Positions 1 through 53,704 of a DNA stretch of 53,704 nt are shown one piece after another. The notes beneath the pieces were generated by a model that ran no database searches, was not told the origin of the DNA, and saw only the letters and a program-made list of their open reading frames with translations. Origin of the DNA: Deltaproteobacteria bacterium (GTDB lineage: Bacteria; Desulfobacterota; RBG-13-43-22). Within the stretch, counting starts at the first letter, position 1. Each line of letters starts with the position of its first letter. The stretch spans positions 1-53,704 of the forward strand of contig JACRBX010000155.1 in NCBI GenBank assembly GCA_016219225.1, written 5' to 3'. The position numbers were made by a program, and so were the translations under genes.

Positions 1-4
1 AACA

Positions 5-102
5 GGTTACTGGTTGCGGGTTACTCGTTACTCGTTCCATTGGAATGAAGAAGATCGATAACGAGCAACGAGAAACAAGTAACCCGTAACGGGCAACGAA
101 AG
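5..102. repeat. Heptad repeat arrays, inverted pair
   Basis: Two runs with a strict 7-bp period. Positions 5-39 hold five units of the type GGTTACT/CGTTACT, and 61-102 hold six units of the type ACGAGCA/ACAAGTA. The second run is roughly the reverse complement of the first, so the pair can fold into an imperfect hairpin. It lies directly upstream of the HD-GYP gene, ending about 5 bp before the likely ribosome binding site. Similar pairs occur at 52635-52706. Confidence 0.8.
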
Positions 103-116
103 ACAGGAGACCTTTA

Positions 117-1220
117 ATGGAGCCAAAACCCAAGATCCTGGTAGTCGATGATGAAGAGCGAAACCTGCGTCTGATGGAGGCCATGCTTATCCCCCTGGGA
201 TACGAGGTGTTAAAAGCCCAGAATGGGGAAGAGGCCCTGAATAGGGTTAAAGAAAATCCACCGGACGTGATTTTGCTGGACATCATGATGCCCAGGATGG
301 ACGGCTATGAAGTGGCCCGGCGTTTAAAAGAAAAGGAAGAGACCCGACTTATCCCTGTTGTCATGGTAACGGCCTTGCGGGATGTGGAAGACCGGATTAA
401 AGCCCTGGATGTGGGGGCCGATGATTTTTTGAGCAAGCCGGTGGAAAAGATCGAACTCCGGGCCCGGGTTCAGTCCCTGGTCAAGGTCAAGGCCTATTAC
501 GATCACATGAAAAATTACCAGAGAGACCTGGAAGCCGAAGTGGCCCGGAGAACCGAACAACTCCAGAAGGCCTTTCTGCGGATCAAGATTGCCTCTCTGG
601 ACACCATTTACCGCCTTTCCCGGGCAGCGGAATTTAAAGATGAAGAAACCGGTGCCCACATTCAGCGCATGAGCCAATATGCCGCGACTGTGGCTCGAAC
701 CCTGGGATTAAACGAGAAAACCGTAGAATCGATCCTCTATGCCGCACCCATGCACGATGTGGGCAAGATCGGTATCCCGGACCGGATCCTGCTGAAACCG
801 GGGAAATTAAACGACGAAGAATGGAAGATCATGAAACAGCATACCACGATGGGGGCACATATCCTGGGAGGGTCTCAGGCCGGCTTCATTAAATTAGGAG
901 AAGTCATTGCCCTGAGCCATCATGAGAGGTGGGATGGCAGCGGCTATCCAAGAGGATTATCGGGAAAAAAGATCCCGCTGGCCGGACGCATCACAGCCAT
1001 TGCCGATGTCTTTGACGCCCTGACTTCGAAACGTCCTTACAAGGAGATTTTCTCCGTAGAAAAATCCTATGAAATCATCCGGGAGGGCCGGGGAACCCAT
1101 TTTGATCCTCAGGTTGTGGAGGCCTTCTTTCTTGCCCAGAAAGAGATCCTGGACATCAAGGAAAAATTCAAGGATGAAAAAGAGAGTTTTCTGGTACAAA
1201 CAGCCGGGGAAATAAGATGA
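117..1220 (+). CDS. Two-component response regulator with HD-GYP output domain
   Basis: A cytoplasmic signalling protein of 367 residues. Residues 5-125 form a CheY-like receiver with the acidic pair D11/D12, phospho-acceptor D55, T85 and K107. A coiled-coil linker (about 126-160) leads to an HD-GYP domain. That domain has the metal-binding HD pair at 213-214 and the motif HHERWDGSGYP at 268-278, which is typical of cyclic-di-GMP phosphodiesterases. All signature residues are present, so the protein is probably active. This two-domain layout is common in Desulfobacterota. No histidine kinase is adjacent, so the partner is unknown. The ATG at 117 is preceded by AGGAGA with good spacing. Confidence 0.92.
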   Translation: MEPKPKILVVDDEERNLRLMEAMLIPLGYEVLKAQNGEEALNRVKENPPDVILLDIMMPRMDGYEVARRLKEKEETRLIPVVMVTALRDVEDRIKALDVGADDFLSKPVEKIELRARVQSLVKVKAYYDHMKNYQRDLEAEVARRTEQLQKAFLRIKIASLDTIYRLSRAAEFKDEETGAHIQRMSQYAATVARTLGLNEKTVESILYAAPMHDVGKIGIPDRILLKPGKLNDEEWKIMKQHTTMGAHILGGSQAGFIKLGEVIALSHHERWDGSGYPRGLSGKKIPLAGRITAIADVFDALTSKRPYKEIFSVEKSYEIIREGRGTHFDPQVVEAFFLAQKEILDIKEKFKDEKESFLVQTAGEIR

Positions 1221-1242
1221 TTTTTGGGATTGGGATATTTTG

Positions 1243-2469
1243 ATGAATGATAAAACGCAAGGGATTATGGCCGTTTCTGGAAGTTCAGCGGCCATCTTCT
1301 GGCCGGGGGCCTTTATCTTCGGTTTTCCAGGGGTCATGGGGCCCCTGTGGCAAAATATGTTTCAGGTAGGGAAGGGTCCCATCGGCAATACCCTCTTTTT
1401 TGTCCTGGCCGCGGTCGGTTTTTTTATGTTTTTTGTCGGTCACTGGCAGGAAAGGTTCGGCACCCGCAAGATGATCAGCATCGGGGCCCTCCTCTGCGGT
1501 TTAAATGCCTTTTTGATCGCCTATGCCTCAACGCTGCCGATACTTTATCTCTGGGCTTTTTTGAACGGTACGGCCTCCTGTTTTATCTATATCCCGGCCC
1601 TGACAACGGTTCAGCGCTGGTTTCCGGAAAAGAAGGGCCTGGTTTCAGGAATCGTCAACCTGGCCTTTGGTGCCTCGGCAGCCATCATGGCCCCTGTGTT
1701 CGGGCATCTCCTTAATTCCATGGGTTATTTTACAATGAATATAATCCTGGCCGGGGCAGCCTTGTTGATGGGTGTTGGGGCTGCCTGGTTTACTGGGGTC
1801 CCGGAGATGCATTCAAACCTCCGTCCCAAGGGACAGGACATCCCAGTCCGGCCTATGGAATCAGAAAGGTCATTGACCGTTATTGAAAGTCTTCAGACCA
1901 AAAATTTTTGGTTTCTTTGGCTGACCTGGGCTTTTCAAGGGGCTGCCGGTATTGCCATGGTGGTTCTTTCTGTAAATTTCGGACTGTCCCATGGGCTGGC
2001 CGTCCCCTGGGCGGTTATGATCTTGAGTTCTTTTAATATCACCAACGGCCTGAGCCGGATAATCATGGGATTTCTTTCCGATAAATGGGGAAGGACGGGG
2101 ATCATGAGCCTTACTTTTTTTGCGGCTGGTTGTGCATATTTAATTTTGCCGCACATGAATACCTTCCCGGCCCTGATCATTTTGTCAGCCATTATCGGCT
2201 TCGCCTTTGGAACCTTATTTGCCGTTTCTGCCCCCCTGGTTGCCGATTGTTTTGGGATGAAACACTTCGGGGCCATTTTAGGCCTGGTCTTTACTGCCTA
2301 TGGTTTTCTCTCCGGCATACTCGGCCCTTCTTTGGGTGGCTATCTTCTGGATCTCCTGGATGATAACTACTTCATCGTTTTTAATTATCTGGGGATGTTT
2401 TGTCTCCTGTCCGGTTTTTTTATCCGCCGAGTCGTTCCCCCGGAAAGGGTTCGGAAAATTAAAGTCTAA
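1243..2469 (+). CDS. MFS transporter, OFA (oxalate/formate antiporter) family
   Basis: About 408 residues with 12 predicted membrane helices. It has the loop 2-3 signature around GHWQERFGTRK and a matching loop 8-9 signature SDKWGRTG, giving the two-half major facilitator fold. Sequence style and length fit the OFA family, whose members exchange small carboxylates such as oxalate and formate; the actual substrate cannot be read from sequence. A TTG at 1240 directly precedes the ATG at 1243, and I prefer the ATG. The Shine-Dalgarno site is weak. The gene follows the HD-GYP gene by about 20 bp, so co-transcription is possible. Confidence 0.85.
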   Translation: MNDKTQGIMAVSGSSAAIFWPGAFIFGFPGVMGPLWQNMFQVGKGPIGNTLFFVLAAVGFFMFFVGHWQERFGTRKMISIGALLCGLNAFLIAYASTLPILYLWAFLNGTASCFIYIPALTTVQRWFPEKKGLVSGIVNLAFGASAAIMAPVFGHLLNSMGYFTMNIILAGAALLMGVGAAWFTGVPEMHSNLRPKGQDIPVRPMESERSLTVIESLQTKNFWFLWLTWAFQGAAGIAMVVLSVNFGLSHGLAVPWAVMILSSFNITNGLSRIIMGFLSDKWGRTGIMSLTFFAAGCAYLILPHMNTFPALIILSAIIGFAFGTLFAVSAPLVADCFGMKHFGAILGLVFTAYGFLSGILGPSLGGYLLDLLDDNYFIVFNYLGMFCLLSGFFIRRVVPPERVRKIKV

Positions 2470-2485
2470 GAACAGGGAGAGGTTT

Positions 2486-2770
2486 ATGTTGGAATCCAAG
2501 AAAAAGATGGCCCAAAGTTTTTCTGATTTAAAAGTTGCCCTGGAAAAAGGAAAAGGCTTCCCGGAGGAGATTTTCCCGGTTTTTGAAAAAAGCTGCCAGG
2601 AATTTGCCCGGGAGACCGGAAAATTGCCGGCTGAAATTTTACAGCAATTCCTTGACTTGGTTCAGCGAATAGGAGAAAAGATAAAACAAGGGAATAATCG
2701 GGCGGTTTTTGAACAGATGGAAGAGATGAAAAGGATGAAAAAGTCCTGTCATGACCAATATAAAAAATAG
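2486..2770 (+). CDS. Small helical protein ending in a Cys-His motif
   Basis: A 94-residue, charged, all-helical protein without signal peptide or membrane segment. The start at 2486 has an AGGGAGAGG ribosome site 4-12 bases upstream; longer readings of this frame overlap the transporter gene and look spurious. The C-terminus reads KKSCHDQYKK, which resembles the small XXXCH-type domain proteins of Desulfobacterota, but I cannot confirm membership. It ends 3 bp before the next gene, so the two are probably translated from one message. Function unknown. Confidence 0.7.
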   Translation: MLESKKKMAQSFSDLKVALEKGKGFPEEIFPVFEKSCQEFARETGKLPAEILQQFLDLVQRIGEKIKQGNNRAVFEQMEEMKRMKKSCHDQYKK

Positions 2771-2773
2771 CCA

Positions 2774-3463
2774 ATGAAAAAATATTTTATCCTGATTTTT
2801 CTTTTCATGGTTTCGGCCGGCGGGTTCACTGCCCCGGAACTGCCGGCCATGGGTTCCAACAAAGGGGGAACCCCGAAAAAAGCGGAGGCGGTCAAGACCT
2901 CTTCTCCTGTTGCAGAGACCATTCAGATCACGATCCCCCCCGGGACCCAGGTTAAGGTCCAGTTGAATCAATCCATCCGAACCTCAACCCATCGGGCCAA
3001 TCAGTCTTTTTTCGCCACCCTCAAAGAACCCCTGTTAATCGGGACCCAGGTAGTGGTTCCTGCCGGGGTTCCCCTGATCGGGATTATTTCCCGTTCCGTT
3101 GAATCCGGACATTTCAGCGGCACAGCCTTGCTGGAACTCAAGCTGGTGCGGATGATCCTGTCCAATGAAACGGTCAATCCCATAACCACCGAACCATTCC
3201 AAAAAGAAGGCCGGGCCCACCTGTTGCGTAATATCGGTCTGATCGGAGTGGGGGCCATAGTGGGGGCCGGAGTGGGCACCCTTCTGGGACAAACCCCAGG
3301 GGCCCTGACGGGAATCGCCCTCGGCGGCGGGACCGGGGCGGTTTTGGCCTATGTTACCGGAAAGGAAGATTTGTTTCTTAAGGCCGGCATAGAGCTGATC
3401 TTTAAATTGTCCGGCCCGATGACCATCACCATTCCGTCCTCACCTGCCATGCCATTGAAGTAA
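2774..3463 (+). CDS. Exported protein with glycine-zipper segment
   Basis: 229 residues. An N-terminal Sec signal peptide (about residues 1-26, with K2/K3 and a hydrophobic core) is followed by a beta-rich domain (about 55-150) of the kind that begins with IPPGTQVKVQL and contains VVPAGVPLIG. A glycine-rich hydrophobic stretch (about 155-195) resembles a glycine zipper. Such proteins are usually envelope-associated. I do not recognise a named family with certainty. It follows the small helical gene by 3 bp. Confidence 0.7.
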   Translation: MKKYFILIFLFMVSAGGFTAPELPAMGSNKGGTPKKAEAVKTSSPVAETIQITIPPGTQVKVQLNQSIRTSTHRANQSFFATLKEPLLIGTQVVVPAGVPLIGIISRSVESGHFSGTALLELKLVRMILSNETVNPITTEPFQKEGRAHLLRNIGLIGVGAIVGAGVGTLLGQTPGALTGIALGGGTGAVLAYVTGKEDLFLKAGIELIFKLSGPMTITIPSSPAMPLK

Positions 3464-3483
3464 TTGAATAAAGATGAAATATC

Positions 3484-3513
3484 TTGACATCGGGGCCCTG
3501 TCAATTTATTAAA
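3484..3513 (+). promoter_or_regulatory. Candidate promoter with inverted repeat before tadA
   Basis: A TTGACA hexamer at 3484-3489 is followed after 17 bases by TATTAA at 3507-3512. The same TTGACA pairs with TGTCAA at 3499-3504, forming an inverted repeat that would overlay the -35 region. The likely start codon of tadA lies only a few bases after the predicted transcription start, which would make the message nearly leaderless. Confidence 0.4.
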
Positions 3514-3519
3514 ATACCG

Positions 3520-3996
3520 GTGGATGAAACGATCTTTAAAGCCGAAGAATTTTTGGCCCTGGCCTTGAGAGAGGCCGAGCAGGCTTATCTCGAAGAGGAA
3601 GTCCCTGTCGGGGCGGTTTTGGTTTCTTCTGCCGGAGAGATAATCGCCTCCGATCATAACCGGACCCGGCAAAACAACGATCCTACGGCCCATGCCGAAA
3701 TATTGGTTCTGAGGGAGGCGGCCCGGATTTTGAATAATTACCGGTTGCCGGGATCGACCTTGTTCGTCACCATCGAACCCTGCCTGATGTGCGCTGGGGC
3801 GGTGATTCAGGCCCGGGTGGGCAAAGTGGTTTACGGGGCGGCCGATCCCAAGGCCGGTGCCCTGGGGTCTTTATACGATGTTTCGCAAGACCGGCGGCTG
3901 AACCATTGCTTTGAGGTAATTCCGGGAGTGCTGGAATGGAAATGCCGGGATTTAATGCAAAAGTTTTTTAAGGACCGTCGAGGCAGTCAAGCATAA
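3520..3996 (+). CDS. tadA: tRNA-specific adenosine deaminase TadA
   Basis: Converts adenosine to inosine at the wobble position of tRNA-Arg(ACG). The cytidine-deaminase fold is clear: zinc ligand H58 and catalytic E60 in HAE, and zinc ligands C88 and C91 in PCLMC. I chose the GTG at 3520 because it leaves 27 residues before the conserved VPVGAV strand, close to the family norm. An upstream TTG at 3484 would add 12 residues but lies inside a promoter-like hexamer. No good ribosome site precedes either start. The product is about 158 residues, normal for TadA. Confidence 0.9.
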   Translation: MDETIFKAEEFLALALREAEQAYLEEEVPVGAVLVSSAGEIIASDHNRTRQNNDPTAHAEILVLREAARILNNYRLPGSTLFVTIEPCLMCAGAVIQARVGKVVYGAADPKAGALGSLYDVSQDRRLNHCFEVIPGVLEWKCRDLMQKFFKDRRGSQA

Positions 3997-4000
3997 AAAA

Positions 4001-4030
4001 GGTTCAAGGCGCAGGGCTCAAGGTTTAAGC
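4001..4030. repeat. Heptad repeat array
   Basis: Four consecutive 7-bp units of the type GGTTCAA/GGCTCAA immediately downstream of tadA, which ends at 3996. A second short array of CCGAAAT units occupies 4102-4122, directly before the tRNA. Confidence 0.65.
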
Positions 4031-4125
4031 AAAAATCTGTAAATCCTGTCAATAAAATATTTTGAATTTCAAAAAGCCAAACAGATAAGGGTTTGTTAAT
4101 TCCGAAATCCGAAATCGAAACTAAC

Positions 4126-4219
<94 letters not shown>

Positions 4220-4481
4220 ATAAATTATTTATTTTATTATATTAAAAAATTTAAAAACGGGTCGGATAAGGTTACAGGTAGGTTTAATAAGGAGTAATAA
4301 AAAAGGTCATCTCAAGATGACCAAATTGGTGATAAATGCTCCTAAGAGAGGAGTATAGGCTTAATAAAACTTTACCAACCCGATTTTTTTACTAACCCCA
4401 AGCTATTCCCACTTTTTGGTGGGACCAACCTTTGAATGATCGAGAAACATTGCCTTTTTCACTTCAAACAGACATCTCCTG
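4220..4481. other. AT-rich spacer with two small hairpins
   Basis: No gene is visible. It contains a perfect 8-bp hairpin GGTCATCT/AGATGACC with a 2-base loop at 4305-4322, and a weaker CTCCT/AGGAG hairpin at 4339-4353. Neither is followed by a clear T-run, although a T7 stretch appears at about 4384-4390. Confidence 0.5.
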
Positions 4482-4979
4482 TCAGGGGGTTATCCGGGTT
4501 AAATCTCGATTATCGACCATAAACGGATTGGTTTGCCAAGGACATCCACAGGATGGGCAGTGGGAGGACAGCGCCGGATAATGACTCATTTTTTCGGGCT
4601 TGCTTTTAGCCCTCTTTAATTTCCTGATAGATTCAACAACGGTTGAAGGGACCTCGCTGCTCTGCCCGCAGATCGGACACAGGGCAGACAGGGCCTTATC
4701 CCAATGCCCGGTCCCTTCTTGCAGATCATAATGCCATCTCCTGACGGGAGTTACCCGCACCGGCCAGGGGATTTCTCTTGGGTTCCCTTTCTCCGGCTCA
4801 ATGATCTGGAACGCTTCTCCGTCCCCGGAATAAGAACAGGCCAGGATGGTATTCCCTTTCAGGCAAAAATCTCCTCTCATCACTTTATTCAATCTCATTG
4901 CCGAGAGACAAAGCCCGGTTTCCAGGTCCCATAGTCTTAGGGTTTGATCATCACTGGGCAGATGCCGATAAACGGCCAT
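4482..4979 (-). pseudogene. WD40-repeat protein, C-terminal part after frameshift
   Basis: This reading frame continues the WD40 protein encoded at 4951-5916. Its first usable residues, DDQTLRLWDLETG, complete the WD blade begun in the other frame. Removing one C from the CCC around 4962 would join the two frames smoothly. The tail carries two CxxC pairs (CPIC and CPSC), suggesting a small zinc ribbon after the propeller. It could be a pseudogene, a sequencing error in a homopolymer, or a rare programmed shift; no classical slippery site is seen. Function unknown. Confidence 0.7.
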
Positions 4980-5916
4980 CGGCGGTCATGGAAACGGATT
5001 GGATTTCATCCGTGTGTCCCTCCAAATAAAGAAGTTTACGACCCGATACCAGATCCCAGACCCTCAAGACCTTTTCTTTTCCGCCCGATACGGCCAGGCG
5101 CCCATCGGCAGAAATTGCGACAGAGTTGACGAAGTGTTTATGTCCTTCCAGGGACCGCAAACACTTGCCGGTCTTCAGGTCCCAGACCCTAAGGGAAAAA
5201 TCCCTAAACAAACCCCACGAACCTCCACCCGAGACGGCCCGCCGGCCATCCGGGGTAAGGGCCAGGGCCTGAACGCGGTCGGTATGTCCTTCCAGGGTAT
5301 AAAGCAGGACCGCGTGGGGGTTGAAAGGCGGACGCCAGGCCGGGTGCCGCAGCAGCATGGGCCCCGGCTGGCCGGAGTGTATTATCTCCTCGGCCGCCTG
5401 GGTCACGGGCCCCTCAGCGGCCTGACCATAGGCCTGGGCCAAAACCAGGTTCGACACCGAGCCCACTTTTAGGAAATGATGGGTCTGGGATTTCGTGAAT
5501 TGGGCGAAGGCCGTTAAGCGGTCCAAACGGGTAGGACGCCGGAGAAGGCGCTGCCGCTCCGCCTCCAGTTCCTCCTTTTCCAGCAGTTTCAGGGAAGGAA
5601 TGATCTCCAGCTTATTAACCTTACCCCGGGCATAAAGCAGGAGATCCTGCGTATATTGGGCCAGCCGGGATTTTTGTTCACTTTTCTTTTTAGTAGTTTT
5701 CTGATTTTCCGGCAGGGCTTCCAGGGCGGCTTTAAAATCCTCATTCAGTTCATAGACCAGACCGGCGGCAATTTTTTCCTCCAAAAACAACAAATCGCAG
5801 AGGGCTCGCTCCAAGCCGTCCCAGTCTTTGGCCTGGATCGAATGATAAGGCAGGTCGAGGTCTTTTTCTACTCTGTCCTGGATAGGATCGGCCTGGTTAT
5901 CAGTTTTTTCAGTCAT
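4951..5916 (-). CDS. WD40-repeat protein, N-terminal part
   Basis: 321 residues. Residues about 20-190 are helical and resemble the linker that follows the NTPase in STAND-type WD40 proteins (pattern ALCDLLFLEEKIAAGLV). WD40 blades follow: LEGHTDRV...LRVWDL, LEGHKHFV...LRVWDL and LEGHTDEI, whose WD end lies in the next frame. Only about three to four blades are present, fewer than the usual seven. No NTPase precedes it, so this may be the tail of a larger ancestral protein. The start has a GGAGGA ribosome site lying inside a hairpin (5921-5940). It lies 36 bp behind abiEii in the same direction and may share its transcript. Confidence 0.75.
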   Translation of the reverse strand: MTEKTDNQADPIQDRVEKDLDLPYHSIQAKDWDGLERALCDLLFLEEKIAAGLVYELNEDFKAALEALPENQKTTKKKSEQKSRLAQYTQDLLLYARGKVNKLEIIPSLKLLEKEELEAERQRLLRRPTRLDRLTAFAQFTKSQTHHFLKVGSVSNLVLAQAYGQAAEGPVTQAAEEIIHSGQPGPMLLRHPAWRPPFNPHAVLLYTLEGHTDRVQALALTPDGRRAVSGGGSWGLFRDFSLRVWDLKTGKCLRSLEGHKHFVNSVAISADGRLAVSGGKEKVLRVWDLVSGRKLLYLEGHTDEIQSVSMTADGRLSASAQ

Positions 5917-5920
5917 GGAA

Positions 5921-5940
5921 TCCTCCGAAGAGGCGGAGGA
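5921..5940 (-). promoter_or_regulatory. Hairpin covering the ribosome binding site of the WD40 gene
   Basis: A 7-bp perfect inverted repeat TCCTCCG/CGGAGGA with a 6-base loop lies between abiEii and the WD40 gene. On the minus strand the downstream arm is the GGAGGA Shine-Dalgarno site of the WD40 gene, so the hairpin could block its translation unless opened by upstream ribosomes. Confidence 0.5.
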
Positions 5941-5952
5941 TGTGGTTTAATC

Positions 5953-6795
5953 TCATGGTTGATCTTCCGTGCCATCCCGCCGCTCGGCGCCGGCACTCAA
6001 TAAACTGCCAAGGGCTTCCGCGGTCACCAGGGCGATGTCGCGCTCCCTCTCCAGGAACGGCCGAACGTCCGCCCGTGCGCGTTCCCAGTCCAAGGCTTCG
6101 AGCCGGTTACGAAGTTCGTCCCGCCAGTTGCTTGCCGTCATGACGGGACCCTGCCAGCCGGTTTGCGCCAGGGCGGCATTGAGCAACACTAGATTGGGGG
6201 CCGGCCAGGTGCGGTCAGCCAGATACCAAGCGAGGTCGTAGAGATCGCGCCCCTTGGTCCAGTTACGGCTCAGAACGGCATGCAGTTTTCCCGCCAAAAG
6301 AGATGCCTTGTCGTAATGACAAAGGTTTAGAGTCACATGGCGCCGGACGATGGAGGTCACGATGCGCGCGCCGGGTGGGGGACGGGTGTCCATTTCCACC
6401 TTGATGGAAAGCGTCTGTGATGGATGGGTCGAGAATCCGAGTTCGTGGGGAAGCCCGGGAAACCTGATCCAGGCCGAGGCAATCGCTTTCTGTTCGTTGA
6501 CTTTGATCTCGATCCGGTAGCCTTCGAGACCGAGTGCCCGCTTGACCTCGGCCAAGGCGTCCCTGAATCCGGCATCTTCGCCCGCTTTGATGAGTGAAAA
6601 ATCGAGATCCTCCGAGAACCGCGGAATGGAGAACAAGAACCGCAACGCCGTGCCGCCCAAGAAGGCCCACCGCAGGAAGGCACCCGAGTCCTGCAGCGAC
6701 TCGAGTACCCGTGCCTGGAGGTATTCACGCACCAGGCCTCCGCGGACAAGGTCATTGTCCGCCTGTTCCGCCAGTTGTCGCAGGTACTCCTTCAT
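5953..6795 (-). CDS. abiEii: AbiEii-type toxin, nucleotidyltransferase
   Basis: The toxin of an AbiE type IV toxin-antitoxin / abortive-infection module. The 280-residue protein shows the nucleotidyltransferase signature GGTALR (47-52) and SEDLDF (61-66), with catalytic acidic residues D63 and D65, and a later motif KLHAVLSR followed by RDLYDL. Members transfer nucleotides to RNA targets and stop growth. It overlaps the antitoxin gene by 4 bp (ATGA), the usual AbiE arrangement. The DNA is noticeably more GC-rich than the neighbouring core genes, consistent with transfer. Confidence 0.9.
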   Translation of the reverse strand: MKEYLRQLAEQADNDLVRGGLVREYLQARVLESLQDSGAFLRWAFLGGTALRFLFSIPRFSEDLDFSLIKAGEDAGFRDALAEVKRALGLEGYRIEIKVNEQKAIASAWIRFPGLPHELGFSTHPSQTLSIKVEMDTRPPPGARIVTSIVRRHVTLNLCHYDKASLLAGKLHAVLSRNWTKGRDLYDLAWYLADRTWPAPNLVLLNAALAQTGWQGPVMTASNWRDELRNRLEALDWERARADVRPFLERERDIALVTAEALGSLLSAGAERRDGTEDQP

Positions 6796-7427
6796 AGGGC
6801 CTCCCCCTCCTCTGCGGCGAGCAATGGGCCAACGCGTAGGGCGGTTCGGACCAGTTTGGGTTTGCCGCTGCGTTGCGCCAGTTCTTTAAGCATGGACAGG
6901 TGGATCGCGGCCGGATTCTGCAGGCGAAGCTCCCGGAGGTATTCAGTGGCCTCCGCCCCGGGAGTCAGGTGAACGAGATCCAGAAGTGCTTTCTCCGGGG
7001 AAGCCACGAAGGCGAACTGCCGGGGGGAAACCTCCACCCTGGAGTAGCCGAAGAGCAGCCTGTCGGCAAGGTGATTGAACTGGAATACGCCCAATGAGTT
7101 GCGAACCATCTCCGGGCGACCCGGTCCGACGCTCGTCACGACCGGGACCTGTTCAGGGATGACGCCATGCCAGGCCAGGGCAGCCTGAAGGCTCACGTAA
7201 GACCCTCGCTGGAGCCGGTTGGCAACCAGGAACGGGTGCGGCTCCACTTTGCGCCAAGTCGGTGCCAAGGCGTAGACCCCCCGGCGGAGCTGGAGCAATC
7301 GTCCCGCCTTTACCCAGCGCGACAGTTGCAGACGCACTTGACGGACCGATTCATTTCCAGACAGCAAGAGGGCGGACGCGAAAACCGCTTCGTCGGCGAC
7401 CAAGGTTAGCAGTGTCTCCCATTTCAT
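6792..7427 (-). CDS. abiEi: AbiEi antitoxin, winged-helix regulator
   Basis: 211 residues. The N-terminal winged helix (about 1-55) contains VRQVRLQLSRWVKAG and RRGVYAL, followed by the AbiEi C-terminal antitoxin domain (about 60-205) with YVSLQAALAWHG. In characterised AbiE systems this protein neutralises AbiEii and represses its own promoter by binding inverted repeats. An 18-bp palindrome lies 24 bp upstream of the start (7451-7468) and is a candidate operator. The order antitoxin then toxin is standard. Confidence 0.9.
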   Translation of the reverse strand: MKWETLLTLVADEAVFASALLLSGNESVRQVRLQLSRWVKAGRLLQLRRGVYALAPTWRKVEPHPFLVANRLQRGSYVSLQAALAWHGVIPEQVPVVTSVGPGRPEMVRNSLGVFQFNHLADRLLFGYSRVEVSPRQFAFVASPEKALLDLVHLTPGAEATEYLRELRLQNPAAIHLSMLKELAQRSGKPKLVRTALRVGPLLAAEEGEAL

Positions 7428-7450
7428 AGCGTATAGATATCATTTACGAC

Positions 7451-7468
7451 AACATAATGCAATATGTT
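7451..7468. promoter_or_regulatory. Palindrome upstream of abiEi, candidate operator
   Basis: An 18-bp near-perfect palindrome with arms AACATA and TATGTT around a TGCA core; only one symmetric pair mismatches. It sits just upstream of the antitoxin start, where AbiEi-type autoregulators bind. Confidence 0.5.
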
Positions 7469-7676
7469 TTTCTGGTAAACACGTTAGACTTGGGACGATC
7501 CGGCTGACAGCTCTTCAGTTTACACATACAGGCCGATCCGTATCATGCTGTTTTCCTTCGGCTTTTGTTATGGGTTGGTTTGGATGGGCCCGTTCCATTC
7601 CAACAAGCCCGTCAGCAAAGCCAAGTTTCGGGTCTTATTTTCAGGGGAAACATCCCCTTCCCGTTCAAAGCATCCA

Positions 7677-9026
7677 TCATATCAAATAGTTCTTGTTATC
7701 CGATCCCCTTACCGATACACCTTCCTGGTGGATTATCGTAAAGGCATAATAAAGAGGCAAAAAAATCAATTTTTGCTTTGGCAATTCGGAATAGGGCATA
7801 CTGGAGAATACATAACCGGACGGACAATTCGGATAAGTCTCCAACAGCAAGTGCAAACTTCTCAGTCTTCCTGATGCGCCGCTCTTGATTTCGACCGGAT
7901 GAATCCGACCATTGATGGTGATTAAAAAATCAACCTCGGCACTGCTGCTTTTAGCCTCTCTTGACCAATAGTACAATTCCTCCTGCCCTGCAGCTACAAA
8001 TTCCTGACCAACAAACTGTTCGGCCATAGCCCCTCGATAGATAGACAGCAAGTCAGATCGGCTATATTCGATATCAATCGGCATTCCACAGAGATGTTGC
8101 ATCAATCCAACATCCACCATGTGCGCTTTAAACTTTCTTTCCGAAGCGGAAGCCCCGAGAGGGAGCCCGGCCGGGGAAGAGGAAGAGACCTTGCGGATCA
8201 CCTGGGCCAGGGAAAGCAAGTCAAAAGCTTTTTTAATGGTTGGAATGCTGAAGCCTTCGGCCAGATGGGTATATTTAATCTGTTGCCCAACGGATCGGGC
8301 TGTGGAAGAAAAAACGGAATTCAAACAGCGTTTATCGGAATAAGGGGCATATTTGGCAAAGTCCTGCCGATAGGCATTGGCCAGTTCTGCCTGGACCTCA
8401 AAGGCATCACGCATTTTACCGGAACGGGCATAAGCCGACACGGCTTCGGGCATCCCGCCGATAAACAAATAGCGGCGCAGCTCTTCCAACAGCATGGCGT
8501 GAACACTGTCTGGTTGTTTTTGGGGAGCGGAAAGAAGGAGTTCCGCAGCCGTGGTTTTGCCTGTGGCTTGCAGAAATTCCGGAAAACTCATGGGAACCAT
8601 ATTCAAAAACTGGACGCGCCCCACAGGAAACGAAATCTCTTTCATCGCGAATTCGAGCAAGGAGCCGGCCGCGATCACATGAAGCTCAGGAAATTCCTCA
8701 TAAAAATACCGAAGGGCCGTTATCGCCCGGGGGCAACTTTGAATTTCGTCCAGAAAAAGCAGGTCTTTTTCTGGAATAATCTTTTCATTTAGAAGGATTT
8801 CCAACTCCGAAAGTATTCCAGCCGGTGCCAGATTCCCTGAAAATATCCTATGCCAGTCCAGATGTTTTTCCAGATCAACAACATGTACCTTTCCTTTAAA
8901 ATAATGCTTTCCAAAATCAATAACCGACCAGGTCTTCCCTACTTGTCGTGCTCCGCGAAGAATAAGGGGCTTGCGCCTTTTCTGATTTTTCCAGGCCAAT
9001 AATTTTTGGAAGATAAAACGTTTCAT
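7677..9026 (-). CDS. AAA-family ATPase with DUF4143 domain
   Basis: 449 residues. The N-terminal AAA_14 domain has Walker A GARQVGKT (25-32) and Walker B LLFLDEIQ. The C-terminal DUF4143 region has a nuclease-like core with EVDFLI and PVEIKSG, the E...D...ExK layout of PD-(D/E)XK folds. These proteins are widespread and mobile in prokaryotes, and their role is unsettled. I prefer the ATG at 9026 to the TTG at 9044 because an AAGGGA ribosome site sits 9 bases before it. A 16-bp perfect palindrome lies upstream. Confidence 0.85.
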   Translation of the reverse strand: MKRFIFQKLLAWKNQKRRKPLILRGARQVGKTWSVIDFGKHYFKGKVHVVDLEKHLDWHRIFSGNLAPAGILSELEILLNEKIIPEKDLLFLDEIQSCPRAITALRYFYEEFPELHVIAAGSLLEFAMKEISFPVGRVQFLNMVPMSFPEFLQATGKTTAAELLLSAPQKQPDSVHAMLLEELRRYLFIGGMPEAVSAYARSGKMRDAFEVQAELANAYRQDFAKYAPYSDKRCLNSVFSSTARSVGQQIKYTHLAEGFSIPTIKKAFDLLSLAQVIRKVSSSSPAGLPLGASASERKFKAHMVDVGLMQHLCGMPIDIEYSRSDLLSIYRGAMAEQFVGQEFVAAGQEELYYWSREAKSSSAEVDFLITINGRIHPVEIKSGASGRLRSLHLLLETYPNCPSGYVFSSMPYSELPKQKLIFLPLYYAFTIIHQEGVSVRGSDNKNYLI

Positions 9027-9054
9027 AGAAATTGGTCCCTTCAATAAGTCCCAA

Positions 9055-9070
9055 TGTATTTATAAATACA
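9055..9070. promoter_or_regulatory. Perfect 16-bp palindrome upstream of the DUF4143 ATPase gene
   Basis: TGTATTTATAAATACA reads the same on both strands. It lies 29 bp before the start of the ATPase gene and includes a TATAAAT-like -10 element, so a repressor bound here would cover the promoter. No T-run follows, so it does not look like a terminator. Confidence 0.45.
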
Positions 9071-9273
9071 AGGTTATTATAATGAATTAAGTTAAGTTAT
9101 ACAAGGGAAAAACTATGAATAAATGGGGTAGGTAAGTCGGGAAAATGTTTAGAAAATAAAATATCAACCCGTTATTTTTTCCAATTTATATTATTTTAAC
9201 GCCTTCATGTCCTCCTGAAACAACCTTTCCCTTTCTGGGGATTACCTTGAACGCGATTGGGACGTTGTTCATT

Positions 9274-9750
9274 TCATTCAGTTTTAGTAGCTGCTTCCAT
9301 CGCTTTAATTGCCATAGCCACCCCAGTTGTCCCAACTCCAACCTGGCGAGCGATCTCAGCCATAGGGAGCCCCAATTCACGGTATAAATAAAAACAGAGC
9401 CTTCTTCGAAGTTCCGACACGGCCTTTCGGCGGCTTCCGGATTTTAGCTCAATTTCATTAACTCCGGCTTCTCGACATTTTTCTTTAATGATCCTCGGCA
9501 ACGCCCCGGCTTTCTTTCGGGCTCTAATTTGCCGGACCAGTTTTTGATCCGCTTCTTCCAGGATAGCTTGGACGAAATATCCGTCCCCTAAGATCCGCTC
9601 ATCATAAGCTTCCGGTTCGCCCCTTTTTCGTAGAGACAAAACGCAAGACCAACCTCCCATACTCCGGATTAATCCACCGCCTACCAATTCCGGCCTCTGG
9701 CCAAGACCTTTAAAGAAAAGAATCAACCCTGCCGGCCCTTGTGAGATCAA
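9274..9750 (-). pseudogene. Transposase C-terminal remnant (Y1_Tnp with DnaA-like C-terminus)
   Basis: 158 residues matching the C-terminal half of the transposases that join a Y1 HUH domain to a DnaA-like helix-turn-helix. The diagnostic parts are RPELVGGGLIRS, DERILGDGYF and the helix-turn-helix EIARQVGVGTTGVAMAIK. The N-terminal half with the HUH and catalytic tyrosine is missing, and an in-frame stop lies just upstream. A second small fragment of the same type is at 13290-13352 in the opposite orientation. Confidence 0.75.
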
Positions 9751-10032
9751 GACCGTTAAAGGAAGATATTTTTAGCGCAATAAATCAGAGTCCACTCATC
9801 CCCCCGACATAAAAAGAGCCATAAAAAACATTCACAAAGGTCATACGACGTAGTCTGAAAAACCGATGGTCCTGCTTTTTTAGCAAAAATAGACCATTTT
9901 TTATTGACTATTGACTTTTTTTCAATTTAAGGATAGAAAATCTGTAGTAATTTTACGAAGTTTTCTTGTCGGCACCCTTTAGCTAAGGGAGTATCGATGA
10001 AAGAATAAGAGACCCCATTTCTTAAAGGCGAG
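9751..10032. other. AT-rich spacer, no gene seen
   Basis: No coding frame or clear hairpin. A TTGACT sequence occurs twice near 9904-9916 but no convincing -10 follows at standard spacing. Confidence 0.4.
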
Positions 10033-10440
10033 GTGAGGTTTTTTTATTCAGTCGTCGCCACGATTGTCGCTGTGGTGCCTATTGCTGAGGGGGCGGTTCA
10101 TGTCTTTTACAAAACGCCCGATGGAACTCTCAGTGACCGACTGCTTGGTCGGGCCGATGAGGTCACTATCGGTATCGCTACCCAGCCCGAGGCCCGTCAC
10201 ATCGAGGTCAAGGGCTGCGTGCAGGGCGCGGGCACCGTCACCATTACCCGTAACGAAATGCTCTACGCCCTGAACCAGGCCGATAAATTCCTTCTGGACG
10301 TCATGCTCCTGGGCGAAAGCGAAGGAGTTGAAGGCCCCTATTATCTGCGCAACCCATTCGAGGCCGTACCCGGCTGGGGCGTTTCGTCTGTGAATTTTGA
10401 AATTCGGGAACTCTTAAAGAAAGCAGAAATACAATGTTGA
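10033..10440 (+). pseudogene. Internally deleted DUF3883 helicase remnant
   Basis: 135 residues that look like two distant pieces of one large protein joined together. Residues about 28-52 (TPDGTLSDRLLGRADE) resemble the N-terminal region of SNF2-type defence helicases. Residues 56-135 (IEVKGCVQGAGTVTITRNE and YYLRNPF...GVSSVNFE) match their C-terminal DUF3883 domain. The central helicase motors are absent. The start is a GTG at 10033 with an AGGCGAG-like site; expression is doubtful. It opens a decayed defence cluster. Confidence 0.65.
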
Positions 10441-10468
10441 ACAAGCCACTTTTAAAATCGGGGGCACT

Positions 10469-11497
10469 ATGTTAACTGAAGAGCAATTGATTGGACTATT
10501 GACCGATTTGGAAGCTGACAATATTGAACGAACAGTCTCGGTGGATGATACGGATAAATTTGGTCAGGCAATTTGTGCTTTTGCCAATGATCTTCCTAAC
10601 CATCGCCGACCGGGCTACTTACTTGTCGGGGTGAGAAACAATGGGGCATTATCCGGTTTGACGGTGACCGATGAACTTCTTAGGAACCTGGGTGGTATTC
10701 GGTCCGATGGGAATGTGTTACCCCAGCCCTACATGAATGTAGGCAAGTTTTCTCTAACTGATGGCGATGTTGTGGTGGTGGAGGTTTTCCCCTCGGATCT
10801 TCCGCCTGTCCGTTATAAGGGTCGTGTTCACATTCGAGTAGGGCCGCGTAAAGGCATCGCCAATGAACAAGAAGAACGTATTCTGTCAGAGCGTCGTGTT
10901 GCACTTGCCCGTTCCTTTGATGCACGTCCTTGCTCTGAAGCGACGATTGATGAAATAGCCTTGGGACAATTTGATGCCTATCGTCGAGAAGCCGTTGATC
11001 CGGAAACCATTTCAGCTAATGATCGATCAGTCGAACTACAGTTGGCATCCTTAAGGCTATACGATCCCGAACGTGCTTGTCTAACGCACGCAGGTGTATT
11101 GCTCTTCGGGAAAAACCCCCGATTTTTTCTGCCGGGAGCCTATGTTCAATATCTCAAGTTGCCTGGTACGGACTTGACGGAATTACCCGATGATCAAGCA
11201 GAAATTTCCGGCGATCTTAACTCCGTGCTCCGTGAGTTGGAAGGAAGGCTCAAGGTGCTGATTCAGACAACGATGCGTGCGGTCAGTGCACTTGAGGAAA
11301 AGTTGCAACCAGACTACCCGGAGTGGGCGTTACGGGAGCTCTTGATGAATGCTGTCATGCACCGTAATTATGATAGTAATTCCCCCATTCGTTTTTACGC
11401 ATTTAGCGACACATTGAGATCCAAAGTCCCGGCGGCTTGTATGGTGAAGCTACACCGGAAAACTTTCCTACCCGTAACAGTTACCGCAACCCGGTGA
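10469..11497 (+). CDS. AlbA_2 (Schlafen-type) domain protein, frameshifted
   Basis: 342 residues in this frame. Residues about 15-130 form the AlbA_2 domain (AICAFANDLPN, YLLVGVRNNG, RVHIRVGPRKG). Residues about 200-320 lead into the HATPase_c_4-type region (LRELLMNAVMHRNYD). At about 11410 the frame is lost: one missing base after the codons for FSD would restore IEIQSPGG and join the frame at 11437-11652. AlbA_2 proteins are common in defence islands as putative regulators or effectors. As sequenced, the product would end in 33 wrong residues. Confidence 0.8.
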   Translation: MLTEEQLIGLLTDLEADNIERTVSVDDTDKFGQAICAFANDLPNHRRPGYLLVGVRNNGALSGLTVTDELLRNLGGIRSDGNVLPQPYMNVGKFSLTDGDVVVVEVFPSDLPPVRYKGRVHIRVGPRKGIANEQEERILSERRVALARSFDARPCSEATIDEIALGQFDAYRREAVDPETISANDRSVELQLASLRLYDPERACLTHAGVLLFGKNPRFFLPGAYVQYLKLPGTDLTELPDDQAEISGDLNSVLRELEGRLKVLIQTTMRAVSALEEKLQPDYPEWALRELLMNAVMHRNYDSNSPIRFYAFSDTLRSKVPAACMVKLHRKTFLPVTVTATR

Positions 11498-11652
11498 TTG
11501 CCGAAGCCATGAAATCGCTCGGCTTTGTCAACAGGTTTGGCTACGGGGTTCAGCGGGCTCAGACTCTCCTGGCACAGAATGGCAACCTCCCCGCGCAATT
11601 CGAGTTCGACGAGCACTCCGTATTGGTTAAGATATTTCGGAGGTTAACATGA
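11437..11652 (+). pseudogene. AlbA_2 protein, C-terminal part after frameshift
   Basis: Continues the AlbA_2 protein in the other frame: LYGEATPENFPTRNSYRNP and NRFGYGVQRAQTLL are the normal C-terminal motifs of the HATPase_c_4-type region. Its stop overlaps the ParA start as ATGA, so the original gene was translationally coupled to parA. Confidence 0.75.
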
Positions 11653-12632
11653 AGACAATCGCCTTCTTTAACAACAAGGGCGGTGTGGGCAAGACCTCAC
11701 TGGTGTATCATTTGGCATGGATGTTTGCAGACCACGGCGTCAAGACACTTGCTGTAGATCTTGACCCACAATCAAACCTTACCGCCATGTTTCTTGACGA
11801 GGAACGCCTGGAAACATTGTGGCCTGATGACGAACATCCTGACACCGTTTATGGAGCAATTCGACCGATTCTGCGAGGTACCGGCGACATCGCCGAGCCT
11901 GGCGTGGAAATGATTACCAAGAACCTCGGCCTCATTCCAGGCGACCTTGGATTGTCGCGGTTTGAAGACAAGCTTTCCGATGCGTGGCCTCGGTGCCACA
12001 ATCGGGACGAATCCGCTTTTCGTACTATGACGGCATTTCACCGTCTTGTCCAGCGCGGAGCCGGATGGGGAGCAGAACTGGTATTGATCGACGTCGGCCC
12101 CAATCTGGGCGCCATCAATCGTTCAGCGTTGATTGCCTCCGATCAGGTTTGTCTGCCGCTGGCCCCGGATCTTTTCTCTCTGCAAGGTCTCAAGAACCTT
12201 GGGCCTACATTGCGGGACTGGCGCGCAATATGGGCGGACCTTCTCACCAAGGCGCCGCCAGATCTGCCGATGCCCAAAGGGGTGATGCAGCCTATCGGCT
12301 ACATTGTTATGCAACATGGCATTCTCGATACTCGCCCGGTTAAGGCATATAAACGTTGGATGGATCGAATACCAGGTGTCTATCGAGAAGCGGTTCTGGC
12401 TGAAACGATTACGTCTTTGCCACTTGTTGCGCAGGATCCCTATTGTCTTTCATTGCTCAAGCATTATCGAAGTCTGATGCCGATGGCCATGGAGGCGCGC
12501 AAACCGATTTTTTTCCTTAAATCAGCCGATGGGGCGATTGGTTCCCACATGGAGGCTGTCAAGAGTTGTTATGCCGATTTTCAAAAACTGGCAGGCAAAA
12601 TCGCCGCATCTGCTGGCATAGCATTTAATTGA
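11649..12632 (+). CDS. ParA-family ATPase
   Basis: 327 residues with the deviant Walker A motif KGGVGKTS (10-17), the VDLDPQSN switch (36-43) and a Walker B-like VLIDVGPNLGAINR. It is longer than plain Soj proteins, with a C-terminal extension of about 80 residues. No ParB or parS-like repeats are seen, so a role in chromosome partition is unlikely. Its 4-bp overlap with the AlbA_2 gene suggests the two act together in the defence cluster. The frame is intact even though its neighbours are broken. Confidence 0.82.
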   Translation: MKTIAFFNNKGGVGKTSLVYHLAWMFADHGVKTLAVDLDPQSNLTAMFLDEERLETLWPDDEHPDTVYGAIRPILRGTGDIAEPGVEMITKNLGLIPGDLGLSRFEDKLSDAWPRCHNRDESAFRTMTAFHRLVQRGAGWGAELVLIDVGPNLGAINRSALIASDQVCLPLAPDLFSLQGLKNLGPTLRDWRAIWADLLTKAPPDLPMPKGVMQPIGYIVMQHGILDTRPVKAYKRWMDRIPGVYREAVLAETITSLPLVAQDPYCLSLLKHYRSLMPMAMEARKPIFFLKSADGAIGSHMEAVKSCYADFQKLAGKIAASAGIAFN

Positions 12633-12647
12633 ATATTGAGGCAGTTC

Positions 12648-12849
12648 ATGACTCATCCCATCAAATCACCCCCGCAAACTCATCGAGGTTGCCTTACCGT
12701 TGGACGCTATCAATAAGGCTGCAAAGGAAGAGAAGTCTGTCCCGAGGCACGGTCATCCTCACACCCCAGACCCAGACAGGGTCGTACCAGACGAACTGAT
12801 TGAATTCTCTGTAGGTCTTATCAAAACGGATAGAGAAAAAGGGTCTTAG
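12648..12849 (+). pseudogene. DUF1156 methylase N-terminal remnant
   Basis: The stretch beginning [17 protein letters not shown] and ending RHGHPHT matches the start of DUF1156 proteins, DNA methyltransferases found in phage-defence clusters with helicases and DUF499 ATPases. The ATG at 12648 is out of frame with it, and after the HGHP motif the sequence departs from the family and stops at 12847. Only about 35 recognisable residues of a large protein remain. Confidence 0.6.
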
Positions 12850-12884
12850 AGGCATCTTTTTACCCCTAAAAAGGTGCCTCTAAG
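12845..12884. repeat. Long perfect hairpin after the DUF1156 remnant
   Basis: CTTAGAGGCATCTTTTTA (12845-12862) pairs over all 18 positions (one G-T pair) with TAAAAAGGTGCCTCTAAG (12867-12884), leaving a CCCC loop. It overlaps the stop codon of the remnant. The internal T-run on either strand could let it work as a bidirectional terminator, or it may be a recombination or mobile-element end. Confidence 0.7.
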
Positions 12885-13289
12885 CAGAATACCGATGCTA
12901 CGAGCCAAACGATTTGGCGCTACAATCCACCCCCGTTGAGATCAGGATTGGGATTCGCCGGGAACAGGGCCGAGCCCGGATTTGGTGCCCTCACCTCGTC
13001 CATTGGTCCGCCAAGGCATAACTGGTGCTGCGACCGCCGCCTGGCTCTTTCGACAAAACGCTACGCCTTACCAGATCGTCAATATTCCTATGGGCGGTGT
13101 CCTGGGAGCATTTGGCCAGCTTGGCCCATTTGGAAGAACTCAGCTTTCCTTCAAAACCATCAAAAAGTCGGTTGATGGTGGTCCGCTATCAGCGATTTTA
13201 TGAAGCATAGATCGGGCGTTTTGGGATAGAACTTTTACCATTCATTTGGAAATTTCTTGACGGGAAGAGCAAACTGGGAGTAAAAGCGA
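12885..13289. other. Decayed spacer, no recognisable gene
   Basis: Several short frames of 60-80 codons occur but none has a ribosome site or family resemblance. The composition looks like eroded coding DNA. Confidence 0.4.
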
Positions 13290-13352
13290 AGTATGCCCCG
13301 TAAGTTGGTGATTTCTATGACTGAGATCGCTCGTCAGGTCGGGGTTAAGAAA
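13290..13352 (+). pseudogene. Transposase helix-turn-helix fragment
   Basis: A short stretch encoding MTEIARQVGV, close in DNA sequence to the DnaA-like helix-turn-helix of the remnant at 9274-9750 but on the opposite strand. It marks the right side of the decayed defence cluster. Confidence 0.5.
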
Positions 13353-13390
13353 AAAAGGGGTGGCTTGACACACTTGAAAGGAGAAGAGCT

Positions 13391-14026
13391 ATGCCGACCG
13401 CTTCCGCCTTGGAGGCCTCAAGGATTTTGAGGGATGGTAGTCTGTTTCAGTGGTATGTGATCGCCCTTTTCGCCCTGGTGGTCTATGTCTATGCCGTGGA
13501 GATCGAGCGGAAAAACTGGAATCTCTTTTTCGCCGGACTGGCCTTCTGGGGGATGGACTGGTTTAATGAGATTTGGAACGGCCTGGTCTTTCACTTCACC
13601 AACCAGGCCCCGGTCTGGGGCGCCCCGGGGAAGACCGCCTATTTGATCCTCATCGGCCTTAATATCGAAATATGTTTTATGTTTGCCGTGGCCGGGATCA
13701 CCTTCGGCAAGATGCTGCCGGCCGACAAAAAACTCCGGATCCTGGGCATCCCCAACCGTCTTTTCCTGGCCGTTTTAAATTCGGTTTTTTGTGTTTTTGT
13801 GGAAGTTCTCCTGAATGGCCTGGGGGCCCTGACCTGGGATTATTCCTGGTGGGGGACAAAGGCCCCCTGGCTTATCTTTCTGATCGGCTATCTGCCCTTC
13901 TTTCTGGTCTCTTTCCGGGTTCATGATATGGATTCGGTCGGCAAAAAGACCTTGACCGTTGGGGGTATCCTGAGCGTTGATGTGGCGGCCTTGGTGGTCT
14001 TTGGGGTTTTCCTAAAATGGATTTGA
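13391..14026 (+). CDS. Polytopic membrane protein of unknown function
   Basis: 211 residues with about six hydrophobic helices and many tryptophans, for example WGMDWFNEIWNG and WDYSWWG. No signal peptide or known domain is recognised. The ATG is preceded by AGGAGAAG with good spacing, so expression is likely. It has no close partners on the same strand. Confidence 0.75.
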   Translation: MPTASALEASRILRDGSLFQWYVIALFALVVYVYAVEIERKNWNLFFAGLAFWGMDWFNEIWNGLVFHFTNQAPVWGAPGKTAYLILIGLNIEICFMFAVAGITFGKMLPADKKLRILGIPNRLFLAVLNSVFCVFVEVLLNGLGALTWDYSWWGTKAPWLIFLIGYLPFFLVSFRVHDMDSVGKKTLTVGGILSVDVAALVVFGVFLKWI

Positions 14027-14332
14027 GGAGTTCAGCGCAATCCCCGGTTGATCCTTCATTATAATCAGTTTAATTTTTTTAGAAATCGTCGATAACCCCT
14101 CCGTCGTTCCGGCGAAGGCCGGAATCCAGAGTTATTCAGGGAAAAGAAAGCCCTGGATTTCCGTTCCCCGATTAGGGCTTTCGAGGACAAACTTTACGTT
14201 AATTACATGTAACATGTTAAAAATATTTATAAAAAAATAATTAAAATTATTAAACGAGCCGAATGGATACCATCCATTGAGAGAATAAATCTTGACTTAT
14301 ATCAGAGAAAAATGTTAAAAAAATTTTCTTAC
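14027..14332. other. Spacer with CGTCATTCC-type palindrome
   Basis: Holds a degenerate copy of the CGTCATTCC palindrome family (14102-14128, CGTCGTTCC...GGAATCCA) with a partial inverted partner near 14150-14171, then AT-rich DNA. A TTGACT (14292-14297) and TTAAAA (14315-14320) at 17-base spacing may be the promoter of the following tRNA. Confidence 0.5.
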
Positions 14333-14426
14333 GGAGAGATGTCCGAGTTGGCTGAAGGAGCACGACTGGAAATCGTGTGTACGCCCAAAAGGTGTACCGA
14401 GGGTTCGAATCCCTCTCTCTCCGCCA
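14333..14426 (+). tRNA. tRNA-Ser(GGA)
   Basis: A complete class II tRNA. Acceptor arms GGAGAGA and TCTCTCC pair, followed by discriminator G and CCA (14424-14426). The anticodon stem CACGA/TCGTG encloses CTGGAAA, giving anticodon GGA (codons UCC/UCU). Its variable arm and T-arm are nearly identical to those of tRNA-Ser(CGA) at 4126. Confidence 0.96.
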
Positions 14427-14436
14427 TTTCCATTTT

Positions 14437-14464
14437 CGGATTTTGGATTACGGATTTCGGAATG
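14437..14464. repeat. Heptad repeat array
   Basis: Four 7-bp units of the type CGGATTT/TGGATTA directly after tRNA-Ser(GGA). Confidence 0.65.
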
Positions 14465-14503
14465 GGGAAGAAGAATTTTAATGTTAAATTAGCTTTTTGA
14501 AAT

Positions 14504-14676
14504 ATTTTGGCACGGATTTCACGGATAAACACGGTAAGGCAAAATGATTATCCATCAATCACGATATAGACGTGATTGATAGATACCTGCTCTCCGCCTT
14601 CGGCGGATGCTGGTCTCAAGAAAACGGATGCCCGTTTTCTTGAAAAATAAAGAGCATTATCCGCATTTATCCGCAT
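14504..14676 (+). repeat. Three-hairpin mosaic element, copy 1
   Basis: The order is: an end containing TTTGGCACGGAT; hairpin X with arms ATCAATCACG and CGTGATTGAT; hairpin Y with arms TCCGCC and GGCGGA; hairpin Z with arms TCAAGAAAACGG and CCGTTTTCTTGA; and an end containing TTATCCGC. An inverted copy with the same order of hairpins lies at 35436-35596. The stem sequences differ but remain paired. Confidence 0.7.
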
Positions 14677-14685
14677 ACCTTTTAT

Positions 14686-14716
14686 CTTGCGCCTTGTGCC
14701 TTAAGCCTCACGCCTG
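14686..14716. repeat. Heptad repeat array before dnaX
   Basis: Four 7-bp units of the type CTTGCGC/CTTGTGC. The array ends within a few bases of the dnaX start codon, where a ribosome binding site would be expected. Confidence 0.7.
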
Positions 14717-14721
14717 TTTTT

Positions 14722-16443
14722 ATGTCCTATCTCGTTTTAGCCCGGAAATGCCGGCCCCAGGTTTTTGAAGATGTATTGGGGCAGAATCATGTAACCCAGA
14801 CCCTGCAAAACGCCATTAAATCCGGGCGGGTTGCCCATGCTTATCTGTTCAGCGGTCCCCGGGGAGTCGGCAAGACCTCGGTGGCCCGAATCCTGGCCAA
14901 GGCCCTTAATTGCCAGAATGGCCCGACCCCGATTCCCTGCAACCAATGTACTTCCTGCCGGGAGATCACCCAGGGGGTGAGCCTCGACGTCCAGGAGATC
15001 GATGGGGCCTCCAACCGCGGGATCGACGACGTCAGGGAGTTGCGGGAAAACATCAAGTATCTGCCGGCCCAGGGCCGCTACAAGATTTATATCGTCGATG
15101 AAGTCCATATGTTGACCGGGGAGGCCTTTAATGCCTTATTAAAGACCCTGGAAGAGCCCCCTAAACACGCCCTGTTTATCTTTGCCACTACGGAACTCAA
15201 CAAGGTCCCTTTAACAATTTTTTCCCGCTGCCAGTCCTTTAATTTCAGACGGGTTTCCCTGGATTCGATAGTCGATTATCTTAAATCTCTGGCCCAGGCC
15301 GAGCAGGTAGCCGTGGAAGAAGGGGCCTTACGTTTGATCGCCCGGCAATCCGAGGGAAGTATTCGGGATTCCTTAAGTCTTTTGGATCAAATCCTTTCCT
15401 TTTCTGCGGAAAAAATAAGCGAGGCCCAGGTTCAGGAAATCCTCGGTTTTGTGGACCGCCGGATCATTTTTGAAGTCGGCTGGGCCATCGTCGGCAACCA
15501 GGTAAAAAGACTGCTGGAACTGGTCTGCGAGGTCTATGAATTCGGTTACGACTTGAAACAGTTTTATAAGGACCTCATCGAACAGGTCCGAAGTTTGCTC
15601 CTGATAAAAATGGGACATGATCAGGGGCCTTTATTAGACCTTCCCGGGGAAGAGATCTCCGGGATTAAAAAAAAGGTCCAGGAGGTTTCCTTAGAGTTTC
15701 TCCAGGACGCATTGCATTTTTTAATCCAATCGGAATGGGAATTGCGCCGGGCCCCCCAGCCCCGTTTAGCTTTGGAAATGATTTTGCTCCGAACGGCTCG
15801 ATTACGGGAAATCATTCCCATCGATACTATTCTGGAGAAACTGGACCGGATCCAGGAACAGGGCCTTCTCCCCCGAGAAGCTCCCCCGGTCTTTAAAGAA
15901 CCGGCACCAAAGAAGATGGAAACCCTGAAAGAGACTTCTCCGGTTTATTCCAACGATCCCTGGCCTGAAGAAGCCAGGGTGCAAAGGGTCGAAAAAGAAG
16001 TCGTGGAAGCCCCACCTCCCGAGGCCCCCTTCGAACCACCCGCTTCGAGAGGGTCCGAACCGTTTTCGAAAGAAGAATTGCTGGAATTTATTCGTGGGGA
16101 AAATATTCCTTTGGCTACTTATTTGGCCCAGGCCGATCTAAGGGTCGTAGACAAAAATACCCTGGAATGGGACTTCAAGGGAAATTCCTTTCATTTGAGA
16201 TTGTTGGAGGGAAACGGCAATAAAAAGAAATTAGAAAAACTCTGCCAGGACTTTTATAAACGGAAGGTCAAAATCAAATTCCTTTCCACCGAACCGCAAA
16301 AGGAAATACGGAGCGAGGCTGTTTCTCCGGTGCGGCCCTCCAAAACCTCTTTTAAGGAAAAGATCTCCCACCCCCGGATTAAAGACTTTATCGATATCTT
16401 TCAGGCCGATGTGGTGGACCTGAAGATGCCCCCCGAAAAATGA
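14722..16443 (+). CDS. dnaX: DNA polymerase III subunit gamma/tau
   Basis: The clamp-loader ATPase. The 573-residue protein has Walker A GPRGVGKT (45-52), the zinc-binding cysteines C64, C73, C76 and C79, Walker B IVDEVH (124-129) and sensor motif SRC. Domain III follows to about residue 370, then a charged tau-type tail. An A8 run near codon 317 lies inside domain III and is probably not a programmed frameshift site. The ATG at 14722 has no Shine-Dalgarno site; a heptad array sits in its place. No recR or ybaB neighbour is present. Confidence 0.93.
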   Translation: MSYLVLARKCRPQVFEDVLGQNHVTQTLQNAIKSGRVAHAYLFSGPRGVGKTSVARILAKALNCQNGPTPIPCNQCTSCREITQGVSLDVQEIDGASNRGIDDVRELRENIKYLPAQGRYKIYIVDEVHMLTGEAFNALLKTLEEPPKHALFIFATTELNKVPLTIFSRCQSFNFRRVSLDSIVDYLKSLAQAEQVAVEEGALRLIARQSEGSIRDSLSLLDQILSFSAEKISEAQVQEILGFVDRRIIFEVGWAIVGNQVKRLLELVCEVYEFGYDLKQFYKDLIEQVRSLLLIKMGHDQGPLLDLPGEEISGIKKKVQEVSLEFLQDALHFLIQSEWELRRAPQPRLALEMILLRTARLREIIPIDTILEKLDRIQEQGLLPREAPPVFKEPAPKKMETLKETSPVYSNDPWPEEARVQRVEKEVVEAPPPEAPFEPPASRGSEPFSKEELLEFIRGENIPLATYLAQADLRVVDKNTLEWDFKGNSFHLRLLEGNGNKKKLEKLCQDFYKRKVKIKFLSTEPQKEIRSEAVSPVRPSKTSFKEKISHPRIKDFIDIFQADVVDLKMPPEK

Positions 16444-16469
16444 TAAGAGGGTTTAATAAGAAAATAACG

Positions 16470-16500
16470 TTGCGGGTTTCTGGTTACGAGTTACGGGTTT
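16470..16500. repeat. Heptad repeat array
   Basis: Four 7-bp units of the type TTGCGGG/TTACGAG between the converging dnaX and hydrolase genes. It is followed at 16532-16569 by a GTGGTGCCCGC...GCGGGCAT hairpin, a family that recurs at 35348-35380. Confidence 0.65.
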
Positions 16501-16570
16501 AAAACCAACCTTACTTTGACATTCGAAATTTTCATGGTTCGTGGTGCCCGCTACAGGCGGGCATGAGAGT

Positions 16571-17281
16571 TTAGCCATGACTGGAATTCCTTCCTTCTTC
16601 TCGGGAAGCCGCTGACTTTTCCCCTACCAGGTAGTTCTGAAACCACTCGGCCGCCAGCCGGGAGACTTCTTCCATGGCCCCCGGTTCCTCAAAAAGATGA
16701 GAAGCCCTGGGGACGATGACCAGCTTTTTTTCGGTTTGAAGCTTCTCCATAGCTTCACGGTTCATTTCGATTACGGGATAATCGTGACCTCCTACGATCA
16801 GGAGGGTTGGGGCCTTCACCAGATAAAGGTCATCTCCGGCCAGGTCCGGACGACCCCCGCGGGATACAATGGCGGAAACAACCAGGGGTCGGGCGGTGGC
16901 GGCCATTAGTGCTGCCGCAGCCCCGGTGCTGGCCCCGTAGTAACCGATGGTCAGGTCCCGGGTGGTCTTGTCGGCCAGAACCCAGTCGGTTACAAAGCCT
17001 AATCGTTCGGCTAAAAGGGGGATATTGAACCTTAAATGTCCGGTGTAGCGATCCTCTGCCTCCTCCTGGGAGGTCAGCAGGTCGAAAAGCAAGGTGGCCA
17101 ATCGGGTTCCATGAAGGTAGCGGGCTACGGACTGATTTCGGGGACTGTGTCGGCTGCTCCCGCTTCCGTGGGCAAAAACCACCAGTCCCTGAGCACCCTC
17201 GGGTATCTTCAGGTCACCTTCCAGAAAAACCTTACCGGCCGAAACCTTGACCGGATATTCTTGAATGTTGGCGGAATGCAT
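16571..17281 (-). CDS. Alpha/beta hydrolase, dienelactone-hydrolase type
   Basis: 236 residues with the alpha/beta hydrolase fold: an oxyanion-type VVFAHGSGSS, nucleophile serine in GASTG, an aspartate in GGHD and a histidine in ASHLF. The substrate is unknown. It is the last gene of a three-gene minus-strand operon with a phosphoribosyltransferase and a PNPOx-like protein; related hydrolases are often found next to, or fused with, such phosphoribosyltransferases. An AAGGGACC ribosome site precedes the ATG. Confidence 0.82.
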   Translation of the reverse strand: MHSANIQEYPVKVSAGKVFLEGDLKIPEGAQGLVVFAHGSGSSRHSPRNQSVARYLHGTRLATLLFDLLTSQEEAEDRYTGHLRFNIPLLAERLGFVTDWVLADKTTRDLTIGYYGASTGAAAALMAATARPLVVSAIVSRGGRPDLAGDDLYLVKAPTLLIVGGHDYPVIEMNREAMEKLQTEKKLVIVPRASHLFEEPGAMEEVSRLAAEWFQNYLVGEKSAASREEGRNSSHG

Positions 17282-17301
17282 AGGTCCCTTCTGTTTGGGG
17301 T

Positions 17302-17703
17302 CTACTGTTCAACATCACTATGGGGTTGGATTTTAAAGTCGATGATCTTATCCACACGGACTACCATTTGACGTTCAATTTGAGGAATGGGGTGGTTTTC
17401 CATTTCCGGAAGGTAGCCATTCATCATGCCAAGCTCCTTCAAATCCATCAGTTCTCCGATGATCTGAAAACCATAATCCGTGACCGGGTTCCAGGTAACA
17501 ATGGTCAGAAAATGGTTGCTGCAAAGGTTTTGCATGGTCTCAGGGCAGAACCAGTCGGCTATCACCACTTCGTTTCCCGGGGTGATGGAAAGGGTCCGGG
17601 CGGCAGCGATGTGCGTTCTTCCGGAGGGGTCGGCTGTAGCGACAAAAACATGTCCCACCTCGGCAGCTAATTTTTCAGCTTCTTTCAGCAGCTTTGGATT
17701 CAT
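17302..17703 (-). CDS. Pyridoxamine 5'-phosphate oxidase-like FMN-binding protein
   Basis: 133 residues of the split-barrel PNPOx-like fold: HVFVATADPSGRTHIAAAR and VVIADWFCPETMQNL are typical of flavin-binding family members. It is shorter than true PdxH and lacks its C-terminal region, so a general flavin or heme-related role is more likely than vitamin B6 synthesis. The start overlaps the stop of the upstream phosphoribosyltransferase gene by 4 bp, with AAAGGAAG just before the ATG. Confidence 0.8.
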   Translation of the reverse strand: MNPKLLKEAEKLAAEVGHVFVATADPSGRTHIAAARTLSITPGNEVVIADWFCPETMQNLCSNHFLTIVTWNPVTDYGFQIIGELMDLKELGMMNGYLPEMENHPIPQIERQMVVRVDKIIDFKIQPHSDVEQ

Positions 17704-18383
17704 CTTCCTTTCTCCTTTTCATGGGCCTCCTTCAGGATAGTCAGCATTTCATCATCGCTAACCTGGTCAAATGAAGCATAGAACTGTCCCACGGCCATAA
17801 AGTCAGGCGGCACCCGGAGGCAGATGGTTTCATCGGCCTCATCAGCTAAGCGCATCACGGAATCCTCGGAACCTACCGGCAGTGCCAGAACCAGTCGGTT
17901 CGGGCCTTCAACCCGTACGGCTTTGAGGGCGGTCATGGTGGTGGCTCCGGTGGCCACCCCGTCGTCGGTAATAATGACCAGTCTGCCCTCGAGAGGAACT
18001 TTGGGGCGGACCTTGCGGATCTGAACGGCCCGGCGGGTGAGTTCTGCCAACTGATGTGCTTTTTCCCCCTCGATCTGGTGATTATCTATCCCTAACATCC
18101 GGACGATCCCCGGATCGACAAAGGCAATGCCGCCCTCGGCGATGGCGCCCATGGCCAATTCCGGATGTCCCGGCGTGCGCAATTTATGGGAAAGCACGAC
18201 ATCCAAGTCACCATTCAAGGCCAGGGCCAATTCCAGGGCGGCAATAATACCTCCCCGAGGGATTCCCAGAACGACCGCTTTCCGATTCCCTAAATGCCCA
18301 ATTTCCCGGGCCAGCAGCTTCCCGGCTTCCACCCGATCGATAAAAGGCTGACTGCTTCGAGAGACAATTTTCAGGCTTCCCAT
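17700..18383 (-). CDS. Phosphoribosyltransferase family protein
   Basis: 227 residues of the type I PRTase fold. The PRPP loop reads VIITDDGVATGATT, with the two acidic residues and the TGAT turn intact, and GIPRGGIIAA lies near the N-terminus. Members of this subfamily are often fused or linked to dienelactone-hydrolase-like proteins, as here. The accepted base or substrate is unknown. It is the first gene of the three-gene operon. Confidence 0.85.
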   Translation of the reverse strand: MGSLKIVSRSSQPFIDRVEAGKLLAREIGHLGNRKAVVLGIPRGGIIAALELALALNGDLDVVLSHKLRTPGHPELAMGAIAEGGIAFVDPGIVRMLGIDNHQIEGEKAHQLAELTRRAVQIRKVRPKVPLEGRLVIITDDGVATGATTMTALKAVRVEGPNRLVLALPVGSEDSVMRLADEADETICLRVPPDFMAVGQFYASFDQVSDDEMLTILKEAHEKEKGR

Positions 18384-18797
18384 ATTGAATTCCCCTTGGG
18401 CATTTCTCTTTCAGGCCCTTTCTTTATTTTTTGAAAATCAACGGGAAAGTGGAATTATTCTAATTAAAGTGTAACGATAATTATCAAAAAAGAAATCCAG
18501 ACAATCCTGTATTTTTGGGATTTAAAAACTGTATATTGACTGTCTTCTCCTTGTCGGGCAGGTTGAGAGCTTGCTTTTGGCTGTAAAGGGTATTAAATAG
18601 AAAATGATGGCTATGTAAAAAGTCAAAGATTGCTCTTTCCCGTCATTCCGGTGGAAACCGGAATCCAGGTTCAAAGGTCTGGTTCCCGTTTTCCACCGGG
18701 ACGGTGTCTGGACCCCGGCTTTCGCCGGGGTGACGGCCCGAGAGACATTTTTACGAATCCATCAAAATAAAGGACTATCAAATCATAGGAGGTGCGT
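18384..18797. other. Spacer between divergent genes with MITE-like element
   Basis: Contains a 10-bp palindrome GATAATTATC (18475-18484) that resembles half of a Fur box, and the MITE-like element at 18605-18764. No gene is seen. Confidence 0.5.
18605..18764. mobile_element. MITE-like element with CGTCATTCC palindromes
   Basis: About 160 bp bounded by TGATGGCTATGTAAAAA on the left and, inverted, TTTTTACGAATCCATCA on the right. Inside are a CGTCATTCCGG...GGAATCCAG palindrome (18641-18668) and its inverted partner (18707-18735). The same plan recurs at 27883-28017 and 39839-40033. No protein is encoded. Confidence 0.65.
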
Positions 18798-19265
18798 ATG
18801 AAGGCGATTACTACCGGGGAAATATTTAAAAAGGCGATCATCTTTGAGGAGCTGTCACATACTTTTTATAAACGCCTCCAGGAGGTGGTCCTGGACGATA
18901 TGACCAGGGATACCCTGGAATTTCTGGCCCGTGAAGAATTAAAACATAAAGATTTTCTGGAAAAGTATCTTCAGGGAAAAGTATCGGGTTTTACCCTGGA
19001 TCTGGCCCAGGTCCATGACAGCAAGATTGTCGAGGCCTTTCAAGCCCCGCCGGTTGTTCCCGACCTGCTCCAAAAGGATGCCTTTTTATTGGCTGCGGAA
19101 AGGGAAAAGCATTCCCATGAATTTTACCTGAACCTGGCTGAATTACATTCGGCCGGAGAGGCTAAGGAGATCTTCCGGAAACTGGCCCTGGAAGAATTGG
19201 CCCACAAAGAAAAGGTGGAATATTTATATGTCAATGCCGCTTTTCCTCAAACATCGGGGGGATGA
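18798..19265 (+). CDS. Ferritin-like / rubrerythrin-type diiron protein
   Basis: 155 residues forming a four-helix bundle. Diiron ligands are visible as E17/E18, EELKH (46-50), a second-half EREKHSHEFY helix and EELAH near the C-terminus. There is no rubredoxin domain, so it is a rubrerythrin-like or bacterioferritin-like protein of the short type, probably acting in iron handling or peroxide defence. The ATG at 18798 has a perfect AGGAGG six bases upstream; an earlier in-frame GTG overlaps that site and is rejected. Confidence 0.85.
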   Translation: MKAITTGEIFKKAIIFEELSHTFYKRLQEVVLDDMTRDTLEFLAREELKHKDFLEKYLQGKVSGFTLDLAQVHDSKIVEAFQAPPVVPDLLQKDAFLLAAEREKHSHEFYLNLAELHSAGEAKEIFRKLALEELAHKEKVEYLYVNAAFPQTSGG

Positions 19266-19286
19266 GGCGACGATTTTTTGAAACAG

Positions 19287-19411
19287 GTAGGGTGGGTGAA
19301 GTGAAACGGAACCCACCACATAATAAATGCCTTGTACCCCTTGTGGGTTATGAATTGATTTTGTCATTTTTTATTGGGTTGGTGGGTTGCACTTCGTTTC
19401 ACCCACCCTAC
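19287..19411. repeat. REP-A inverted pair (GTAGGGTGGGT family)
   Basis: Two copies of a 31-32 bp repeat face each other: GTAGGGTGGGTGAAG...ACCCACCA at 19287-19318 and the inverse at 19381-19411. Each copy forms a GGTGGGT/ACCCACC stem. The family occurs at least eight times between 19287 and 21491, around and inside a RAYT gene. Confidence 0.85.
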
Positions 19412-19524
19412 GGGAACTGCTGGCTAAGACAAAAAATTTTTTGGCCACTCCCGTGCACTGTGAAGAATGCGGAGAATTTGAATTTTATTTCTTTTGATCC
19501 GATAAGCGGTGAGGTAAGGTGTCC

Positions 19525-19854
19525 TTACGATAACCAGTTCGCGAGTTCCCTTTTCGATAACTCAATGCGTTTCGCACCCCATCGGTCGCGCACTTGTGCA
19601 TGCGGAATAAAAACGGTATTGGGGTTGTCCGCTTCCTTTATGGCGGTTTTGACCTGTCGCCGGAACCATCTATCATGTTCTTCAGTTTCCCCTTTTGACA
19701 GTTCGACTTTAAAGGGTAACCCCTTTTCAATAACCACCTGGTTTATAAAGAGCCGTATTGCCTCACTTATTGAGAGTCCCAGGCCTTGTAAAAGATTCTG
19801 GGCCTTGGCTTTTACTGCGGAATCTATTTTTGAGCGAACCATCGTCTCCGGCAT
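19525..19854 (-). CDS. RelB/DinJ-family antitoxin, apparently orphan
   Basis: 109 residues. The N-terminal ribbon-helix-helix (RSKIDSAVKAKAQNLLQGLG) and ISEAIRLFINQVV match RelB/DinJ antitoxins, followed by a toxin-binding tail. No RelE/YafQ toxin is seen downstream: after the stop there are about 110 bp without a frame, then a REP-A repeat. A strong promoter (TTGACC, 17 bases, TATAAT) lies at 19894-19922. It may be a solitary antitoxin left after loss of the toxin. Confidence 0.8.
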   Translation of the reverse strand: MPETMVRSKIDSAVKAKAQNLLQGLGLSISEAIRLFINQVVIEKGLPFKVELSKGETEEHDRWFRRQVKTAIKEADNPNTVFIPHAQVRDRWGAKRIELSKRELANWLS

Positions 19855-19893
19855 ATCACGCCCCCTTATTAACTCTTTGTTTCATTCGTTGAG

Positions 19894-19922
19894 ATTATAA
19901 AATGGAAAAAAATTCGGGTCAA
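19894..19922 (-). promoter_or_regulatory. Sigma-70 promoter for the relB-type gene
   Basis: On the minus strand TTGACC (19922-19917) and a consensus TATAAT (19899-19894) are separated by exactly 17 bases, about 40 bp before the antitoxin start. Confidence 0.6.
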
Positions 19923-20051
19923 GTGGGATTTTCGTCTTATCGAAACTAAATAAAAAAGAAAAAAGATCAAATAAACCAGATAGACCAGATGGGGTAAGCC
20001 GCTTCTGATCAAAATTAAAAAAACTTGACAGACGTTTCTGGTTGGAAGCGT

Positions 20052-20083
20052 GTAGCGTGGGTGGAACGCAGTGCAACCCACCA
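20052..20083. repeat. REP-A copy
   Basis: A single GTAGCGTGGGTGGAA...ACCCACCA copy of the REP-A family in an otherwise AT-rich spacer. Confidence 0.75.
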
Positions 20084-20404
20084 ATAAAATAAACAGGTAC
20101 AGTTATTCTTTTAAATCAAGCAAAGATCAAAAATAGCCTCCAATGGGGTTAAACTATGAAGTGAATCGAAATCCCAATTCATCCCCAACCAAATATTTGT
20201 GCAAATGGCACATGCTTTTGTGCAATATTCATTCTTCCTTCCGGCTTCATCACACCTAACTGCATAAAATAAAAATATAATTTAATTTATTTTCCCATAG
20301 CATAGTTTTTGCATTAAAAAAATTATTTTTCATTTTCACGACGGTCATTTTTACCAAATGTGACATTGTTGTACTAACCCTTGCTTCTCCCGATAGGAGG
20401 TTTT
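20084..20404. other. AT-rich spacer, no gene seen
   Basis: No coding frame or palindrome of note. The last part carries TAGGAGG (20394-20400), the ribosome site of the truncated gene at 20405. Confidence 0.4.
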
Positions 20405-20477
20405 ATGAAAGCAAAAACACATCTTTTTTTATTGTCGTTTTGGTTTGTTGGGCAACGGTAGCGATGGCAGCCCTGTA
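20405..20477 (+). pseudogene. Truncated exported-protein gene (signal peptide only)
   Basis: An ATG with a TAGGAGG site opens a frame MKAKTHLFL that, after a one-base shift near a T7 run, continues as VVLVCWATVAMAA, a plausible Sec signal peptide ending in an AMA cleavage site. A stop codon and then a REP-A repeat follow at once. This looks like the 5' end of a gene whose body was lost where REP copies inserted. Confidence 0.5.
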
Positions 20478-20482
20478 GCCCT

Positions 20483-20685
20483 GTAGGGTGGGTGAAGTGC
20501 TAACGGAACCCACCGATTTGTGGGATTGTTTTATCCACATCGATTCGGCCATCGGAAATTGGTGGGTTTCGATCTTCTCAACCCAATTCCCGGGCTATGG
20601 GTGGGGTGCGATATGTTTTCAATAAATGGTGGGTTCCGCTTCTCTGCTGATATCGGTGGGTTTCGCTTCGCTGCACCCACCCTAC
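20483..20685. repeat. REP-A cluster upstream of RAYT gene
   Basis: A forward copy at 20483-20515, degenerate copies around 20560-20640, and an inverted copy at 20655-20685 ending in CCACCCTAC just before the RAYT start. Confidence 0.8.
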
Positions 20686-20696
20686 GATGAGGCGTG

Positions 20697-21413
20697 ATGG
20701 GACAATATCGACGAAATTATGTTCATGGTGGGACTTTTTTCTTTACGGTGGTGACTTATCTGCGCCAACCAATTTTAAATGAAAGGACCATCTCTCTTTT
20801 ACAAGAGGGATTTAAATCATGTATTTCGAGAAAGATTTTTTCTGTTGAAGCGATGGTAATCCTTCCGGATCATCTTCATTGCATTTGGCAACTACCGCTG
20901 GATGACAATGATTATTCCTCTCGATGGAAATTCATCAAGGCCTTCTTTACCAAAGGATATTTTCTATTAACGGGTGAAAATGGTATTGGTGGGTTCCATT
21001 TCATTCCACCCACCCTACGGGATTTAACAAAATGTAGATCGGGTCGAGCATTACCGCAGCCCATCGATAATTTTGATGCATCATGTAGGGTGGGTGAAGC
21101 ATGTAGGGTGGGTGGAGCGATAGCGCAACCCACCATTCAAAAACCCACCAACACCAAACCCACCGCCTCCATGCAAAAAAAGGGGGAAAAAGGAATCTGG
21201 CAACGGCGGTTTTGGGAGCACACGATCCGGGATGAAAGGGATTATCGAAATCATTGCGATTATATCCATTATAATCCGGTGAAGCATGGATTGGTCAAAT
21301 ATCCCCGGGATTGGCCGCATTCCAGCTTTCATGAATTTGTTGAAAAAGGTCTTTATCCCGAATCTTGGAGTGGATCGGTGAATGCTTTTCCAGATGAGGT
21401 CGGGGGAGAATGA
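20697..21413 (+). CDS. REP-associated tyrosine transposase (RAYT) expanded by REP repeats
   Basis: About 238 residues of the Y1/IS200-like transposase family that mobilises REP sequences. The HUH-type motif LPDHLHCIW and the catalytic tyrosine region DYIHYNPVKHGLV are present, as is the conserved KGIWQRRFWEHTIRDE. The usual RAYT length is about 180 residues; here residues about 98-158 are extra and are encoded by REP-A repeats (20988-21020 and 21085-21135) plus a third repeat-like stretch between them. The frame stays open throughout. The start is ATG 20697, with GTG 20694 as alternative. Confidence 0.88.
   Translation: MGQYRRNYVHGGTFFFTVVTYLRQPILNERTISLLQEGFKSCISRKIFSVEAMVILPDHLHCIWQLPLDDNDYSSRWKFIKAFFTKGYFLLTGENGIGGFHFIPPTLRDLTKCRSGRALPQPIDNFDASCRVGEACRVGGAIAQPTIQKPTNTKPTASMQKKGEKGIWQRRFWEHTIRDERDYRNHCDYIHYNPVKHGLVKYPRDWPHSSFHEFVEKGLYPESWSGSVNAFPDEVGGE
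20988..21135. repeat. REP-A copies inside the RAYT coding sequence
   Basis: An inverted copy GGTGGGTTCCATTTC...CCACCCTACGG (20988-21020), a related GTAGATCGGGTCGAGC stretch near 21031, a partial GTAGGGTGGGTGAAG (21085) and a full copy (21103-21135) are read in frame as protein. Confidence 0.85.
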
Positions 21414-21460
21414 TGGATGTGCTCCCCCGCTTTTTATTGATGGGTTCTATGACAACTGTT

Positions 21461-21491
21461 GGTGGGTTGCGCTTCGCTGCACCCACCCTAC
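21461..21491. repeat. REP-A copy at the broken end of an ATPase fragment
   Basis: An inverted copy GGTGGGTTGCGCTTCG...CCACCCTAC lying exactly where recognisable ATPase sequence begins. Confidence 0.8.
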
Positions 21492-21906
21492 GGGAGCTGG
21501 TAAAAGCTGCCCAAAGGAAACGGCCCTGGAAATATATAACAGCATAAGGGGATATCCTTATTATGTCCAGAAACTGGCCTCGATTGCCTGGGATCTGACG
21601 GCAAGACAATGCACCACGGATACGGTAAGGGCTGCTTTTCGGATATTGCTTCCTATGGAGGCGCAGGACTTTGAAGGTATCTGGAGCGGGTTGACCTTAA
21701 TTCAGAGGGGTTTGCTCAAAGCCCTGGCCCAAGAGCCGACCATCTCCCCTTATGCCAGGGAATTTCTGGAGAGGCATCGTCTTTCTGTAGGCGGGACTCA
21801 GAGGGCGATGAATGGTCTTCTTTCCAGAGATCTGATCGAAAGAGACGATAAGAATATTTATAGATTAACGGATCCGGTAATGGGTGTGTGGCTGAAGGAA
21901 AACTGA
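21492..21906 (+). pseudogene. C-terminal fragment of an archaeal-type AAA ATPase
   Basis: The recognisable part starts just after a REP-A repeat with ALEIYNSIRGYPYYVQKLA and ends in a winged-helix LLSRDLIERDDKNIYRLTDP. This is the C-terminal half of ATPases of the archaeal ATPase (PF01637-like) group. The P-loop half is missing. The open frame extends back to 21382 but that part is REP sequence and the tail of the RAYT gene. Probably non-functional. Confidence 0.65.
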
Positions 21907-21967
21907 TAAGCGGTAGGAATATTTCGGAGACAATAGGAGGTGGCAACCCTGAATGGGATCGTGAACC

Positions 21968-22846
21968 CTAACGGGTTATCAACGACCTATTTAAAAATCC
22001 CAGGACGGCTTCCCGTGTTTCTTCCGGTCGTTCCATGGGGACAAAATGACTGGTTTTTGGAAGGCCGTTCAAGACCGCCGGGGGGTAGTTCTTTTTAAAC
22101 CGTTTGGCTGCCGGTGCCAGGAAGGTGTCCGAATCCTTCCCGTACAAGACCAGAGTCGGGCACTTGATTTTAGGGATATATTGCCAGATATCATGGGGGC
22201 AGGCGGAAAAGCACCTGGATTCCCAGGCCGGGTCACAGCGCAGACGAATGGACCCATTACCGCCCGGATTCATACCATGGTCGAGATAGGCCTCCAGAAA
22301 TCCGTCCTGCCACCATTTAAAGCTCCCCTTGGACCGGTAGGCATTGAGAACGGTCTCCCGGTCCGGCCAGACCCTTTTCCGTCGAACGGCCCGGGCGGCA
22401 ATGGGGACCCGTTGGGCCATCCCGGTTTTTTTAGCCAGAAACCACCACCACATCCAGGAAAAAGGCAGGATGGTCGGGTCGAGCAGGACCAGTGCCCGCA
22501 CCAGATCCGGCCGCTTGACGGCCAGGAGCAGACTGACCGTTCCCCCCAGGGAATGGCCTATGGCAATAACGGGTTCTTGAAGGAATTCAATAAATCGTTC
22601 CAGGTCGGCCACGAAGATATTCCAATTTTTCAGCTTACGGGGATCGGCCAAGGCCCTGGTCTTTCCATGGCCGCGATGATCCATGCCAGTGAGTCTTAGA
22701 GAAGGGGTCAATAATTTGGCCAGGGGGGAATAGGTTCCGGCACAAAACCCGGTGGCATGGGCCAGATGGGCTAAAGGCCCGGAGCCGCCGAAGTCCAGAT
22801 AATGGAACTCTCCTTCGGTGTTTTTAAAAATACGACTTTCAATCAT
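21968..22846 (-). CDS. Alpha/beta hydrolase
   Basis: 292 residues with nucleophile motif GHSLGG, HGHGKTR near the oxyanion region, a late aspartate in YGKDSDTF, and catalytic histidine in TSHFVPMERPEE. A soluble esterase, lipase or haloperoxidase-type hydrolase; substrate unknown. It begins 4 bp after the permease gene and is last in a minus-strand operon with the permease and an SOR-like protein. Confidence 0.82.
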   Translation of the reverse strand: MIESRIFKNTEGEFHYLDFGGSGPLAHLAHATGFCAGTYSPLAKLLTPSLRLTGMDHRGHGKTRALADPRKLKNWNIFVADLERFIEFLQEPVIAIGHSLGGTVSLLLAVKRPDLVRALVLLDPTILPFSWMWWWFLAKKTGMAQRVPIAARAVRRKRVWPDRETVLNAYRSKGSFKWWQDGFLEAYLDHGMNPGGNGSIRLRCDPAWESRCFSACPHDIWQYIPKIKCPTLVLYGKDSDTFLAPAAKRFKKNYPPAVLNGLPKTSHFVPMERPEETREAVLGFLNRSLITR

Positions 22847-22850
22847 TTTA

Positions 22851-24008
22851 TTAATCGACCCCCCTCAGCCCTTCAGCGATTCGGATGTTGACGGCCCGGT
22901 AGACCGGGAAAAGGGCGGCCACAAGGCCTACCAAAGCCGAGGCCCCCAGGGCCATCCAGAGGGTGGCTGGATGAATCCTGAAAACCGGAAAAAACATCTC
23001 CAACTGCCGGGCGACCACCCGGACAGTAGGGAAGGTGAGGCCGATGCCCAGAACCCCTCCAGCCAGGGCAATCAGCAGGGATTCCCCGGTAATCAGCTCA
23101 AACAGGGTCCAACCTCCGAACCCCAGGGTTTTTAAGACGGCATATTCGGCTACCCGCTCTCTGGCGGTCATGGCCATGGTATTGGCCAGGACAATCATAA
23201 TGATAAAAATGACCACCAGGGAGATAACCTTGATGGAAACGATAATGGCCTCGGTCATGGCAATAAAACCGAGTTGAAAGGCTTTCTCGGTTTCGGTCAA
23301 GGTCTCGGCCAGGGAATTCTTGAAAAGCCGGTCGATGGTCTGGGCTATCTCCGGGCCATTGAAAGGATCGGCTAACTGGATGACATACCAGCCCACCTGG
23401 TTGGCCCGGGTTGGGGAAACGGCCTTGACCTGTTCATTCAAATAGTCCCAATGGAAAAAGAACTGACTCTCATCGACGATTTGCCGGGTGCCATGATAGA
23501 CACCCCTTAACACAAATTCCCAATTTCCCGGAAAGATAACGCCGCGCAAAGGAATGATCTCTCCGATCTTCCAATGATATTTGTTGACCAGTTTCCGTCC
23601 GGCGATGCAGGCCTTTCTCTCCCGCAAGAAGGTCGACAACTCTTTTTCCGGAATGGCAATCTCCGGGTAGAGGTTGAAAAAAGATCGGGCCTCTATGGCA
23701 AACTGGGGGAAAAAGTTTTTTTCATCGATATAGATCCCTCCGAACCAGTTGGCATAAGTTACCCCCGTTACACCGGAGATCTGTTTGATTTTGGTCAAAT
23801 AAGATAGAGGCAAAGGGAAGATCAAGGAAGTGGCATTCCGGGTGATCAGGCGATTGGCGGCCGAGGCTTCCACTCCGGCATACCAGGCATGAATGACGGT
23901 TCGAAGCAGGCAAAAGGCCAGGACCGCCACGGCAATACCGAAGACGGTCAGACCGGTGCGGAGCTTGTGCCTTAAGGTATTTTTTAAAGCGATCTTGAAA
24001 AATCTCAT
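22851..24008 (-). CDS. ABC transporter permease, MacB/FtsX type
   Basis: 385 residues. One N-terminal membrane helix (about 18-40), a large periplasmic MacB_PCD-like domain, and three C-terminal helices (about 255-280, 305-330, 350-375) with the FtsX signature RERVAEYAVLKTLGF. Such permeases act with a MacB/LolD-type ATPase, often in lipoprotein or peptide export, but no ATPase gene is adjacent. It lies 41 bp downstream of the SOR-like gene. Confidence 0.85.
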   Translation of the reverse strand: MRFFKIALKNTLRHKLRTGLTVFGIAVAVLAFCLLRTVIHAWYAGVEASAANRLITRNATSLIFPLPLSYLTKIKQISGVTGVTYANWFGGIYIDEKNFFPQFAIEARSFFNLYPEIAIPEKELSTFLRERKACIAGRKLVNKYHWKIGEIIPLRGVIFPGNWEFVLRGVYHGTRQIVDESQFFFHWDYLNEQVKAVSPTRANQVGWYVIQLADPFNGPEIAQTIDRLFKNSLAETLTETEKAFQLGFIAMTEAIIVSIKVISLVVIFIIMIVLANTMAMTARERVAEYAVLKTLGFGGWTLFELITGESLLIALAGGVLGIGLTFPTVRVVARQLEMFFPVFRIHPATLWMALGASALVGLVAALFPVYRAVNIRIAEGLRGVD

Positions 24009-24049
24009 GGATCAGGGGATGACGTCGGATTCAGGATGCAAGATGGCTT

Positions 24050-24433
24050 CTATTCTTTCATTTCGATTTTCCATTTGACCGGGCCGTTACTGCCGTGGAG
24101 ATTGCAGTTGGCTTCGGCAACCAGATCAATGGATGCGGTAATCGGGATTTTGACCTCTTTGGTAAAAGAGGCCTCTTCCGGGCGTTTGCCGCTGCTATAA
24201 TCCCATCGAGCAAATTCCTTCCCATTGACTTTGAGATAGACCCAATTGATATAATGGAAAAAATTATTGGCACTGTGGGTGATGGTCAACTTGACCAGCA
24301 CTTCCGACCCCTTAGCCGCTGTCTCCGGAGAGGTGATGGTAATAGCCGCTTTGTCGGCATAGAGAGGATGGGCGTTAAACAACAAAAAAATAAAAATGGA
24401 AAAAAATAACCTGCGTCTTTTCAAACTGTTCAT
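24050..24433 (-). CDS. Exported desulfoferrodoxin/superoxide-reductase-like protein
   Basis: 127 residues with a Sec signal peptide (about 1-26). The mature part resembles the SOR centre II domain: H53 and H60 in THSANNFFHYINW, and C110 and H113 in CNLHG, the Cys-x-x-His ligand motif. The first histidine ligand of classical SOR has no counterpart, and the usual HPM spacing is altered, so activity is uncertain. True SORs are mostly cytoplasmic, which makes an exported version unusual. The start at 24433 has AGGAGG upstream; a longer frame to 24511 is rejected. Confidence 0.72.
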   Translation of the reverse strand: MNSLKRRRLFFSIFIFLLFNAHPLYADKAAITITSPETAAKGSEVLVKLTITHSANNFFHYINWVYLKVNGKEFARWDYSSGKRPEEASFTKEVKIPITASIDLVAEANCNLHGSNGPVKWKIEMKE

Positions 24434-24445
24434 TGAGGTACCTCC

Positions 24446-24500
24446 TGATGGACTCCTCGTAAAAAACCTGGATTCCCGATAAAGACGTTCGGGAATGACG
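24446..24500. mobile_element. Partial MITE-like element, one end
   Basis: The end TGATGGACTCCTCGTAAAAA followed by one CTGGATTCCCG...CGGGAATGACG palindrome. The other end is missing. Confidence 0.5.
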
Positions 24501-24543
24501 AAAAAAGCCACTGTAAATGTTAAGTTAACTGCCCGGTAGAGGT

Positions 24544-24573
24544 CCCTCTTCCGGGGTAACTCCCGGAAGAGGG
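24544..24573. terminator. Hairpin downstream of the YIP1 gene
   Basis: A 12-bp perfect stem CCCTCTTCCGGG/CCCGGAAGAGGG with a 6-base loop, 36 bp after the YIP1 stop on the minus strand. There is no T-run, so it is a weak or factor-assisted terminator or an mRNA-stabilising hairpin. Confidence 0.5.
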
Positions 24574-24608
24574 GTAGATTCTTAAATTACCAGTCTGAGC
24601 CTGAAGGC

Positions 24609-25196
24609 TTACATCCAACTCATTCTTCCCAGGCCGAATAGAGTCCGGGAAATGGTTCCGATGAGTATAAATACTACGATGCTGATCACGATAGTGATAA
24701 TAAAATACCCCAGGGCTTTGTCCTTGGGCGTGTCCATCAAAACAGGCAGGCCTAAATAAAAAACATAAAGGCTGTAAAGTGAGATGAGGACGGCAATGGG
24801 AGAGAGGACCGGTAAAATCATGAGGATACCGGCGATCCAGGAAGGGGTCCAGGAAAAGACCGCCACCTTCATGGCGTTGACCAGATTTTTTTGGGAGCCG
24901 AAGCTGGGGGCCAGGGCATCGATAACCTGGGCGACGATATAGAGCCCCACCATGGATAAGACATAGGAAACCACGGCATGGCTGATCCCCATTCCCAGGG
25001 GGGAACGGTAATAAACCCCCATCATAGAAATACCGAGCAGAGAAAGCCCAATAAAAGAGGCTATGGGTGGGATGGCTGCCAATATGACCGCATAAGAGGT
25101 GTAAAGTTCTTTGATGGTCGTCTGTTCCGTTTTGATTACGGCCCAGGTTTCCTTGGGTTTCAAGATAATGTCTTTTACCCTTTGAACAATGTCCAT
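24609..25196 (-). CDS. YIP1 family membrane protein
   Basis: 195 residues with five hydrophobic helices and the YIP1-type opening VKDIILKPKETWAVIK. Bacterial YIP1 proteins are integral membrane proteins of unknown role. The ATG is preceded by AAGGGGGT. A strong minus-strand promoter lies at 25244-25272. Confidence 0.82.
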   Translation of the reverse strand: MDIVQRVKDIILKPKETWAVIKTEQTTIKELYTSYAVILAAIPPIASFIGLSLLGISMMGVYYRSPLGMGISHAVVSYVLSMVGLYIVAQVIDALAPSFGSQKNLVNAMKVAVFSWTPSWIAGILMILPVLSPIAVLISLYSLYVFYLGLPVLMDTPKDKALGYFIITIVISIVVFILIGTISRTLFGLGRMSWM

Positions 25197-25243
25197 AGTA
25201 AACCCCCTTTTATTTTTTTAAAAATTTTAACCGCTTCAGGAAT

Positions 25244-25272
25244 GTTATACTGAAATCGCCTATCGAGGTCAA
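25244..25272 (-). promoter_or_regulatory. Sigma-70 promoter for the YIP1 gene
   Basis: On the minus strand TTGACC (25272-25267), a 17-base spacer and TATAAC (25249-25244), about 50 bp before the start codon. Confidence 0.6.
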
Positions 25273-25287
25273 ATAGAAAAAACCGGG

Positions 25288-25312
25288 GGTAGTGTCCTAT
25301 TAGGACACTACC
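25288..25312. repeat. Perfect 25-bp palindrome
   Basis: GGTAGTGTCCTA and TAGGACACTACC are perfect 12-base arms around a single T. A second, competing pairing (CGGGGGT at 25284-25290 with ACCCCCG at 25331-25337) is followed by a short T-run. It lies between the divergent YIP1 and gatB genes. Confidence 0.6.
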
Positions 25313-25545
25313 AAACCGGGAATGGTCAGGACCCCCGATTTCCTTTTTCTGTTAAACTTTTTATCGGCGATTTTGTTAATGGGCTGGATTTATTGGCCTC
25401 AACCTATGGGAATAAGAGGATGAAAATAAGAATTATTCTTCAAGCAATCTGTTTCTTGACAAAAAACAACCATCTAAGATAAATTAACTAATTTAATCCT
25501 CTCATGTCCCGGGGGACGACAAGGAACAGGGAAATTCTTTTTAGA

Positions 25546-25659
25546 GGCTATGGGCTATAGGCAATAGGCTATGGGCAGGGTAAAATTGTTTTTTTCGCCT
25601 ATAGCCTCTTGAAACTTGCCTCTTGAAACCTGAAACTTGGAACTTGAAACTCGCAACTT
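25546..25659. repeat. Two heptad arrays before gatB
   Basis: 25546-25580 holds five units of the type GGCTATG/GGCAATA. 25597-25659 holds nine consecutive units, from GCCTATA and GCCTCTT through GAAACTT, GGAACTT and GCAACTT. The start of the second array is the reverse complement of the first, allowing a hairpin. gatB starts 22 bp later. Confidence 0.85.
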
Positions 25660-25680
25660 TTTCTTGCCAAAGGAATGACT

Positions 25681-27114
25681 ATGCCAGAATGGGAAGCGGT
25701 AATTGGCCTGGAAATTCATGCCCAATTATTGACCGCCAGTAAGATCTTTTGTGGTTGTTCAACCCGATTCGGGGCCGAACCCAATACCCATACCTGTCCG
25801 GTTTGTCTGGGGTTGCCCGGCTCTCTGCCGGTTCTCAATAGAAAGGTGGTCGAATATGCCATGCGCATGGCCCTGGCCACCCATTGCACTATTGCCCCTT
25901 ACAGCTTATTCGCCAGGAAAAATTATTTCTACCCTGATCTGCCCAAGGGGTATCAGATTTCCCAGTATGAATTCCCCCTGGCGGAAAAAGGATGGATCGA
26001 CATTGAAGCCGACGGCCCGGCCAAAAGGGTCGGAATTACCCGGATCCATATTGAAGAAGATGCCGGGAAGCTGATCCATGATGATATGCGGCCGGTCAGC
26101 TATGTGGATTTTAATCGGACGGGGGTTCCTTTAATTGAGATTGTCGGCGAACCCGATTTACGGACCCCCGGAGAGGCCGGAGAATACCTGCGGCGGTTAC
26201 GGGAGATCTTGCGTTATTTAGAGATCTGCGACGGCAACATGGAAGAGGGCAGTTTCCGTTGTGACGCCAATATTTCTCTCCGCCCTTTAGGCGCTACGGG
26301 ATTCGGGACCAAGGCCGAGTTGAAAAATATGAACTCCTTCAAACACGTTGAGAATGCCCTGGAATTTGAAATCAGACGACAACGGGCCGTCCTGGATGAT
26401 GGAGGAGAATGTGTACAGGAAACAAGACTTTGGGATGCAGCCCGGGGGGTAACCCTGTCTATGCGGGGCAAGGAAGAGGCCCATGACTACCGTTATTTCC
26501 CGGATCCGGATTTGATTCCCCTGGAAATAAGCGGGGATTGGATCGAAACGGTGCGGAACGGCCTGCCCGAGCTGCCGGAAGCCAAACGCCGCCGTTTTGT
26601 CAGCCAATTCGGTCTTCCTGAATATGATGCCCAGGTCTTGACCTCTTCCAAGGGGCTGGCCCATTTTTTTGAAGAATGCCTGAGGCTTCATCCCCAACCG
26701 AAAACGCTCAGCAACTGGATCATGGTGGAATTAATCCGGGAATTAAAAAGGGCAGAAAAAGATATCGAGCAATGTCCGGTCTCGGCCGGGAATCTGGCCG
26801 CCCTTCTGGATCTGATTCAGGAAGGGGTGATCAGCGGCAAGATCGCTAAAACCGTTTTTGAAGAGATGTTCGAAACCGGTAAGTCTCCTAAAGCCATTGT
26901 CGAAGACAGGGGCTTGGTTCAGATGACCGACAGCAGCCAGATCCAGGCCGTTATTGAAGAAATTCTTAAGGCTAATCCGGATAAAATTGTGGAATATAAA
27001 AACGGGAAAACCAAGCTTTTGGGATTTTTTGTCGGTGAAGTCATGAAAAAGACCCAGGGCAAGGCCAATCCGAAGATGGTGAATGAGATTTTGAAAGAAA
27101 AGTTGGGGCAATGA
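25681..27114 (+). CDS. gatB: Aspartyl/glutamyl-tRNA amidotransferase subunit B
   Basis: Subunit B of GatCAB, which converts Glu-tRNA-Gln and Asp-tRNA-Asn to the correct amides. It has 477 residues with the family opening [13 protein letters not shown], zinc-type cysteines (CGCS and CPVC), the GatB signature [21 protein letters not shown], and a C-terminal YqeY-like domain ending in [17 protein letters not shown] chose ATG 25681 because AAAGGA stands six bases before it; ATG 25675 touches that site. gatC and gatA are not adjacent. Confidence 0.95.
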
Positions 27115-27142
27115 GTAAGGAAGTGGAACAGGCATTTTAAGA

Positions 27143-27241
27143 GTCAGGCAGGATGCCTGACCTATTAAAAAAGAATGGACTTTTGCACGAGGCTCTAAGG
27201 TTTAATTAATCTCAGAAAATAGGTCAGGCATCCTGCCTGAC
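27143..27241. repeat. REP-B unit, left of second RAYT
   Basis: A unit of about 99 bp with a palindrome at each end: GTCAGGCA/TGCCTGAC with 3-base loops at 27143-27161 and 27223-27241. The unit is repeated in the same orientation at 27713-27812 with only a few differences, so two direct copies flank the RAYT gene. Confidence 0.85.
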
Positions 27242-27250
27242 AAACGCTTT

Positions 27251-27709
27251 ATGAATATTTCCCGATTAAATTTAAGTGGATATCCGTCTTTTATAACAAC
27301 CAAAACGATGAACAATTATCCTTTTTTCTCGAATAATGCAAATGCTGAATGTTTGGTTTCAGGTCTGCTTTTTGGCCGGAGGAACAACTGGCTTGATCTT
27401 GTTGCCTTTGTAATTATGCCTGACCATCTTCATTTGATTATTATTCCAAAAGAGAAAAATGTTTCCCAATGTTTGCACAGTATTAAGAGCTTCTCAAGCA
27501 AAGAGATCAACAAAAATAGCCAGCACAAAGGTTCAGTATGGCAATCCAGTTTTAGGGATTTAACGTTATGGTCAGAAGAAGTAGTCATCGAAAAGATAAA
27601 TTATATTCATAATAATCCGGTTAGAAAAGAAATGGTTTCTGATCCGGGGAATTATCGATATTCATCGGCGAATACAAGATATGAGAAGGAATTGTTTAGA
27701 TCATTTTAA
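27251..27709 (+). CDS. REP-associated tyrosine transposase (RAYT), short type
   Basis: 152 residues of the Y1 transposase fold. The HUH motif is in MPDHLHLIII and the catalytic tyrosine in INYIHNNPVRKEMV; the conserved VWQSSFRDLTLWSEE corresponds to the WQ...FWE region. The length is normal for this subgroup and the frame is intact, so it may be active. It is flanked by direct copies of a palindrome pair that is probably its substrate. It is clearly different from the RAYT at 20697. No Shine-Dalgarno site is visible. Confidence 0.85.
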   Translation: MNISRLNLSGYPSFITTKTMNNYPFFSNNANAECLVSGLLFGRRNNWLDLVAFVIMPDHLHLIIIPKEKNVSQCLHSIKSFSSKEINKNSQHKGSVWQSSFRDLTLWSEEVVIEKINYIHNNPVRKEMVSDPGNYRYSSANTRYEKELFRSF

Positions 27710-27712
27710 GAA

Positions 27713-27812
27713 GTCAGGCAAGATGCCTGACCTATTTAAAAAAGAATAGACTTTTGCACGAGGCTCTAAGATTTAATTAATCTCAGAAAATAGGTCAGGC
27801 AAGATGCCTGAC
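27713..27812. repeat. REP-B unit, right of second RAYT
   Basis: A direct repeat of 27143-27241, again with GTCAGGCA/TGCCTGAC palindromes at both ends (27713-27731 and 27794-27812). A further single palindrome lies at 28050-28068, just before mtnA. Confidence 0.85.
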
Positions 27813-27882
27813 CTATTATGTGGGGTGAATTAATCTCAGAAAACCGATTATGAGATTTGAATTGATCCAAGAAAACCGATTG

Positions 27883-28017
27883 TGAGGCGTTCGTAAAAAG
27901 TCCAAAAGCGCCGATTTACGTCATTCCCGTGAAAACGGGAATCCAGTGTTTTTAATTAGTTACATATAGCCTGGATTCCCGCCTTCGCGGGAATGACGAG
28001 TTTTTACGAGACCATCA
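27883..28017. mobile_element. MITE-like element with possible target duplication
   Basis: The left end is TGAGGCGTTCGTAAAAA and the right end, inverted, TTTTTACGAGACCATCA, enclosing two facing CGTCATTCCCG palindromes (27919-27946 and 27971-27998). ATTGTGAG occurs at 27879-27886 and again at 28018-28025, compatible with a target-site duplication, although the left copy overlaps the end of the element. Confidence 0.65.
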
Positions 28018-28081
28018 ATTGTGAGATTTGAATTATTTTTAGAAAATAGGTCAGGCATCTTGCCTGACAACAGGACTTCTA

Positions 28082-29119
28082 ATGATCAAAACCATTGAAT
28101 GGAAAAATGATCGGGTCATCATGATCGATCAACGGAAACTCCCCCAGCAGGAGACTTATGTCCATTGTTCCAATTACCGGCAAGTCATCAAGGCCATTAA
28201 AGAAATGGTCATCCGGGGGGCCCCGGCTATCGGGGTTGCCGCAGCCATGGGATTGGCTCTGGGGGCCAAAGAAATAGAGGCCGAAAACCTTGGGGCCTTC
28301 AAGGTCCGGTTCAATAAAATCTGTCTGGAAATGGGGGGTGCCAGACCTACGGCGGTCAATCTTTTTTGGGCCATTAAGAGGATGGAGAAGGTCGTCGCGA
28401 ACGGCTTCATTCAAAAAATCGACCCCCTGAAGAAGGCCTTGATCCGTGAGGCCCGGAATATGCTGACCGAGGACATTGAAATCAATAAGCGTTTGGGATC
28501 GATAGGCCAGGAAGTCATTAATAAAGGGGCCACCATCCTGACCCACTGCAATGCCGGGGCCTTGGCCACCGGGGGCTATGGAACGGCCCTGGGTGTAATC
28601 CGGGCGGCCCAGGAGGCCGGGAAAGAGGTCCGGGTCATTGCCGATGAGACCCGTCCCTTTCTGCAAGGCGCCAGATTAACCGCCTGGGAATTGGTCAAAG
28701 ATCACATCCCGGTGACCCTGATCACCGATAGTATGGCCGGCTGTCTGATGCAGAAAGGTTTGATTGATGTGGTCATCGTCGGAGCAGACCGGATTGCCGC
28801 CAACGGAGATACGGCCAATAAAATCGGAACCTATTCAGTGGCCGTATTGGCCAGGGAGCACCATATCCCTTTTTATGTGGCTGCCCCCTGTTCGACTATA
28901 GATATTCAGATTAAAGGCGGTGAGGCCATCCCTATTGAGGAACGGAATGAAAAAGAGGTTACGCATCTGGCCGGCAAGAGGATAGCCCCGCCGGGGATCA
29001 CCATCATGAATCCGGCCTTTGATGTAACCCCCCATTCTTATATTTCCGGTATCATTACCGAGAAGGGGATATTGAAACCTCCCTACCGGCGCAGTATCGC
29101 CAGGGCGTTGGAAAAATGA
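28082..29119 (+). CDS. mtnA: S-methyl-5-thioribose-1-phosphate isomerase
   Basis: Isomerises methylthioribose-1-phosphate to methylthioribulose-1-phosphate in methionine salvage. It has 345 residues with RGAPAIGVAAAMG, catalytic C156 in THCNAGALATGGYG and catalytic D236 in GADRIAANGDTANKIGTY, all expected for MtnA rather than eIF2B-like proteins. The ATG is preceded by AGGA at 28071-28074, immediately after a REP-B palindrome. Other salvage genes are not adjacent. Confidence 0.93.
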   Translation: MIKTIEWKNDRVIMIDQRKLPQQETYVHCSNYRQVIKAIKEMVIRGAPAIGVAAAMGLALGAKEIEAENLGAFKVRFNKICLEMGGARPTAVNLFWAIKRMEKVVANGFIQKIDPLKKALIREARNMLTEDIEINKRLGSIGQEVINKGATILTHCNAGALATGGYGTALGVIRAAQEAGKEVRVIADETRPFLQGARLTAWELVKDHIPVTLITDSMAGCLMQKGLIDVVIVGADRIAANGDTANKIGTYSVAVLAREHHIPFYVAAPCSTIDIQIKGGEAIPIEERNEKEVTHLAGKRIAPPGITIMNPAFDVTPHSYISGIITEKGILKPPYRRSIARALEK

Positions 29120-29128
29120 TTTTTCTTC

Positions 29129-29146
29129 GCGACAAGCACTTGTCGC
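29129..29146. terminator. Hairpin after mtnA
   Basis: An 8-bp perfect stem GCGACAAG/CTTGTCGC with a 2-base loop, 10 bp after the mtnA stop. No T-run follows, so termination is uncertain. Confidence 0.35.
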
Positions 29147-29175
29147 CCCGGGGAGCATGACGAACCATGAAAAAG

Positions 29176-29264
29176 CGAATATCGAATATCGAATATCGAA
29201 TATCGAATGACGAAGGAGAGTTTCTTTTAAACTCCGAACTCCGAACTCTGAACTCCGAACTCAG
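29176..29264. repeat. Two heptad arrays before the heptose kinase gene
   Basis: 29176-29217 holds a nearly perfect run of CGAATAT units. 29230-29264 holds five AACTCCG-type units. The gene starts 15 bp later. Confidence 0.85.
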
Positions 29265-29279
29265 TCTTAAGAGGCTCTT

Positions 29280-30281
29280 ATGGTTTTAGCCGGTTCTGAA
29301 GTTCAGGAAATGGTGAAGGCCATCCAGTCCTTCCCCAAAAACAAGGTCCTGGTGGTCGGCGATATTATGATGGATGAATTTCTTTGGGGAGAAGTTTCCC
29401 GCATCTCTCCCGAGGCCCCGGTTCCAATCGTTAAGGTGGAGAAGGAAACTTTTCTATTGGGAGGGGCGGCCAATGTGGTGAATAATTTATTGGGGCTTAA
29501 AGGCCAGGTTTTATTAGCCGGGGTCATCGGTTCCGACAGCATGGGCCGAAGACTGATCCGGAAACTTCAATCGTTGGGTACGACTACCGAAGGTATCGTG
29601 GTCGAAGAAGGAAGGCCGACGGCCATTAAAACCCGGGTTATTGCCCATCATCAGCAGGTGGTCCGGGTAGACCGGGAAAAAGTCGGTCCTATTCTCCCCG
29701 AAACTCTAAGAGCTATTCTGAACATTATCAGAAAAAATATTTCCCAAATTCGGGGGATCATCGTTTCCGATTATGGGAAAGGGGTGGTTTCCCAGGAACT
29801 GATGATCGGTTTGAAAAAGATCGCCGGGAAAAATGCCATTCCCGTTTTGGTGGATCCAAAACCCCACAACATGGGCTGGTATGATCAGGTTACGGTGATC
29901 ACCCCCAATCACCTTGAGGCCGAGATGGCCGTAGGAAAAAAGATCGAATCCAAGGAAGATCTCCTTTGGGCGGGAAGGTATCTTCTGAAAAAAACAAAAT
30001 GTGAATCGGTCCTGATCACCAGGGGGCGCGAAGGCATGACCCTTTTTTTAAAAAACAAGAAGGTTGAGCATATCCCCACGGTGGCCCAAAAGGTATTTGA
30101 TGTAACCGGGGCCGGGGATACGGTTATTGCTACACTTATTCTTTCACTGGTTTCGGGGGTGAATATGATCCAGGCTTGTAAGATGGCCAATTTTGCAGCG
30201 GGTATTGTAGTAGGAGAAGTGGGGACCGCTGCCGTTAAGGCCGGGGATTTGATCAGGGTTTTGAAGGAAGCGGTTAAATAG
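29280..30281 (+). CDS. rfaE1: D-glycero-beta-D-manno-heptose-7-phosphate kinase
   Basis: A PfkB-family sugar kinase of 333 residues acting in ADP-heptose synthesis for lipopolysaccharide core. Family features are DIMMDEFLWGEVSRISPEAP, the GGAANVVNNL glycine pair, VDPKPHN, TPNHLEAE and the C-terminal catalytic GAGDT. Only the kinase domain is present; the nucleotidyltransferase half of HldE must be encoded elsewhere. An AGAGG lies 5 bp before the ATG. The gene is followed by other sugar-nucleotide genes. Confidence 0.88.
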   Translation: MVLAGSEVQEMVKAIQSFPKNKVLVVGDIMMDEFLWGEVSRISPEAPVPIVKVEKETFLLGGAANVVNNLLGLKGQVLLAGVIGSDSMGRRLIRKLQSLGTTTEGIVVEEGRPTAIKTRVIAHHQQVVRVDREKVGPILPETLRAILNIIRKNISQIRGIIVSDYGKGVVSQELMIGLKKIAGKNAIPVLVDPKPHNMGWYDQVTVITPNHLEAEMAVGKKIESKEDLLWAGRYLLKKTKCESVLITRGREGMTLFLKNKKVEHIPTVAQKVFDVTGAGDTVIATLILSLVSGVNMIQACKMANFAAGIVVGEVGTAAVKAGDLIRVLKEAVK

Positions 30282-30290
30282 CTCGAAATA

Positions 30291-30325
30291 GGGATCAGGG
30301 ATCAGGGATCAGGGGTCGGGGGGCT
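30291..30325. repeat. Heptad repeat array
   Basis: Three identical GGGATCA units and two divergent ones between the heptose kinase and epimerase genes. Confidence 0.8.
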
Positions 30326-30370
30326 TCGTGGCGCCCCGGAGGGGCAGAAAGATTCAACAAGGATCAGTTT

Positions 30371-31351
30371 ATGGCCAATTATTTAGTCACCGGCGGGGCG
30401 GGATTCATCGGGTCCCATATTGCCGAAGCGCTTTTAAAAGAAGGGCATCTGGTTCGGGTCCTGGATAACTTTTCAACCGGTCATCGGAGAAATCTCCAGG
30501 AAATTCAGGCCGCTTCTCCATCGAGTCTGGAAATTATCGAAGGGGATGTACAAGACCGGAAGGCCTGCGATCAGGCGGTTTCCGGAATGGACTTTGTTTT
30601 TCATGAAGCGGCCCAGATTTCCGTGCCCAAATCGGTTGATGACCCGGAAAGCACTCAGGCGGTCAATATTCAGGGAACGTTGAATGTGCTGCTGGCCTGC
30701 AAAAAAGCCGGGATTCAAAGGGTGGTTTTGGCCAGTTCGACGGCTGTTTACGGGGACAGTCCCCTGGAAGAAAAAACGCCTAAACCTAAACGGGAATCTA
30801 TGACCCCCAATCCCCTTTCCCCCTATGCCTTAAGCAAATTAGTGGGCGAATATTATTGCCGCCTTTTCTCCAGACTCTATGACCAGCAGGCCGTGGCCTT
30901 GCGCTATTTTAATGTCTTTGGACCGAGACAGGACCCCAATTCGGAATATGCCGCCGTGATCCCCAAATTTATTGAACGCCTCCTCCAGGACAGCCCGGCG
31001 ATAATCTATGGAGATGGAAAGCAATCCAGGGATTTCGTTTTTGTCGGGGATGTGGTCCAGGCCAATCTTAAGGCCTGCCGTCAGGCCGGGATCGAAGGAG
31101 AGGTTTTTAATGTGGCTTCCGGGCGGTCGTATACCCTTTTACAATTATTGGGGCACTTACAAAAAATTATTCAATCCGCCCAGGAACCGGTTTTTGCACC
31201 GGCCAGAGCGGGCGACATCCGGTATTCCAAGGCGGACATTCAAAAGGCCAGAAAAACGCTGGGTTTTCAACCGGGGGTGGGGCTTCGTCAAGGCTTGAAA
31301 GCGACCGTTGAATATATGAAAAAGGCGCAAGGCGTGAGGCGTGAGGCGTGA
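30371..31351 (+). CDS. NAD-dependent nucleotide-sugar epimerase (UDP-glucose 4-epimerase type)
   Basis: An extended short-chain dehydrogenase of 326 residues with Rossmann motif TGGAGFIGSH (8-17), catalytic S/T in ASSTAVYG, YxxxK in YALSK and the RYFNVFGPRQ substrate loop. Likely a UDP-glucose/GlcNAc 4-epimerase for surface polysaccharide; exact specificity is not readable. AAGGA precedes the ATG. The final residues QGVRREA are encoded by a heptad array (31322-31353), so the original C-terminus was probably different. Confidence 0.85.
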   Translation: MANYLVTGGAGFIGSHIAEALLKEGHLVRVLDNFSTGHRRNLQEIQAASPSSLEIIEGDVQDRKACDQAVSGMDFVFHEAAQISVPKSVDDPESTQAVNIQGTLNVLLACKKAGIQRVVLASSTAVYGDSPLEEKTPKPKRESMTPNPLSPYALSKLVGEYYCRLFSRLYDQQAVALRYFNVFGPRQDPNSEYAAVIPKFIERLLQDSPAIIYGDGKQSRDFVFVGDVVQANLKACRQAGIEGEVFNVASGRSYTLLQLLGHLQKIIQSAQEPVFAPARAGDIRYSKADIQKARKTLGFQPGVGLRQGLKATVEYMKKAQGVRREA

Positions 31352-31353
31352 GG
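31322..31353. repeat. Heptad array overlapping the 3' end of the epimerase gene
   Basis: Four units of the type AAGGCGT/GAGGCGT that run through the stop codon of the epimerase. Three weaker GCTCAAA-type units follow at 31366-31386. Confidence 0.8.
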
Positions 31354-31425
31354 AAAAAAATAAATGCTCAAAGCTGAAAGTTCACAGGAAGCAACTATAA
31401 ATCGGCGCGAGGAGGAACAACCAAG

Positions 31426-32736
31426 GTGAATATTTGTGTTATCGGAGTGGGCTATGTGGGATTGGTTACCGGGGCCTGTTTTGCGGAGTTCGGGATACGG
31501 GTAACTTGCGTGGACAACGACCAGGAAAAGATCAAACGTCTTAAACATGGGAAGATCCCCATTTATGAGCCCGGTCTGGAAGAAATGGTTGCCAAGAATG
31601 TAAAAGAGAATCGCCTTTCTTTTACCGGTAATTTGGAAGAAGGGGTCAGACAGTCTTTGGTTATCTTTATCGCCGTAGGCACCCCTTCCGATTCGCAGGG
31701 GAAAGCGGATTTGCGTTACGTCAAAGAAGTGGCCCAGGCCATCGGCCGGACCATGGACGGCTATAAATTGATTGTGACCAAGAGTACCGTCCCGGTGGGG
31801 ACCGGTAAGATCATCCATGGAATTATCCGCAAGAATCAAAAAGAAAAATTGCCCTTTGACATTGTGTCTAACCCGGAGTTTTTGCGGGAAGGGTCGGCCA
31901 TTGAGGATTTTTTAAGGCCCAACCGGGTGGTGATCGGGGCCGAAAGCGATCAGGCCATAGCCATCATGAAAGATCTCTACTCCCCGCTCTATCTCATTGA
32001 GACCCCTTTTGTGATTACCACGGTGGAAACGGCTGAAATGATCAAATACGCTTCCAATGCCTTTCTGGCCACCAAAATATCCTTCATCAATGAGATGGCC
32101 AATCTTTGCGAAAAAGTGGGGGCTGATGTCCACCAGGTGGCCAAGGGGATGGGTCTGGACCACCGGATCGGCGCAAAGTTTTTGCACCCCGGTCCGGGAT
32201 TCGGGGGATCTTGTTTCCCCAAAGATACTTCCGCCTTGGCGCAACTGGCCGATTCCCTCGGCTATGATTTTGAGATCGTCAAGTCGGTCATCCGGGTCAA
32301 TCAACGTCAAAAGCAGAGGATGGTCGAAAAGATCCTTCAGGCCGTCGGTCCGGTTAAAGGGAAAACCCTGGGGATTTTGGGCCTCACCTTTAAACAAAAT
32401 ACCAACGACATTCGGGAGGCCCCGGCCCTTTACATCATCAAAAAACTGGAATCTTTGGGGGCCCGGATCAGGGCCTATGATCCGGCCGGTATGGACGAAG
32501 GCCGAAAGATATTAAAGAAGGTTCTCTTCCAGGAGAACCTGTACGATGTTGGAAAGGGAGCCGATGCCTTGATCCTGGTTACAGAATGGAACCCTTTTCG
32601 GACCATTGACTGGGACAAGATGAAATCCCTGCTGAAACAACCGGTAGTCATCGATTTGAAAAATATGTATGAACCGGTCAAGATGCATCAATTAGGGTTA
32701 AGATACTATTGCGTAGGCAGACCTGCTGTTGAGTAA
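31426..32736 (+). CDS. ugd: UDP-glucose 6-dehydrogenase
   Basis: Oxidises UDP-glucose to UDP-glucuronate for surface polysaccharides. It has 436 residues with N-terminal NAD-binding GVGYVGLVTGACFA, the conserved KSTVPVGTG, catalytic C263 in GGSCFPKD, and a C-terminal UDP-binding domain with GLTFKQNTNDIREAP. The start is GTG at 31426 with a GAGGAGG site upstream. It overlaps the following DUF4416 gene by 8 bp. Confidence 0.93.
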   Translation: MNICVIGVGYVGLVTGACFAEFGIRVTCVDNDQEKIKRLKHGKIPIYEPGLEEMVAKNVKENRLSFTGNLEEGVRQSLVIFIAVGTPSDSQGKADLRYVKEVAQAIGRTMDGYKLIVTKSTVPVGTGKIIHGIIRKNQKEKLPFDIVSNPEFLREGSAIEDFLRPNRVVIGAESDQAIAIMKDLYSPLYLIETPFVITTVETAEMIKYASNAFLATKISFINEMANLCEKVGADVHQVAKGMGLDHRIGAKFLHPGPGFGGSCFPKDTSALAQLADSLGYDFEIVKSVIRVNQRQKQRMVEKILQAVGPVKGKTLGILGLTFKQNTNDIREAPALYIIKKLESLGARIRAYDPAGMDEGRKILKKVLFQENLYDVGKGADALILVTEWNPFRTIDWDKMKSLLKQPVVIDLKNMYEPVKMHQLGLRYYCVGRPAVE

Positions 32737-33268
32737 ACCTAAAGAACCTTTACCGGCGAAACTCCTTATCGCCCTCATCTATAAGGAAAGGGCAGCGGCC
32801 CAGTCCGGGTGGATGGCCATTGAAAAAACCTGGGGGGCCCTGGATTTTCTTTCCGAGGTGAGGCCCTTCGATTATACCGGCTACTATGAACAAGAGATGG
32901 GCCGTCCGTTATATCGCCGCTGGGCCACCTTCCGGGAACTGGTCCCTCAAGACCGTTTGGCGGAAATTAAATGGCAGGCCCTGGATTTGGAAAAGCAGTG
33001 GCTTTGCGACGAGAAGCGCCGGTTGAATCTCGATCCAGGGTTGTTAACGGCCGAAAGGCTGGTCCTGGCCACCGGAAAGAATTACAGCCATCGTATTTAT
33101 CTCGGAAAAGGAATCTTTGGGGATTTGACCCTGGTTTTTACTAAAGGGAGCTATCAGCCCTTGCCCTGGACCTATCCGGATTATCGAGATGAACCGTCTA
33201 TCTGGATGTTTAATAAGATCAGAGAAAAATATTTGAAAGAAATTGCGGATTGCGGAATGCGGAATTAA
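32729..33268 (+). CDS. DUF4416 family protein
   Basis: 179 residues matching DUF4416 (opening KLLIALIYKE, then FDYTGYYEQEMG, and late KGSYQPLPWTYPDYR). Function unknown; in Desulfobacterota it regularly sits beside yicC and gmk, as here. The start is a TTG overlapping the end of ugd, which suggests translational coupling. The last residues ADCGMRN are encoded by a heptad array (33243-33266). Confidence 0.85.
   Translation: MSKPKEPLPAKLLIALIYKERAAAQSGWMAIEKTWGALDFLSEVRPFDYTGYYEQEMGRPLYRRWATFRELVPQDRLAEIKWQALDLEKQWLCDEKRRLNLDPGLLTAERLVLATGKNYSHRIYLGKGIFGDLTLVFTKGSYQPLPWTYPDYRDEPSIWMFNKIREKYLKEIADCGMRN
33243..33266. repeat. Heptad array overlapping the 3' end of the DUF4416 gene
   Basis: Three units TTGCGGA, TTGCGGA and ATGCGGA that encode the last residues and run up to the stop codon. 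Confidence 0.75.
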
Positions 33269-33284
33269 AGGAATAATAAAGATT

Positions 33285-34166
33285 ATGATTAAAAGCATGA
33301 CGGGATTTGCCCAATTGGTGTTTTCGGATAAGGACCTGCAGATTACCCTGGCGGTCCGGACCTATAATAACCGTTTTTTGGATATCAATTTGAGGTTGAA
33401 TAATGCCTTTTATCCTTTAGAAGACCGGATCAAGACCTACATCGCCTCCCGAATCTCGAGAGGTCGTGTGGAGATTTCCATCCAGTTGGCCTCTCAGGAA
33501 AAAATCCGGAACGGAAACATAGGCCTTAATTGGCCCCTGGCTAGGGCCTATCACGGTTTATTGACCGAATTAAAAGAAAAGTTGAAAATTCCCGGCCCGG
33601 TAGATCTGGGCCATCTTCTTTCCCTGAAAGACGTGGTCGTTTACCAGGAGGGCGCCTTTTCCGAAGAAACCCTTTGGAAAAAACTCTCCTCCCCGTTAAA
33701 AAAGGTTTTCGATTCTCTTCAAAAAATGCGTAGCGAAGAAGGCCGGAATCTGGGCCGGGATTTGTTAGAGCGCCTTGGATCGGTTCAAAAGGTGGCTGAC
33801 CAAATCTCCCTAAAAATTCCTTTGGTCGTCGGAGCCTATCAGGGCCGCCTGAAGGATCGAATCGAGAAGCTGGCTAAAGGAGTGGAGGTGGACCCCATCC
33901 GTCTGGCCCAGGAGGTGGCTATTTTGGCCGACCGCTCGGATATTTCGGAAGAGCTGATCCGACTGGGCAGTCATATTAAACAATTTAAGGCCCTGTTTAA
34001 AGAACTGCAACCTGTGGGGAAAAAGATGGAATTCCTCCTGCAGGAAATGAACCGGGAAACAAACACCATCGGATCGAAAAGTATAGATAGCGAGATTTCC
34101 CATCACGTCGTGTCGATCAAGGCCGAACTGGAAAAATTGCGGGAACAAGTTCAGAATATTGAATAA
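33285..34166 (+). CDS. yicC: YicC family endoribonuclease
   Basis: 293 residues with the family start MIKSMTGFA, an N-terminal YicC domain (NRFLDINLR) and a C-terminal DUF1732 domain (RLAQEVAILADRSDISEE and ETNTIGSKS). YicC-type proteins have been described as endoribonucleases affecting small-RNA turnover. A longer frame begins at 33243 inside the heptad array; the ATG at 33285 fits the family. The order yicC-remA-gmk is a common operon. Confidence 0.92.
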   Translation: MIKSMTGFAQLVFSDKDLQITLAVRTYNNRFLDINLRLNNAFYPLEDRIKTYIASRISRGRVEISIQLASQEKIRNGNIGLNWPLARAYHGLLTELKEKLKIPGPVDLGHLLSLKDVVVYQEGAFSEETLWKKLSSPLKKVFDSLQKMRSEEGRNLGRDLLERLGSVQKVADQISLKIPLVVGAYQGRLKDRIEKLAKGVEVDPIRLAQEVAILADRSDISEELIRLGSHIKQFKALFKELQPVGKKMEFLLQEMNRETNTIGSKSIDSEISHHVVSIKAELEKLREQVQNIE

Positions 34167-34175
34167 GGAGAAATC

Positions 34176-34454
34176 ATGGACCCAAAATTGTTGAACATCG
34201 GTTTTGGTAATTCGGTCGTTTCGGACCGGGTAGTTGCCATATTAACCCCCACCTCTTCCCCCATGAAACGATTAAGGGAGGAGGCACGGGATGGAAAACG
34301 ATTGATCGACGCTACGCAGGGCCGGAAAACCCGCTCCATCATCGTCACCGACAGCAACCATGTGATTCTCTCGTCCAGTCTGGCCGAGACTATCGCCCAG
34401 AGGTACAGTTCCGACGGGGCCGGGAAAGAAGATGAGTCTAAAAATTCAAAATAA
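34176..34454 (+). CDS. remA: RemA-type regulator (DUF370)
   Basis: 92 residues with the DUF370 opening [18 protein letters not shown] and [23 protein letters not shown]. In Bacillus RemA is a DNA-binding matrix regulator; in proteobacteria the role is less clear. It starts 9 bp after yicC and overlaps gmk by 23 bp. Confidence 0.92.
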
Positions 34455-35028
34455 AAAATCCGGGAACCTTTTTATCCTTTCCGGTCCGTCAGGCGTAGGG
34501 AAGACGACTCTGAGAGAGGCCCTTCAAGCCAGAAGGCCCGGCCTCCGATTTTCTGTTTCCTGGACCACCCGTTCCCCGCGGCCGGGTGAAGTAAAGGGAC
34601 AGGATTATCGGTTTGTCTCCCAAAAACAATTTGAAACCAACCTGAAGGCTGAAGGCTTTCTGGAATGGGCCAGGGTCCATGAGGCCTACTATGGGACCCC
34701 TAAAGCCCCCATTCAACGATGGCTGGCGAAGGGTGAGGATGTTCTTCTGGATATCGATATTCAAGGGGCCAATCAGGTGAAAAAACGGATCCCCCAGGCG
34801 ATCGCCATTTTTATCCTGCCTCCTTCCTGGCTGGAATTAAAGAAACGATTAATCGATCGCCGGACCGACTCGCCCCAAACGATTCGGGTCCGGCTGAAAA
34901 ACGCTGAAAAAGAACTCCAGGCCGTGAAACGATTCGACTATGCAGTTATTAATAAAGAGATCGTTTCCTCTGTCGATACTATGGAAACCATCCTGAAAGC
35001 AGCCCGCTTCCGGGTTCAAACCCAATAA
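34432..35028 (+). CDS. gmk: Guanylate kinase
   Basis: Phosphorylates GMP to GDP. It has 198 residues with Walker A GPSGVGKT (18-25), the GMP-binding [15 protein letters not shown], and YYGTP followed by LLDIDIQGA. It lies in the yicC-remA-gmk operon; rpoZ, which often follows, is absent here. The start overlaps remA. Confidence 0.94.
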
Positions 35029-35093
35029 CAATATTTCTCCTTCCATGCCAGCAATGGCCCTTTAAATCCTGTCTTGAATTAAGGGGGGATATA

Positions 35094-35149
35094 GGCAATA
35101 GGCTATAGGCTATAGGCTATAGGCGAGGGGCGAGGGGCGAGGGGCGGGC
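35094..35149. repeat. Heptad repeat arrays, two unit types fused
   Basis: Eight consecutive 7-bp units: GGCAATA, three GGCTATA, three GGCGAGG and GGCGGGC. The phase is kept where the unit type changes, which shows how one unit can drift into another. Confidence 0.85.
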
Positions 35150-35191
35150 ACTGACGAAGTATGAAAATTTTCCAAACACGTGGAGTTAGCT

Positions 35192-35293
35192 CGTCATTCC
35201 GGCGAAAGCCGGAATCCAGGGCGAAAGAAAATCCGTACCCTCCTGGATGCCGGATCAGGCCTGCCCCGTACTTGATCCGGGGTCCGGCATGAC
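35192..35293. repeat. CGTCATTCC-type palindrome pair
   Basis: A CGTCATTCCGG...GGAATCCAG copy (35192-35219) and a longer inverted partner CCTGGATGCCGG...CCGGCATGACGG (35241-35293). The MITE-type ends seen elsewhere are missing. Confidence 0.65.
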
Positions 35294-35302
35294 GGAGAAG
35301 AA

Positions 35303-35334
35303 ACAAGCCTGGAAGGTAACTCCAGGCTTGTTTT
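35303..35334 (+). terminator. Rho-independent terminator
   Basis: An 11-bp perfect stem ACAAGCCTGGA/TCCAGGCTTGT with a 7-base loop, followed by TTTT on the plus strand. It probably ends the yicC-remA-gmk transcript about 275 bp after gmk. Confidence 0.75.
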
Positions 35335-35435
35335 CGTACTAAACCCTCATGCCCCTCTGGGGCACCACGAAATATGAAAATAGACCAGTCAAAGGCTTAT
35401 TTAGGCACGGGTCAGTCACAAAGCCTGACACAGGG

Positions 35436-35596
35436 ATTACGCGGATTAACCATTTAATTTCTCAAGAAAAGGGGCTTCCCTTTTCTTGAGACCAGCTTCC
35501 GCCGAAGGCGGATGTTGGCCATCCCTCTATCCAGACTTAACGGGATAGAGGGATACCCCATGGCTTTAACCGTGTAATCCGTGCCAAAATCTATTT
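35436..35596 (-). repeat. Three-hairpin mosaic element, copy 2
   Basis: The inverted counterpart of 14504-14676: hairpin Z (TCAAGAAAAGGG/CCCTTTTCTTGA, 35462-35489), hairpin Y (TCCGCC/GGCGGA, 35498-35512), hairpin X (ATCCCTCTATCC/GGATAGAGGGAT, 35521-35554), then AATCCGTGCCAAAAT. It ends just before the gspB stop. Confidence 0.7.
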
Positions 35597-35601
35597 TCTA
35601 A

Positions 35602-36324
35602 CTAAAGCCCAAAATGAAACCGGTAGCCTTGAAAGCTGAAGATAATGCCCCCGGAGACGATTTCCTCCACTTTCAATCCCGGGGATAGCTCCTGTCCTTC
35701 CTGAAGGATCCTTTCATTCACCCGGACCATCCGATTTTGCCGTTCCTGGTTATAGACATGGGCCGAGACCTTAATTTCCGGCAAGGCATTCTTCAAGCCC
35801 GAGGGGAGTTCTTCGAGGTCGTATACCTTCTCGCTCAAAGTCGGCTCTTTCTTGATCCGGGGTTGAGGCTCGACCGAGGGCTGGATGGTTGCAGGAGACT
35901 TTCCGGCCACAGGTTGAGGAATGTTCCGCGCCTCTTTCCCGGGTGCGGGTGTTGAAGGAAGGTTTTGGGTTTCCTTCCCGGTGGTCATAGCGGCAGCGGC
36001 GGGGCTGTTTTTTTTCGGCAGGTCTTCTTTGGCCTCGGCCGCCGGGTTTGGTCTGTTTTTTCCGGCCAGGACCGGCGGGGGAAGGCTGGTCGGTTGAACC
36101 GCATAGGGCCGGGCCGAAGGGGCTTTCTCTTTCGCCCGCCAGGGGGTTATCCACCAAACCATAAGCCCGGCATTGAGAAGCAGCGCAATGATGAGGAGAT
36201 AAAGCCCAATCGGCCTTTCCTTTGGTCCAGGCCCGGTTTTTTCCAAAAAGGTCAGCCTTTTCAGCGGAGCCTCCTGCTCCCGCTTCTGCTCGGCCTTTTT
36301 CAATGCCTCAAGGATATAAGACAT
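35602..36324 (-). CDS. General secretion pathway protein B-like (GspB)
   Basis: 240 residues: a short cytoplasmic start SYILEALKKAEQKR, one membrane helix (about 38-59), a long proline/alanine-rich linker and a C-terminal T2SSB-like domain (SAHVYNQERQNRMVRVN and GYRFHFGL). GspB works with GspA/ExeA to insert the type II secretion secretin through peptidoglycan. It starts 2 bp after the ExeA stop. Other type II secretion genes are not in the window. Confidence 0.85.
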   Translation of the reverse strand: MSYILEALKKAEQKREQEAPLKRLTFLEKTGPGPKERPIGLYLLIIALLLNAGLMVWWITPWRAKEKAPSARPYAVQPTSLPPPVLAGKNRPNPAAEAKEDLPKKNSPAAAAMTTGKETQNLPSTPAPGKEARNIPQPVAGKSPATIQPSVEPQPRIKKEPTLSEKVYDLEELPSGLKNALPEIKVSAHVYNQERQNRMVRVNERILQEGQELSPGLKVEEIVSGGIIFSFQGYRFHFGL

Positions 36325-36326
36325 GC

Positions 36327-37940
36327 TTAAGGGTTCCCTTTTGCCGTATAAAGGACCGGGTCCCCATTGCCGGCAGCAGCCATTAAAGGCATGATAGTCC
36401 GAGGCCCCACGATTCCGTCCGGGGTCAGGCCTATGGACAATTGGAATTTTTGTAATTGTCTTAAAACCTCACCGTCGTAAATCTGATCCTGCCCGGCCGA
36501 CACGACCCGTCCCTGGGTCAGCGTCAAATGCCGTTCGAGCCAGGCCACCATGGACCCGCGGCTTCCCGGTTTAAGGTCTTGCTGATACTCCTGAGGCACC
36601 CGCCAAAGGAGAAGATAATCCCCGGACCAGCGACCGATAATTTCTTTCAGATCAACGGTCCTGGTCTCGTTCCCGATAACAAGAGTGGCCGTTTCTCCCT
36701 GCAAGGAAGTCAAGGTAGCATAATATTCAATCTCTTTTTCATCTAAAAGCGTCAGGACCGCAGGTTTATTCATCTGCCGGAGGGTGGTGAGACTCCCTTT
36801 GCCTTTCAGGCAGCGCAGACCCTGTGCCCTAGCCTGTTCACAGATATCCCCCTTTGGATATTGGAGGTGCCATTGCCTGAAAAGGGCCAGGTAGGCCGCC
36901 TTTTTGGCGCTTTCACCCGACTGATCAGCCGGCCGCCTGAGGTCGGCCTTTCTTTGGGGGGGGCCCCCCACCTTTGGAGCAAGGGCTTGGGCGGCCGGTC
37001 GGACCGGGGTCTTGAACAAAGGCCATGATCCGTAGAGGGTATAGACGATGCCAAGGGCCGACAGGAGAACCAGGAGAAAACCAGCCAGCAGGGATTGAAA
37101 GATTACGGGACTTAGACCTCGACGGATTTTTTCACCGGTTATTTCACGGGCGGCCGTTGCCAGGGTTTTTTTATCAACCCGGTCTTTCCCCTGAACGAAG
37201 GCCCCCAGCAGGGCCCTTTCGCATATTACATTGATCAATCTCGGGACTCCACCACTCAACCGGACCAGCTTTTTTAATGTCGGGGATGGGAATAATCGGT
37301 CATGGGCCAGCCCGGATAGAGACAAACGATAATTCACATAACCGGGGATTTCTGCCCTGGAGAGGGGACCGAGGTGATACCGGGCCGTTACCCGCTGCGA
37401 AAGCTGGCGAAGCTGAGGTTGTAACAACAATTCTCTGAGTTCCGGTTGTCCGATCATGACCACCTGGAGGAGTTTATGCTCCCTGGTTTCGAGGTTGGTC
37501 AGCAAGCGGATCTGCTCGAGCACATCCGGTTTCAGGTTCTGGGCTTCTTCCAGGATGAGAACGGCCCGACGGCCTTTGGCATGGACATCAAGGAGATATT
37601 CGTTGATGCGGGTTATAAAGACCTTGATACTTTGGTTTCCTTCGGGGTAACGGATTCCGAATTCATCGCAGATCGTGGCTAACAGTTCCAGGGCAGTCAA
37701 CTTCGGGTTCAGGATAAAGGCCACCTCGATGTCTTCGGGCAAAAGTTCAATCAATCGGCGGCAGGCTGTTGTTTTACCGGTCCCGACATCACCGGTCAGC
37801 AAAACAAACCCGACATTACTTTCAATGCCATAGAGCAGATGGGCCAGGGCCTCCTGATGTCCGGCACTCATGAAAAAATAATGGGGGTCCGGAACGATGG
37901 AAAAAGGCTTTTGGGTAAGACCGAAATAATCCTCGTACAT
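36327..37940 (-). CDS. ExeA/GspA-like AAA ATPase with peptidoglycan-binding domain
   Basis: 537 residues: an AAA domain with Walker A GDVGTGKT (50-57) and Walker B AVLILEEAQNL, one membrane helix (about 280-305), a periplasmic linker with a C39-peptidase-like segment, and a C-terminal PG_binding_1 domain (LQKFQLSIGLTPDGIVGPRT). It couples ATP use to remodelling of peptidoglycan for secretin assembly. It pairs with gspB and is transcribed divergently from rlmB. Confidence 0.9.
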   Translation of the reverse strand: MYEDYFGLTQKPFSIVPDPHYFFMSAGHQEALAHLLYGIESNVGFVLLTGDVGTGKTTACRRLIELLPEDIEVAFILNPKLTALELLATICDEFGIRYPEGNQSIKVFITRINEYLLDVHAKGRRAVLILEEAQNLKPDVLEQIRLLTNLETREHKLLQVVMIGQPELRELLLQPQLRQLSQRVTARYHLGPLSRAEIPGYVNYRLSLSGLAHDRLFPSPTLKKLVRLSGGVPRLINVICERALLGAFVQGKDRVDKKTLATAAREITGEKIRRGLSPVIFQSLLAGFLLVLLSALGIVYTLYGSWPLFKTPVRPAAQALAPKVGGPPQRKADLRRPADQSGESAKKAAYLALFRQWHLQYPKGDICEQARAQGLRCLKGKGSLTTLRQMNKPAVLTLLDEKEIEYYATLTSLQGETATLVIGNETRTVDLKEIIGRWSGDYLLLWRVPQEYQQDLKPGSRGSMVAWLERHLTLTQGRVVSAGQDQIYDGEVLRQLQKFQLSIGLTPDGIVGPRTIMPLMAAAGNGDPVLYTAKGNP

Positions 37941-38050
37941 CAGGACCCCATCTTCGAGCAGGATTGGCTTTGTTTTTTTCTAAGAGGCTTGCTTTTGCAT
38001 TGAAACAGTATAAAATAAGCCCGAATCGAGAGTCAAGGAGAAAGGTATTT

Positions 38051-38818
38051 ATGGCGGTATCAAAAAAAGACGATTTATCCCAATGGGTCTGGGGGAAACA
38101 AGCTGTCCTGGAAATTCTCAAGGTCCGTCCAACGAAAGTCAGAGAGGTTATCATGGGCCCGCCGGCCCAGGACCTGCTTCGAGGGGAGATATTCGCATTG
38201 TGCACCCAAGCCGGGATACCGGTGACGCTCAAAGAAAGAAAGCAGATCGACCGCCTGCTGCCGGTGCCGGCCCATCAGGCCGTGGTTGCCCGTTTAAAAA
38301 CCGTTACCCCTTTTGAATCCCTGGAAAGCCTGCTCACCCGGGTCGGCCCTGACCAAACGCCGCCTCCGGTTTTATTAGCCGTTGACCATATCCAGGATCC
38401 CCAGAATTTGGGGGCCATGATTCGAACCGCCCACTCAACCGGAGTCCAGGGGATTATTCTGCCCAAGGACCGCTCCTGTCCGATCTCGGGAACGGTCCGT
38501 AAGGCAGCGGCCGGGGCCCTGGAGCACATGCCTTTGGTCCAGGCTACCAACCTGGTCCGCTCCCTGGAGAACCTCAAAGAAAAGGGCTTCTGGGTCCTCA
38601 GCCTGGAGGCCGGTTCCCCGGTCTCGGTCTACGGCCTGGACCTCCGGGTGCCTCTGGTGGTGGTGGTGGGCGGGGAATCGAAAGGGGTCAGCCTTTTAGT
38701 AAAGAAACACTCCGATTGGCTGGCCTCCATCCCCATGCAGGGCCGTGTTTCCTCCCTGAATGCCTCCGTGGCCTGCGCTGTGGTCCTGTATGAGATCCTG
38801 CGGCAGCGTCTCGGCTGA
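38051..38818 (+). CDS. rlmB: 23S rRNA (guanosine-2'-O-)-methyltransferase, RlmB/TrmH family
   Basis: 256 residues of the SpoU/TrmH knotted methyltransferase family. An N-terminal substrate-binding domain is followed by the three SpoU motifs NLGAMIRTAHSTG, GGESKGV and SSLNASVACAVVLYE. It methylates a guanosine ribose, probably in 23S rRNA. ATG 38051 has AAGGAG upstream; the longer frame to 37964 is rejected. Confidence 0.92.
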   Translation: MAVSKKDDLSQWVWGKQAVLEILKVRPTKVREVIMGPPAQDLLRGEIFALCTQAGIPVTLKERKQIDRLLPVPAHQAVVARLKTVTPFESLESLLTRVGPDQTPPPVLLAVDHIQDPQNLGAMIRTAHSTGVQGIILPKDRSCPISGTVRKAAAGALEHMPLVQATNLVRSLENLKEKGFWVLSLEAGSPVSVYGLDLRVPLVVVVGGESKGVSLLVKKHSDWLASIPMQGRVSSLNASVACAVVLYEILRQRLG

Positions 38819-38907
38819 TCCCTATTCCGCCGAAACAAGCCGGCCGACCTTCCGGGGACGGCCAAATTCCCGGCCCCGGCCTAATTTTTTAACTCCCCTG
38901 TTAGGAC

Positions 38908-38962
38908 TTGACTTTTCACCCTGAGCGATATTAAATAACTGAAAAACGAACGAACGCTCGGA
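38908..38962 (+). promoter_or_regulatory. Promoter and TetR-type operator of the crotonase gene
   Basis: TTGACT (38908-38913), a 17-base spacer and TTAAAT (38931-38936), followed 8 bp later by AACGAACGAACGCTCGGA (38945-38962). The same arrangement, with one base difference in the operator, stands before the TetR gene at 41346-41399. Confidence 0.75.
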
Positions 38963-38991
38963 TTAAAAATGTCGATCAGGAGGCAGCGCAA

Positions 38992-39756
38992 ATGGAATTT
39001 CAAAACATCCTGTACGTCAAGCAAGGACCTATCGCCATTCTCACCCTGAACCGTCCGCCGACCAATTCGATAAACCTGGCCACTTTGCTGGACATCGATA
39101 AGGCCCTCGATGAGGTGGAGCAGGACAAGGAAGTGAGGGTGCTCATTGTAACGGGCGCCGGAGACAAAGGGTTTTCGGCCGGCTTTGATATTACCGATGC
39201 GGCCAATGCCGATAAGACCGGAGCCAAGGGGCAGGAGGTCTGGACCCGGATCGACCGATTTACCAAACCGGTTATTGCCGCTATCAACGGCTATGCCTTC
39301 GGCGGCGGCTGCGAGCTGGCCATGGCCTCGACCTTCAGGGTCATGCAGGAAAATGCCAAGATCGGCCTTACGGAACTCAATCTGGGGATTATTCCGGGTT
39401 GGGGCGGGACCCAGAGGATGCCCCGAATTTTAGGAAAGTCGAAGGCCCTGGAACTCATTCTCTTCAGCAAACGCCTGCCGGCCCAGGAGGCCCTGGCCAT
39501 CGGCTTGGTGGACCGGGTTTCCAAGGTGGGCGAATTGATGAAAGAGGTAATGGAAATGGCCGAATTCCTGGCCACCCGGCCGCCGTTAGCCGTTCGGGCT
39601 GTTTTAAAGGCCGTCAATGCCGGGATCGAGAAAGGGCTTGACGAGGGGACCAGGGTGGAATTGGAGGGTACCCAGTTGGTATCAAAATCAAGTGACGCCA
39701 TTGAAGGCTTTACGGCTTTTATGCAAAAGCGGAGGCCTGTTTTTAAAGGGGAATAA
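38992..39756 (+). CDS. Enoyl-CoA hydratase/isomerase (crotonase family)
   Basis: 254 residues with the crotonase fold. The oxyanion hole is FSAGFD (61-66) plus GYAFGGG, and both catalytic glutamates of hydratases are present as E108 (GGGCE) and E128 (TELNLG), so it is probably a true enoyl-CoA hydratase in beta-oxidation or a related acyl-CoA pathway. A perfect AGGAGG precedes the ATG. It carries its own TetR-type operator and is followed by a hydroxyacyl-CoA dehydrogenase. Confidence 0.9.
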   Translation: MEFQNILYVKQGPIAILTLNRPPTNSINLATLLDIDKALDEVEQDKEVRVLIVTGAGDKGFSAGFDITDAANADKTGAKGQEVWTRIDRFTKPVIAAINGYAFGGGCELAMASTFRVMQENAKIGLTELNLGIIPGWGGTQRMPRILGKSKALELILFSKRLPAQEALAIGLVDRVSKVGELMKEVMEMAEFLATRPPLAVRAVLKAVNAGIEKGLDEGTRVELEGTQLVSKSSDAIEGFTAFMQKRRPVFKGE

Positions 39757-39838
39757 ACAATTCTTATCCGGAAAAATCCAAGATTTCCGGATAGAGCTTA
39801 CAGCCGTCAACGATCAGGATTTAGCAAACTATTAACAA

Positions 39839-40033
39839 TGATGGTCTCGTAGAAAGTCGTCATTCCCGCGCAGGCGCGAATCCAGGGCAGGATCGGGCGA
39901 ACTGACACGTGGTCAAAAAGTCATTCCCGCGCAGGCGGGAATCCAGGACATGCATAAGTAATTAAAACCACTGGATTCCCGTTTTCACGGGAATGACGAA
40001 AATAGGAACTTCAGATTTTTTACGAATCCAGCA
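39839..40033. mobile_element. MITE-like element between crotonase and dehydrogenase genes
   Basis: The ends TGATGGTCTCGTAGAAA and, inverted, TTTTTTACGAATCCAGCA enclose three CGTCATTCCCG-type palindromes (39858-39885, 39920-39946, 39971-39998). No clear target duplication. Confidence 0.6.
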
Positions 40034-40047
40034 ATAATAAAGGTTTT

Positions 40048-40082
40048 GCTGAAAGCTAAAAACTGATGGCTGACTGCTCCCA
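40048..40082. repeat. Heptad repeat array before the dehydrogenase gene
   Basis: Five units of the type GCTGAAA/GCTGACT, ending 16 bp before the start codon. Confidence 0.65.
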
Positions 40083-40098
40083 AAGAAAGGATAATACG

Positions 40099-41250
40099 AT
40101 GAAAACAGAAGACGTCAAAAAAATCGCCATGATCGGCGCCGGGGATATGGGACACGGGATTGCCGCCTGTTGTCTCCTGGGCGGCTATATCGTAGTGCTC
40201 CGGGATATTGAGCAGAAATTTGTCGACCGGGGAATGGCCGGTATCAAAAACAGCTTCAATAAATTCAAGGAGAAAGGGAAGATAACCCCCCAGGCCTATG
40301 AAGATGCCCTGGGCCGGCTGATCCCCATGGTCGATCTGGAAGCGGCCGTAAAGGACGCCGACTTTATCATCGAGGCCGTCCCGGAAAAACTGGAACTCAA
40401 GAAAAGCGTCTTTACCAGCCTGGATAAATTCGCTCCCAAGCAGGCTATCCTGGCCTCCAATACTTCTAATATCAGTATCACCGAAATCGCCAAGGCGACC
40501 AACCGGCCGGACAAGGTCATCGGCTATCATTTTTTCAACCCGGCTATCCTGATGAAACTGGTGGAAGTCACCAAAGGGGCCGAGTCCTCCGACGAATCGA
40601 TTCAAATCGGCTACGAGATCGCCAAGAAGATCGGAAAGGTCCCGGTGATCGTCAAAAAAGACTCGCCGGGGTTTATTTACAACCGGGTCAATGAACCCAC
40701 CCTGGTCTTTCTTTCCAAAATACTGGAAGCCGGACACCCCACGCCCGAGGAATTCGATGCGGCTTTGAAGCCTTTGATGCCCATGACCCCCTTTGAATTG
40801 ATGGACTACGTGGGCATCGATATCGCCGTCCACGGTCTGGAATATTTCGCTCAGGTCCTGTCCCCGGACTACAAGCCTTCTGAGGCCTTAAGATCGTATT
40901 TGACTTCGGGAAATCTGGGCAAGAAGTCCGGTAAGGGATTCTACGACTGGTCTCAGGGCCGGCCCAAGATCGATCTTTCCAAGGCTACCAAAGAATTCGA
41001 TGTCAATCACCTGATCGCCCTGCAGGTCAATGAGGCCACCAAACTCCTGGAAGAAGGGGTCGCTGATGACCCCAAGGAAATCGACCTGGCCCTGGCCAAC
41101 GGCGGCGGCTCTCCCTTCGGTCCTTTTGCCCTGGCCCAGGGGATCGGCTACACGGTCCTTCTGGCCAAACTGGAAGAGGTCTACAGACAGTTTCCCCTGG
41201 AAATCTTCAAGGCTACGAAGACCATGAAAGAGGGAGCGATTAAAGTGTGA
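40099..41250 (+). CDS. 3-hydroxyacyl-CoA dehydrogenase
   Basis: 383 residues. The N-terminal Rossmann domain has GAGDMGHG (13-20) and the family signature HFFNPAILMKLVEV. Two C-terminal 3HCDH domains follow (FIYNRVNEP and GNLGKKSGKGFYDW). It oxidises 3-hydroxyacyl-CoA with NAD, the step after enoyl-CoA hydratase. ATG 40099 has AAAGGA upstream; the longer frame from 40066 runs into the heptad array and is rejected. Confidence 0.92.
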   Translation: MKTEDVKKIAMIGAGDMGHGIAACCLLGGYIVVLRDIEQKFVDRGMAGIKNSFNKFKEKGKITPQAYEDALGRLIPMVDLEAAVKDADFIIEAVPEKLELKKSVFTSLDKFAPKQAILASNTSNISITEIAKATNRPDKVIGYHFFNPAILMKLVEVTKGAESSDESIQIGYEIAKKIGKVPVIVKKDSPGFIYNRVNEPTLVFLSKILEAGHPTPEEFDAALKPLMPMTPFELMDYVGIDIAVHGLEYFAQVLSPDYKPSEALRSYLTSGNLGKKSGKGFYDWSQGRPKIDLSKATKEFDVNHLIALQVNEATKLLEEGVADDPKEIDLALANGGGSPFGPFALAQGIGYTVLLAKLEEVYRQFPLEIFKATKTMKEGAIKV

Positions 41251-41345
41251 TGAGAATAATTCTTGCCCCCCTTCACTTTTTCATAACTAATAAAATTGTT
41301 AGACCAGTTTTCTGAAAGTGAATGGGGGCAAGGGGAATAATTGCC

Positions 41346-41399
41346 TTGACTTCCTCTTTTCCGCCGTGTTAAAAAAATGAAAACGAACGAGCGCTCGGA
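41346..41399 (+). promoter_or_regulatory. Promoter and operator of the TetR gene
   Basis: TTGACT (41346-41351), 17 bases, TTAAAA (41369-41374), then 7 bp later AACGAACGAGCGCTCGGA (41382-41399), whose core CGAGCGCTCG is a perfect palindrome. It differs at one base from the crotonase operator. Confidence 0.75.
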
Positions 41400-41405
41400 A
41401 AAGAG

Positions 41406-42101
41406 ATGAGAGAAGTCCAGACGAACATTAAAAACAAGGAAAAGGTTTCCAAACGGCGCCGGCAGATCATCGACGCCGCCTCCAAACTCTTTTTTGAAAA
41501 AGGTTTTGATCAAACGACCATGCGGGAGATTTCCCATTTCTCCGGCCTGACCATCGGCAGTTTATACGATTATGTCCGAAGCAAAGACGATATCCTGGTC
41601 CTAGTTTACAAGGATGTGGTGCAACGCTTTCGTCTCAGCATAACCGAAAAGGGAGAAGAAGATTGGGAGGCCGCCCCTGAAAATTTTGAAACCCTTTTGC
41701 GCCGGTTTATGGAGCTGATGTATGAAATGTCCAAGGCCATCCAGCTCCTTTACCGGGAATCCTGGACCAAACGCAAGGATGTGCACCTGCAATTGAAGGA
41801 GATCGACCGGGAAAATGTTGAGCGCTTTAAGCATCTCCTTTTAAAGGGAAATCGGATGGGCTGTTTCAAGTTGAAAAACCCTGCGGTTACGGCTGATCTG
41901 ATCTTCCTGTCTCTGGCCCTTCCGGCCCTGCGGGAATGGAGCCTGCGCAATATCAAACGGGAGCAGGTCATCGACACGGTGGTGAGGTTTATCATGCAGG
42001 GCTTGTCCGCTGAAAAACCAGAGAGGGCTTCCCTGGCCGGGCAATATTCAGACGCCGACCGCCTAAGGGATATCGATGAAGAAGATAAGGCTTCCCTATA
42101 A
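41406..42101 (+). CDS. TetR/AcrR family transcriptional regulator
   Basis: 231 residues. The N-terminal helix-turn-helix (RQIIDAASKLFFEKGFDQTTMREIS...GSLYDYVRSKDDIL) is typical of TetR, and the C-terminal ligand domain resembles acyl-CoA-responsive FadR-type members. It probably represses its own gene and the crotonase gene through the shared operator, lifting repression when an acyl-CoA accumulates. The 3' end overlaps the methyltransferase gene by 26 bp. Confidence 0.9.
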   Translation: MREVQTNIKNKEKVSKRRRQIIDAASKLFFEKGFDQTTMREISHFSGLTIGSLYDYVRSKDDILVLVYKDVVQRFRLSITEKGEEDWEAAPENFETLLRRFMELMYEMSKAIQLLYRESWTKRKDVHLQLKEIDRENVERFKHLLLKGNRMGCFKLKNPAVTADLIFLSLALPALREWSLRNIKREQVIDTVVRFIMQGLSAEKPERASLAGQYSDADRLRDIDEEDKASL

Positions 42102-42717
42102 ATTAATCCGAGAGGTCAAGGGGTTTCTGGATGAAGAAGAGGGCTTGTTCCTCTATCAGGCCGCCCGGGAAGCCTCGCTTAAAGGGCCTTGCCTGGAGAT
42201 CGGCAGTTATTGCGGCAAGTCCGGGATCTATCTTGGGTTGGGCTGCCGGGAGCACGGGGGTGTTTTGTTTTCCATCGATCATCACCGGGGCTCGGAAGAA
42301 CAGCAGCCGGATCAGGAGTATTTCGACCACGATTTGCTGGACCCGGCAAGCGGGCGCATCGACACCTTCCCCTTCTTCAGGCGGACCGTTGAGCAGGCCG
42401 GCCTGGAAGATACGATCGTGCCCATGGTCTGCAAATCGTCCCTGGCGGCCCGTTTCTGGTCGACACCCCTCAGCCTGATCTTTATCGATGGCGGCCACGC
42501 CCTGGAAACGGTCCTGACGGATTACAACTGTTGGGTGGGCCACCTGATGCCCGGCGGCCGTCTGCTGATCCACGATCTCTTCGAAGACCCGGTCCAGGGC
42601 GGACAGGCCCCGTTTCGGGCGTATCAGTTGGCCCTGGCCTCGGGGTTGTTCGTCGAGCTGCCCAGGGTCAAGACCCTGGGGGTGCTCAAACGACGGACCC
42701 CGGATGAAATCCCTTGA
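42076..42717 (+). CDS. Class I SAM-dependent methyltransferase
   Basis: 213 residues of the Methyltransf_24 type: the SAM-binding ALEIGSY-like motif appears as CLEIGSYCGKSG, then LFSIDHHRG and LIFIDGGHALETVLTDY, which supplies an acidic metal or substrate site. The substrate is unknown. It overlaps the TetR gene by 26 bp and may be co-expressed with it. Confidence 0.82.
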   Translation: MKKIRLPYKLIREVKGFLDEEEGLFLYQAAREASLKGPCLEIGSYCGKSGIYLGLGCREHGGVLFSIDHHRGSEEQQPDQEYFDHDLLDPASGRIDTFPFFRRTVEQAGLEDTIVPMVCKSSLAARFWSTPLSLIFIDGGHALETVLTDYNCWVGHLMPGGRLLIHDLFEDPVQGGQAPFRAYQLALASGLFVELPRVKTLGVLKRRTPDEIP

Positions 42718-43133
42718 TCTTCCAGCAAAGTTACCCCTTCTCTGCTTTCTTCCAGTAATTGGGCAAAATGGAAAATTGGAAAATCAGAGGAGTACAAACG
42801 ATATTTCTTAACCAACAGGTCTTTTGGAGGGACTCCTATCAAAGTAAACTAAAAACTTGTCAATCACTTCCTGGTCTTCAAATAATGCTAATAATCCGCA
42901 TCATCCCCTGACACTTGGGGCAGGTCAGGGAATCAATCACATATATCTTCTGAATTGAATCAACCTGGCCCAATTCCGGTTGGGTCTGGCCTTCTCATCC
43001 GGTTCTACGACACAGGGGATTAGACCATCGGAATTTTCCTTTTGACGATGCCCCGGGAAACTAAAATTTCTATAGGTGCTGCTCTCTTTTTGCGACTGGG
43101 TGCGGTGCAGTTTATCTCGACGTGGGGACCGAG
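42718..43133. other. Spacer holding a transposase remnant
   Basis: Apart from the IS91-type fragment at 42845-42990 no gene is seen. The rest looks like eroded DNA at the left edge of the second defence island. Confidence 0.45.
42845..42990 (-). pseudogene. IS91-type transposase C-terminal remnant
   Basis: On the minus strand, with frameshifts, the pieces RNWARLIQ, KIYVIDSLTCPKCQGMMRII and SIIEDQEVIDKF can be read. They match the C-terminal zinc-binding end of Y2-type IS91-like transposases. Only about 45 residues remain. Confidence 0.55.
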
Positions 43134-44066
43134 TTACCCCCTCAGGGACTTTCGAAAAGCTTCGTAATCCTCCTCAGAGATCAGCTTTATGTGGTAATCG
43201 CTGTCTCCGTAAAGCAAATCGTCAAAGGAGTTGATGCCATTGAGCCATTCGGCGATGATATAGGCGTCCCGTTTTGTAACAAATACTTGTGCGTCTTCGA
43301 AGTCCGAGTCGTGAACGGGCAAACTAAACGTTTCAATTTTGCGCCCATTTAAATTAGCAATAAAATAGTTGCCTCTCCAATAGTCTAAGCCCATGTACGA
43401 GCCCGGCTCACTTGAAGAAGGTGTTCTGCCTATGAGTAGCTCATAACTTGTATCGACGCTTCCGCCCACACCGATAGAGATTCGAATAATCCGGAACACT
43501 GCAATGCCAAGATTCTCATAGTTTATAAAGAAGTCTTTATAGAAACGCTGTAAGATATCAATATTATCCTCTTTGCTCAGTTCAAGTTCAATCTCGTCCC
43601 ACGAACAAAGACTCACCGAGAAATAGCCATCTTTCATGTATTTTTCCGACTGTACCCTTACAAACTCTTGTAAAGCCTCGTCTCGCCGGGCGGTAGTGGC
43701 AAAGACGAGCTCGGTCAGACGCGGATTGAAATCCTTAGCGCTCTTGACGTCGTCCAGGATGTCTGTTTCAGTCAGAACACCTCCGGTTCTTACCTTGCAT
43801 TGAACTCCTATCCATTCCTCAGTTCTATTTCTTCTCCCGAATAAGTCAACTCCTTTCTGGCGCTGACCTCGCCGTCCGTTCAATTGAGTGTTTGGGTCTT
43901 TGAGAATGCGTTTCCAAAGAGCTAAACAAAACTCTTGAAACACAGTTTCATCTTTAAGTGGAAATACCTGAAGGTCCCTAAGTCTCAGCGCCACTGGTTC
44001 CTCCTCGTGGAATGCTTCGATGATCGCTACGGAATTGCCATGAGTCCAGATGAGATAAGCGTGCAT
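43134..44066 (-). CDS. PD-(D/E)XK (Mrr-like) nuclease-domain protein
   Basis: 310 residues. Residues about 38-150 form a restriction-endonuclease-like domain: E45 in FQEFC, D74 in GRRGQRQKGVDLF and K91 in GVQCK, then a conserved FATTARRDEALQEFVR helix. Residues 190-310 form an unrecognised domain beginning around VFRIIRISIGVGG. There is no NTPase domain. It is divergent from the nuclease-NACHT gene at 44943, whose N-terminal nuclease has the same motif set. GGGAGAG precedes the ATG. Likely a defence effector; function inferred. Confidence 0.75.
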   Translation of the reverse strand: MHAYLIWTHGNSVAIIEAFHEEEPVALRLRDLQVFPLKDETVFQEFCLALWKRILKDPNTQLNGRRGQRQKGVDLFGRRNRTEEWIGVQCKVRTGGVLTETDILDDVKSAKDFNPRLTELVFATTARRDEALQEFVRVQSEKYMKDGYFSVSLCSWDEIELELSKEDNIDILQRFYKDFFINYENLGIAVFRIIRISIGVGGSVDTSYELLIGRTPSSSEPGSYMGLDYWRGNYFIANLNGRKIETFSLPVHDSDFEDAQVFVTKRDAYIIAEWLNGINSFDDLLYGDSDYHIKLISEEDYEAFRKSLRG

Positions 44067-44942
44067 GTGGTCGAACTCTCCCGCAAGTAGCTTAATTGTC
44101 TCGATAGTCTCATGTCAGGATCAGTGCTAAAGCGAGCCGCACGCAATGTGTTGATGCCAGGGTCCAATTTTGCCCTGAACAACGTGCTACATTTTGACAA
44201 TTGCGCAATGGTAAGATTCTGAGCTCCTCGTAACAAAATGATAAGACTTAGCTTTTTTAAGAAAGAAGTATAAAAGAAGGAAAAGCCAGAGTCAAGGTGA
44301 AACATACGGAATGTACCAAATTTAGGAATAGGGCAGTTGATTATCTCCATTACAAATCGAAATAGTTGATTTTTAGTCTAACTCAGACTCTCAACTTGTA
44401 GGTGACATCGTTATATTGGGGGGGTGGAGAGGTAATTTTAGTGAAGATTTGAGAGTTCCTTTCCTGGAGTCCTCAACCGCCCATTCGGAAAAAATAGAAA
44501 TGTACAGACCGTGATCGCAGATAAAAAGGCCCTGATATTGGGAAATAGAATCTATTTTAATTCTTGCTTGAAATCAGGGAGCTCTAAGAGCCTTGGCCAT
44601 TATAGGTGGATAGATAATAAGCCAGCTATACCCGGTGAAGAAAAGTTGTTTTTAAAAAATCGATCACTTGAACCCTCGAATCCTCGACCCCTTCCACTAT
44701 TAACCGGTCTTATAAAAATAACAAATTTAAGTGGTTTCTCTTTTTAGAATTTTCTATTTCATTGAAAATGTTAAAACTTTTTGATATCATCCAGAAAACT
44801 GTTCAATAATTTGTTGGGCCAAACATGAAAAGGAAGATTAAGAGTCAAATATATATTTTTGGATTGATGCCGACAATCGGCAACGCCAAGTTCGCCTGGG
44901 TGCGGCACACTATCCGCCACCTCGCGAGGCCTAATTAGAAGT
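44067..44942. other. 876-bp spacer between the divergent nuclease genes
   Basis: Short frames (44027-44350 minus, 44511-44747 plus) lack ribosome sites and family resemblance. A weak heptad-like array of CTTGAAC/CCTCGAA units is at 44667-44694. The length is unusual for a simple divergent promoter region and could hold a small RNA, but I see no clear structure. Confidence 0.5.
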
Positions 44943-47900
44943 ATGGGAAATTCTAAGGCACACTCGGGTGCAAACATGGAAATAGCGTCTCTGTGGTTTG
45001 ATATTGATGCACCGGCTGTTGGGCCGCCAACTGTAACCCGCGAGCAAGTGCTACCTTTGGGTAGCCTTTCTTGGGAGAACTTCGAGCGGCTCTGCTTTCG
45101 ACTCGCGCATCGTGGCGGTGACGTCGAGGACGCTCGAATCTATGGCGAACGCGGGCAAGCCCAGGAAGGGATCGACTTGTATGTCAGACGCGCAACTGGG
45201 GACTACGCGACGTGGCAATGCAAACGGTATCAGGAGATAACAATTACCGATATCAATGAAGCTGTTACAAAATTCTTGGAGGGTGATTGGGCAGGTCGAA
45301 CCAAGTTATTTCGACTCGCCGTTGCGCCCAGTTTGAACGCAACTAAGTTGGCTGAAGAAATCGAAAGGCAGCGCGCACGATGCGATGCCACGAACATCAC
45401 CTTTGAGCCTTTGGATCAGGATCGTCTCTCGCTAATGCTAAAAGACTATCCTGATTTAGTCGACGATTTCTTCGGTCGTTCTTGGGTCAAGGCCTTTAAC
45501 GGACCTGAGGCAGCAGCGAGCCTGTCTGGACGTAAACTCAGTCGGGAACAAAAGCTCAATGCTCGTCGTTTCATCCAGACCCTATATGCGACTCACTTCA
45601 AAACAGTCGATGGCGGCATTCCGGCGGCAGCCGCGGTATTCCGCGGCGCCATACAGCCAGTGCCGGTCTTTGACCGGTATGTGGAACCGACCATTGAACT
45701 TGTCGAATCCATTATCGAACAGGGACAACCTCCGACCGTTCAACCAGAGAGCGGTACCCAGGACGCTGTTCAAGGGGCGCCAATTATAGGATTTCGTAGG
45801 CGCGAAATTCGAACTAAGCTTGCATTATCGTCAGGATTGGCGACCAACGATCGCTTTCTTCTGCTCGGCGGCGCCGGTTTTGGAAAAAGCGCGGCTCTGC
45901 GCGTAGTCATCCACTCCCTTCTGATCGATGGTGGCCGATTCCCCGCGCTTGCCAAGTCCTGGGGGCAGCGGCTACCGTTGCTTATACCCTTCGGATTCCT
46001 GACCCGTTATTTCGCAGAGAATAAGACCCCCACGGTTGAGTACGCGCTCAAGACATGGCTGATGGTGCTAGGGGCGAGGAATGACGTAATGACCCTACTA
46101 GAGGAAATGATAGGGGACGAACGCTTGCTCCTGCTCGTGGATGGTCTCGATGAGTGGCAGAATCGTGAGGCGGCTGTGACAGCGCTTACGGCCCTGACAA
46201 ACTACGTCCAGACTCGACGGTTGCCACTGGTTGCGACCGGTCGCCCGTTGGGTTTTGAGCAAATCAGCGACTTTGGCCCTGACTGGAAGCGCGCGGATCT
46301 TCTTCCACTTACCTCCGGTCAGCAGCGGGAGTTCGCGAGTCACTGGTTCAGGCACTTTCACAACGCCTCGGCGGCATTTGATCCGATCTCGTTGGAGCAA
46401 GCGGTCACCCGCGACGCAACAGAATTCGCCAACGATCTTTCTGAAGACTCAACCTTGTCCGAATTGGGCGGCATTCCGTTGCTTCTTTCAGTCATGATCT
46501 ATCTGCGATTGACTGGGCGTGTTCTTCCGCGTAGTCGGCTTGCCGTGGTGGAGGAACTCATAAAGGCACTCCTGGAAGACCAGCCCCGCCGACGCGCTCA
46601 AGCAGCAATGCAGCGCATCGATCAATCGGTGGCTCGTTCGCGCTATATCCGGTATGGAATTGAGTATCTCGCCTATCGCATTCACCAGGAACCCAACTCC
46701 ATCGTTCTTTCGAATGACCGTGCGATGCAACTTTTAAACGACTACTACCGCACCAATTTTGAACTGCCCGCAAGTGAAGCCGATTATTGGGCCGCTCGCG
46801 TTCTTGAAATTGGCCAAAACGAATTTGGGGTTTTGGTAGCACCGCAGGAACATCACGTCGGACTGTTGCACCGGATCTTCCAAGAGTATCTCGCGGCAAA
46901 GCACCTCGCACGGCTTCCACTCAACCAGGAGAAGAGTTACTGCACGAATACCGGGTGCAAGGCTCCTTGGCATGAAGTAACCTTGACCCTGATGCAACTA
47001 CTCGAGCGGCAAGACGACGTCGACGGATTGATCGACGAGCTCTGCAAGCCCTTGGCAGATAGCCTCGAGGAACCTTTACAACAAATCCTTCTCACTCGCC
47101 TCGCGGTGGCCGAGATTAACTGTTCACGCCGGAAGGTCTGTGAATTGCTATCGGAGGTTTTCTCCTGGATCGAGTGCGGACGATGGATGCCTCTACGTCG
47201 CGCATTGGTGCGAGAGGTGGTAGCAGGTTTGGAGTCTGAACAGGTGGCCGCCTCGCTAGCGGCCCGGGCGGCCCGGTGGTTCCCCGGCCGGGTTGAGTGG
47301 CTGCATGACGTTCCCATTGCTGCCGCAAAGCAACCCACGGCCGAAACGGTTTCTGACCTACGCCTCGCACTGCACAATTGCGATAGCCCCTATGAATATC
47401 GAAGCATTGCCGAGGCTTTGGCGTCTTTCGCGGAAAAGTCCCCGGACTTGGCCGACGAATTGCTCGGAATCTTAAAGGGTCCAGCGGAGCCGGAATTGAT
47501 GGGAGCGGCGTTACATGCGCTTGCGACGGGATGGCCGACATACGTGATCCTGCCTTCGCTTCTACAAGAGGCAAGCGTAGCACCGGCGAAAGAGCTTCGG
47601 CAGGTGGCAATCTTAGCCCGTTTCAGCCGAGGTGAACGCTCACAAGAAGTCTGCGATGCCCTCGTGGATTTCTGCCGCGAGTGGTCGTGGCCTTGGGATA
47701 AAGAGATCGTGGCGGCATTGGTAACCGGCTGGCCGCGTAATCCTCAGCTCATAAGTGGAGCATTAGAGAGCCTCCGTGGTATCCATCATCCCAAATCTTG
47801 GGCGCCTAAGCTCGCAATTGAGTATCTTCTTCGTGGATGCCCCGGAGATGATGTAGTGGCGCGAATGCTGGCCGACCAACTGGCGAAAGAGCAGCATCAT

Positions 47901-49826
47901 TATCCTGACTTCCAAATCTACGAGGTTTACGAAGCTCTCCTATCCGGATTCACCAAACATCCGCTACTGGTCCCCGCAGCCGAAGCGTGGCTGGACAAGA
48001 ATGCAGTGACGCACCCTTCGCCCCTGGATATTGCTGTCATCGCTAAACTAGGTGGGACGCTAAAGTGCCGACAAGCTTTGCTCGACTGGTTGCGGCGAGG
48101 TGCATCAGGGCCCGCATGGATTATTTCTATGCTTTTGGAAATGTCTGGAGGGGCCGATCCTGAGGTTCATGCCGTTCTTGTCGACTACATAAGCGACGAG
48201 CGGCGACGTTCGTGGGCAGTGCGCTGGTTGCCGGACATCGTCCCTGAGCCGAAGGAACTTGGAGTCATGCTCCGAAACATTTTGCGCGACGCCCACGTTT
48301 TCGATTCGTGTTCAGCTTTGGAACTTCTTGTGGATAAGGAAGGGCGTGACGCACCAGACCTTTGGCCGCTGGTTGAAAAGAGGCTTTCTAACGATAAGGG
48401 TGGTCACTATTGGCGGCTGGGACACCACACTATTGTTAAAATTTGGCCAGAGCATCCACTGATACGCCAGTTAGTGAAATCAACCATCTACGATGAGGAC
48501 ACGTCGATTTCAGCGCTATGCCATGTTTACGGAAGCGATCCTGAAATACGTCCGCTCCTTGATAGCACCATGCATGTGCTGCATAAGGATCTGCGGGTTG
48601 AATTCGCTCGCGCCATAGAGCCTTTGGTTCGGAGGGGTGTGCCGACTGCTGTTGCCATCGCTGCGGAGTTCAGAAACGAACCGAACGGCGAAGCGCGCAC
48701 AGTTACAGTACGTGCGTACGCACGAGCCCGCATCCGGGAGGGCAGTAAAGTTCAGGACCTGATCGAAGCCCTCAGTGCGGACCTCACTGGGTTCTCGATG
48801 AGAAGAGATCAGCGCCAGCAAGCCGCTGTAGCTGCATTATTGGAGCTTGGCAGAGCTGATATTCTGGCTCAAAAGCAGGAGGACGGCAGGCCGCTCCGTT
48901 TTAGCACATACTCGGACGCAAGGCGTAATTGGGAGTTCATAGCGACCGTGGTTGAGTATTGGGAAATTTTGGCCGAAGCTGTGCCCGACGTATGGGAACG
49001 ATTCGATCATTCCCCGATAATCGCCACCGAACTGGCAAAGGCTGGCAAAAGTGCTCACGCGCTCAGCCAAACCAAAGTGTTTGAAAATGCGGTTCGAACG
49101 GGAAGAGAACTGCAGGTCGAGCAAGTGCAAGCTTTGATTGCGATGCACGGTCATAGCGCTCTCTTGCGCGACTTGTTCTTGGGCCGCCTGCAGTTCATGG
49201 CGCAGCAGAAATCAATGATGTTTTTGGAAAGAGCTGCTTACGCTAAAATGGCTTCTTACCTGGCCGACCATTTTCACGGAGATGACGCTGTCGGCCAAGT
49301 GATGCTCTCACTATCACAATCTTCATTGATTCACGACGTTGCTTTCATTGCACTTTGTCAGGGATGGCCAGATGCGCCGCCGATCGCCGCTGCCACGGTG
49401 AAGTTGCCAACGCTCATCGAAGGGGCCGAGCCAGTCACCGCTTGGTTGTTCGCGTCCAAAGCGGACGCCGCCCTTATGGCAAGTTATGTCTTACGCTTTC
49501 CAGGCAAGCTAACGAAAAACCATTTCGGAGAACCACGGGATGGAATAGCCGCTGTACGCAATCGACTTCAGACGGATCAGGAGTGTCGGAATCTGGTGTT
49601 TGCTGACCTTAAAAACGTCACCGAACTAGATACCCGAATTTCGCTGGCTAAGTTGCTCGCGCCATCGATGCGAAATGATCCCGCGTTTCGAAGTTGGATT
49701 TCGGATCAGTTTCTTCGCGCCCGGGACAACAGTCGTGTCATTTGTCAGCTCGAATTTGACGTGCTTGCGAATGCGTGTAAGCCCGTCGAGTTTGCATTGC
49801 TCGAGGCGGCTTTGCTCCGGTATTAG
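44943..49826 (+). CDS. Nuclease-NACHT-HEAT STAND protein, candidate antiphage NLR
   Basis: 1627 residues in one intact frame. Residues about 40-150: Mrr-like PD-(D/E)XK nuclease with E48, D78 (GERGQAQEGID) and Q92-C93-K94. Residues about 285-470: NACHT NTPase with Walker A GGAGFGKSA (309-317) and Walker B LLLVDGLDEW (396-405). Residues about 650-1627: alpha-helical HEAT-like repeats with a recurring GWP-type turn (GWPTYV, GWPRNP, GFTKHP, IWPEHP, GWPDAP). The layout effector-NACHT-sensor matches bacterial NLR-like defence proteins, in which the sensor recognises a phage product and the nuclease then acts. Codon use differs from core genes. An alternative start is ATG 44976. Confidence 0.85.
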   Translation: MGNSKAHSGANMEIASLWFDIDAPAVGPPTVTREQVLPLGSLSWENFERLCFRLAHRGGDVEDARIYGERGQAQEGIDLYVRRATGDYATWQCKRYQEITITDINEAVTKFLEGDWAGRTKLFRLAVAPSLNATKLAEEIERQRARCDATNITFEPLDQDRLSLMLKDYPDLVDDFFGRSWVKAFNGPEAAASLSGRKLSREQKLNARRFIQTLYATHFKTVDGGIPAAAAVFRGAIQPVPVFDRYVEPTIELVESIIEQGQPPTVQPESGTQDAVQGAPIIGFRRREIRTKLALSSGLATNDRFLLLGGAGFGKSAALRVVIHSLLIDGGRFPALAKSWGQRLPLLIPFGFLTRYFAENKTPTVEYALKTWLMVLGARNDVMTLLEEMIGDERLLLLVDGLDEWQNREAAVTALTALTNYVQTRRLPLVATGRPLGFEQISDFGPDWKRADLLPLTSGQQREFASHWFRHFHNASAAFDPISLEQAVTRDATEFANDLSEDSTLSELGGIPLLLSVMIYLRLTGRVLPRSRLAVVEELIKALLEDQPRRRAQAAMQRIDQSVARSRYIRYGIEYLAYRIHQEPNSIVLSNDRAMQLLNDYYRTNFELPASEADYWAARVLEIGQNEFGVLVAPQEHHVGLLHRIFQEYLAAKHLARLPLNQEKSYCTNTGCKAPWHEVTLTLMQLLERQDDVDGLIDELCKPLADSLEEPLQQILLTRLAVAEINCSRRKVCELLSEVFSWIECGRWMPLRRALVREVVAGLESEQVAASLAARAARWFPGRVEWLHDVPIAAAKQPTAETVSDLRLALHNCDSPYEYRSIAEALASFAEKSPDLADELLGILKGPAEPELMGAALHALATGWPTYVILPSLLQEASVAPAKELRQVAILARFSRGERSQEVCDALVDFCREWSWPWDKEIVAALVTGWPRNPQLISGALESLRGIHHPKSWAPKLAIEYLLRGCPGDDVVARMLADQLAKEQHHYPDFQIYEVYEALLSGFTKHPLLVPAAEAWLDKNAVTHPSPLDIAVIAKLGGTLKCRQALLDWLRRGASGPAWIISMLLEMSGGADPEVHAVLVDYISDERRRSWAVRWLPDIVPEPKELGVMLRNILRDAHVFDSCSALELLVDKEGRDAPDLWPLVEKRLSNDKGGHYWRLGHHTIVKIWPEHPLIRQLVKSTIYDEDTSISALCHVYGSDPEIRPLLDSTMHVLHKDLRVEFARAIEPLVRRGVPTAVAIAAEFRNEPNGEARTVTVRAYARARIREGSKVQDLIEALSADLTGFSMRRDQRQQAAVAALLELGRADILAQKQEDGRPLRFSTYSDARRNWEFIATVVEYWEILAEAVPDVWERFDHSPIIATELAKAGKSAHALSQTKVFENAVRTGRELQVEQVQALIAMHGHSALLRDLFLGRLQFMAQQKSMMFLERAAYAKMASYLADHFHGDDAVGQVMLSLSQSSLIHDVAFIALCQGWPDAPPIAAATVKLPTLIEGAEPVTAWLFASKADAALMASYVLRFPGKLTKNHFGEPRDGIAAVRNRLQTDQECRNLVFADLKNVTELDTRISLAKLLAPSMRNDPAFRSWISDQFLRARDNSRVICQLEFDVLANACKPVEFALLEAALLRY

Positions 49827-50074
49827 GAAGGACGGAGGGCCGCTCTTGAAGTGCAGAAATGTGACGAGAAGAACCGACCAACAAGGTAATCCAGGGACGT
49901 CTTGCAGCCGCCGCTGATTTCAGTGGTAGGGCCAGACATCCTCGGAAGAACGTTCTTCGTATAGTATTCGGAGTTCGGCGTTGGGATAGGAAACCCAAAG
50001 TTTAGAGACCAAATCTCAAAGGAGAAGCCCTATCGTCCCGTCCAATACTCGAATATCCTTTTTAAATTCTTCCC
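49827..50074. other. Spacer, no gene seen
   Basis: No coding frame or repeat of note between the NACHT gene and the vapBC promoter. Confidence 0.4.
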
Positions 50075-50114
50075 TTGACAGCCCACCCCCATGTAATATA
50101 AAGTTGTAATACAA
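50075..50114 (+). promoter_or_regulatory. vapBC promoter and candidate operator
   Basis: TTGACA (50075-50080), 16 bases and TATAAA (50097-50102) form a near-consensus promoter. The 11-bp perfect palindrome TTGTAATACAA (50104-50114) overlaps the expected transcription start, as usual for autoregulated toxin-antitoxin operons. Confidence 0.65.
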
Positions 50115-50184
50115 ATCCTGTCATGAATGAACCTTGAACCAAGCGGTTCCGTAGGGCGGGATTCCAATTTTATTTGGAGGGGAA

Positions 50185-50445
50185 ATGGGTATCCGAACTA
50201 TTCGCATGGACGATGATGCCGAACGACTGTTATCCCGAATTATCCAGACCACGGGAATGTCCATAACGACGGCATTTAAAGAAGGGCTGAAAGTACTTCA
50301 TGGTAAACTCGGGAAAGACAAGAGCGAGTCTCCCTATGATATTTATAAAGACATGGACCTCGGCCCGGGGGGGTATACCAGGACATCTTCTTCTGATACT
50401 AAAAGAGGGGTAAAAGAGGCCATTCAGAGAAAGCTGCGAAGGTGA
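50185..50445 (+). CDS. VapB-type antitoxin
   Basis: 86 residues. The N-terminal ribbon-helix-helix-like segment (RTIRMDDDAERLLSRI) would bind DNA, and the C-terminal part, poor in order and rich in charge, would block the toxin. GGAGGGG precedes the ATG. It overlaps the PIN toxin gene by 4 bp, so the pair is translationally coupled. Confidence 0.8.
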   Translation: MGIRTIRMDDDAERLLSRIIQTTGMSITTAFKEGLKVLHGKLGKDKSESPYDIYKDMDLGPGGYTRTSSSDTKRGVKEAIQRKLRR

Positions 50446-50855
50446 TACTGGTAGATACGGGACCCATTATCGGATTGTTTGATCCTTCAGATCCTTTCCA
50501 TAGCCGATCGGTTAAGATATTGCAACAAATCCACGAACCCCTTTACTCCACCCTTCCTGTGTTGACCGAAGCCTTTCATATGCTTAACCCCGGTAGTCTT
50601 GGAGCCGACAACTTACGTTCTTTTGTAATAAGGGGGGGATTGTCTATTTGGCCAATGGATGAAAAAGCTCTTCTACGCGCCTTTGAGTTAATGAAAAAGT
50701 ATGCCGATCACCCGATGGATCTGGCTGATGCTTCATTGGTTTCAGCCTCCGAGGCGTTAAAGACGCGACGGGTATTCACCATAGACCGCGACGATTTTGA
50801 GACCTACCGGGTTAAGATAGGACATCGCACCTATCCGATTGAGATAATCAAATAA
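50442..50855 (+). CDS. VapC-type PIN-domain toxin
   Basis: 137 residues with the PIN-domain ribonuclease acidic residues: D5 (VDTGPIIGLFD), E43 (LTEAFH), D96 (LADASLVSASE) and the late TIDRDDF. It probably cleaves tRNA or rRNA when freed from the antitoxin. The start is a GTG overlapping the antitoxin stop (GTGA). Confidence 0.88.
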   Translation: MILVDTGPIIGLFDPSDPFHSRSVKILQQIHEPLYSTLPVLTEAFHMLNPGSLGADNLRSFVIRGGLSIWPMDEKALLRAFELMKKYADHPMDLADASLVSASEALKTRRVFTIDRDDFETYRVKIGHRTYPIEIIK

Positions 50856-50971
50856 TCGACCTTCTTGTTAGACAGGGTTTACCTGATTACTTGTTTTTTT
50901 TGTCTTCCCGGAAGAAAGGCAAAAACCCAATGCCTGTGCCGCTGCCAATGCCGCCCTTTTCAGGTTGATCT

Positions 50972-52573
50972 TCATTCCAACAACGAATCGACCTGGTTAT
51001 TATGGGTCCAGTACCAGATGAGGCCGCCGTTCTCCTGCCTGTACTTAATATAGCCGCTATTGATAAAACTCCGGATGGTTTTTTGGATCAGCTCTATGTC
51101 CAACCCAGTCGTCCCCTGAAGCCGTTGACAAAGCTGATCGAGGGGTTCACCTGCCAGTCTGTTTGGCCCATCGTTCGGGAAAAAGCCGCAGGCCTCCAAG
51201 AGATCTTCGGAGAGCAGCTTGTAGACCAGTTCCATCCGAAAATGTCCGGCCACCCGGAAATCCTCTTCCGGGGTGTTGGTTTTATCATAATAGCCCTGAA
51301 TCTGTTTTTCCCAGGCCTCTTGTATTTCCCGGTCGAAATCGGCGACAAATTGATTAATCGCCTCGGCAGTCAGGGACGAGGTCTGGACAATGGCACTGTT
51401 GGCATCATAGCGGGACCAGTCATCGGTCAATATTTCCAGGTCGTATTGGTCGATTTGTTCTCTCACCGTGGTTCCGGGGAAGGGGGCCAGAAAATGAAAG
51501 CCGTAGAGCATGTCCAGACTTTTGGAAAACTCGGCCGTATCCCGCAAGGTCTCGGGGGATTCGCCGGGGAGGCCGACCATGAAAGAGGCGTGGGGCAGGA
51601 TGCCCACCTCCTTACAGAGCCCGACGGCCTTCCTGGCCTGATCCAGGGTGATCCCCTTTTTAATCCGCTTCATCATTTCCGGATTGCCGGTTTCGATACC
51701 GAAACTGATGCAATCACAGCCGGCCTCCCGCATTAATTGCAGGGTCTCCTTATCCACGGTGTTGACCCGTGAAAAAGCCGTCCAGGTCAATTTCAACTTT
51801 CGTCTCCCGATCTCCTCACACACCTCCCGAACCTTCTCTTTGCGGGAGGTGAACAGGTCATCGGTGATATTGATCCGGGAAAAGCCGTAAGAGAGCAGGT
51901 GTTCCATTTCATCGACTACCAGCGCGGCCTTTCTGGGACGGGGTTTGCTGCCGACCATCTTTCTTCCCAGACAAAAGATACAGGAATAGGGGCAGCCCCG
52001 GCCGGTAATCATGGTTACGGGAAAGCCCAGGGCCTGATAACGGGAAAGGGGAAGCAGGTGCCGGGCAGGCAGGGGAAGTTCGTCCAGATCTTCGATCAGT
52101 TCCCGGGGGTCGGTTTTAACGATCCGGCCGTTTTGGCGGAAGGCCATTCCCTTTACCGACGAAAAGTCCCCGCTGTTTTGGAAAGTTTGGACCCAATCAT
52201 TTATGGTCCGCTCGCCTTCACCGATAACCAGAAAATCGATTTCCGGATAGGTCTTCAAGGTCCGGTCGATATCGAAGGAGACGTGCGGACCGCCCATCAG
52301 GGTGATCAGGGAAGGGTCGATTCTTTTGGCCTTCTGGATGATCTCGGCTGCTATCGGGAAGGTCATGGTAACCGAGTTGGCCCCGATGACATCGGGTCTG
52401 AAATCCATTAGCTCCCTCTCCAGCTTGGCCGGTGTGTACTGGGTGATGATATAATCCAGGATCCTGACTTCCGCCCCGGCCTGCTCGAAGGCCGATGCGG
52501 CATAGGTTACCCCCAAAGGCGGTGCCGGGGCCTCTTCCAGAGGATAGGGTGGTGCTATGATGGCTACTCTCAT
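50972..52573 (-). CDS. B12-binding-domain radical SAM protein
   Basis: 533 residues. Residues about 1-140 form a cobalamin-binding-like Rossmann domain (VAIIAPPYPLEEAPAPPLG), although the classical DxHxxG lower-ligand motif is not seen. The radical SAM core has cysteines C194, C198 and C201 in GCPYSCIFC, then SFGIETGNPEMMKRI. The C-terminal 130 residues are family-specific. Related proteins modify lipids or natural products; the substrate is unknown. ATG 52573 is preferred (AAAGGTAA upstream) over a start at 52594. Confidence 0.85.
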   Translation of the reverse strand: MRVAIIAPPYPLEEAPAPPLGVTYAASAFEQAGAEVRILDYIITQYTPAKLERELMDFRPDVIGANSVTMTFPIAAEIIQKAKRIDPSLITLMGGPHVSFDIDRTLKTYPEIDFLVIGEGERTINDWVQTFQNSGDFSSVKGMAFRQNGRIVKTDPRELIEDLDELPLPARHLLPLSRYQALGFPVTMITGRGCPYSCIFCLGRKMVGSKPRPRKAALVVDEMEHLLSYGFSRINITDDLFTSRKEKVREVCEEIGRRKLKLTWTAFSRVNTVDKETLQLMREAGCDCISFGIETGNPEMMKRIKKGITLDQARKAVGLCKEVGILPHASFMVGLPGESPETLRDTAEFSKSLDMLYGFHFLAPFPGTTVREQIDQYDLEILTDDWSRYDANSAIVQTSSLTAEAINQFVADFDREIQEAWEKQIQGYYDKTNTPEEDFRVAGHFRMELVYKLLSEDLLEACGFFPNDGPNRLAGEPLDQLCQRLQGTTGLDIELIQKTIRSFINSGYIKYRQENGGLIWYWTHNNQVDSLLE

Positions 52574-52634
52574 GCGATTACCTTTTTTTGCCAAGAAGAT
52601 TCATCTCTATCATAAACTCCGTTACAGGGTGAGT

Positions 52635-52706
52635 ACTCGTTGCTCGTTGCAGGTCGCTCGTTGCTCGTCAAAACCGGGAACCAGTAACAAGTAACTAGTA
52701 ACAAGG
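52635..52706. repeat. Heptad repeat arrays, inverted pair
   Basis: 52635-52669 has five units of the type GCTCGTT/ACTCGTT, and 52679-52706 has four units of the type AACAAGT/AACTAGT. As at 5-102, the two runs are roughly inverted relative to each other, and the unit family (GTTACTCG type) is the same as at the other end of the window. Confidence 0.8.
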
Positions 52707-52717
52707 ATATTTCCAAC

Positions 52718-53440
52718 TTAATCTCCTTTAACGGGATAAACCAGAGAACGAAGCCAGCCCATAAGGGTATTATCCTTGAAATCATTTTTTTCTTTCTTTT
52801 TAATCTCGGCCTTCAGCCCGGACATGAAGGTAAACCAGTCCTCTCGCGTCTGCATGGGTCGGTCGGGGTCGAGGGTTTTCAGGGCCACGGCCGGATTACC
52901 GGCGGCGACCACGTTGGGCGGTATGTCCTTGACGACCACGGCCCCGGCCCCGATGATGCTGTTGTCCCCGATGGTCACCCCTTTGCAGACAATGGCGCTG
53001 TCGCCGATCCAGACGTTATGGCCGATCCGGACCGGTAAAGACTGCCCCACAAACTGACCCCGATTATAAAGATCGTGCCAGTCGGCATCGGTGACATAGA
53101 CCCGCTGGGCCAGCATACAATTGTCGCCTATGGTAATTTCCGTGGCCGCGCTGATGCGCACCCCGGCACAGATCAGACAATATCTGCCGATGACGATGCG
53201 GCCCTCTCCGGCCCGGTTCGACCAGACCGTGAAGCGGACCTTGTTGTCCGGGGTGGCGATGATGTTGGCGTAGTCGCCCAGGAAGACCGGCCCCCCGTTG
53301 ATTTCAACATGCCAGGGTTTCATCACGGTGATTTCCCGGCCCAGTTTTTCAAACTGGGGCCGCAGGAAATGCTGGCTATATCCGGTTTCAATCCGGTTGA
53401 TCAGCCGTTTAATGAGGTAAGGACGATGATCTCTCCGCAT
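52718..53440 (-). CDS. Left-handed beta-helix (hexapeptide) acyltransferase
   Basis: 240 residues. Hexapeptide repeats run from about residue 80 to 190 (IVIGRYCLICAGVRI, ITIGDNCMLAQ, VRIGHNVWIGDSAIV, VTIGDNSIIGAGAVV), ending in the family signature NVVAAGNPA. It probably transfers an acetyl or similar group to a sugar or small molecule. The ATG at 53440 follows a TTG at 53446; either may be used. It lies upstream of the radical SAM gene on the same strand, separated by the heptad pair. Confidence 0.85.
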   Translation of the reverse strand: MRRDHRPYLIKRLINRIETGYSQHFLRPQFEKLGREITVMKPWHVEINGGPVFLGDYANIIATPDNKVRFTVWSNRAGEGRIVIGRYCLICAGVRISAATEITIGDNCMLAQRVYVTDADWHDLYNRGQFVGQSLPVRIGHNVWIGDSAIVCKGVTIGDNSIIGAGAVVVKDIPPNVVAAGNPAVALKTLDPDRPMQTREDWFTFMSGLKAEIKKKEKNDFKDNTLMGWLRSLVYPVKGD

Positions 53441-53494
53441 CGCCAATCATCCTTTTTCTTCGACCGGGGCCATGGATGACATCTCGCGGGCTGA

Positions 53495-53704
53495 TCAATC
53501 ACTACCGGAAAGGGACCGGGCCAAAGCAAATTCGAACCGGGGGGAAGCCCCGGAGGCACTTAAGTTCCAAAGACCGTGATTGAACAGGCCGCTGGCCGGG
53601 GTCAATTCGTTCAGGGCGTCATGGGCCAGAAGCACGGCTGCGGCCGTCCAGGAGGTCTTTTCCTCCGGCCAGATGACGGCATCGGGAAAGGTAACGCCCA
53701 TCCA
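53495..53704 (-). CDS. Partial protein running off the window end
   Basis: The last 68 or more residues of a gene whose start lies beyond 53704. The frame is open to the edge. The visible part contains WPEEKTSWTAAAVLLAHDAL and ends after a short alanine/serine-rich tail. I do not recognise the family with confidence; the TWTAAA-type helix resembles C-termini of alpha/alpha-barrel enzymes. It is upstream of the acyltransferase on the same strand, about 55 bp away. Confidence 0.55.
   Translation of the reverse strand, partial: WMGVTFPDAVIWPEEKTSWTAAAVLLAHDALNELTPASGLFNHGLWNLSASGASPRFEFALARSLSGSD

What the first reader, a model, noticed from the sequence alone, without database searches (positions are those of the whole stretch)
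1..53704. At least 15 intergenic arrays with a strict 7-bp period but different unit sequences
Heptad arrays are visible at 5-102, 4001-4030, 4102-4122, 14437-14464, 14686-14716, 16470-16500, 25546-25659, 29176-29264, 30291-30325, 31322-31386, 33243-33266, 35094-35149, 40048-40082, 44667-44694 and 52635-52706. Units differ between loci (GGCTATA, CGAATAT, AACTCCG, GGGATCA, GAGGCGT, GTTACTC and others), yet the period is always 7. At 35094-35149 and 25597-25659 the unit type changes while the phase is kept. Cyanobacteria are known to have heptameric STRR repeats; an equivalent with locus-specific units in this type of organism is not something I can name. A shared 7-bp step with free sequence suggests a replication or repair mechanism with a fixed slip length, or a protein that counts helical spacing.
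Basis: partly seen in the sequence, partly recalled or inferred. Interest (0 to 1): 0.85.

Follow-up and report, generated by a model that had tools for sequence, protein, structure and literature searches.

The report
Genome-wide seven-base repeat arrays
This uncultured Deltaproteobacterium carries hundreds of short repeat arrays between its genes, almost all built from seven-letter words; the words come from a small shared genome-wide pool rather than being made afresh at each place, which makes this an unusually rich case of a known but poorly understood kind of bacterial DNA repeat.

Summary
11 of the 15 listed places pass a strict test; 16470 is borderline, and 4001 and 4102 are at chance level. 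40048 has no period-7 signal and 44667 is period 8. In 816 kb of the same genome, period 7 gives 189 intergenic arrays; every other period from 4 to 15 except 14 (= 2x7) gives at most 7 in all. They fill about 6% of the intergenic DNA scanned. Units are not free: top families are 3-4 times larger than for shuffled units, with the same words in sister species. Within a family, unit variants show almost no local memory: units of one array are about as different as units from different loci. Rare mutations are equally frequent at 'core' and 'degenerate' columns (0.0160 vs 0.0166). So in-place slippage alone does not explain them. They look like dispersed, register-locked repeats with a shared pool of units. 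They often form inverted (hairpin) pairs, often sit beside a ~50-bp palindromic module (290 copies), and turn over fast between species. Why 7 (8 is second in relatives) remains open. Best filed as a new variant of bacterial heptameric repeats (STRR, TAACTGA, GGGAATC types).

The parts
2..36 (.). heptad array, GTTACTC/GTTACTG type; left arm of an inverted pair with 60-98
   Evidence: inverted-partner score 17.8 vs control 6.2; fold z -5.6
60..98 (.). heptad array, AACGAGC type; right arm of the same hairpin, ending about 20 bp before the ORF at 117
14427..14469 (.). heptad array, TTTCGGA type, just after the tRNA; same family at the same place in G001
14686..14715 (.). heptad array CTTGCGC CTTGTGC CTTAAGC CTCACGC just before dnaX; unit-by-unit alignable with G001 (TTGCAC CTTACAC CTTAAAC CTTTCGC)
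16469..16499 (.). borderline heptad array (GTTACGG type) 3' of the palindromic module at 16528-16574 (minus strand)
   Evidence: score 10.8, 0.3 expected by chance
16528..16574 (-). palindromic module X
   Evidence: nhmmer profile hit; fold z -3.2
25546..25576 (.). heptad array, GGCTATA type, upstream of gatB
25608..25658 (.). heptad array, CTTGAAA type, upstream of gatB
29156..29176 (+). degenerate 3' half of module X, directly before the next array
   Evidence: pattern match with 5 mismatches
29171..29217 (.). heptad array, CGAATAT type (mtnA-hldE spacer)
   Evidence: different arrays in the same spacer of G001 (period 8) and G002 (GGCnATn period 7)
29230..29262 (.). heptad array, AACTCCG type
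30290..30322 (.). heptad array, GGGATCA type
31322..31353 (.). heptad array, AAGGCGT/GAGGCGT type, overlapping the 3' end of the epimerase-like gene
   Evidence: G002 has GCGTGAG units here too
33242..33265 (.). heptad array, ATTGCGG type, overlapping the 3' end of the ORF ending at 33268
35091..35146 (.). heptad array, GGCTATA to GGCGAGG with phase kept
   Evidence: score 40.2; absent from G001 and G002
35332..35381 (+). palindromic module X
   Evidence: nhmmer profile hit; fold z -3.5
52636..52668 (.). heptad array, CTCGTTG type; left arm of an imperfect hairpin
   Evidence: fold z -2.0
52672..52705 (.). heptad array, AACAAGT/AACCAGT type; right arm of the same hairpin

Best explanation
The arrays are members of a small set of dispersed, register-locked heptamer repeat families. 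New arrays probably appear mostly by copying heptamer-containing segments from elsewhere in the genome, sometimes as part of short composite palindromic repeats that include module X and inverted array arms. Units are then reshuffled between in-phase arrays of a family by strand slippage, template switching or ectopic recombination, which changes copy number in steps of 7 and keeps one genome-wide pool of unit variants. They accumulate where extra DNA does least harm (spacers between co-directional genes, just after stop codons) and are lost quickly. Shown: period 7 only, limited families, no local memory for most unit variants, inverted pairs, module association, slot lengths in steps of 7 at the commonest slot, low conservation between species. 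Inferred: copying as the route of spread and recombination as the mixer. Not explained: why independent families settled on 7 (8 second), for which a preferred slip or loop length is the simplest guess. No host function is needed by the data.
For: Period spectrum. Units in families and shared with relatives. 205 sites of GGCTATA-type and 196 copies of CNCCGAACNCTNAACNMCGAAC genome-wide, the latter with 0 mirror hits. Most variable columns have intraclass correlation near 0 and unit identity within arrays equals that between arrays for GGCTATA (0.79-0.82 vs 0.81), with no shared unit order (z -0.2). Rare-variant rate equal at core and degenerate columns, p 0.82, as expected for a mixed pool of a few master variants rather than a selected core. 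Module X in 290 copies here, 81 in G002, 8-14 in other family members; 67/232 arrays within 100 bp of X against 13% of random intergenic sites, and 54/80 X with an array. Slot lengths between X and the next TTATTTTCG: 25-27, 30, then 34 five times, 41. Inverted partner arrays at emp. p<=0.04 in 20% (own) and 40% (G001/2), direct partners 8% and 14%. Few own arrays have a same-family counterpart in the G001 spacer; 9 of 13 array-bearing spacers have none there. Depleted in divergent spacers (8% vs 23%), 65/232 within 10 bp of an upstream gene end.
Against: Some columns do show within-array concerted letters (AACTCCG T4 icc 0.48, GTTACTG T6 0.53, GGTTCAA T3 0.65) and TTT/GGG subfamilies keep a unit-specific interruption, which simple mixing does not predict unless subfamilies spread as whole arrays. 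Only about a third of arrays lie near module X, so another carrier is needed for the rest. No target-site duplication or flank palindrome was found, and no mobilising enzyme has been linked to the arrays. Dispersal alone does not explain why a dozen families share the period.
Confidence: 0.5

Rival explanations
1. In-place polymerase slippage with a preferred 7-nt step: each array grew at its own locus from a chance duplication, 7 being the length of DNA held by the polymerase, with loops of that size escaping mismatch repair.
For: Sharp period; copy number differs by whole units between equivalent slots (27, 34, 41); over-representation of heptamers in many bacteria and the polymerase-footprint proposal are in the literature (PMC4692102, PMC4679880).
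Against: Most variable columns show no local memory; units belong to shared families; 196 dispersed copies with the same unit-specific interruption.
Confidence: 0.22
2. Selected binding arrays: each heptamer is a site for a sequence-specific DNA- or RNA-binding protein that occupies 7 nt per monomer (a cold-shock or OB-fold type reader has been suggested for TAACTGA repeats), acting on leaders, terminators or chromosome organisation.
For: Mismatches concentrate in fixed unit columns in all 9 families tested (p <= 0.0015); the same columns vary in G001 for several families and, for AACTCCG, in distant genomes; arrays avoid divergent spacers; GGGATCA arrays are mostly in sense orientation (12:3, p 0.035, before correction for nine families).
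Against: Rare mutations hit core and degenerate columns equally; eight of nine families show no significant orientation bias; hairpin mismatches are not G-U biased on the transcript strand (32 GU vs 25 AC); fast turnover between species; arrays lie next to genes of unrelated function.
Confidence: 0.15
3. A dedicated writer, such as a reverse transcriptase or terminal transferase using short RNA templates, synthesises heptamer repeats in the manner of telomerase.
For: Fixed step with a limited vocabulary; four RVT_1-type matches (three over the family cut-off) in this genome.
Against: G001 has arrays but no RVT_1 match, and G003-G006 have none; no template RNA or co-located gene was found; Rfam finds only two tRNAs in the stretches searched.
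Confidence: 0.03
4. Chance or assembly artefact.
For: Four or five of the listed places are at or near chance level or not period 7.
Against: Markov-3 shuffles give about 0-1 array per period; same phenomenon in independently assembled genomes.
Confidence: 0.01

Closest known systems
TAACTGA direct repeats of marine Beggiatoaceae, Cyanobacteria and Bacteroidetes (PMC4679880)
   Same: Heptamer direct repeats, mostly intergenic, 169 sets in one genome, scattered distribution among lineages, origin unexplained.
   Different: There one fixed heptamer, with single-base relatives rarely or never repeated, and mostly just upstream of start codons; here many families with several common variants each, inverted pairs and a palindromic module.
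GGGAATC / GGGGA(C/T)T heptameric repeats of Xanthomonas and Nostoc (PMC4692102)
   Same: 183-186 heptamer repeat patterns per Xanthomonas genome, most between the same genes in the two species compared but with large length and sequence variation, some as inverted pairs; heptamer over-representation noted.
   Different: Single G-rich quadruplex-type unit there; here most families are not G-rich and positions are poorly conserved.
Cyanobacterial STRR heptanucleotides (Calothrix; cited in PMC4692102)
   Same: Several different tandem heptanucleotides in one genome.
   Different: Three described there; far more families here, in another phylum. Detail beyond the citation is from memory.
Geobacter metallireducens multicopy elements with heptanucleotide repeats (PMC2700814)
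   Same: Dispersed elements made of 4-5 tandem heptanucleotides (GGGACCG x4 in 49 places; MTYCTGA x5), and octanucleotide elements, also in a deltaproteobacterium.
   Different: Two heptamer families there, treated as regulator sites; no genome-wide period-7 excess was seen in the passages read.
REP/BIME palindromic elements and RAYT transposases (PMC2817692)
   Same: Module X is a short palindromic intergenic repeat with >100 copies, and RAYT-like Y1 transposase matches are present (4 in this genome).
   Different: No link between a RAYT and X or the arrays was tested; the arrays are periodic direct repeats, not a fixed palindrome.

Membership tests
Bacterial heptameric simple repeats (STRR-like, broad sense) | tandem units of exactly 7 nt | tested here: met
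   189 intergenic arrays at period 7, at most 7 in all at each other period except 14
Bacterial heptameric simple repeats (STRR-like, broad sense) | intergenic location, many loci per genome | tested here: met
   189 of 209 arrays intergenic by a simple gene caller
Bacterial heptameric simple repeats (STRR-like, broad sense) | copy number variable between strains | not testable with these tools
   no second strain of the species; only equivalent slots within the genome differ by whole units
TAACTGA repeat family | unit TAACTGA with near relatives absent as repeats | tested here: not met
   unit families listed do not include TAACTGA and have several common variants each
G-quadruplex heptamer repeats (Xanthomonas/Nostoc type) | every array G-rich, GGGN(A/T)-type unit | tested here: not met
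   GGGATCA-type is only 23 of 232 arrays
REP/BIME (for module X only) | short palindromic intergenic repeat, >100 copies | tested here: met
   290 copies at <=3 mismatches, mirror control 0; fold z -3.2 and -3.5
REP/BIME (for module X only) | mobilised by a RAYT encoded in the genome | not tested
   four Y1_Tnp matches exist but none was linked to X

The most novel reading that the evidence does not exclude
Clade-specific vocabularies of heptamers are written or read by a conserved machine with a 7-nt (in some relatives 8-nt) step: the step is inherited across the phylum while the words drift, as when GTTACTG is frequent in this family and the reversed word GTCATTG in another.
Probability: 0.12. 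Interest if true: 0.88.

Novelty: new variant of a known kind. Interest (0 to 1): 0.52.

Why it matters
Heptamer excess in bacterial genomes has been known for years with only one untested idea (polymerase footprint). A genome with perhaps 1,400 arrays (extrapolated from 189 in 816 kb), many unit families and almost one period gives the numbers needed to separate slippage, dispersal and selection. Here it shows that in-place slippage alone does not account for the unit patterns, while the preference for 7 survives as a separate, sharper question. It may also give markers for strain typing in these uncultured groups.

Tried and rejected
Insertion into palindrome centres or with target-site duplications: flanks are no more complementary or alike than shuffled pairs. 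RNA hairpin selection: no G-U excess; some arrays fold better than shuffles (window 1-105, z -5.6), others do not (29160-29270, z +1.6). Positional hotspots between species: not significant on 33 orthologous spacers (p 0.39). Known RNA family: only two tRNAs in the stretches searched. Adjacent clustering of variable unit positions: weak (t 1.8). Phylum-wide common lexicon: supported for AACTCCG (40 of 395 genomes, mirror word rare) but not general, since the mirror of GTTACTG is common in other clades. A first claim that 12 families explain 93% of arrays was softened: column-permuted arrays reach about 65% under a similar rule (10 seeds; 91% real), and for distant genomes the excess is small.
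Full report
The window is one whole contig (C155) of a 5.93-Mb, 353-contig metagenome assembly (98.9% complete, 4.8% contaminated by the tool's estimate). Its gatB gene is closest to Deltaproteobacteria metagenome bins from groundwater (L001 83%, L002 75%). L001 and L148 (G002) are both 6,200-bp contigs with the gene at the mirrored place, so G002 is very probably the bin NC_groundwater_1539; G004 likewise matches L002.

Check of the observation. With a +1/-1.2 lag score, 14 period-7 arrays in 11 of the 15 listed places reach a score where Markov-3 shuffles give at most 0.15 per window. 16469-16499 is borderline (0.3), 4098-4116 (0.45) and 3999-4029 (1.3) are at chance level by themselves, 40048-40082 shows no period-7 segment and 44667-44694 is period 8. 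Over 816 kb of the genome (a fraction 0.868 coding by a simple gene caller written here) period 7 gives 189 intergenic and 20 coding arrays. Periods 4-13 and 15 give at most 7 in all, and period 14 gives 54. Arrays cover 6.9 of 108 kb of intergenic sequence. G001 gives 72 at period 7 and 30 at period 8, no other non-multiple above 9. In 78 gatB loci from elsewhere in the deltaproteobacterial groups, 7 (59) and 8 (21) are again the leading short periods, and single genomes differ: L027 is mostly period 8, L023 mostly period 7.

Anatomy. Clustering unit consensuses at 6/7 identity gives families of 47, 32, 30, 19, 16, 14 and 14 arrays out of 232, against about 13 for the largest shuffled family. 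Main families are GGCNATR, AACKCYG, GTTRCKS, GGTNCAR, YGAATRW, CTTGMAW, GGGNTCR, TTSAGCT and CGGAWTK (family assignment there is lenient). Twenty per cent of arrays in this genome and 40% in G001/G002 have a significant inverted partner within 110 bp; direct partners are 8% and 14%, close to chance in mean score. The pair at window 2-98 folds with z -5.6. A dispersed palindromic module, TATTTTCGnACTAAACCCTCATGCCCC-loop-GGGGCACCACGAAGCATGAAAAT, has 290 copies here (3' half, up to 3 mismatches), 81 in G002, 9 in G001, 8 and 14 in two other family members, and few or none elsewhere. Arrays lie within 100 bp of it in 67 of 232 cases, against 13% of random intergenic positions, usually 5-20 bp on its 3' side. 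The slot between the module and the next TTATTTTCG is 25-27, 30, 34 (five times) or 41 nt among its shorter cases. Arrays are rare in divergent spacers (8% vs 23%), common in co-directional ones (72% vs 63%), and 65 of 232 lie within 10 bp of an upstream gene end.

Do arrays grow in place? If so, units in one array should resemble each other more than units elsewhere. For most variable columns the intraclass correlation is near zero (GGCTATA T4 -0.08; AACTCCG C6 -0.09, G7 -0.02; CGAATAT A6 -0.08, T7 -0.11; GGGATCA A4 0.01; TTGAGCT G3 0.05), with exceptions that mark subfamilies (AACTCCG T4 0.48, GTTACTG T6 0.53, GGTTCAA T3 0.65, C5 0.56, CGGATTT T7 0.46). For GGCTATA, unit identity is 0.79-0.82 within arrays and 0.81 between arrays, and unit order is not shared (z -0.2). 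For CTTGAAA, CGGATTT and CGAATAT some order is shared (z 2.8-3.9), as expected if whole arrays were copied. GTTACTG, GGTTCAA and GGGATCA keep a small excess of within-array identity (0.78-0.82 vs 0.73-0.75). Array detection itself favours likeness within an array, so near-zero values are conservative.

Are the cores selected? Mismatches pile up in fixed columns in all nine families (p <= 0.0015; transversions alone in eight of nine), but related copies are not independent. Splitting variants into common and rare letters, the rare rate per possible letter is 0.0160 at single-letter columns and 0.0166 at multi-letter columns (p 0.82). This fits a pool with a few old variants that are mixed and copied, with no sign of extra constraint on the core; the 8% cut is arbitrary and a weak constraint would be missed. 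Orientation relative to transcription is not significant except for GGGATCA (12:3, p 0.035 uncorrected).

Turnover. Of the own arrays with an orthologous G001 spacer, few have a same-family counterpart; the dnaX spacer is one. On 33 orthologous spacers the presence of arrays is not significantly linked (4 of 13 vs 3 of 20). The mtnA-hldE spacer holds CGAATAT+AACTCCG here, a period-8 array with a complementary stretch downstream in G001, and a GGCnATn pair in G002.

Spread of words. Exact unit classes are shared with sister species (27/43 vs 4.1 by shuffling) and with more distant relatives (18/82 vs 5.0, maximum 13 in 1000 shuffles). AACTCCG x3 occurs in 40 of 395 genomes, its mirror rarely. 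GTTACTG x3 occurs in 12 of 148, but there its mirror is common in other clades. So vocabularies overlap in part and are clade-specific; the step is more constant than the words.

Literature. Heptamer over-representation, the polymerase-footprint idea, TAACTGA, GGGAATC, Calothrix and Geobacter heptanucleotides are described (PMC4679880, PMC4692102, PMC2700814). A full-text search for six of the main words in repeat form found one unrelated paper. What seems new is the number of families in one genome with almost one period, the lack of local memory, and the composite with the palindromic module.

Conclusion. The repeats are real and unusually dense. The best reading is dispersed, register-locked repeat families with unit mixing and fast turnover. 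The reason for the 7-nt step is not solved.

Noticed in passing
window 27251-27709: ORF with a partial RAYT-like Y1 transposase match (27392-27616), close to a REP-like palindrome (CGTCATTCCCG...GGAATCCAG) at 27883-28025 that is repeated many times in the genome.
   Followed up: partly
window 19274-21500: Several copies of a GTAGGGTGGGTGGAACGAAG...CAACCCACC palindromic repeat, also dispersed in the genome.
   Followed up: no
L182 about 10000 and L190 10212-10243: In two genomes of one other family an AACTCCG array appears to sit inside a protein-coding gene at the same place, before a sequence resembling that of UDP-GlcNAc 2-epimerase (recalled, not searched).
   Followed up: no
L186 4625-4770 and 6264-6447: Very long inverted heptad arrays (up to 184 bp) whose phase is kept through the centre; both arms share an AAGG core but have different other letters.
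   Followed up: no
L027: This genome (Eth-SRB2) has six period-8 arrays and one period-7 array in 21 kb, several as inverted pairs (TTGGAATA / ATTCCAAT), so the preferred step may differ between genomes.
   Followed up: no
window 36327-37940: ORF resembling the XrtA/PEP-CTERM-associated ATPase (286.8 bits, below the family cut-off of 324.5).
   Followed up: no

Follow-up and report, generated by a model that had tools for sequence, protein, structure and literature searches.

A REPtron with a variant ATAG head between gatB and mtnA of a deltaproteobacterium, and a MITE as a probable second vehicle of its REP palindromes

As the short RAYT gene of this deltaproteobacterial contig (RAYT-B) lies between near-identical copies of a palindrome pair, the locus raises the question of whether the enclosed block moves as one element or whether the palindromes (REP-B) are themselves what is moved, and by which enzyme. 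Five exact 19-nt palindromes of the form GTCAGGCA-nnn-TGCCTGAC were confirmed at 27143-27161, 27223-27241, 27713-27731, 27794-27812 and 28050-28068, and the window (the whole stretch of 53,704 nucleotides analysed) held six REP-B matches with up to three mismatches, compared with 0.11 ± 0.31 in shuffles. The single-stranded hairpin folded at -8.5 kcal/mol (z = -5.4). With their heads included, the copies were P1 (27143-27166, minus strand, head at 27162-27166), P2 (27218-27241, plus strand, ATAG directly 5' of the hairpin), P3 (27713-27736, minus strand, ATAG head on that strand), P4 (27789-27817, a symmetric 'double foot' copy with a 13-bp stem and an ATAG head on each strand) and P5 (28045-28068, plus strand). 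RAYT-B (27251-27709, plus strand, 152 amino acids) begins 9 nt after P2, stops immediately before P3 and is enclosed by these two copies as an inverted pair with heads outwards. P5, noted from the start as a lone fifth palindrome before mtnA, was present 13 bp from the mtnA start (28082). The interval between P4 and P5 (27820-28046) also contains AT-rich tandem repeats of about 32 bp (GAATTAATCTCAGAAAACCGATTATGAGATT), with a core common to the spacers of the flanking units.

Those flanking units, described in the initial annotation as direct, nearly identical and 99-100 bp long, proved to be so (99 bp at 27143-27241 and 100 bp at 27713-27812, with identity in 93 of 100 columns), each with two mutually inverted palindromes whose (A)ATAG heads point inwards. 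The repeated sequence begins some 11 bp to the left of P1, at CATTTTAAGA (27132 and 27702; 103 of 112 columns identical), giving units U1 (27132-27241; RAYT-tail-like 11 bp, P1, spacer and P2) and U2 (27702-27812; RAYT-B tail, P3, spacer and P4). The right copy of this extra stretch consists of the final codons and stop of RAYT-B, so that a remnant resembling the RAYT tail lies in the left unit. When the sequence preceding P1 was aligned with the RAYT-B 3' end, a gapped match of about 31 bp resulted, equalled in score by 9 of 2000 shuffles. Probably, therefore, the left unit arose by duplication of the RAYT-B tail together with the right unit.

The RAYT-B protein matched Pfam Y1_Tnp (E=9.4e-10), and its predicted structure (pLDDT 91) found its best match among all PDB chains in 4er8, the E. 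coli RAYT-REP complex (E=5.1e-9, TM 0.74). Aligned with 4er8, it has the HUH motif and a single catalytic Tyr followed by Asn (N119 in E. coli); H59, H61, Y118 and N122 were invariant across 13 homologues, with W97 and Q98 also among the conserved residues. Fold and motifs predict RAYT-B to be a TnpA_REP/RAYT-type HUH-Tyr nuclease acting on single strands, from which we infer its catalysis. The codons of its HUH region at 27417-27425 read TGCCTGACC, the same as the REP-B 3' arm plus one base, which may be chance.

A further RAYT, RAYT-A (20694-21413), ends 5.8 kb upstream of the RAYT-B locus, and its palindromes (REP-A, GTAGGGTGGG...) are unrelated to REP-B, which bears out the claim of two RAYT/REP pairs within 8 kb. 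Eight REP-A heads lie within 19287-21482, and REP-A palindromes occur in frame between the HUH and Tyr motifs of RAYT-A, an arrangement described for subclass 2.4 RAYTs (PMC6006769). Another palindrome family (GGTCAGGCACAAAGCCTGAC) is present at 35410-35429, with an ACGG head at L275, L276 and L277 and copies at about eight places in the genome of the window (G000).

The gatB and mtnA genes are adjacent in five genomes, and the gap between them measures 968 bp in G000, about 110 bp in G001, about 258 bp in the sister genome G002, about 230 bp in G003 and about 20 bp in G004. The RAYT block was absent from the orthologous site in G001 and G002, so that the search for an empty site succeeded with the G002 interval, where the exact borders are unreadable. 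That interval contains a decayed REP-B directly before mtnA and a copy of the unrelated MITE that in the window occupies 27888-28016 (CGTTCGTAAAAAGTCC...GTCATTCCCG...TTTTTACGAGACC, with GTCATTCCCG as hairpin arms); a near-identical copy of this MITE sits inside a REP-B MITE at L273. Comparison of these intervals shows the RAYT-B block to be an AT-rich insertion specific to its lineage. As G002 holds the MITE and the decayed REP-B but no RAYT block, P5 and the 27888-28016 MITE are most simply read as older than the block, and P5, an apparently ancestral copy, is placed outside the RAYT unit. Since RAYT-B has a GC content of 34%, against 50.5% for the window, its origin was likely horizontal.

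The lineage-specific insertion would suit the proposal that palindrome pair, RAYT and palindrome pair form a mobile unit and transpose whole, as IS200/IS605 elements (IS608, ISDra2) do, and so would the direct, near-identical ends, with P1/P3 and P2/P4 on the same strand as is required of IS200/IS605 ends. The locus also shares with those elements the HUH-Y1 fold and hairpins that adjoin the gene and bear a 5' tetranucleotide. In contrast to them, it has many dispersed REPs, a RAYT as best fold match and Asn after Tyr as in TnpA_REP, and RAYT-B has one copy in its genome and none in four relatives; the exact ends of the block are unreadable at the site that lacks it. No target duplication was seen at the block, the literature holds that REPtrons do not seem to transpose whole (PMC6006769), and duplication accounts more readily than a pair of transposon ends for the RAYT-tail-like remnant in the left unit. 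Movement of the block as a whole, as first proposed, is therefore very improbable.

The preferred explanation, that RAYT-B moves the REP-B palindromes, was examined through their number. G000 contained about 41 REP-B palindromes (one locus being split over two contig ends), with no matches to a reversed-pattern control, and one RAYT-B gene, upholding the claim that a second RAYT is accompanied by a REP family unlike REP-A. Sixteen copies were found in G002, one each in G001 and G004, and at most two in each of the other genomes of the 99. RAYT-B itself was not found in G002 by protein or DNA search (best protein match 37%), an absence that is provisional, as G000 and G002 are draft assemblies with 5% and 8% contamination. 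No RAYT-B DNA match or remnant was detected in G001-G004, in a search run without a positive control, and the four further genomes of the class yielded no relative at E<=1e-22. REP-B was thus not confined to, or rare outside, genomes with RAYT-B. The expectation that REP-B count follows RAYT-B presence is refuted as a strict dependence by the 16 copies in G002, some of them solitary, while cognacy itself is not refuted; because G002 keeps these copies without the gene, the argument for cognacy draws on position and family rules, not on co-occurrence.

Two RAYTs of G002 were considered as alternative actors and rejected. One near REP-B (C162) is flanked by its own palindromes, CGTTCCCACGC...GCGTGGGAACG, and not by REP-B, and the other (C48) has its nearest REP-B 2.5 kb away. 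A G002 RAYT between CGTTCCCACGC...GCGTGGGAACG palindromes (L089:1429-3030) is a REPtron of its own, and nothing corresponding to it aligned at the orthologous site of G000 (L259).

The G002 copies may instead reflect timing, if a RAYT-B or relative in the common ancestor gave rise to the REP-B family and later disappeared from G002, G001 and G004, leaving the present copy as a survivor. REP-B does occupy orthologous sites of G000 and G002 (before mtnA, and C162/C296), and in Pseudomonas and Stenotrophomonas numerous REPs lacking their RAYT 'appeared quite often', which was put down to RAYT loss or switching (PMC3686654). Against this stand the lack of any RAYT-B remnant in the relatives searched, including the gatB-mtnA site, and the AT-rich composition of the gene. 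We regard such survival as possible but doubtful, in a judgement that overlaps with the one on the preferred explanation, as the two differ in timing only. Elsewhere, C93 and C286 (L245/L228) share an intergenic region with REP-B at differing offsets, and at the solitary copy L252 the relatives conserve the left flank only. At L243:2600-2660 a truncated REP-B (TTAAAATAGGTCAGGCATCCTG) directly precedes a full TTAAAATAG-REP-B, a junction which suggests that the mobile unit begins at TTAAAATAG.

REP-B was often found facing, in inverted orientation, a partner that shares its head, either REP-C (GTCAGCCG-tcc-CGGCTGAC) or REP-D (GTCAGCCCCGCC), and inverted repeats of 24 bp (GAGNYTCTTKCAAAWGTCTWAATT) enclose these pairs. 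Eight elements complete with both ends were recovered (142-280 bp), five of them bordered by exact 4-bp target duplications (TTTA, CATT, CATG, TCAA and AATA), compared with none of 56 mismatched flank pairs; with terminal inverted repeats and target-site duplication, the carrier of REP-B is a MITE. Its terminal repeat was matched in 1 of 1100 random windows, and 24-nt sequences resembling it are attached on the minus strand to P1 (GAGCCTCGTGCAAAAGTCCATTCT, 27172-27195) and to P3 (GAGCCTCGTGCAAAAGTCTATTCT, 27743-27766). In G000, MITE parts came with 20 of the 41 REP-B copies, and in relatives with 10 of the 18, the rest being solitary (21 in G000). The remaining matches to the terminal repeat (G000, G002 and G001), inspected by eye and for a partner repeat only, showed no paired long element that could be an autonomous form.

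It could be argued from these proportions that REP-B is a property of the MITE, spread by the MITE transposase only, and that RAYT-B is a recent arrival inert on REP-B, a view to which the lineage-specific, AT-rich nature of RAYT-B and the presence of REP-B without it in G002 and G004 lend weight. We consider this unlikely, as half of the REP-B copies are solitary with no trace of the MITE, RAYT homologues elsewhere have their own flanking hairpins, and the nearest RAYTs in other phyla likewise have REPs headed ATAG. Every REP-C listed adjoins a REP-B and none of those listed is solitary; that the solitary copies are REP-B fits with a RAYT flanked by REP-B only.

Several described arrangements of repeats resemble the doublets. 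REPINs (Bertels and Rainey 2011, PMC3116915) share inverted REP doublets, non-autonomous spread and a RAYT in the genome, but here the doublets are heterotypic, with 24-bp terminal repeats and 4-bp duplications, and about half of the REP-B copies are singlets. In GTAG-15 of A. variabilis (PMC3733652) a REP dimer is likewise nested within a longer inverted-repeat element; here the outer element differs in having target duplications and paired terminal repeats of 24 bp, with ATAG as the tag. TIRtrons/TIRYTs (PMC3733652) similarly place a Y1 protein near terminal-repeat-like sequences, whereas REPs border the present RAYT and the terminal repeats are those of a separate MITE.

The nearest relatives of RAYT-B were found in Nitrospira (49% identity), a deltaproteobacterium (44%) and Zixibacteria (41-43%), while the best-scoring matches in 98 relatives, nearly all of them belonging to other families of its phylum, reached about 24-39%, apart from one match of 53% over 47 residues only, at a contig end. 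No donor emerged from the phages searched, with one weak match, or from the plasmids searched, with 31% identity at most. Matched hairpins, defined by a shared stem 7-mer, stood on both sides of 23 of 69 distant homologues but of none of 116 control positions displaced by 1.7 kb.

The REP-B head in G000 and its relatives is ATAG and not the canonical GT[A/G]G (the GTAG or GTGG foot), and the REPs of the two closest homologues, in other phyla (L138 and L139), have ATAG heads too; non-canonical REP heads are known from other subclasses (PMC6006769). RAYT-B W107 occupies the position of R104 in E. coli TnpA_REP, one of the residues for which interaction with the GTAG guide has been reported (PMC6006769, PMC8266576). 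This column holds Arg at most clear GTAG-head loci (L140, L141, L142, L143, L148, L203, L216 and L051), with Val at L043 as an exception, and in the ATAG-head proteins holds Trp (RAYT-B) or Asp (L138 and L139). As the three cases are close relatives, the association of an ATAG head with Arg loss is treated as a lead only. Tentatively, RAYT-B and its nearest relatives might form an ATAG-guided subfamily, in which a G to A change of the first guide base accompanied loss of the guide Arg (to W or D), with the REP additionally carried as MITE cargo in this genus and two unrelated transposition chemistries spreading one palindrome family; we hold this joint reading to be possible, with the balance somewhat against it.

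The locus is a REPtron, of a known kind with a variant head. REPtrons are RAYT/TnpA_REP genes with flanking REPs (Nunvar 2010, PMC2817692; PMC6006769), and it resembles them in an HUH-Y1 protein nearest to 4er8, inverted flanking REPs, one gene per REP family, dispersed genomic REPs and a patchy distribution, differing in the ATAG head, the Trp at R104 and the MITE parts with terminal repeats and target duplications at about half of its REPs. We consider it likely that RAYT-B moves ATAG-headed REP-B, that it arrived horizontally beside older REP-B, and that the MITE is a second vehicle. RAYT-B would bind the ATAG-headed hairpin in its single-stranded state, for example during replication, its predicted substrate being ATAG-GTCAGGCATCCTGCCTGAC single-stranded DNA; Tyr118 would cleave beside the hairpin, and rejoining elsewhere would spread short REP-B units. 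The gene would have entered the gatB-mtnA gap with flanking REP-B units, the left unit probably being a duplication of the RAYT-B 3' end and the right unit. The MITE, with REP-B opposite REP-C or REP-D, would spread REP-B too, through a separate transposase, presumably of the DDE type. Besides the G002 copies, two observations count against this explanation: matched hairpins accompany only 23 of the 69 homologues within the flanks searched, and the guide-contact position of R104 is Trp in RAYT-B, leaving recognition of ATAG putative.

REP number is often taken as a record of RAYT activity, and here it is a poor proxy, because half of the copies have another vehicle and the sister genome keeps 16 without the gene. 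The link of the REP family with a MITE is itself a variant, nested REP dimers having already been described (PMC3733652). The ATAG head together with loss of the guide Arg would offer a small, direct test of how RAYT nucleases choose their guide tetranucleotide.
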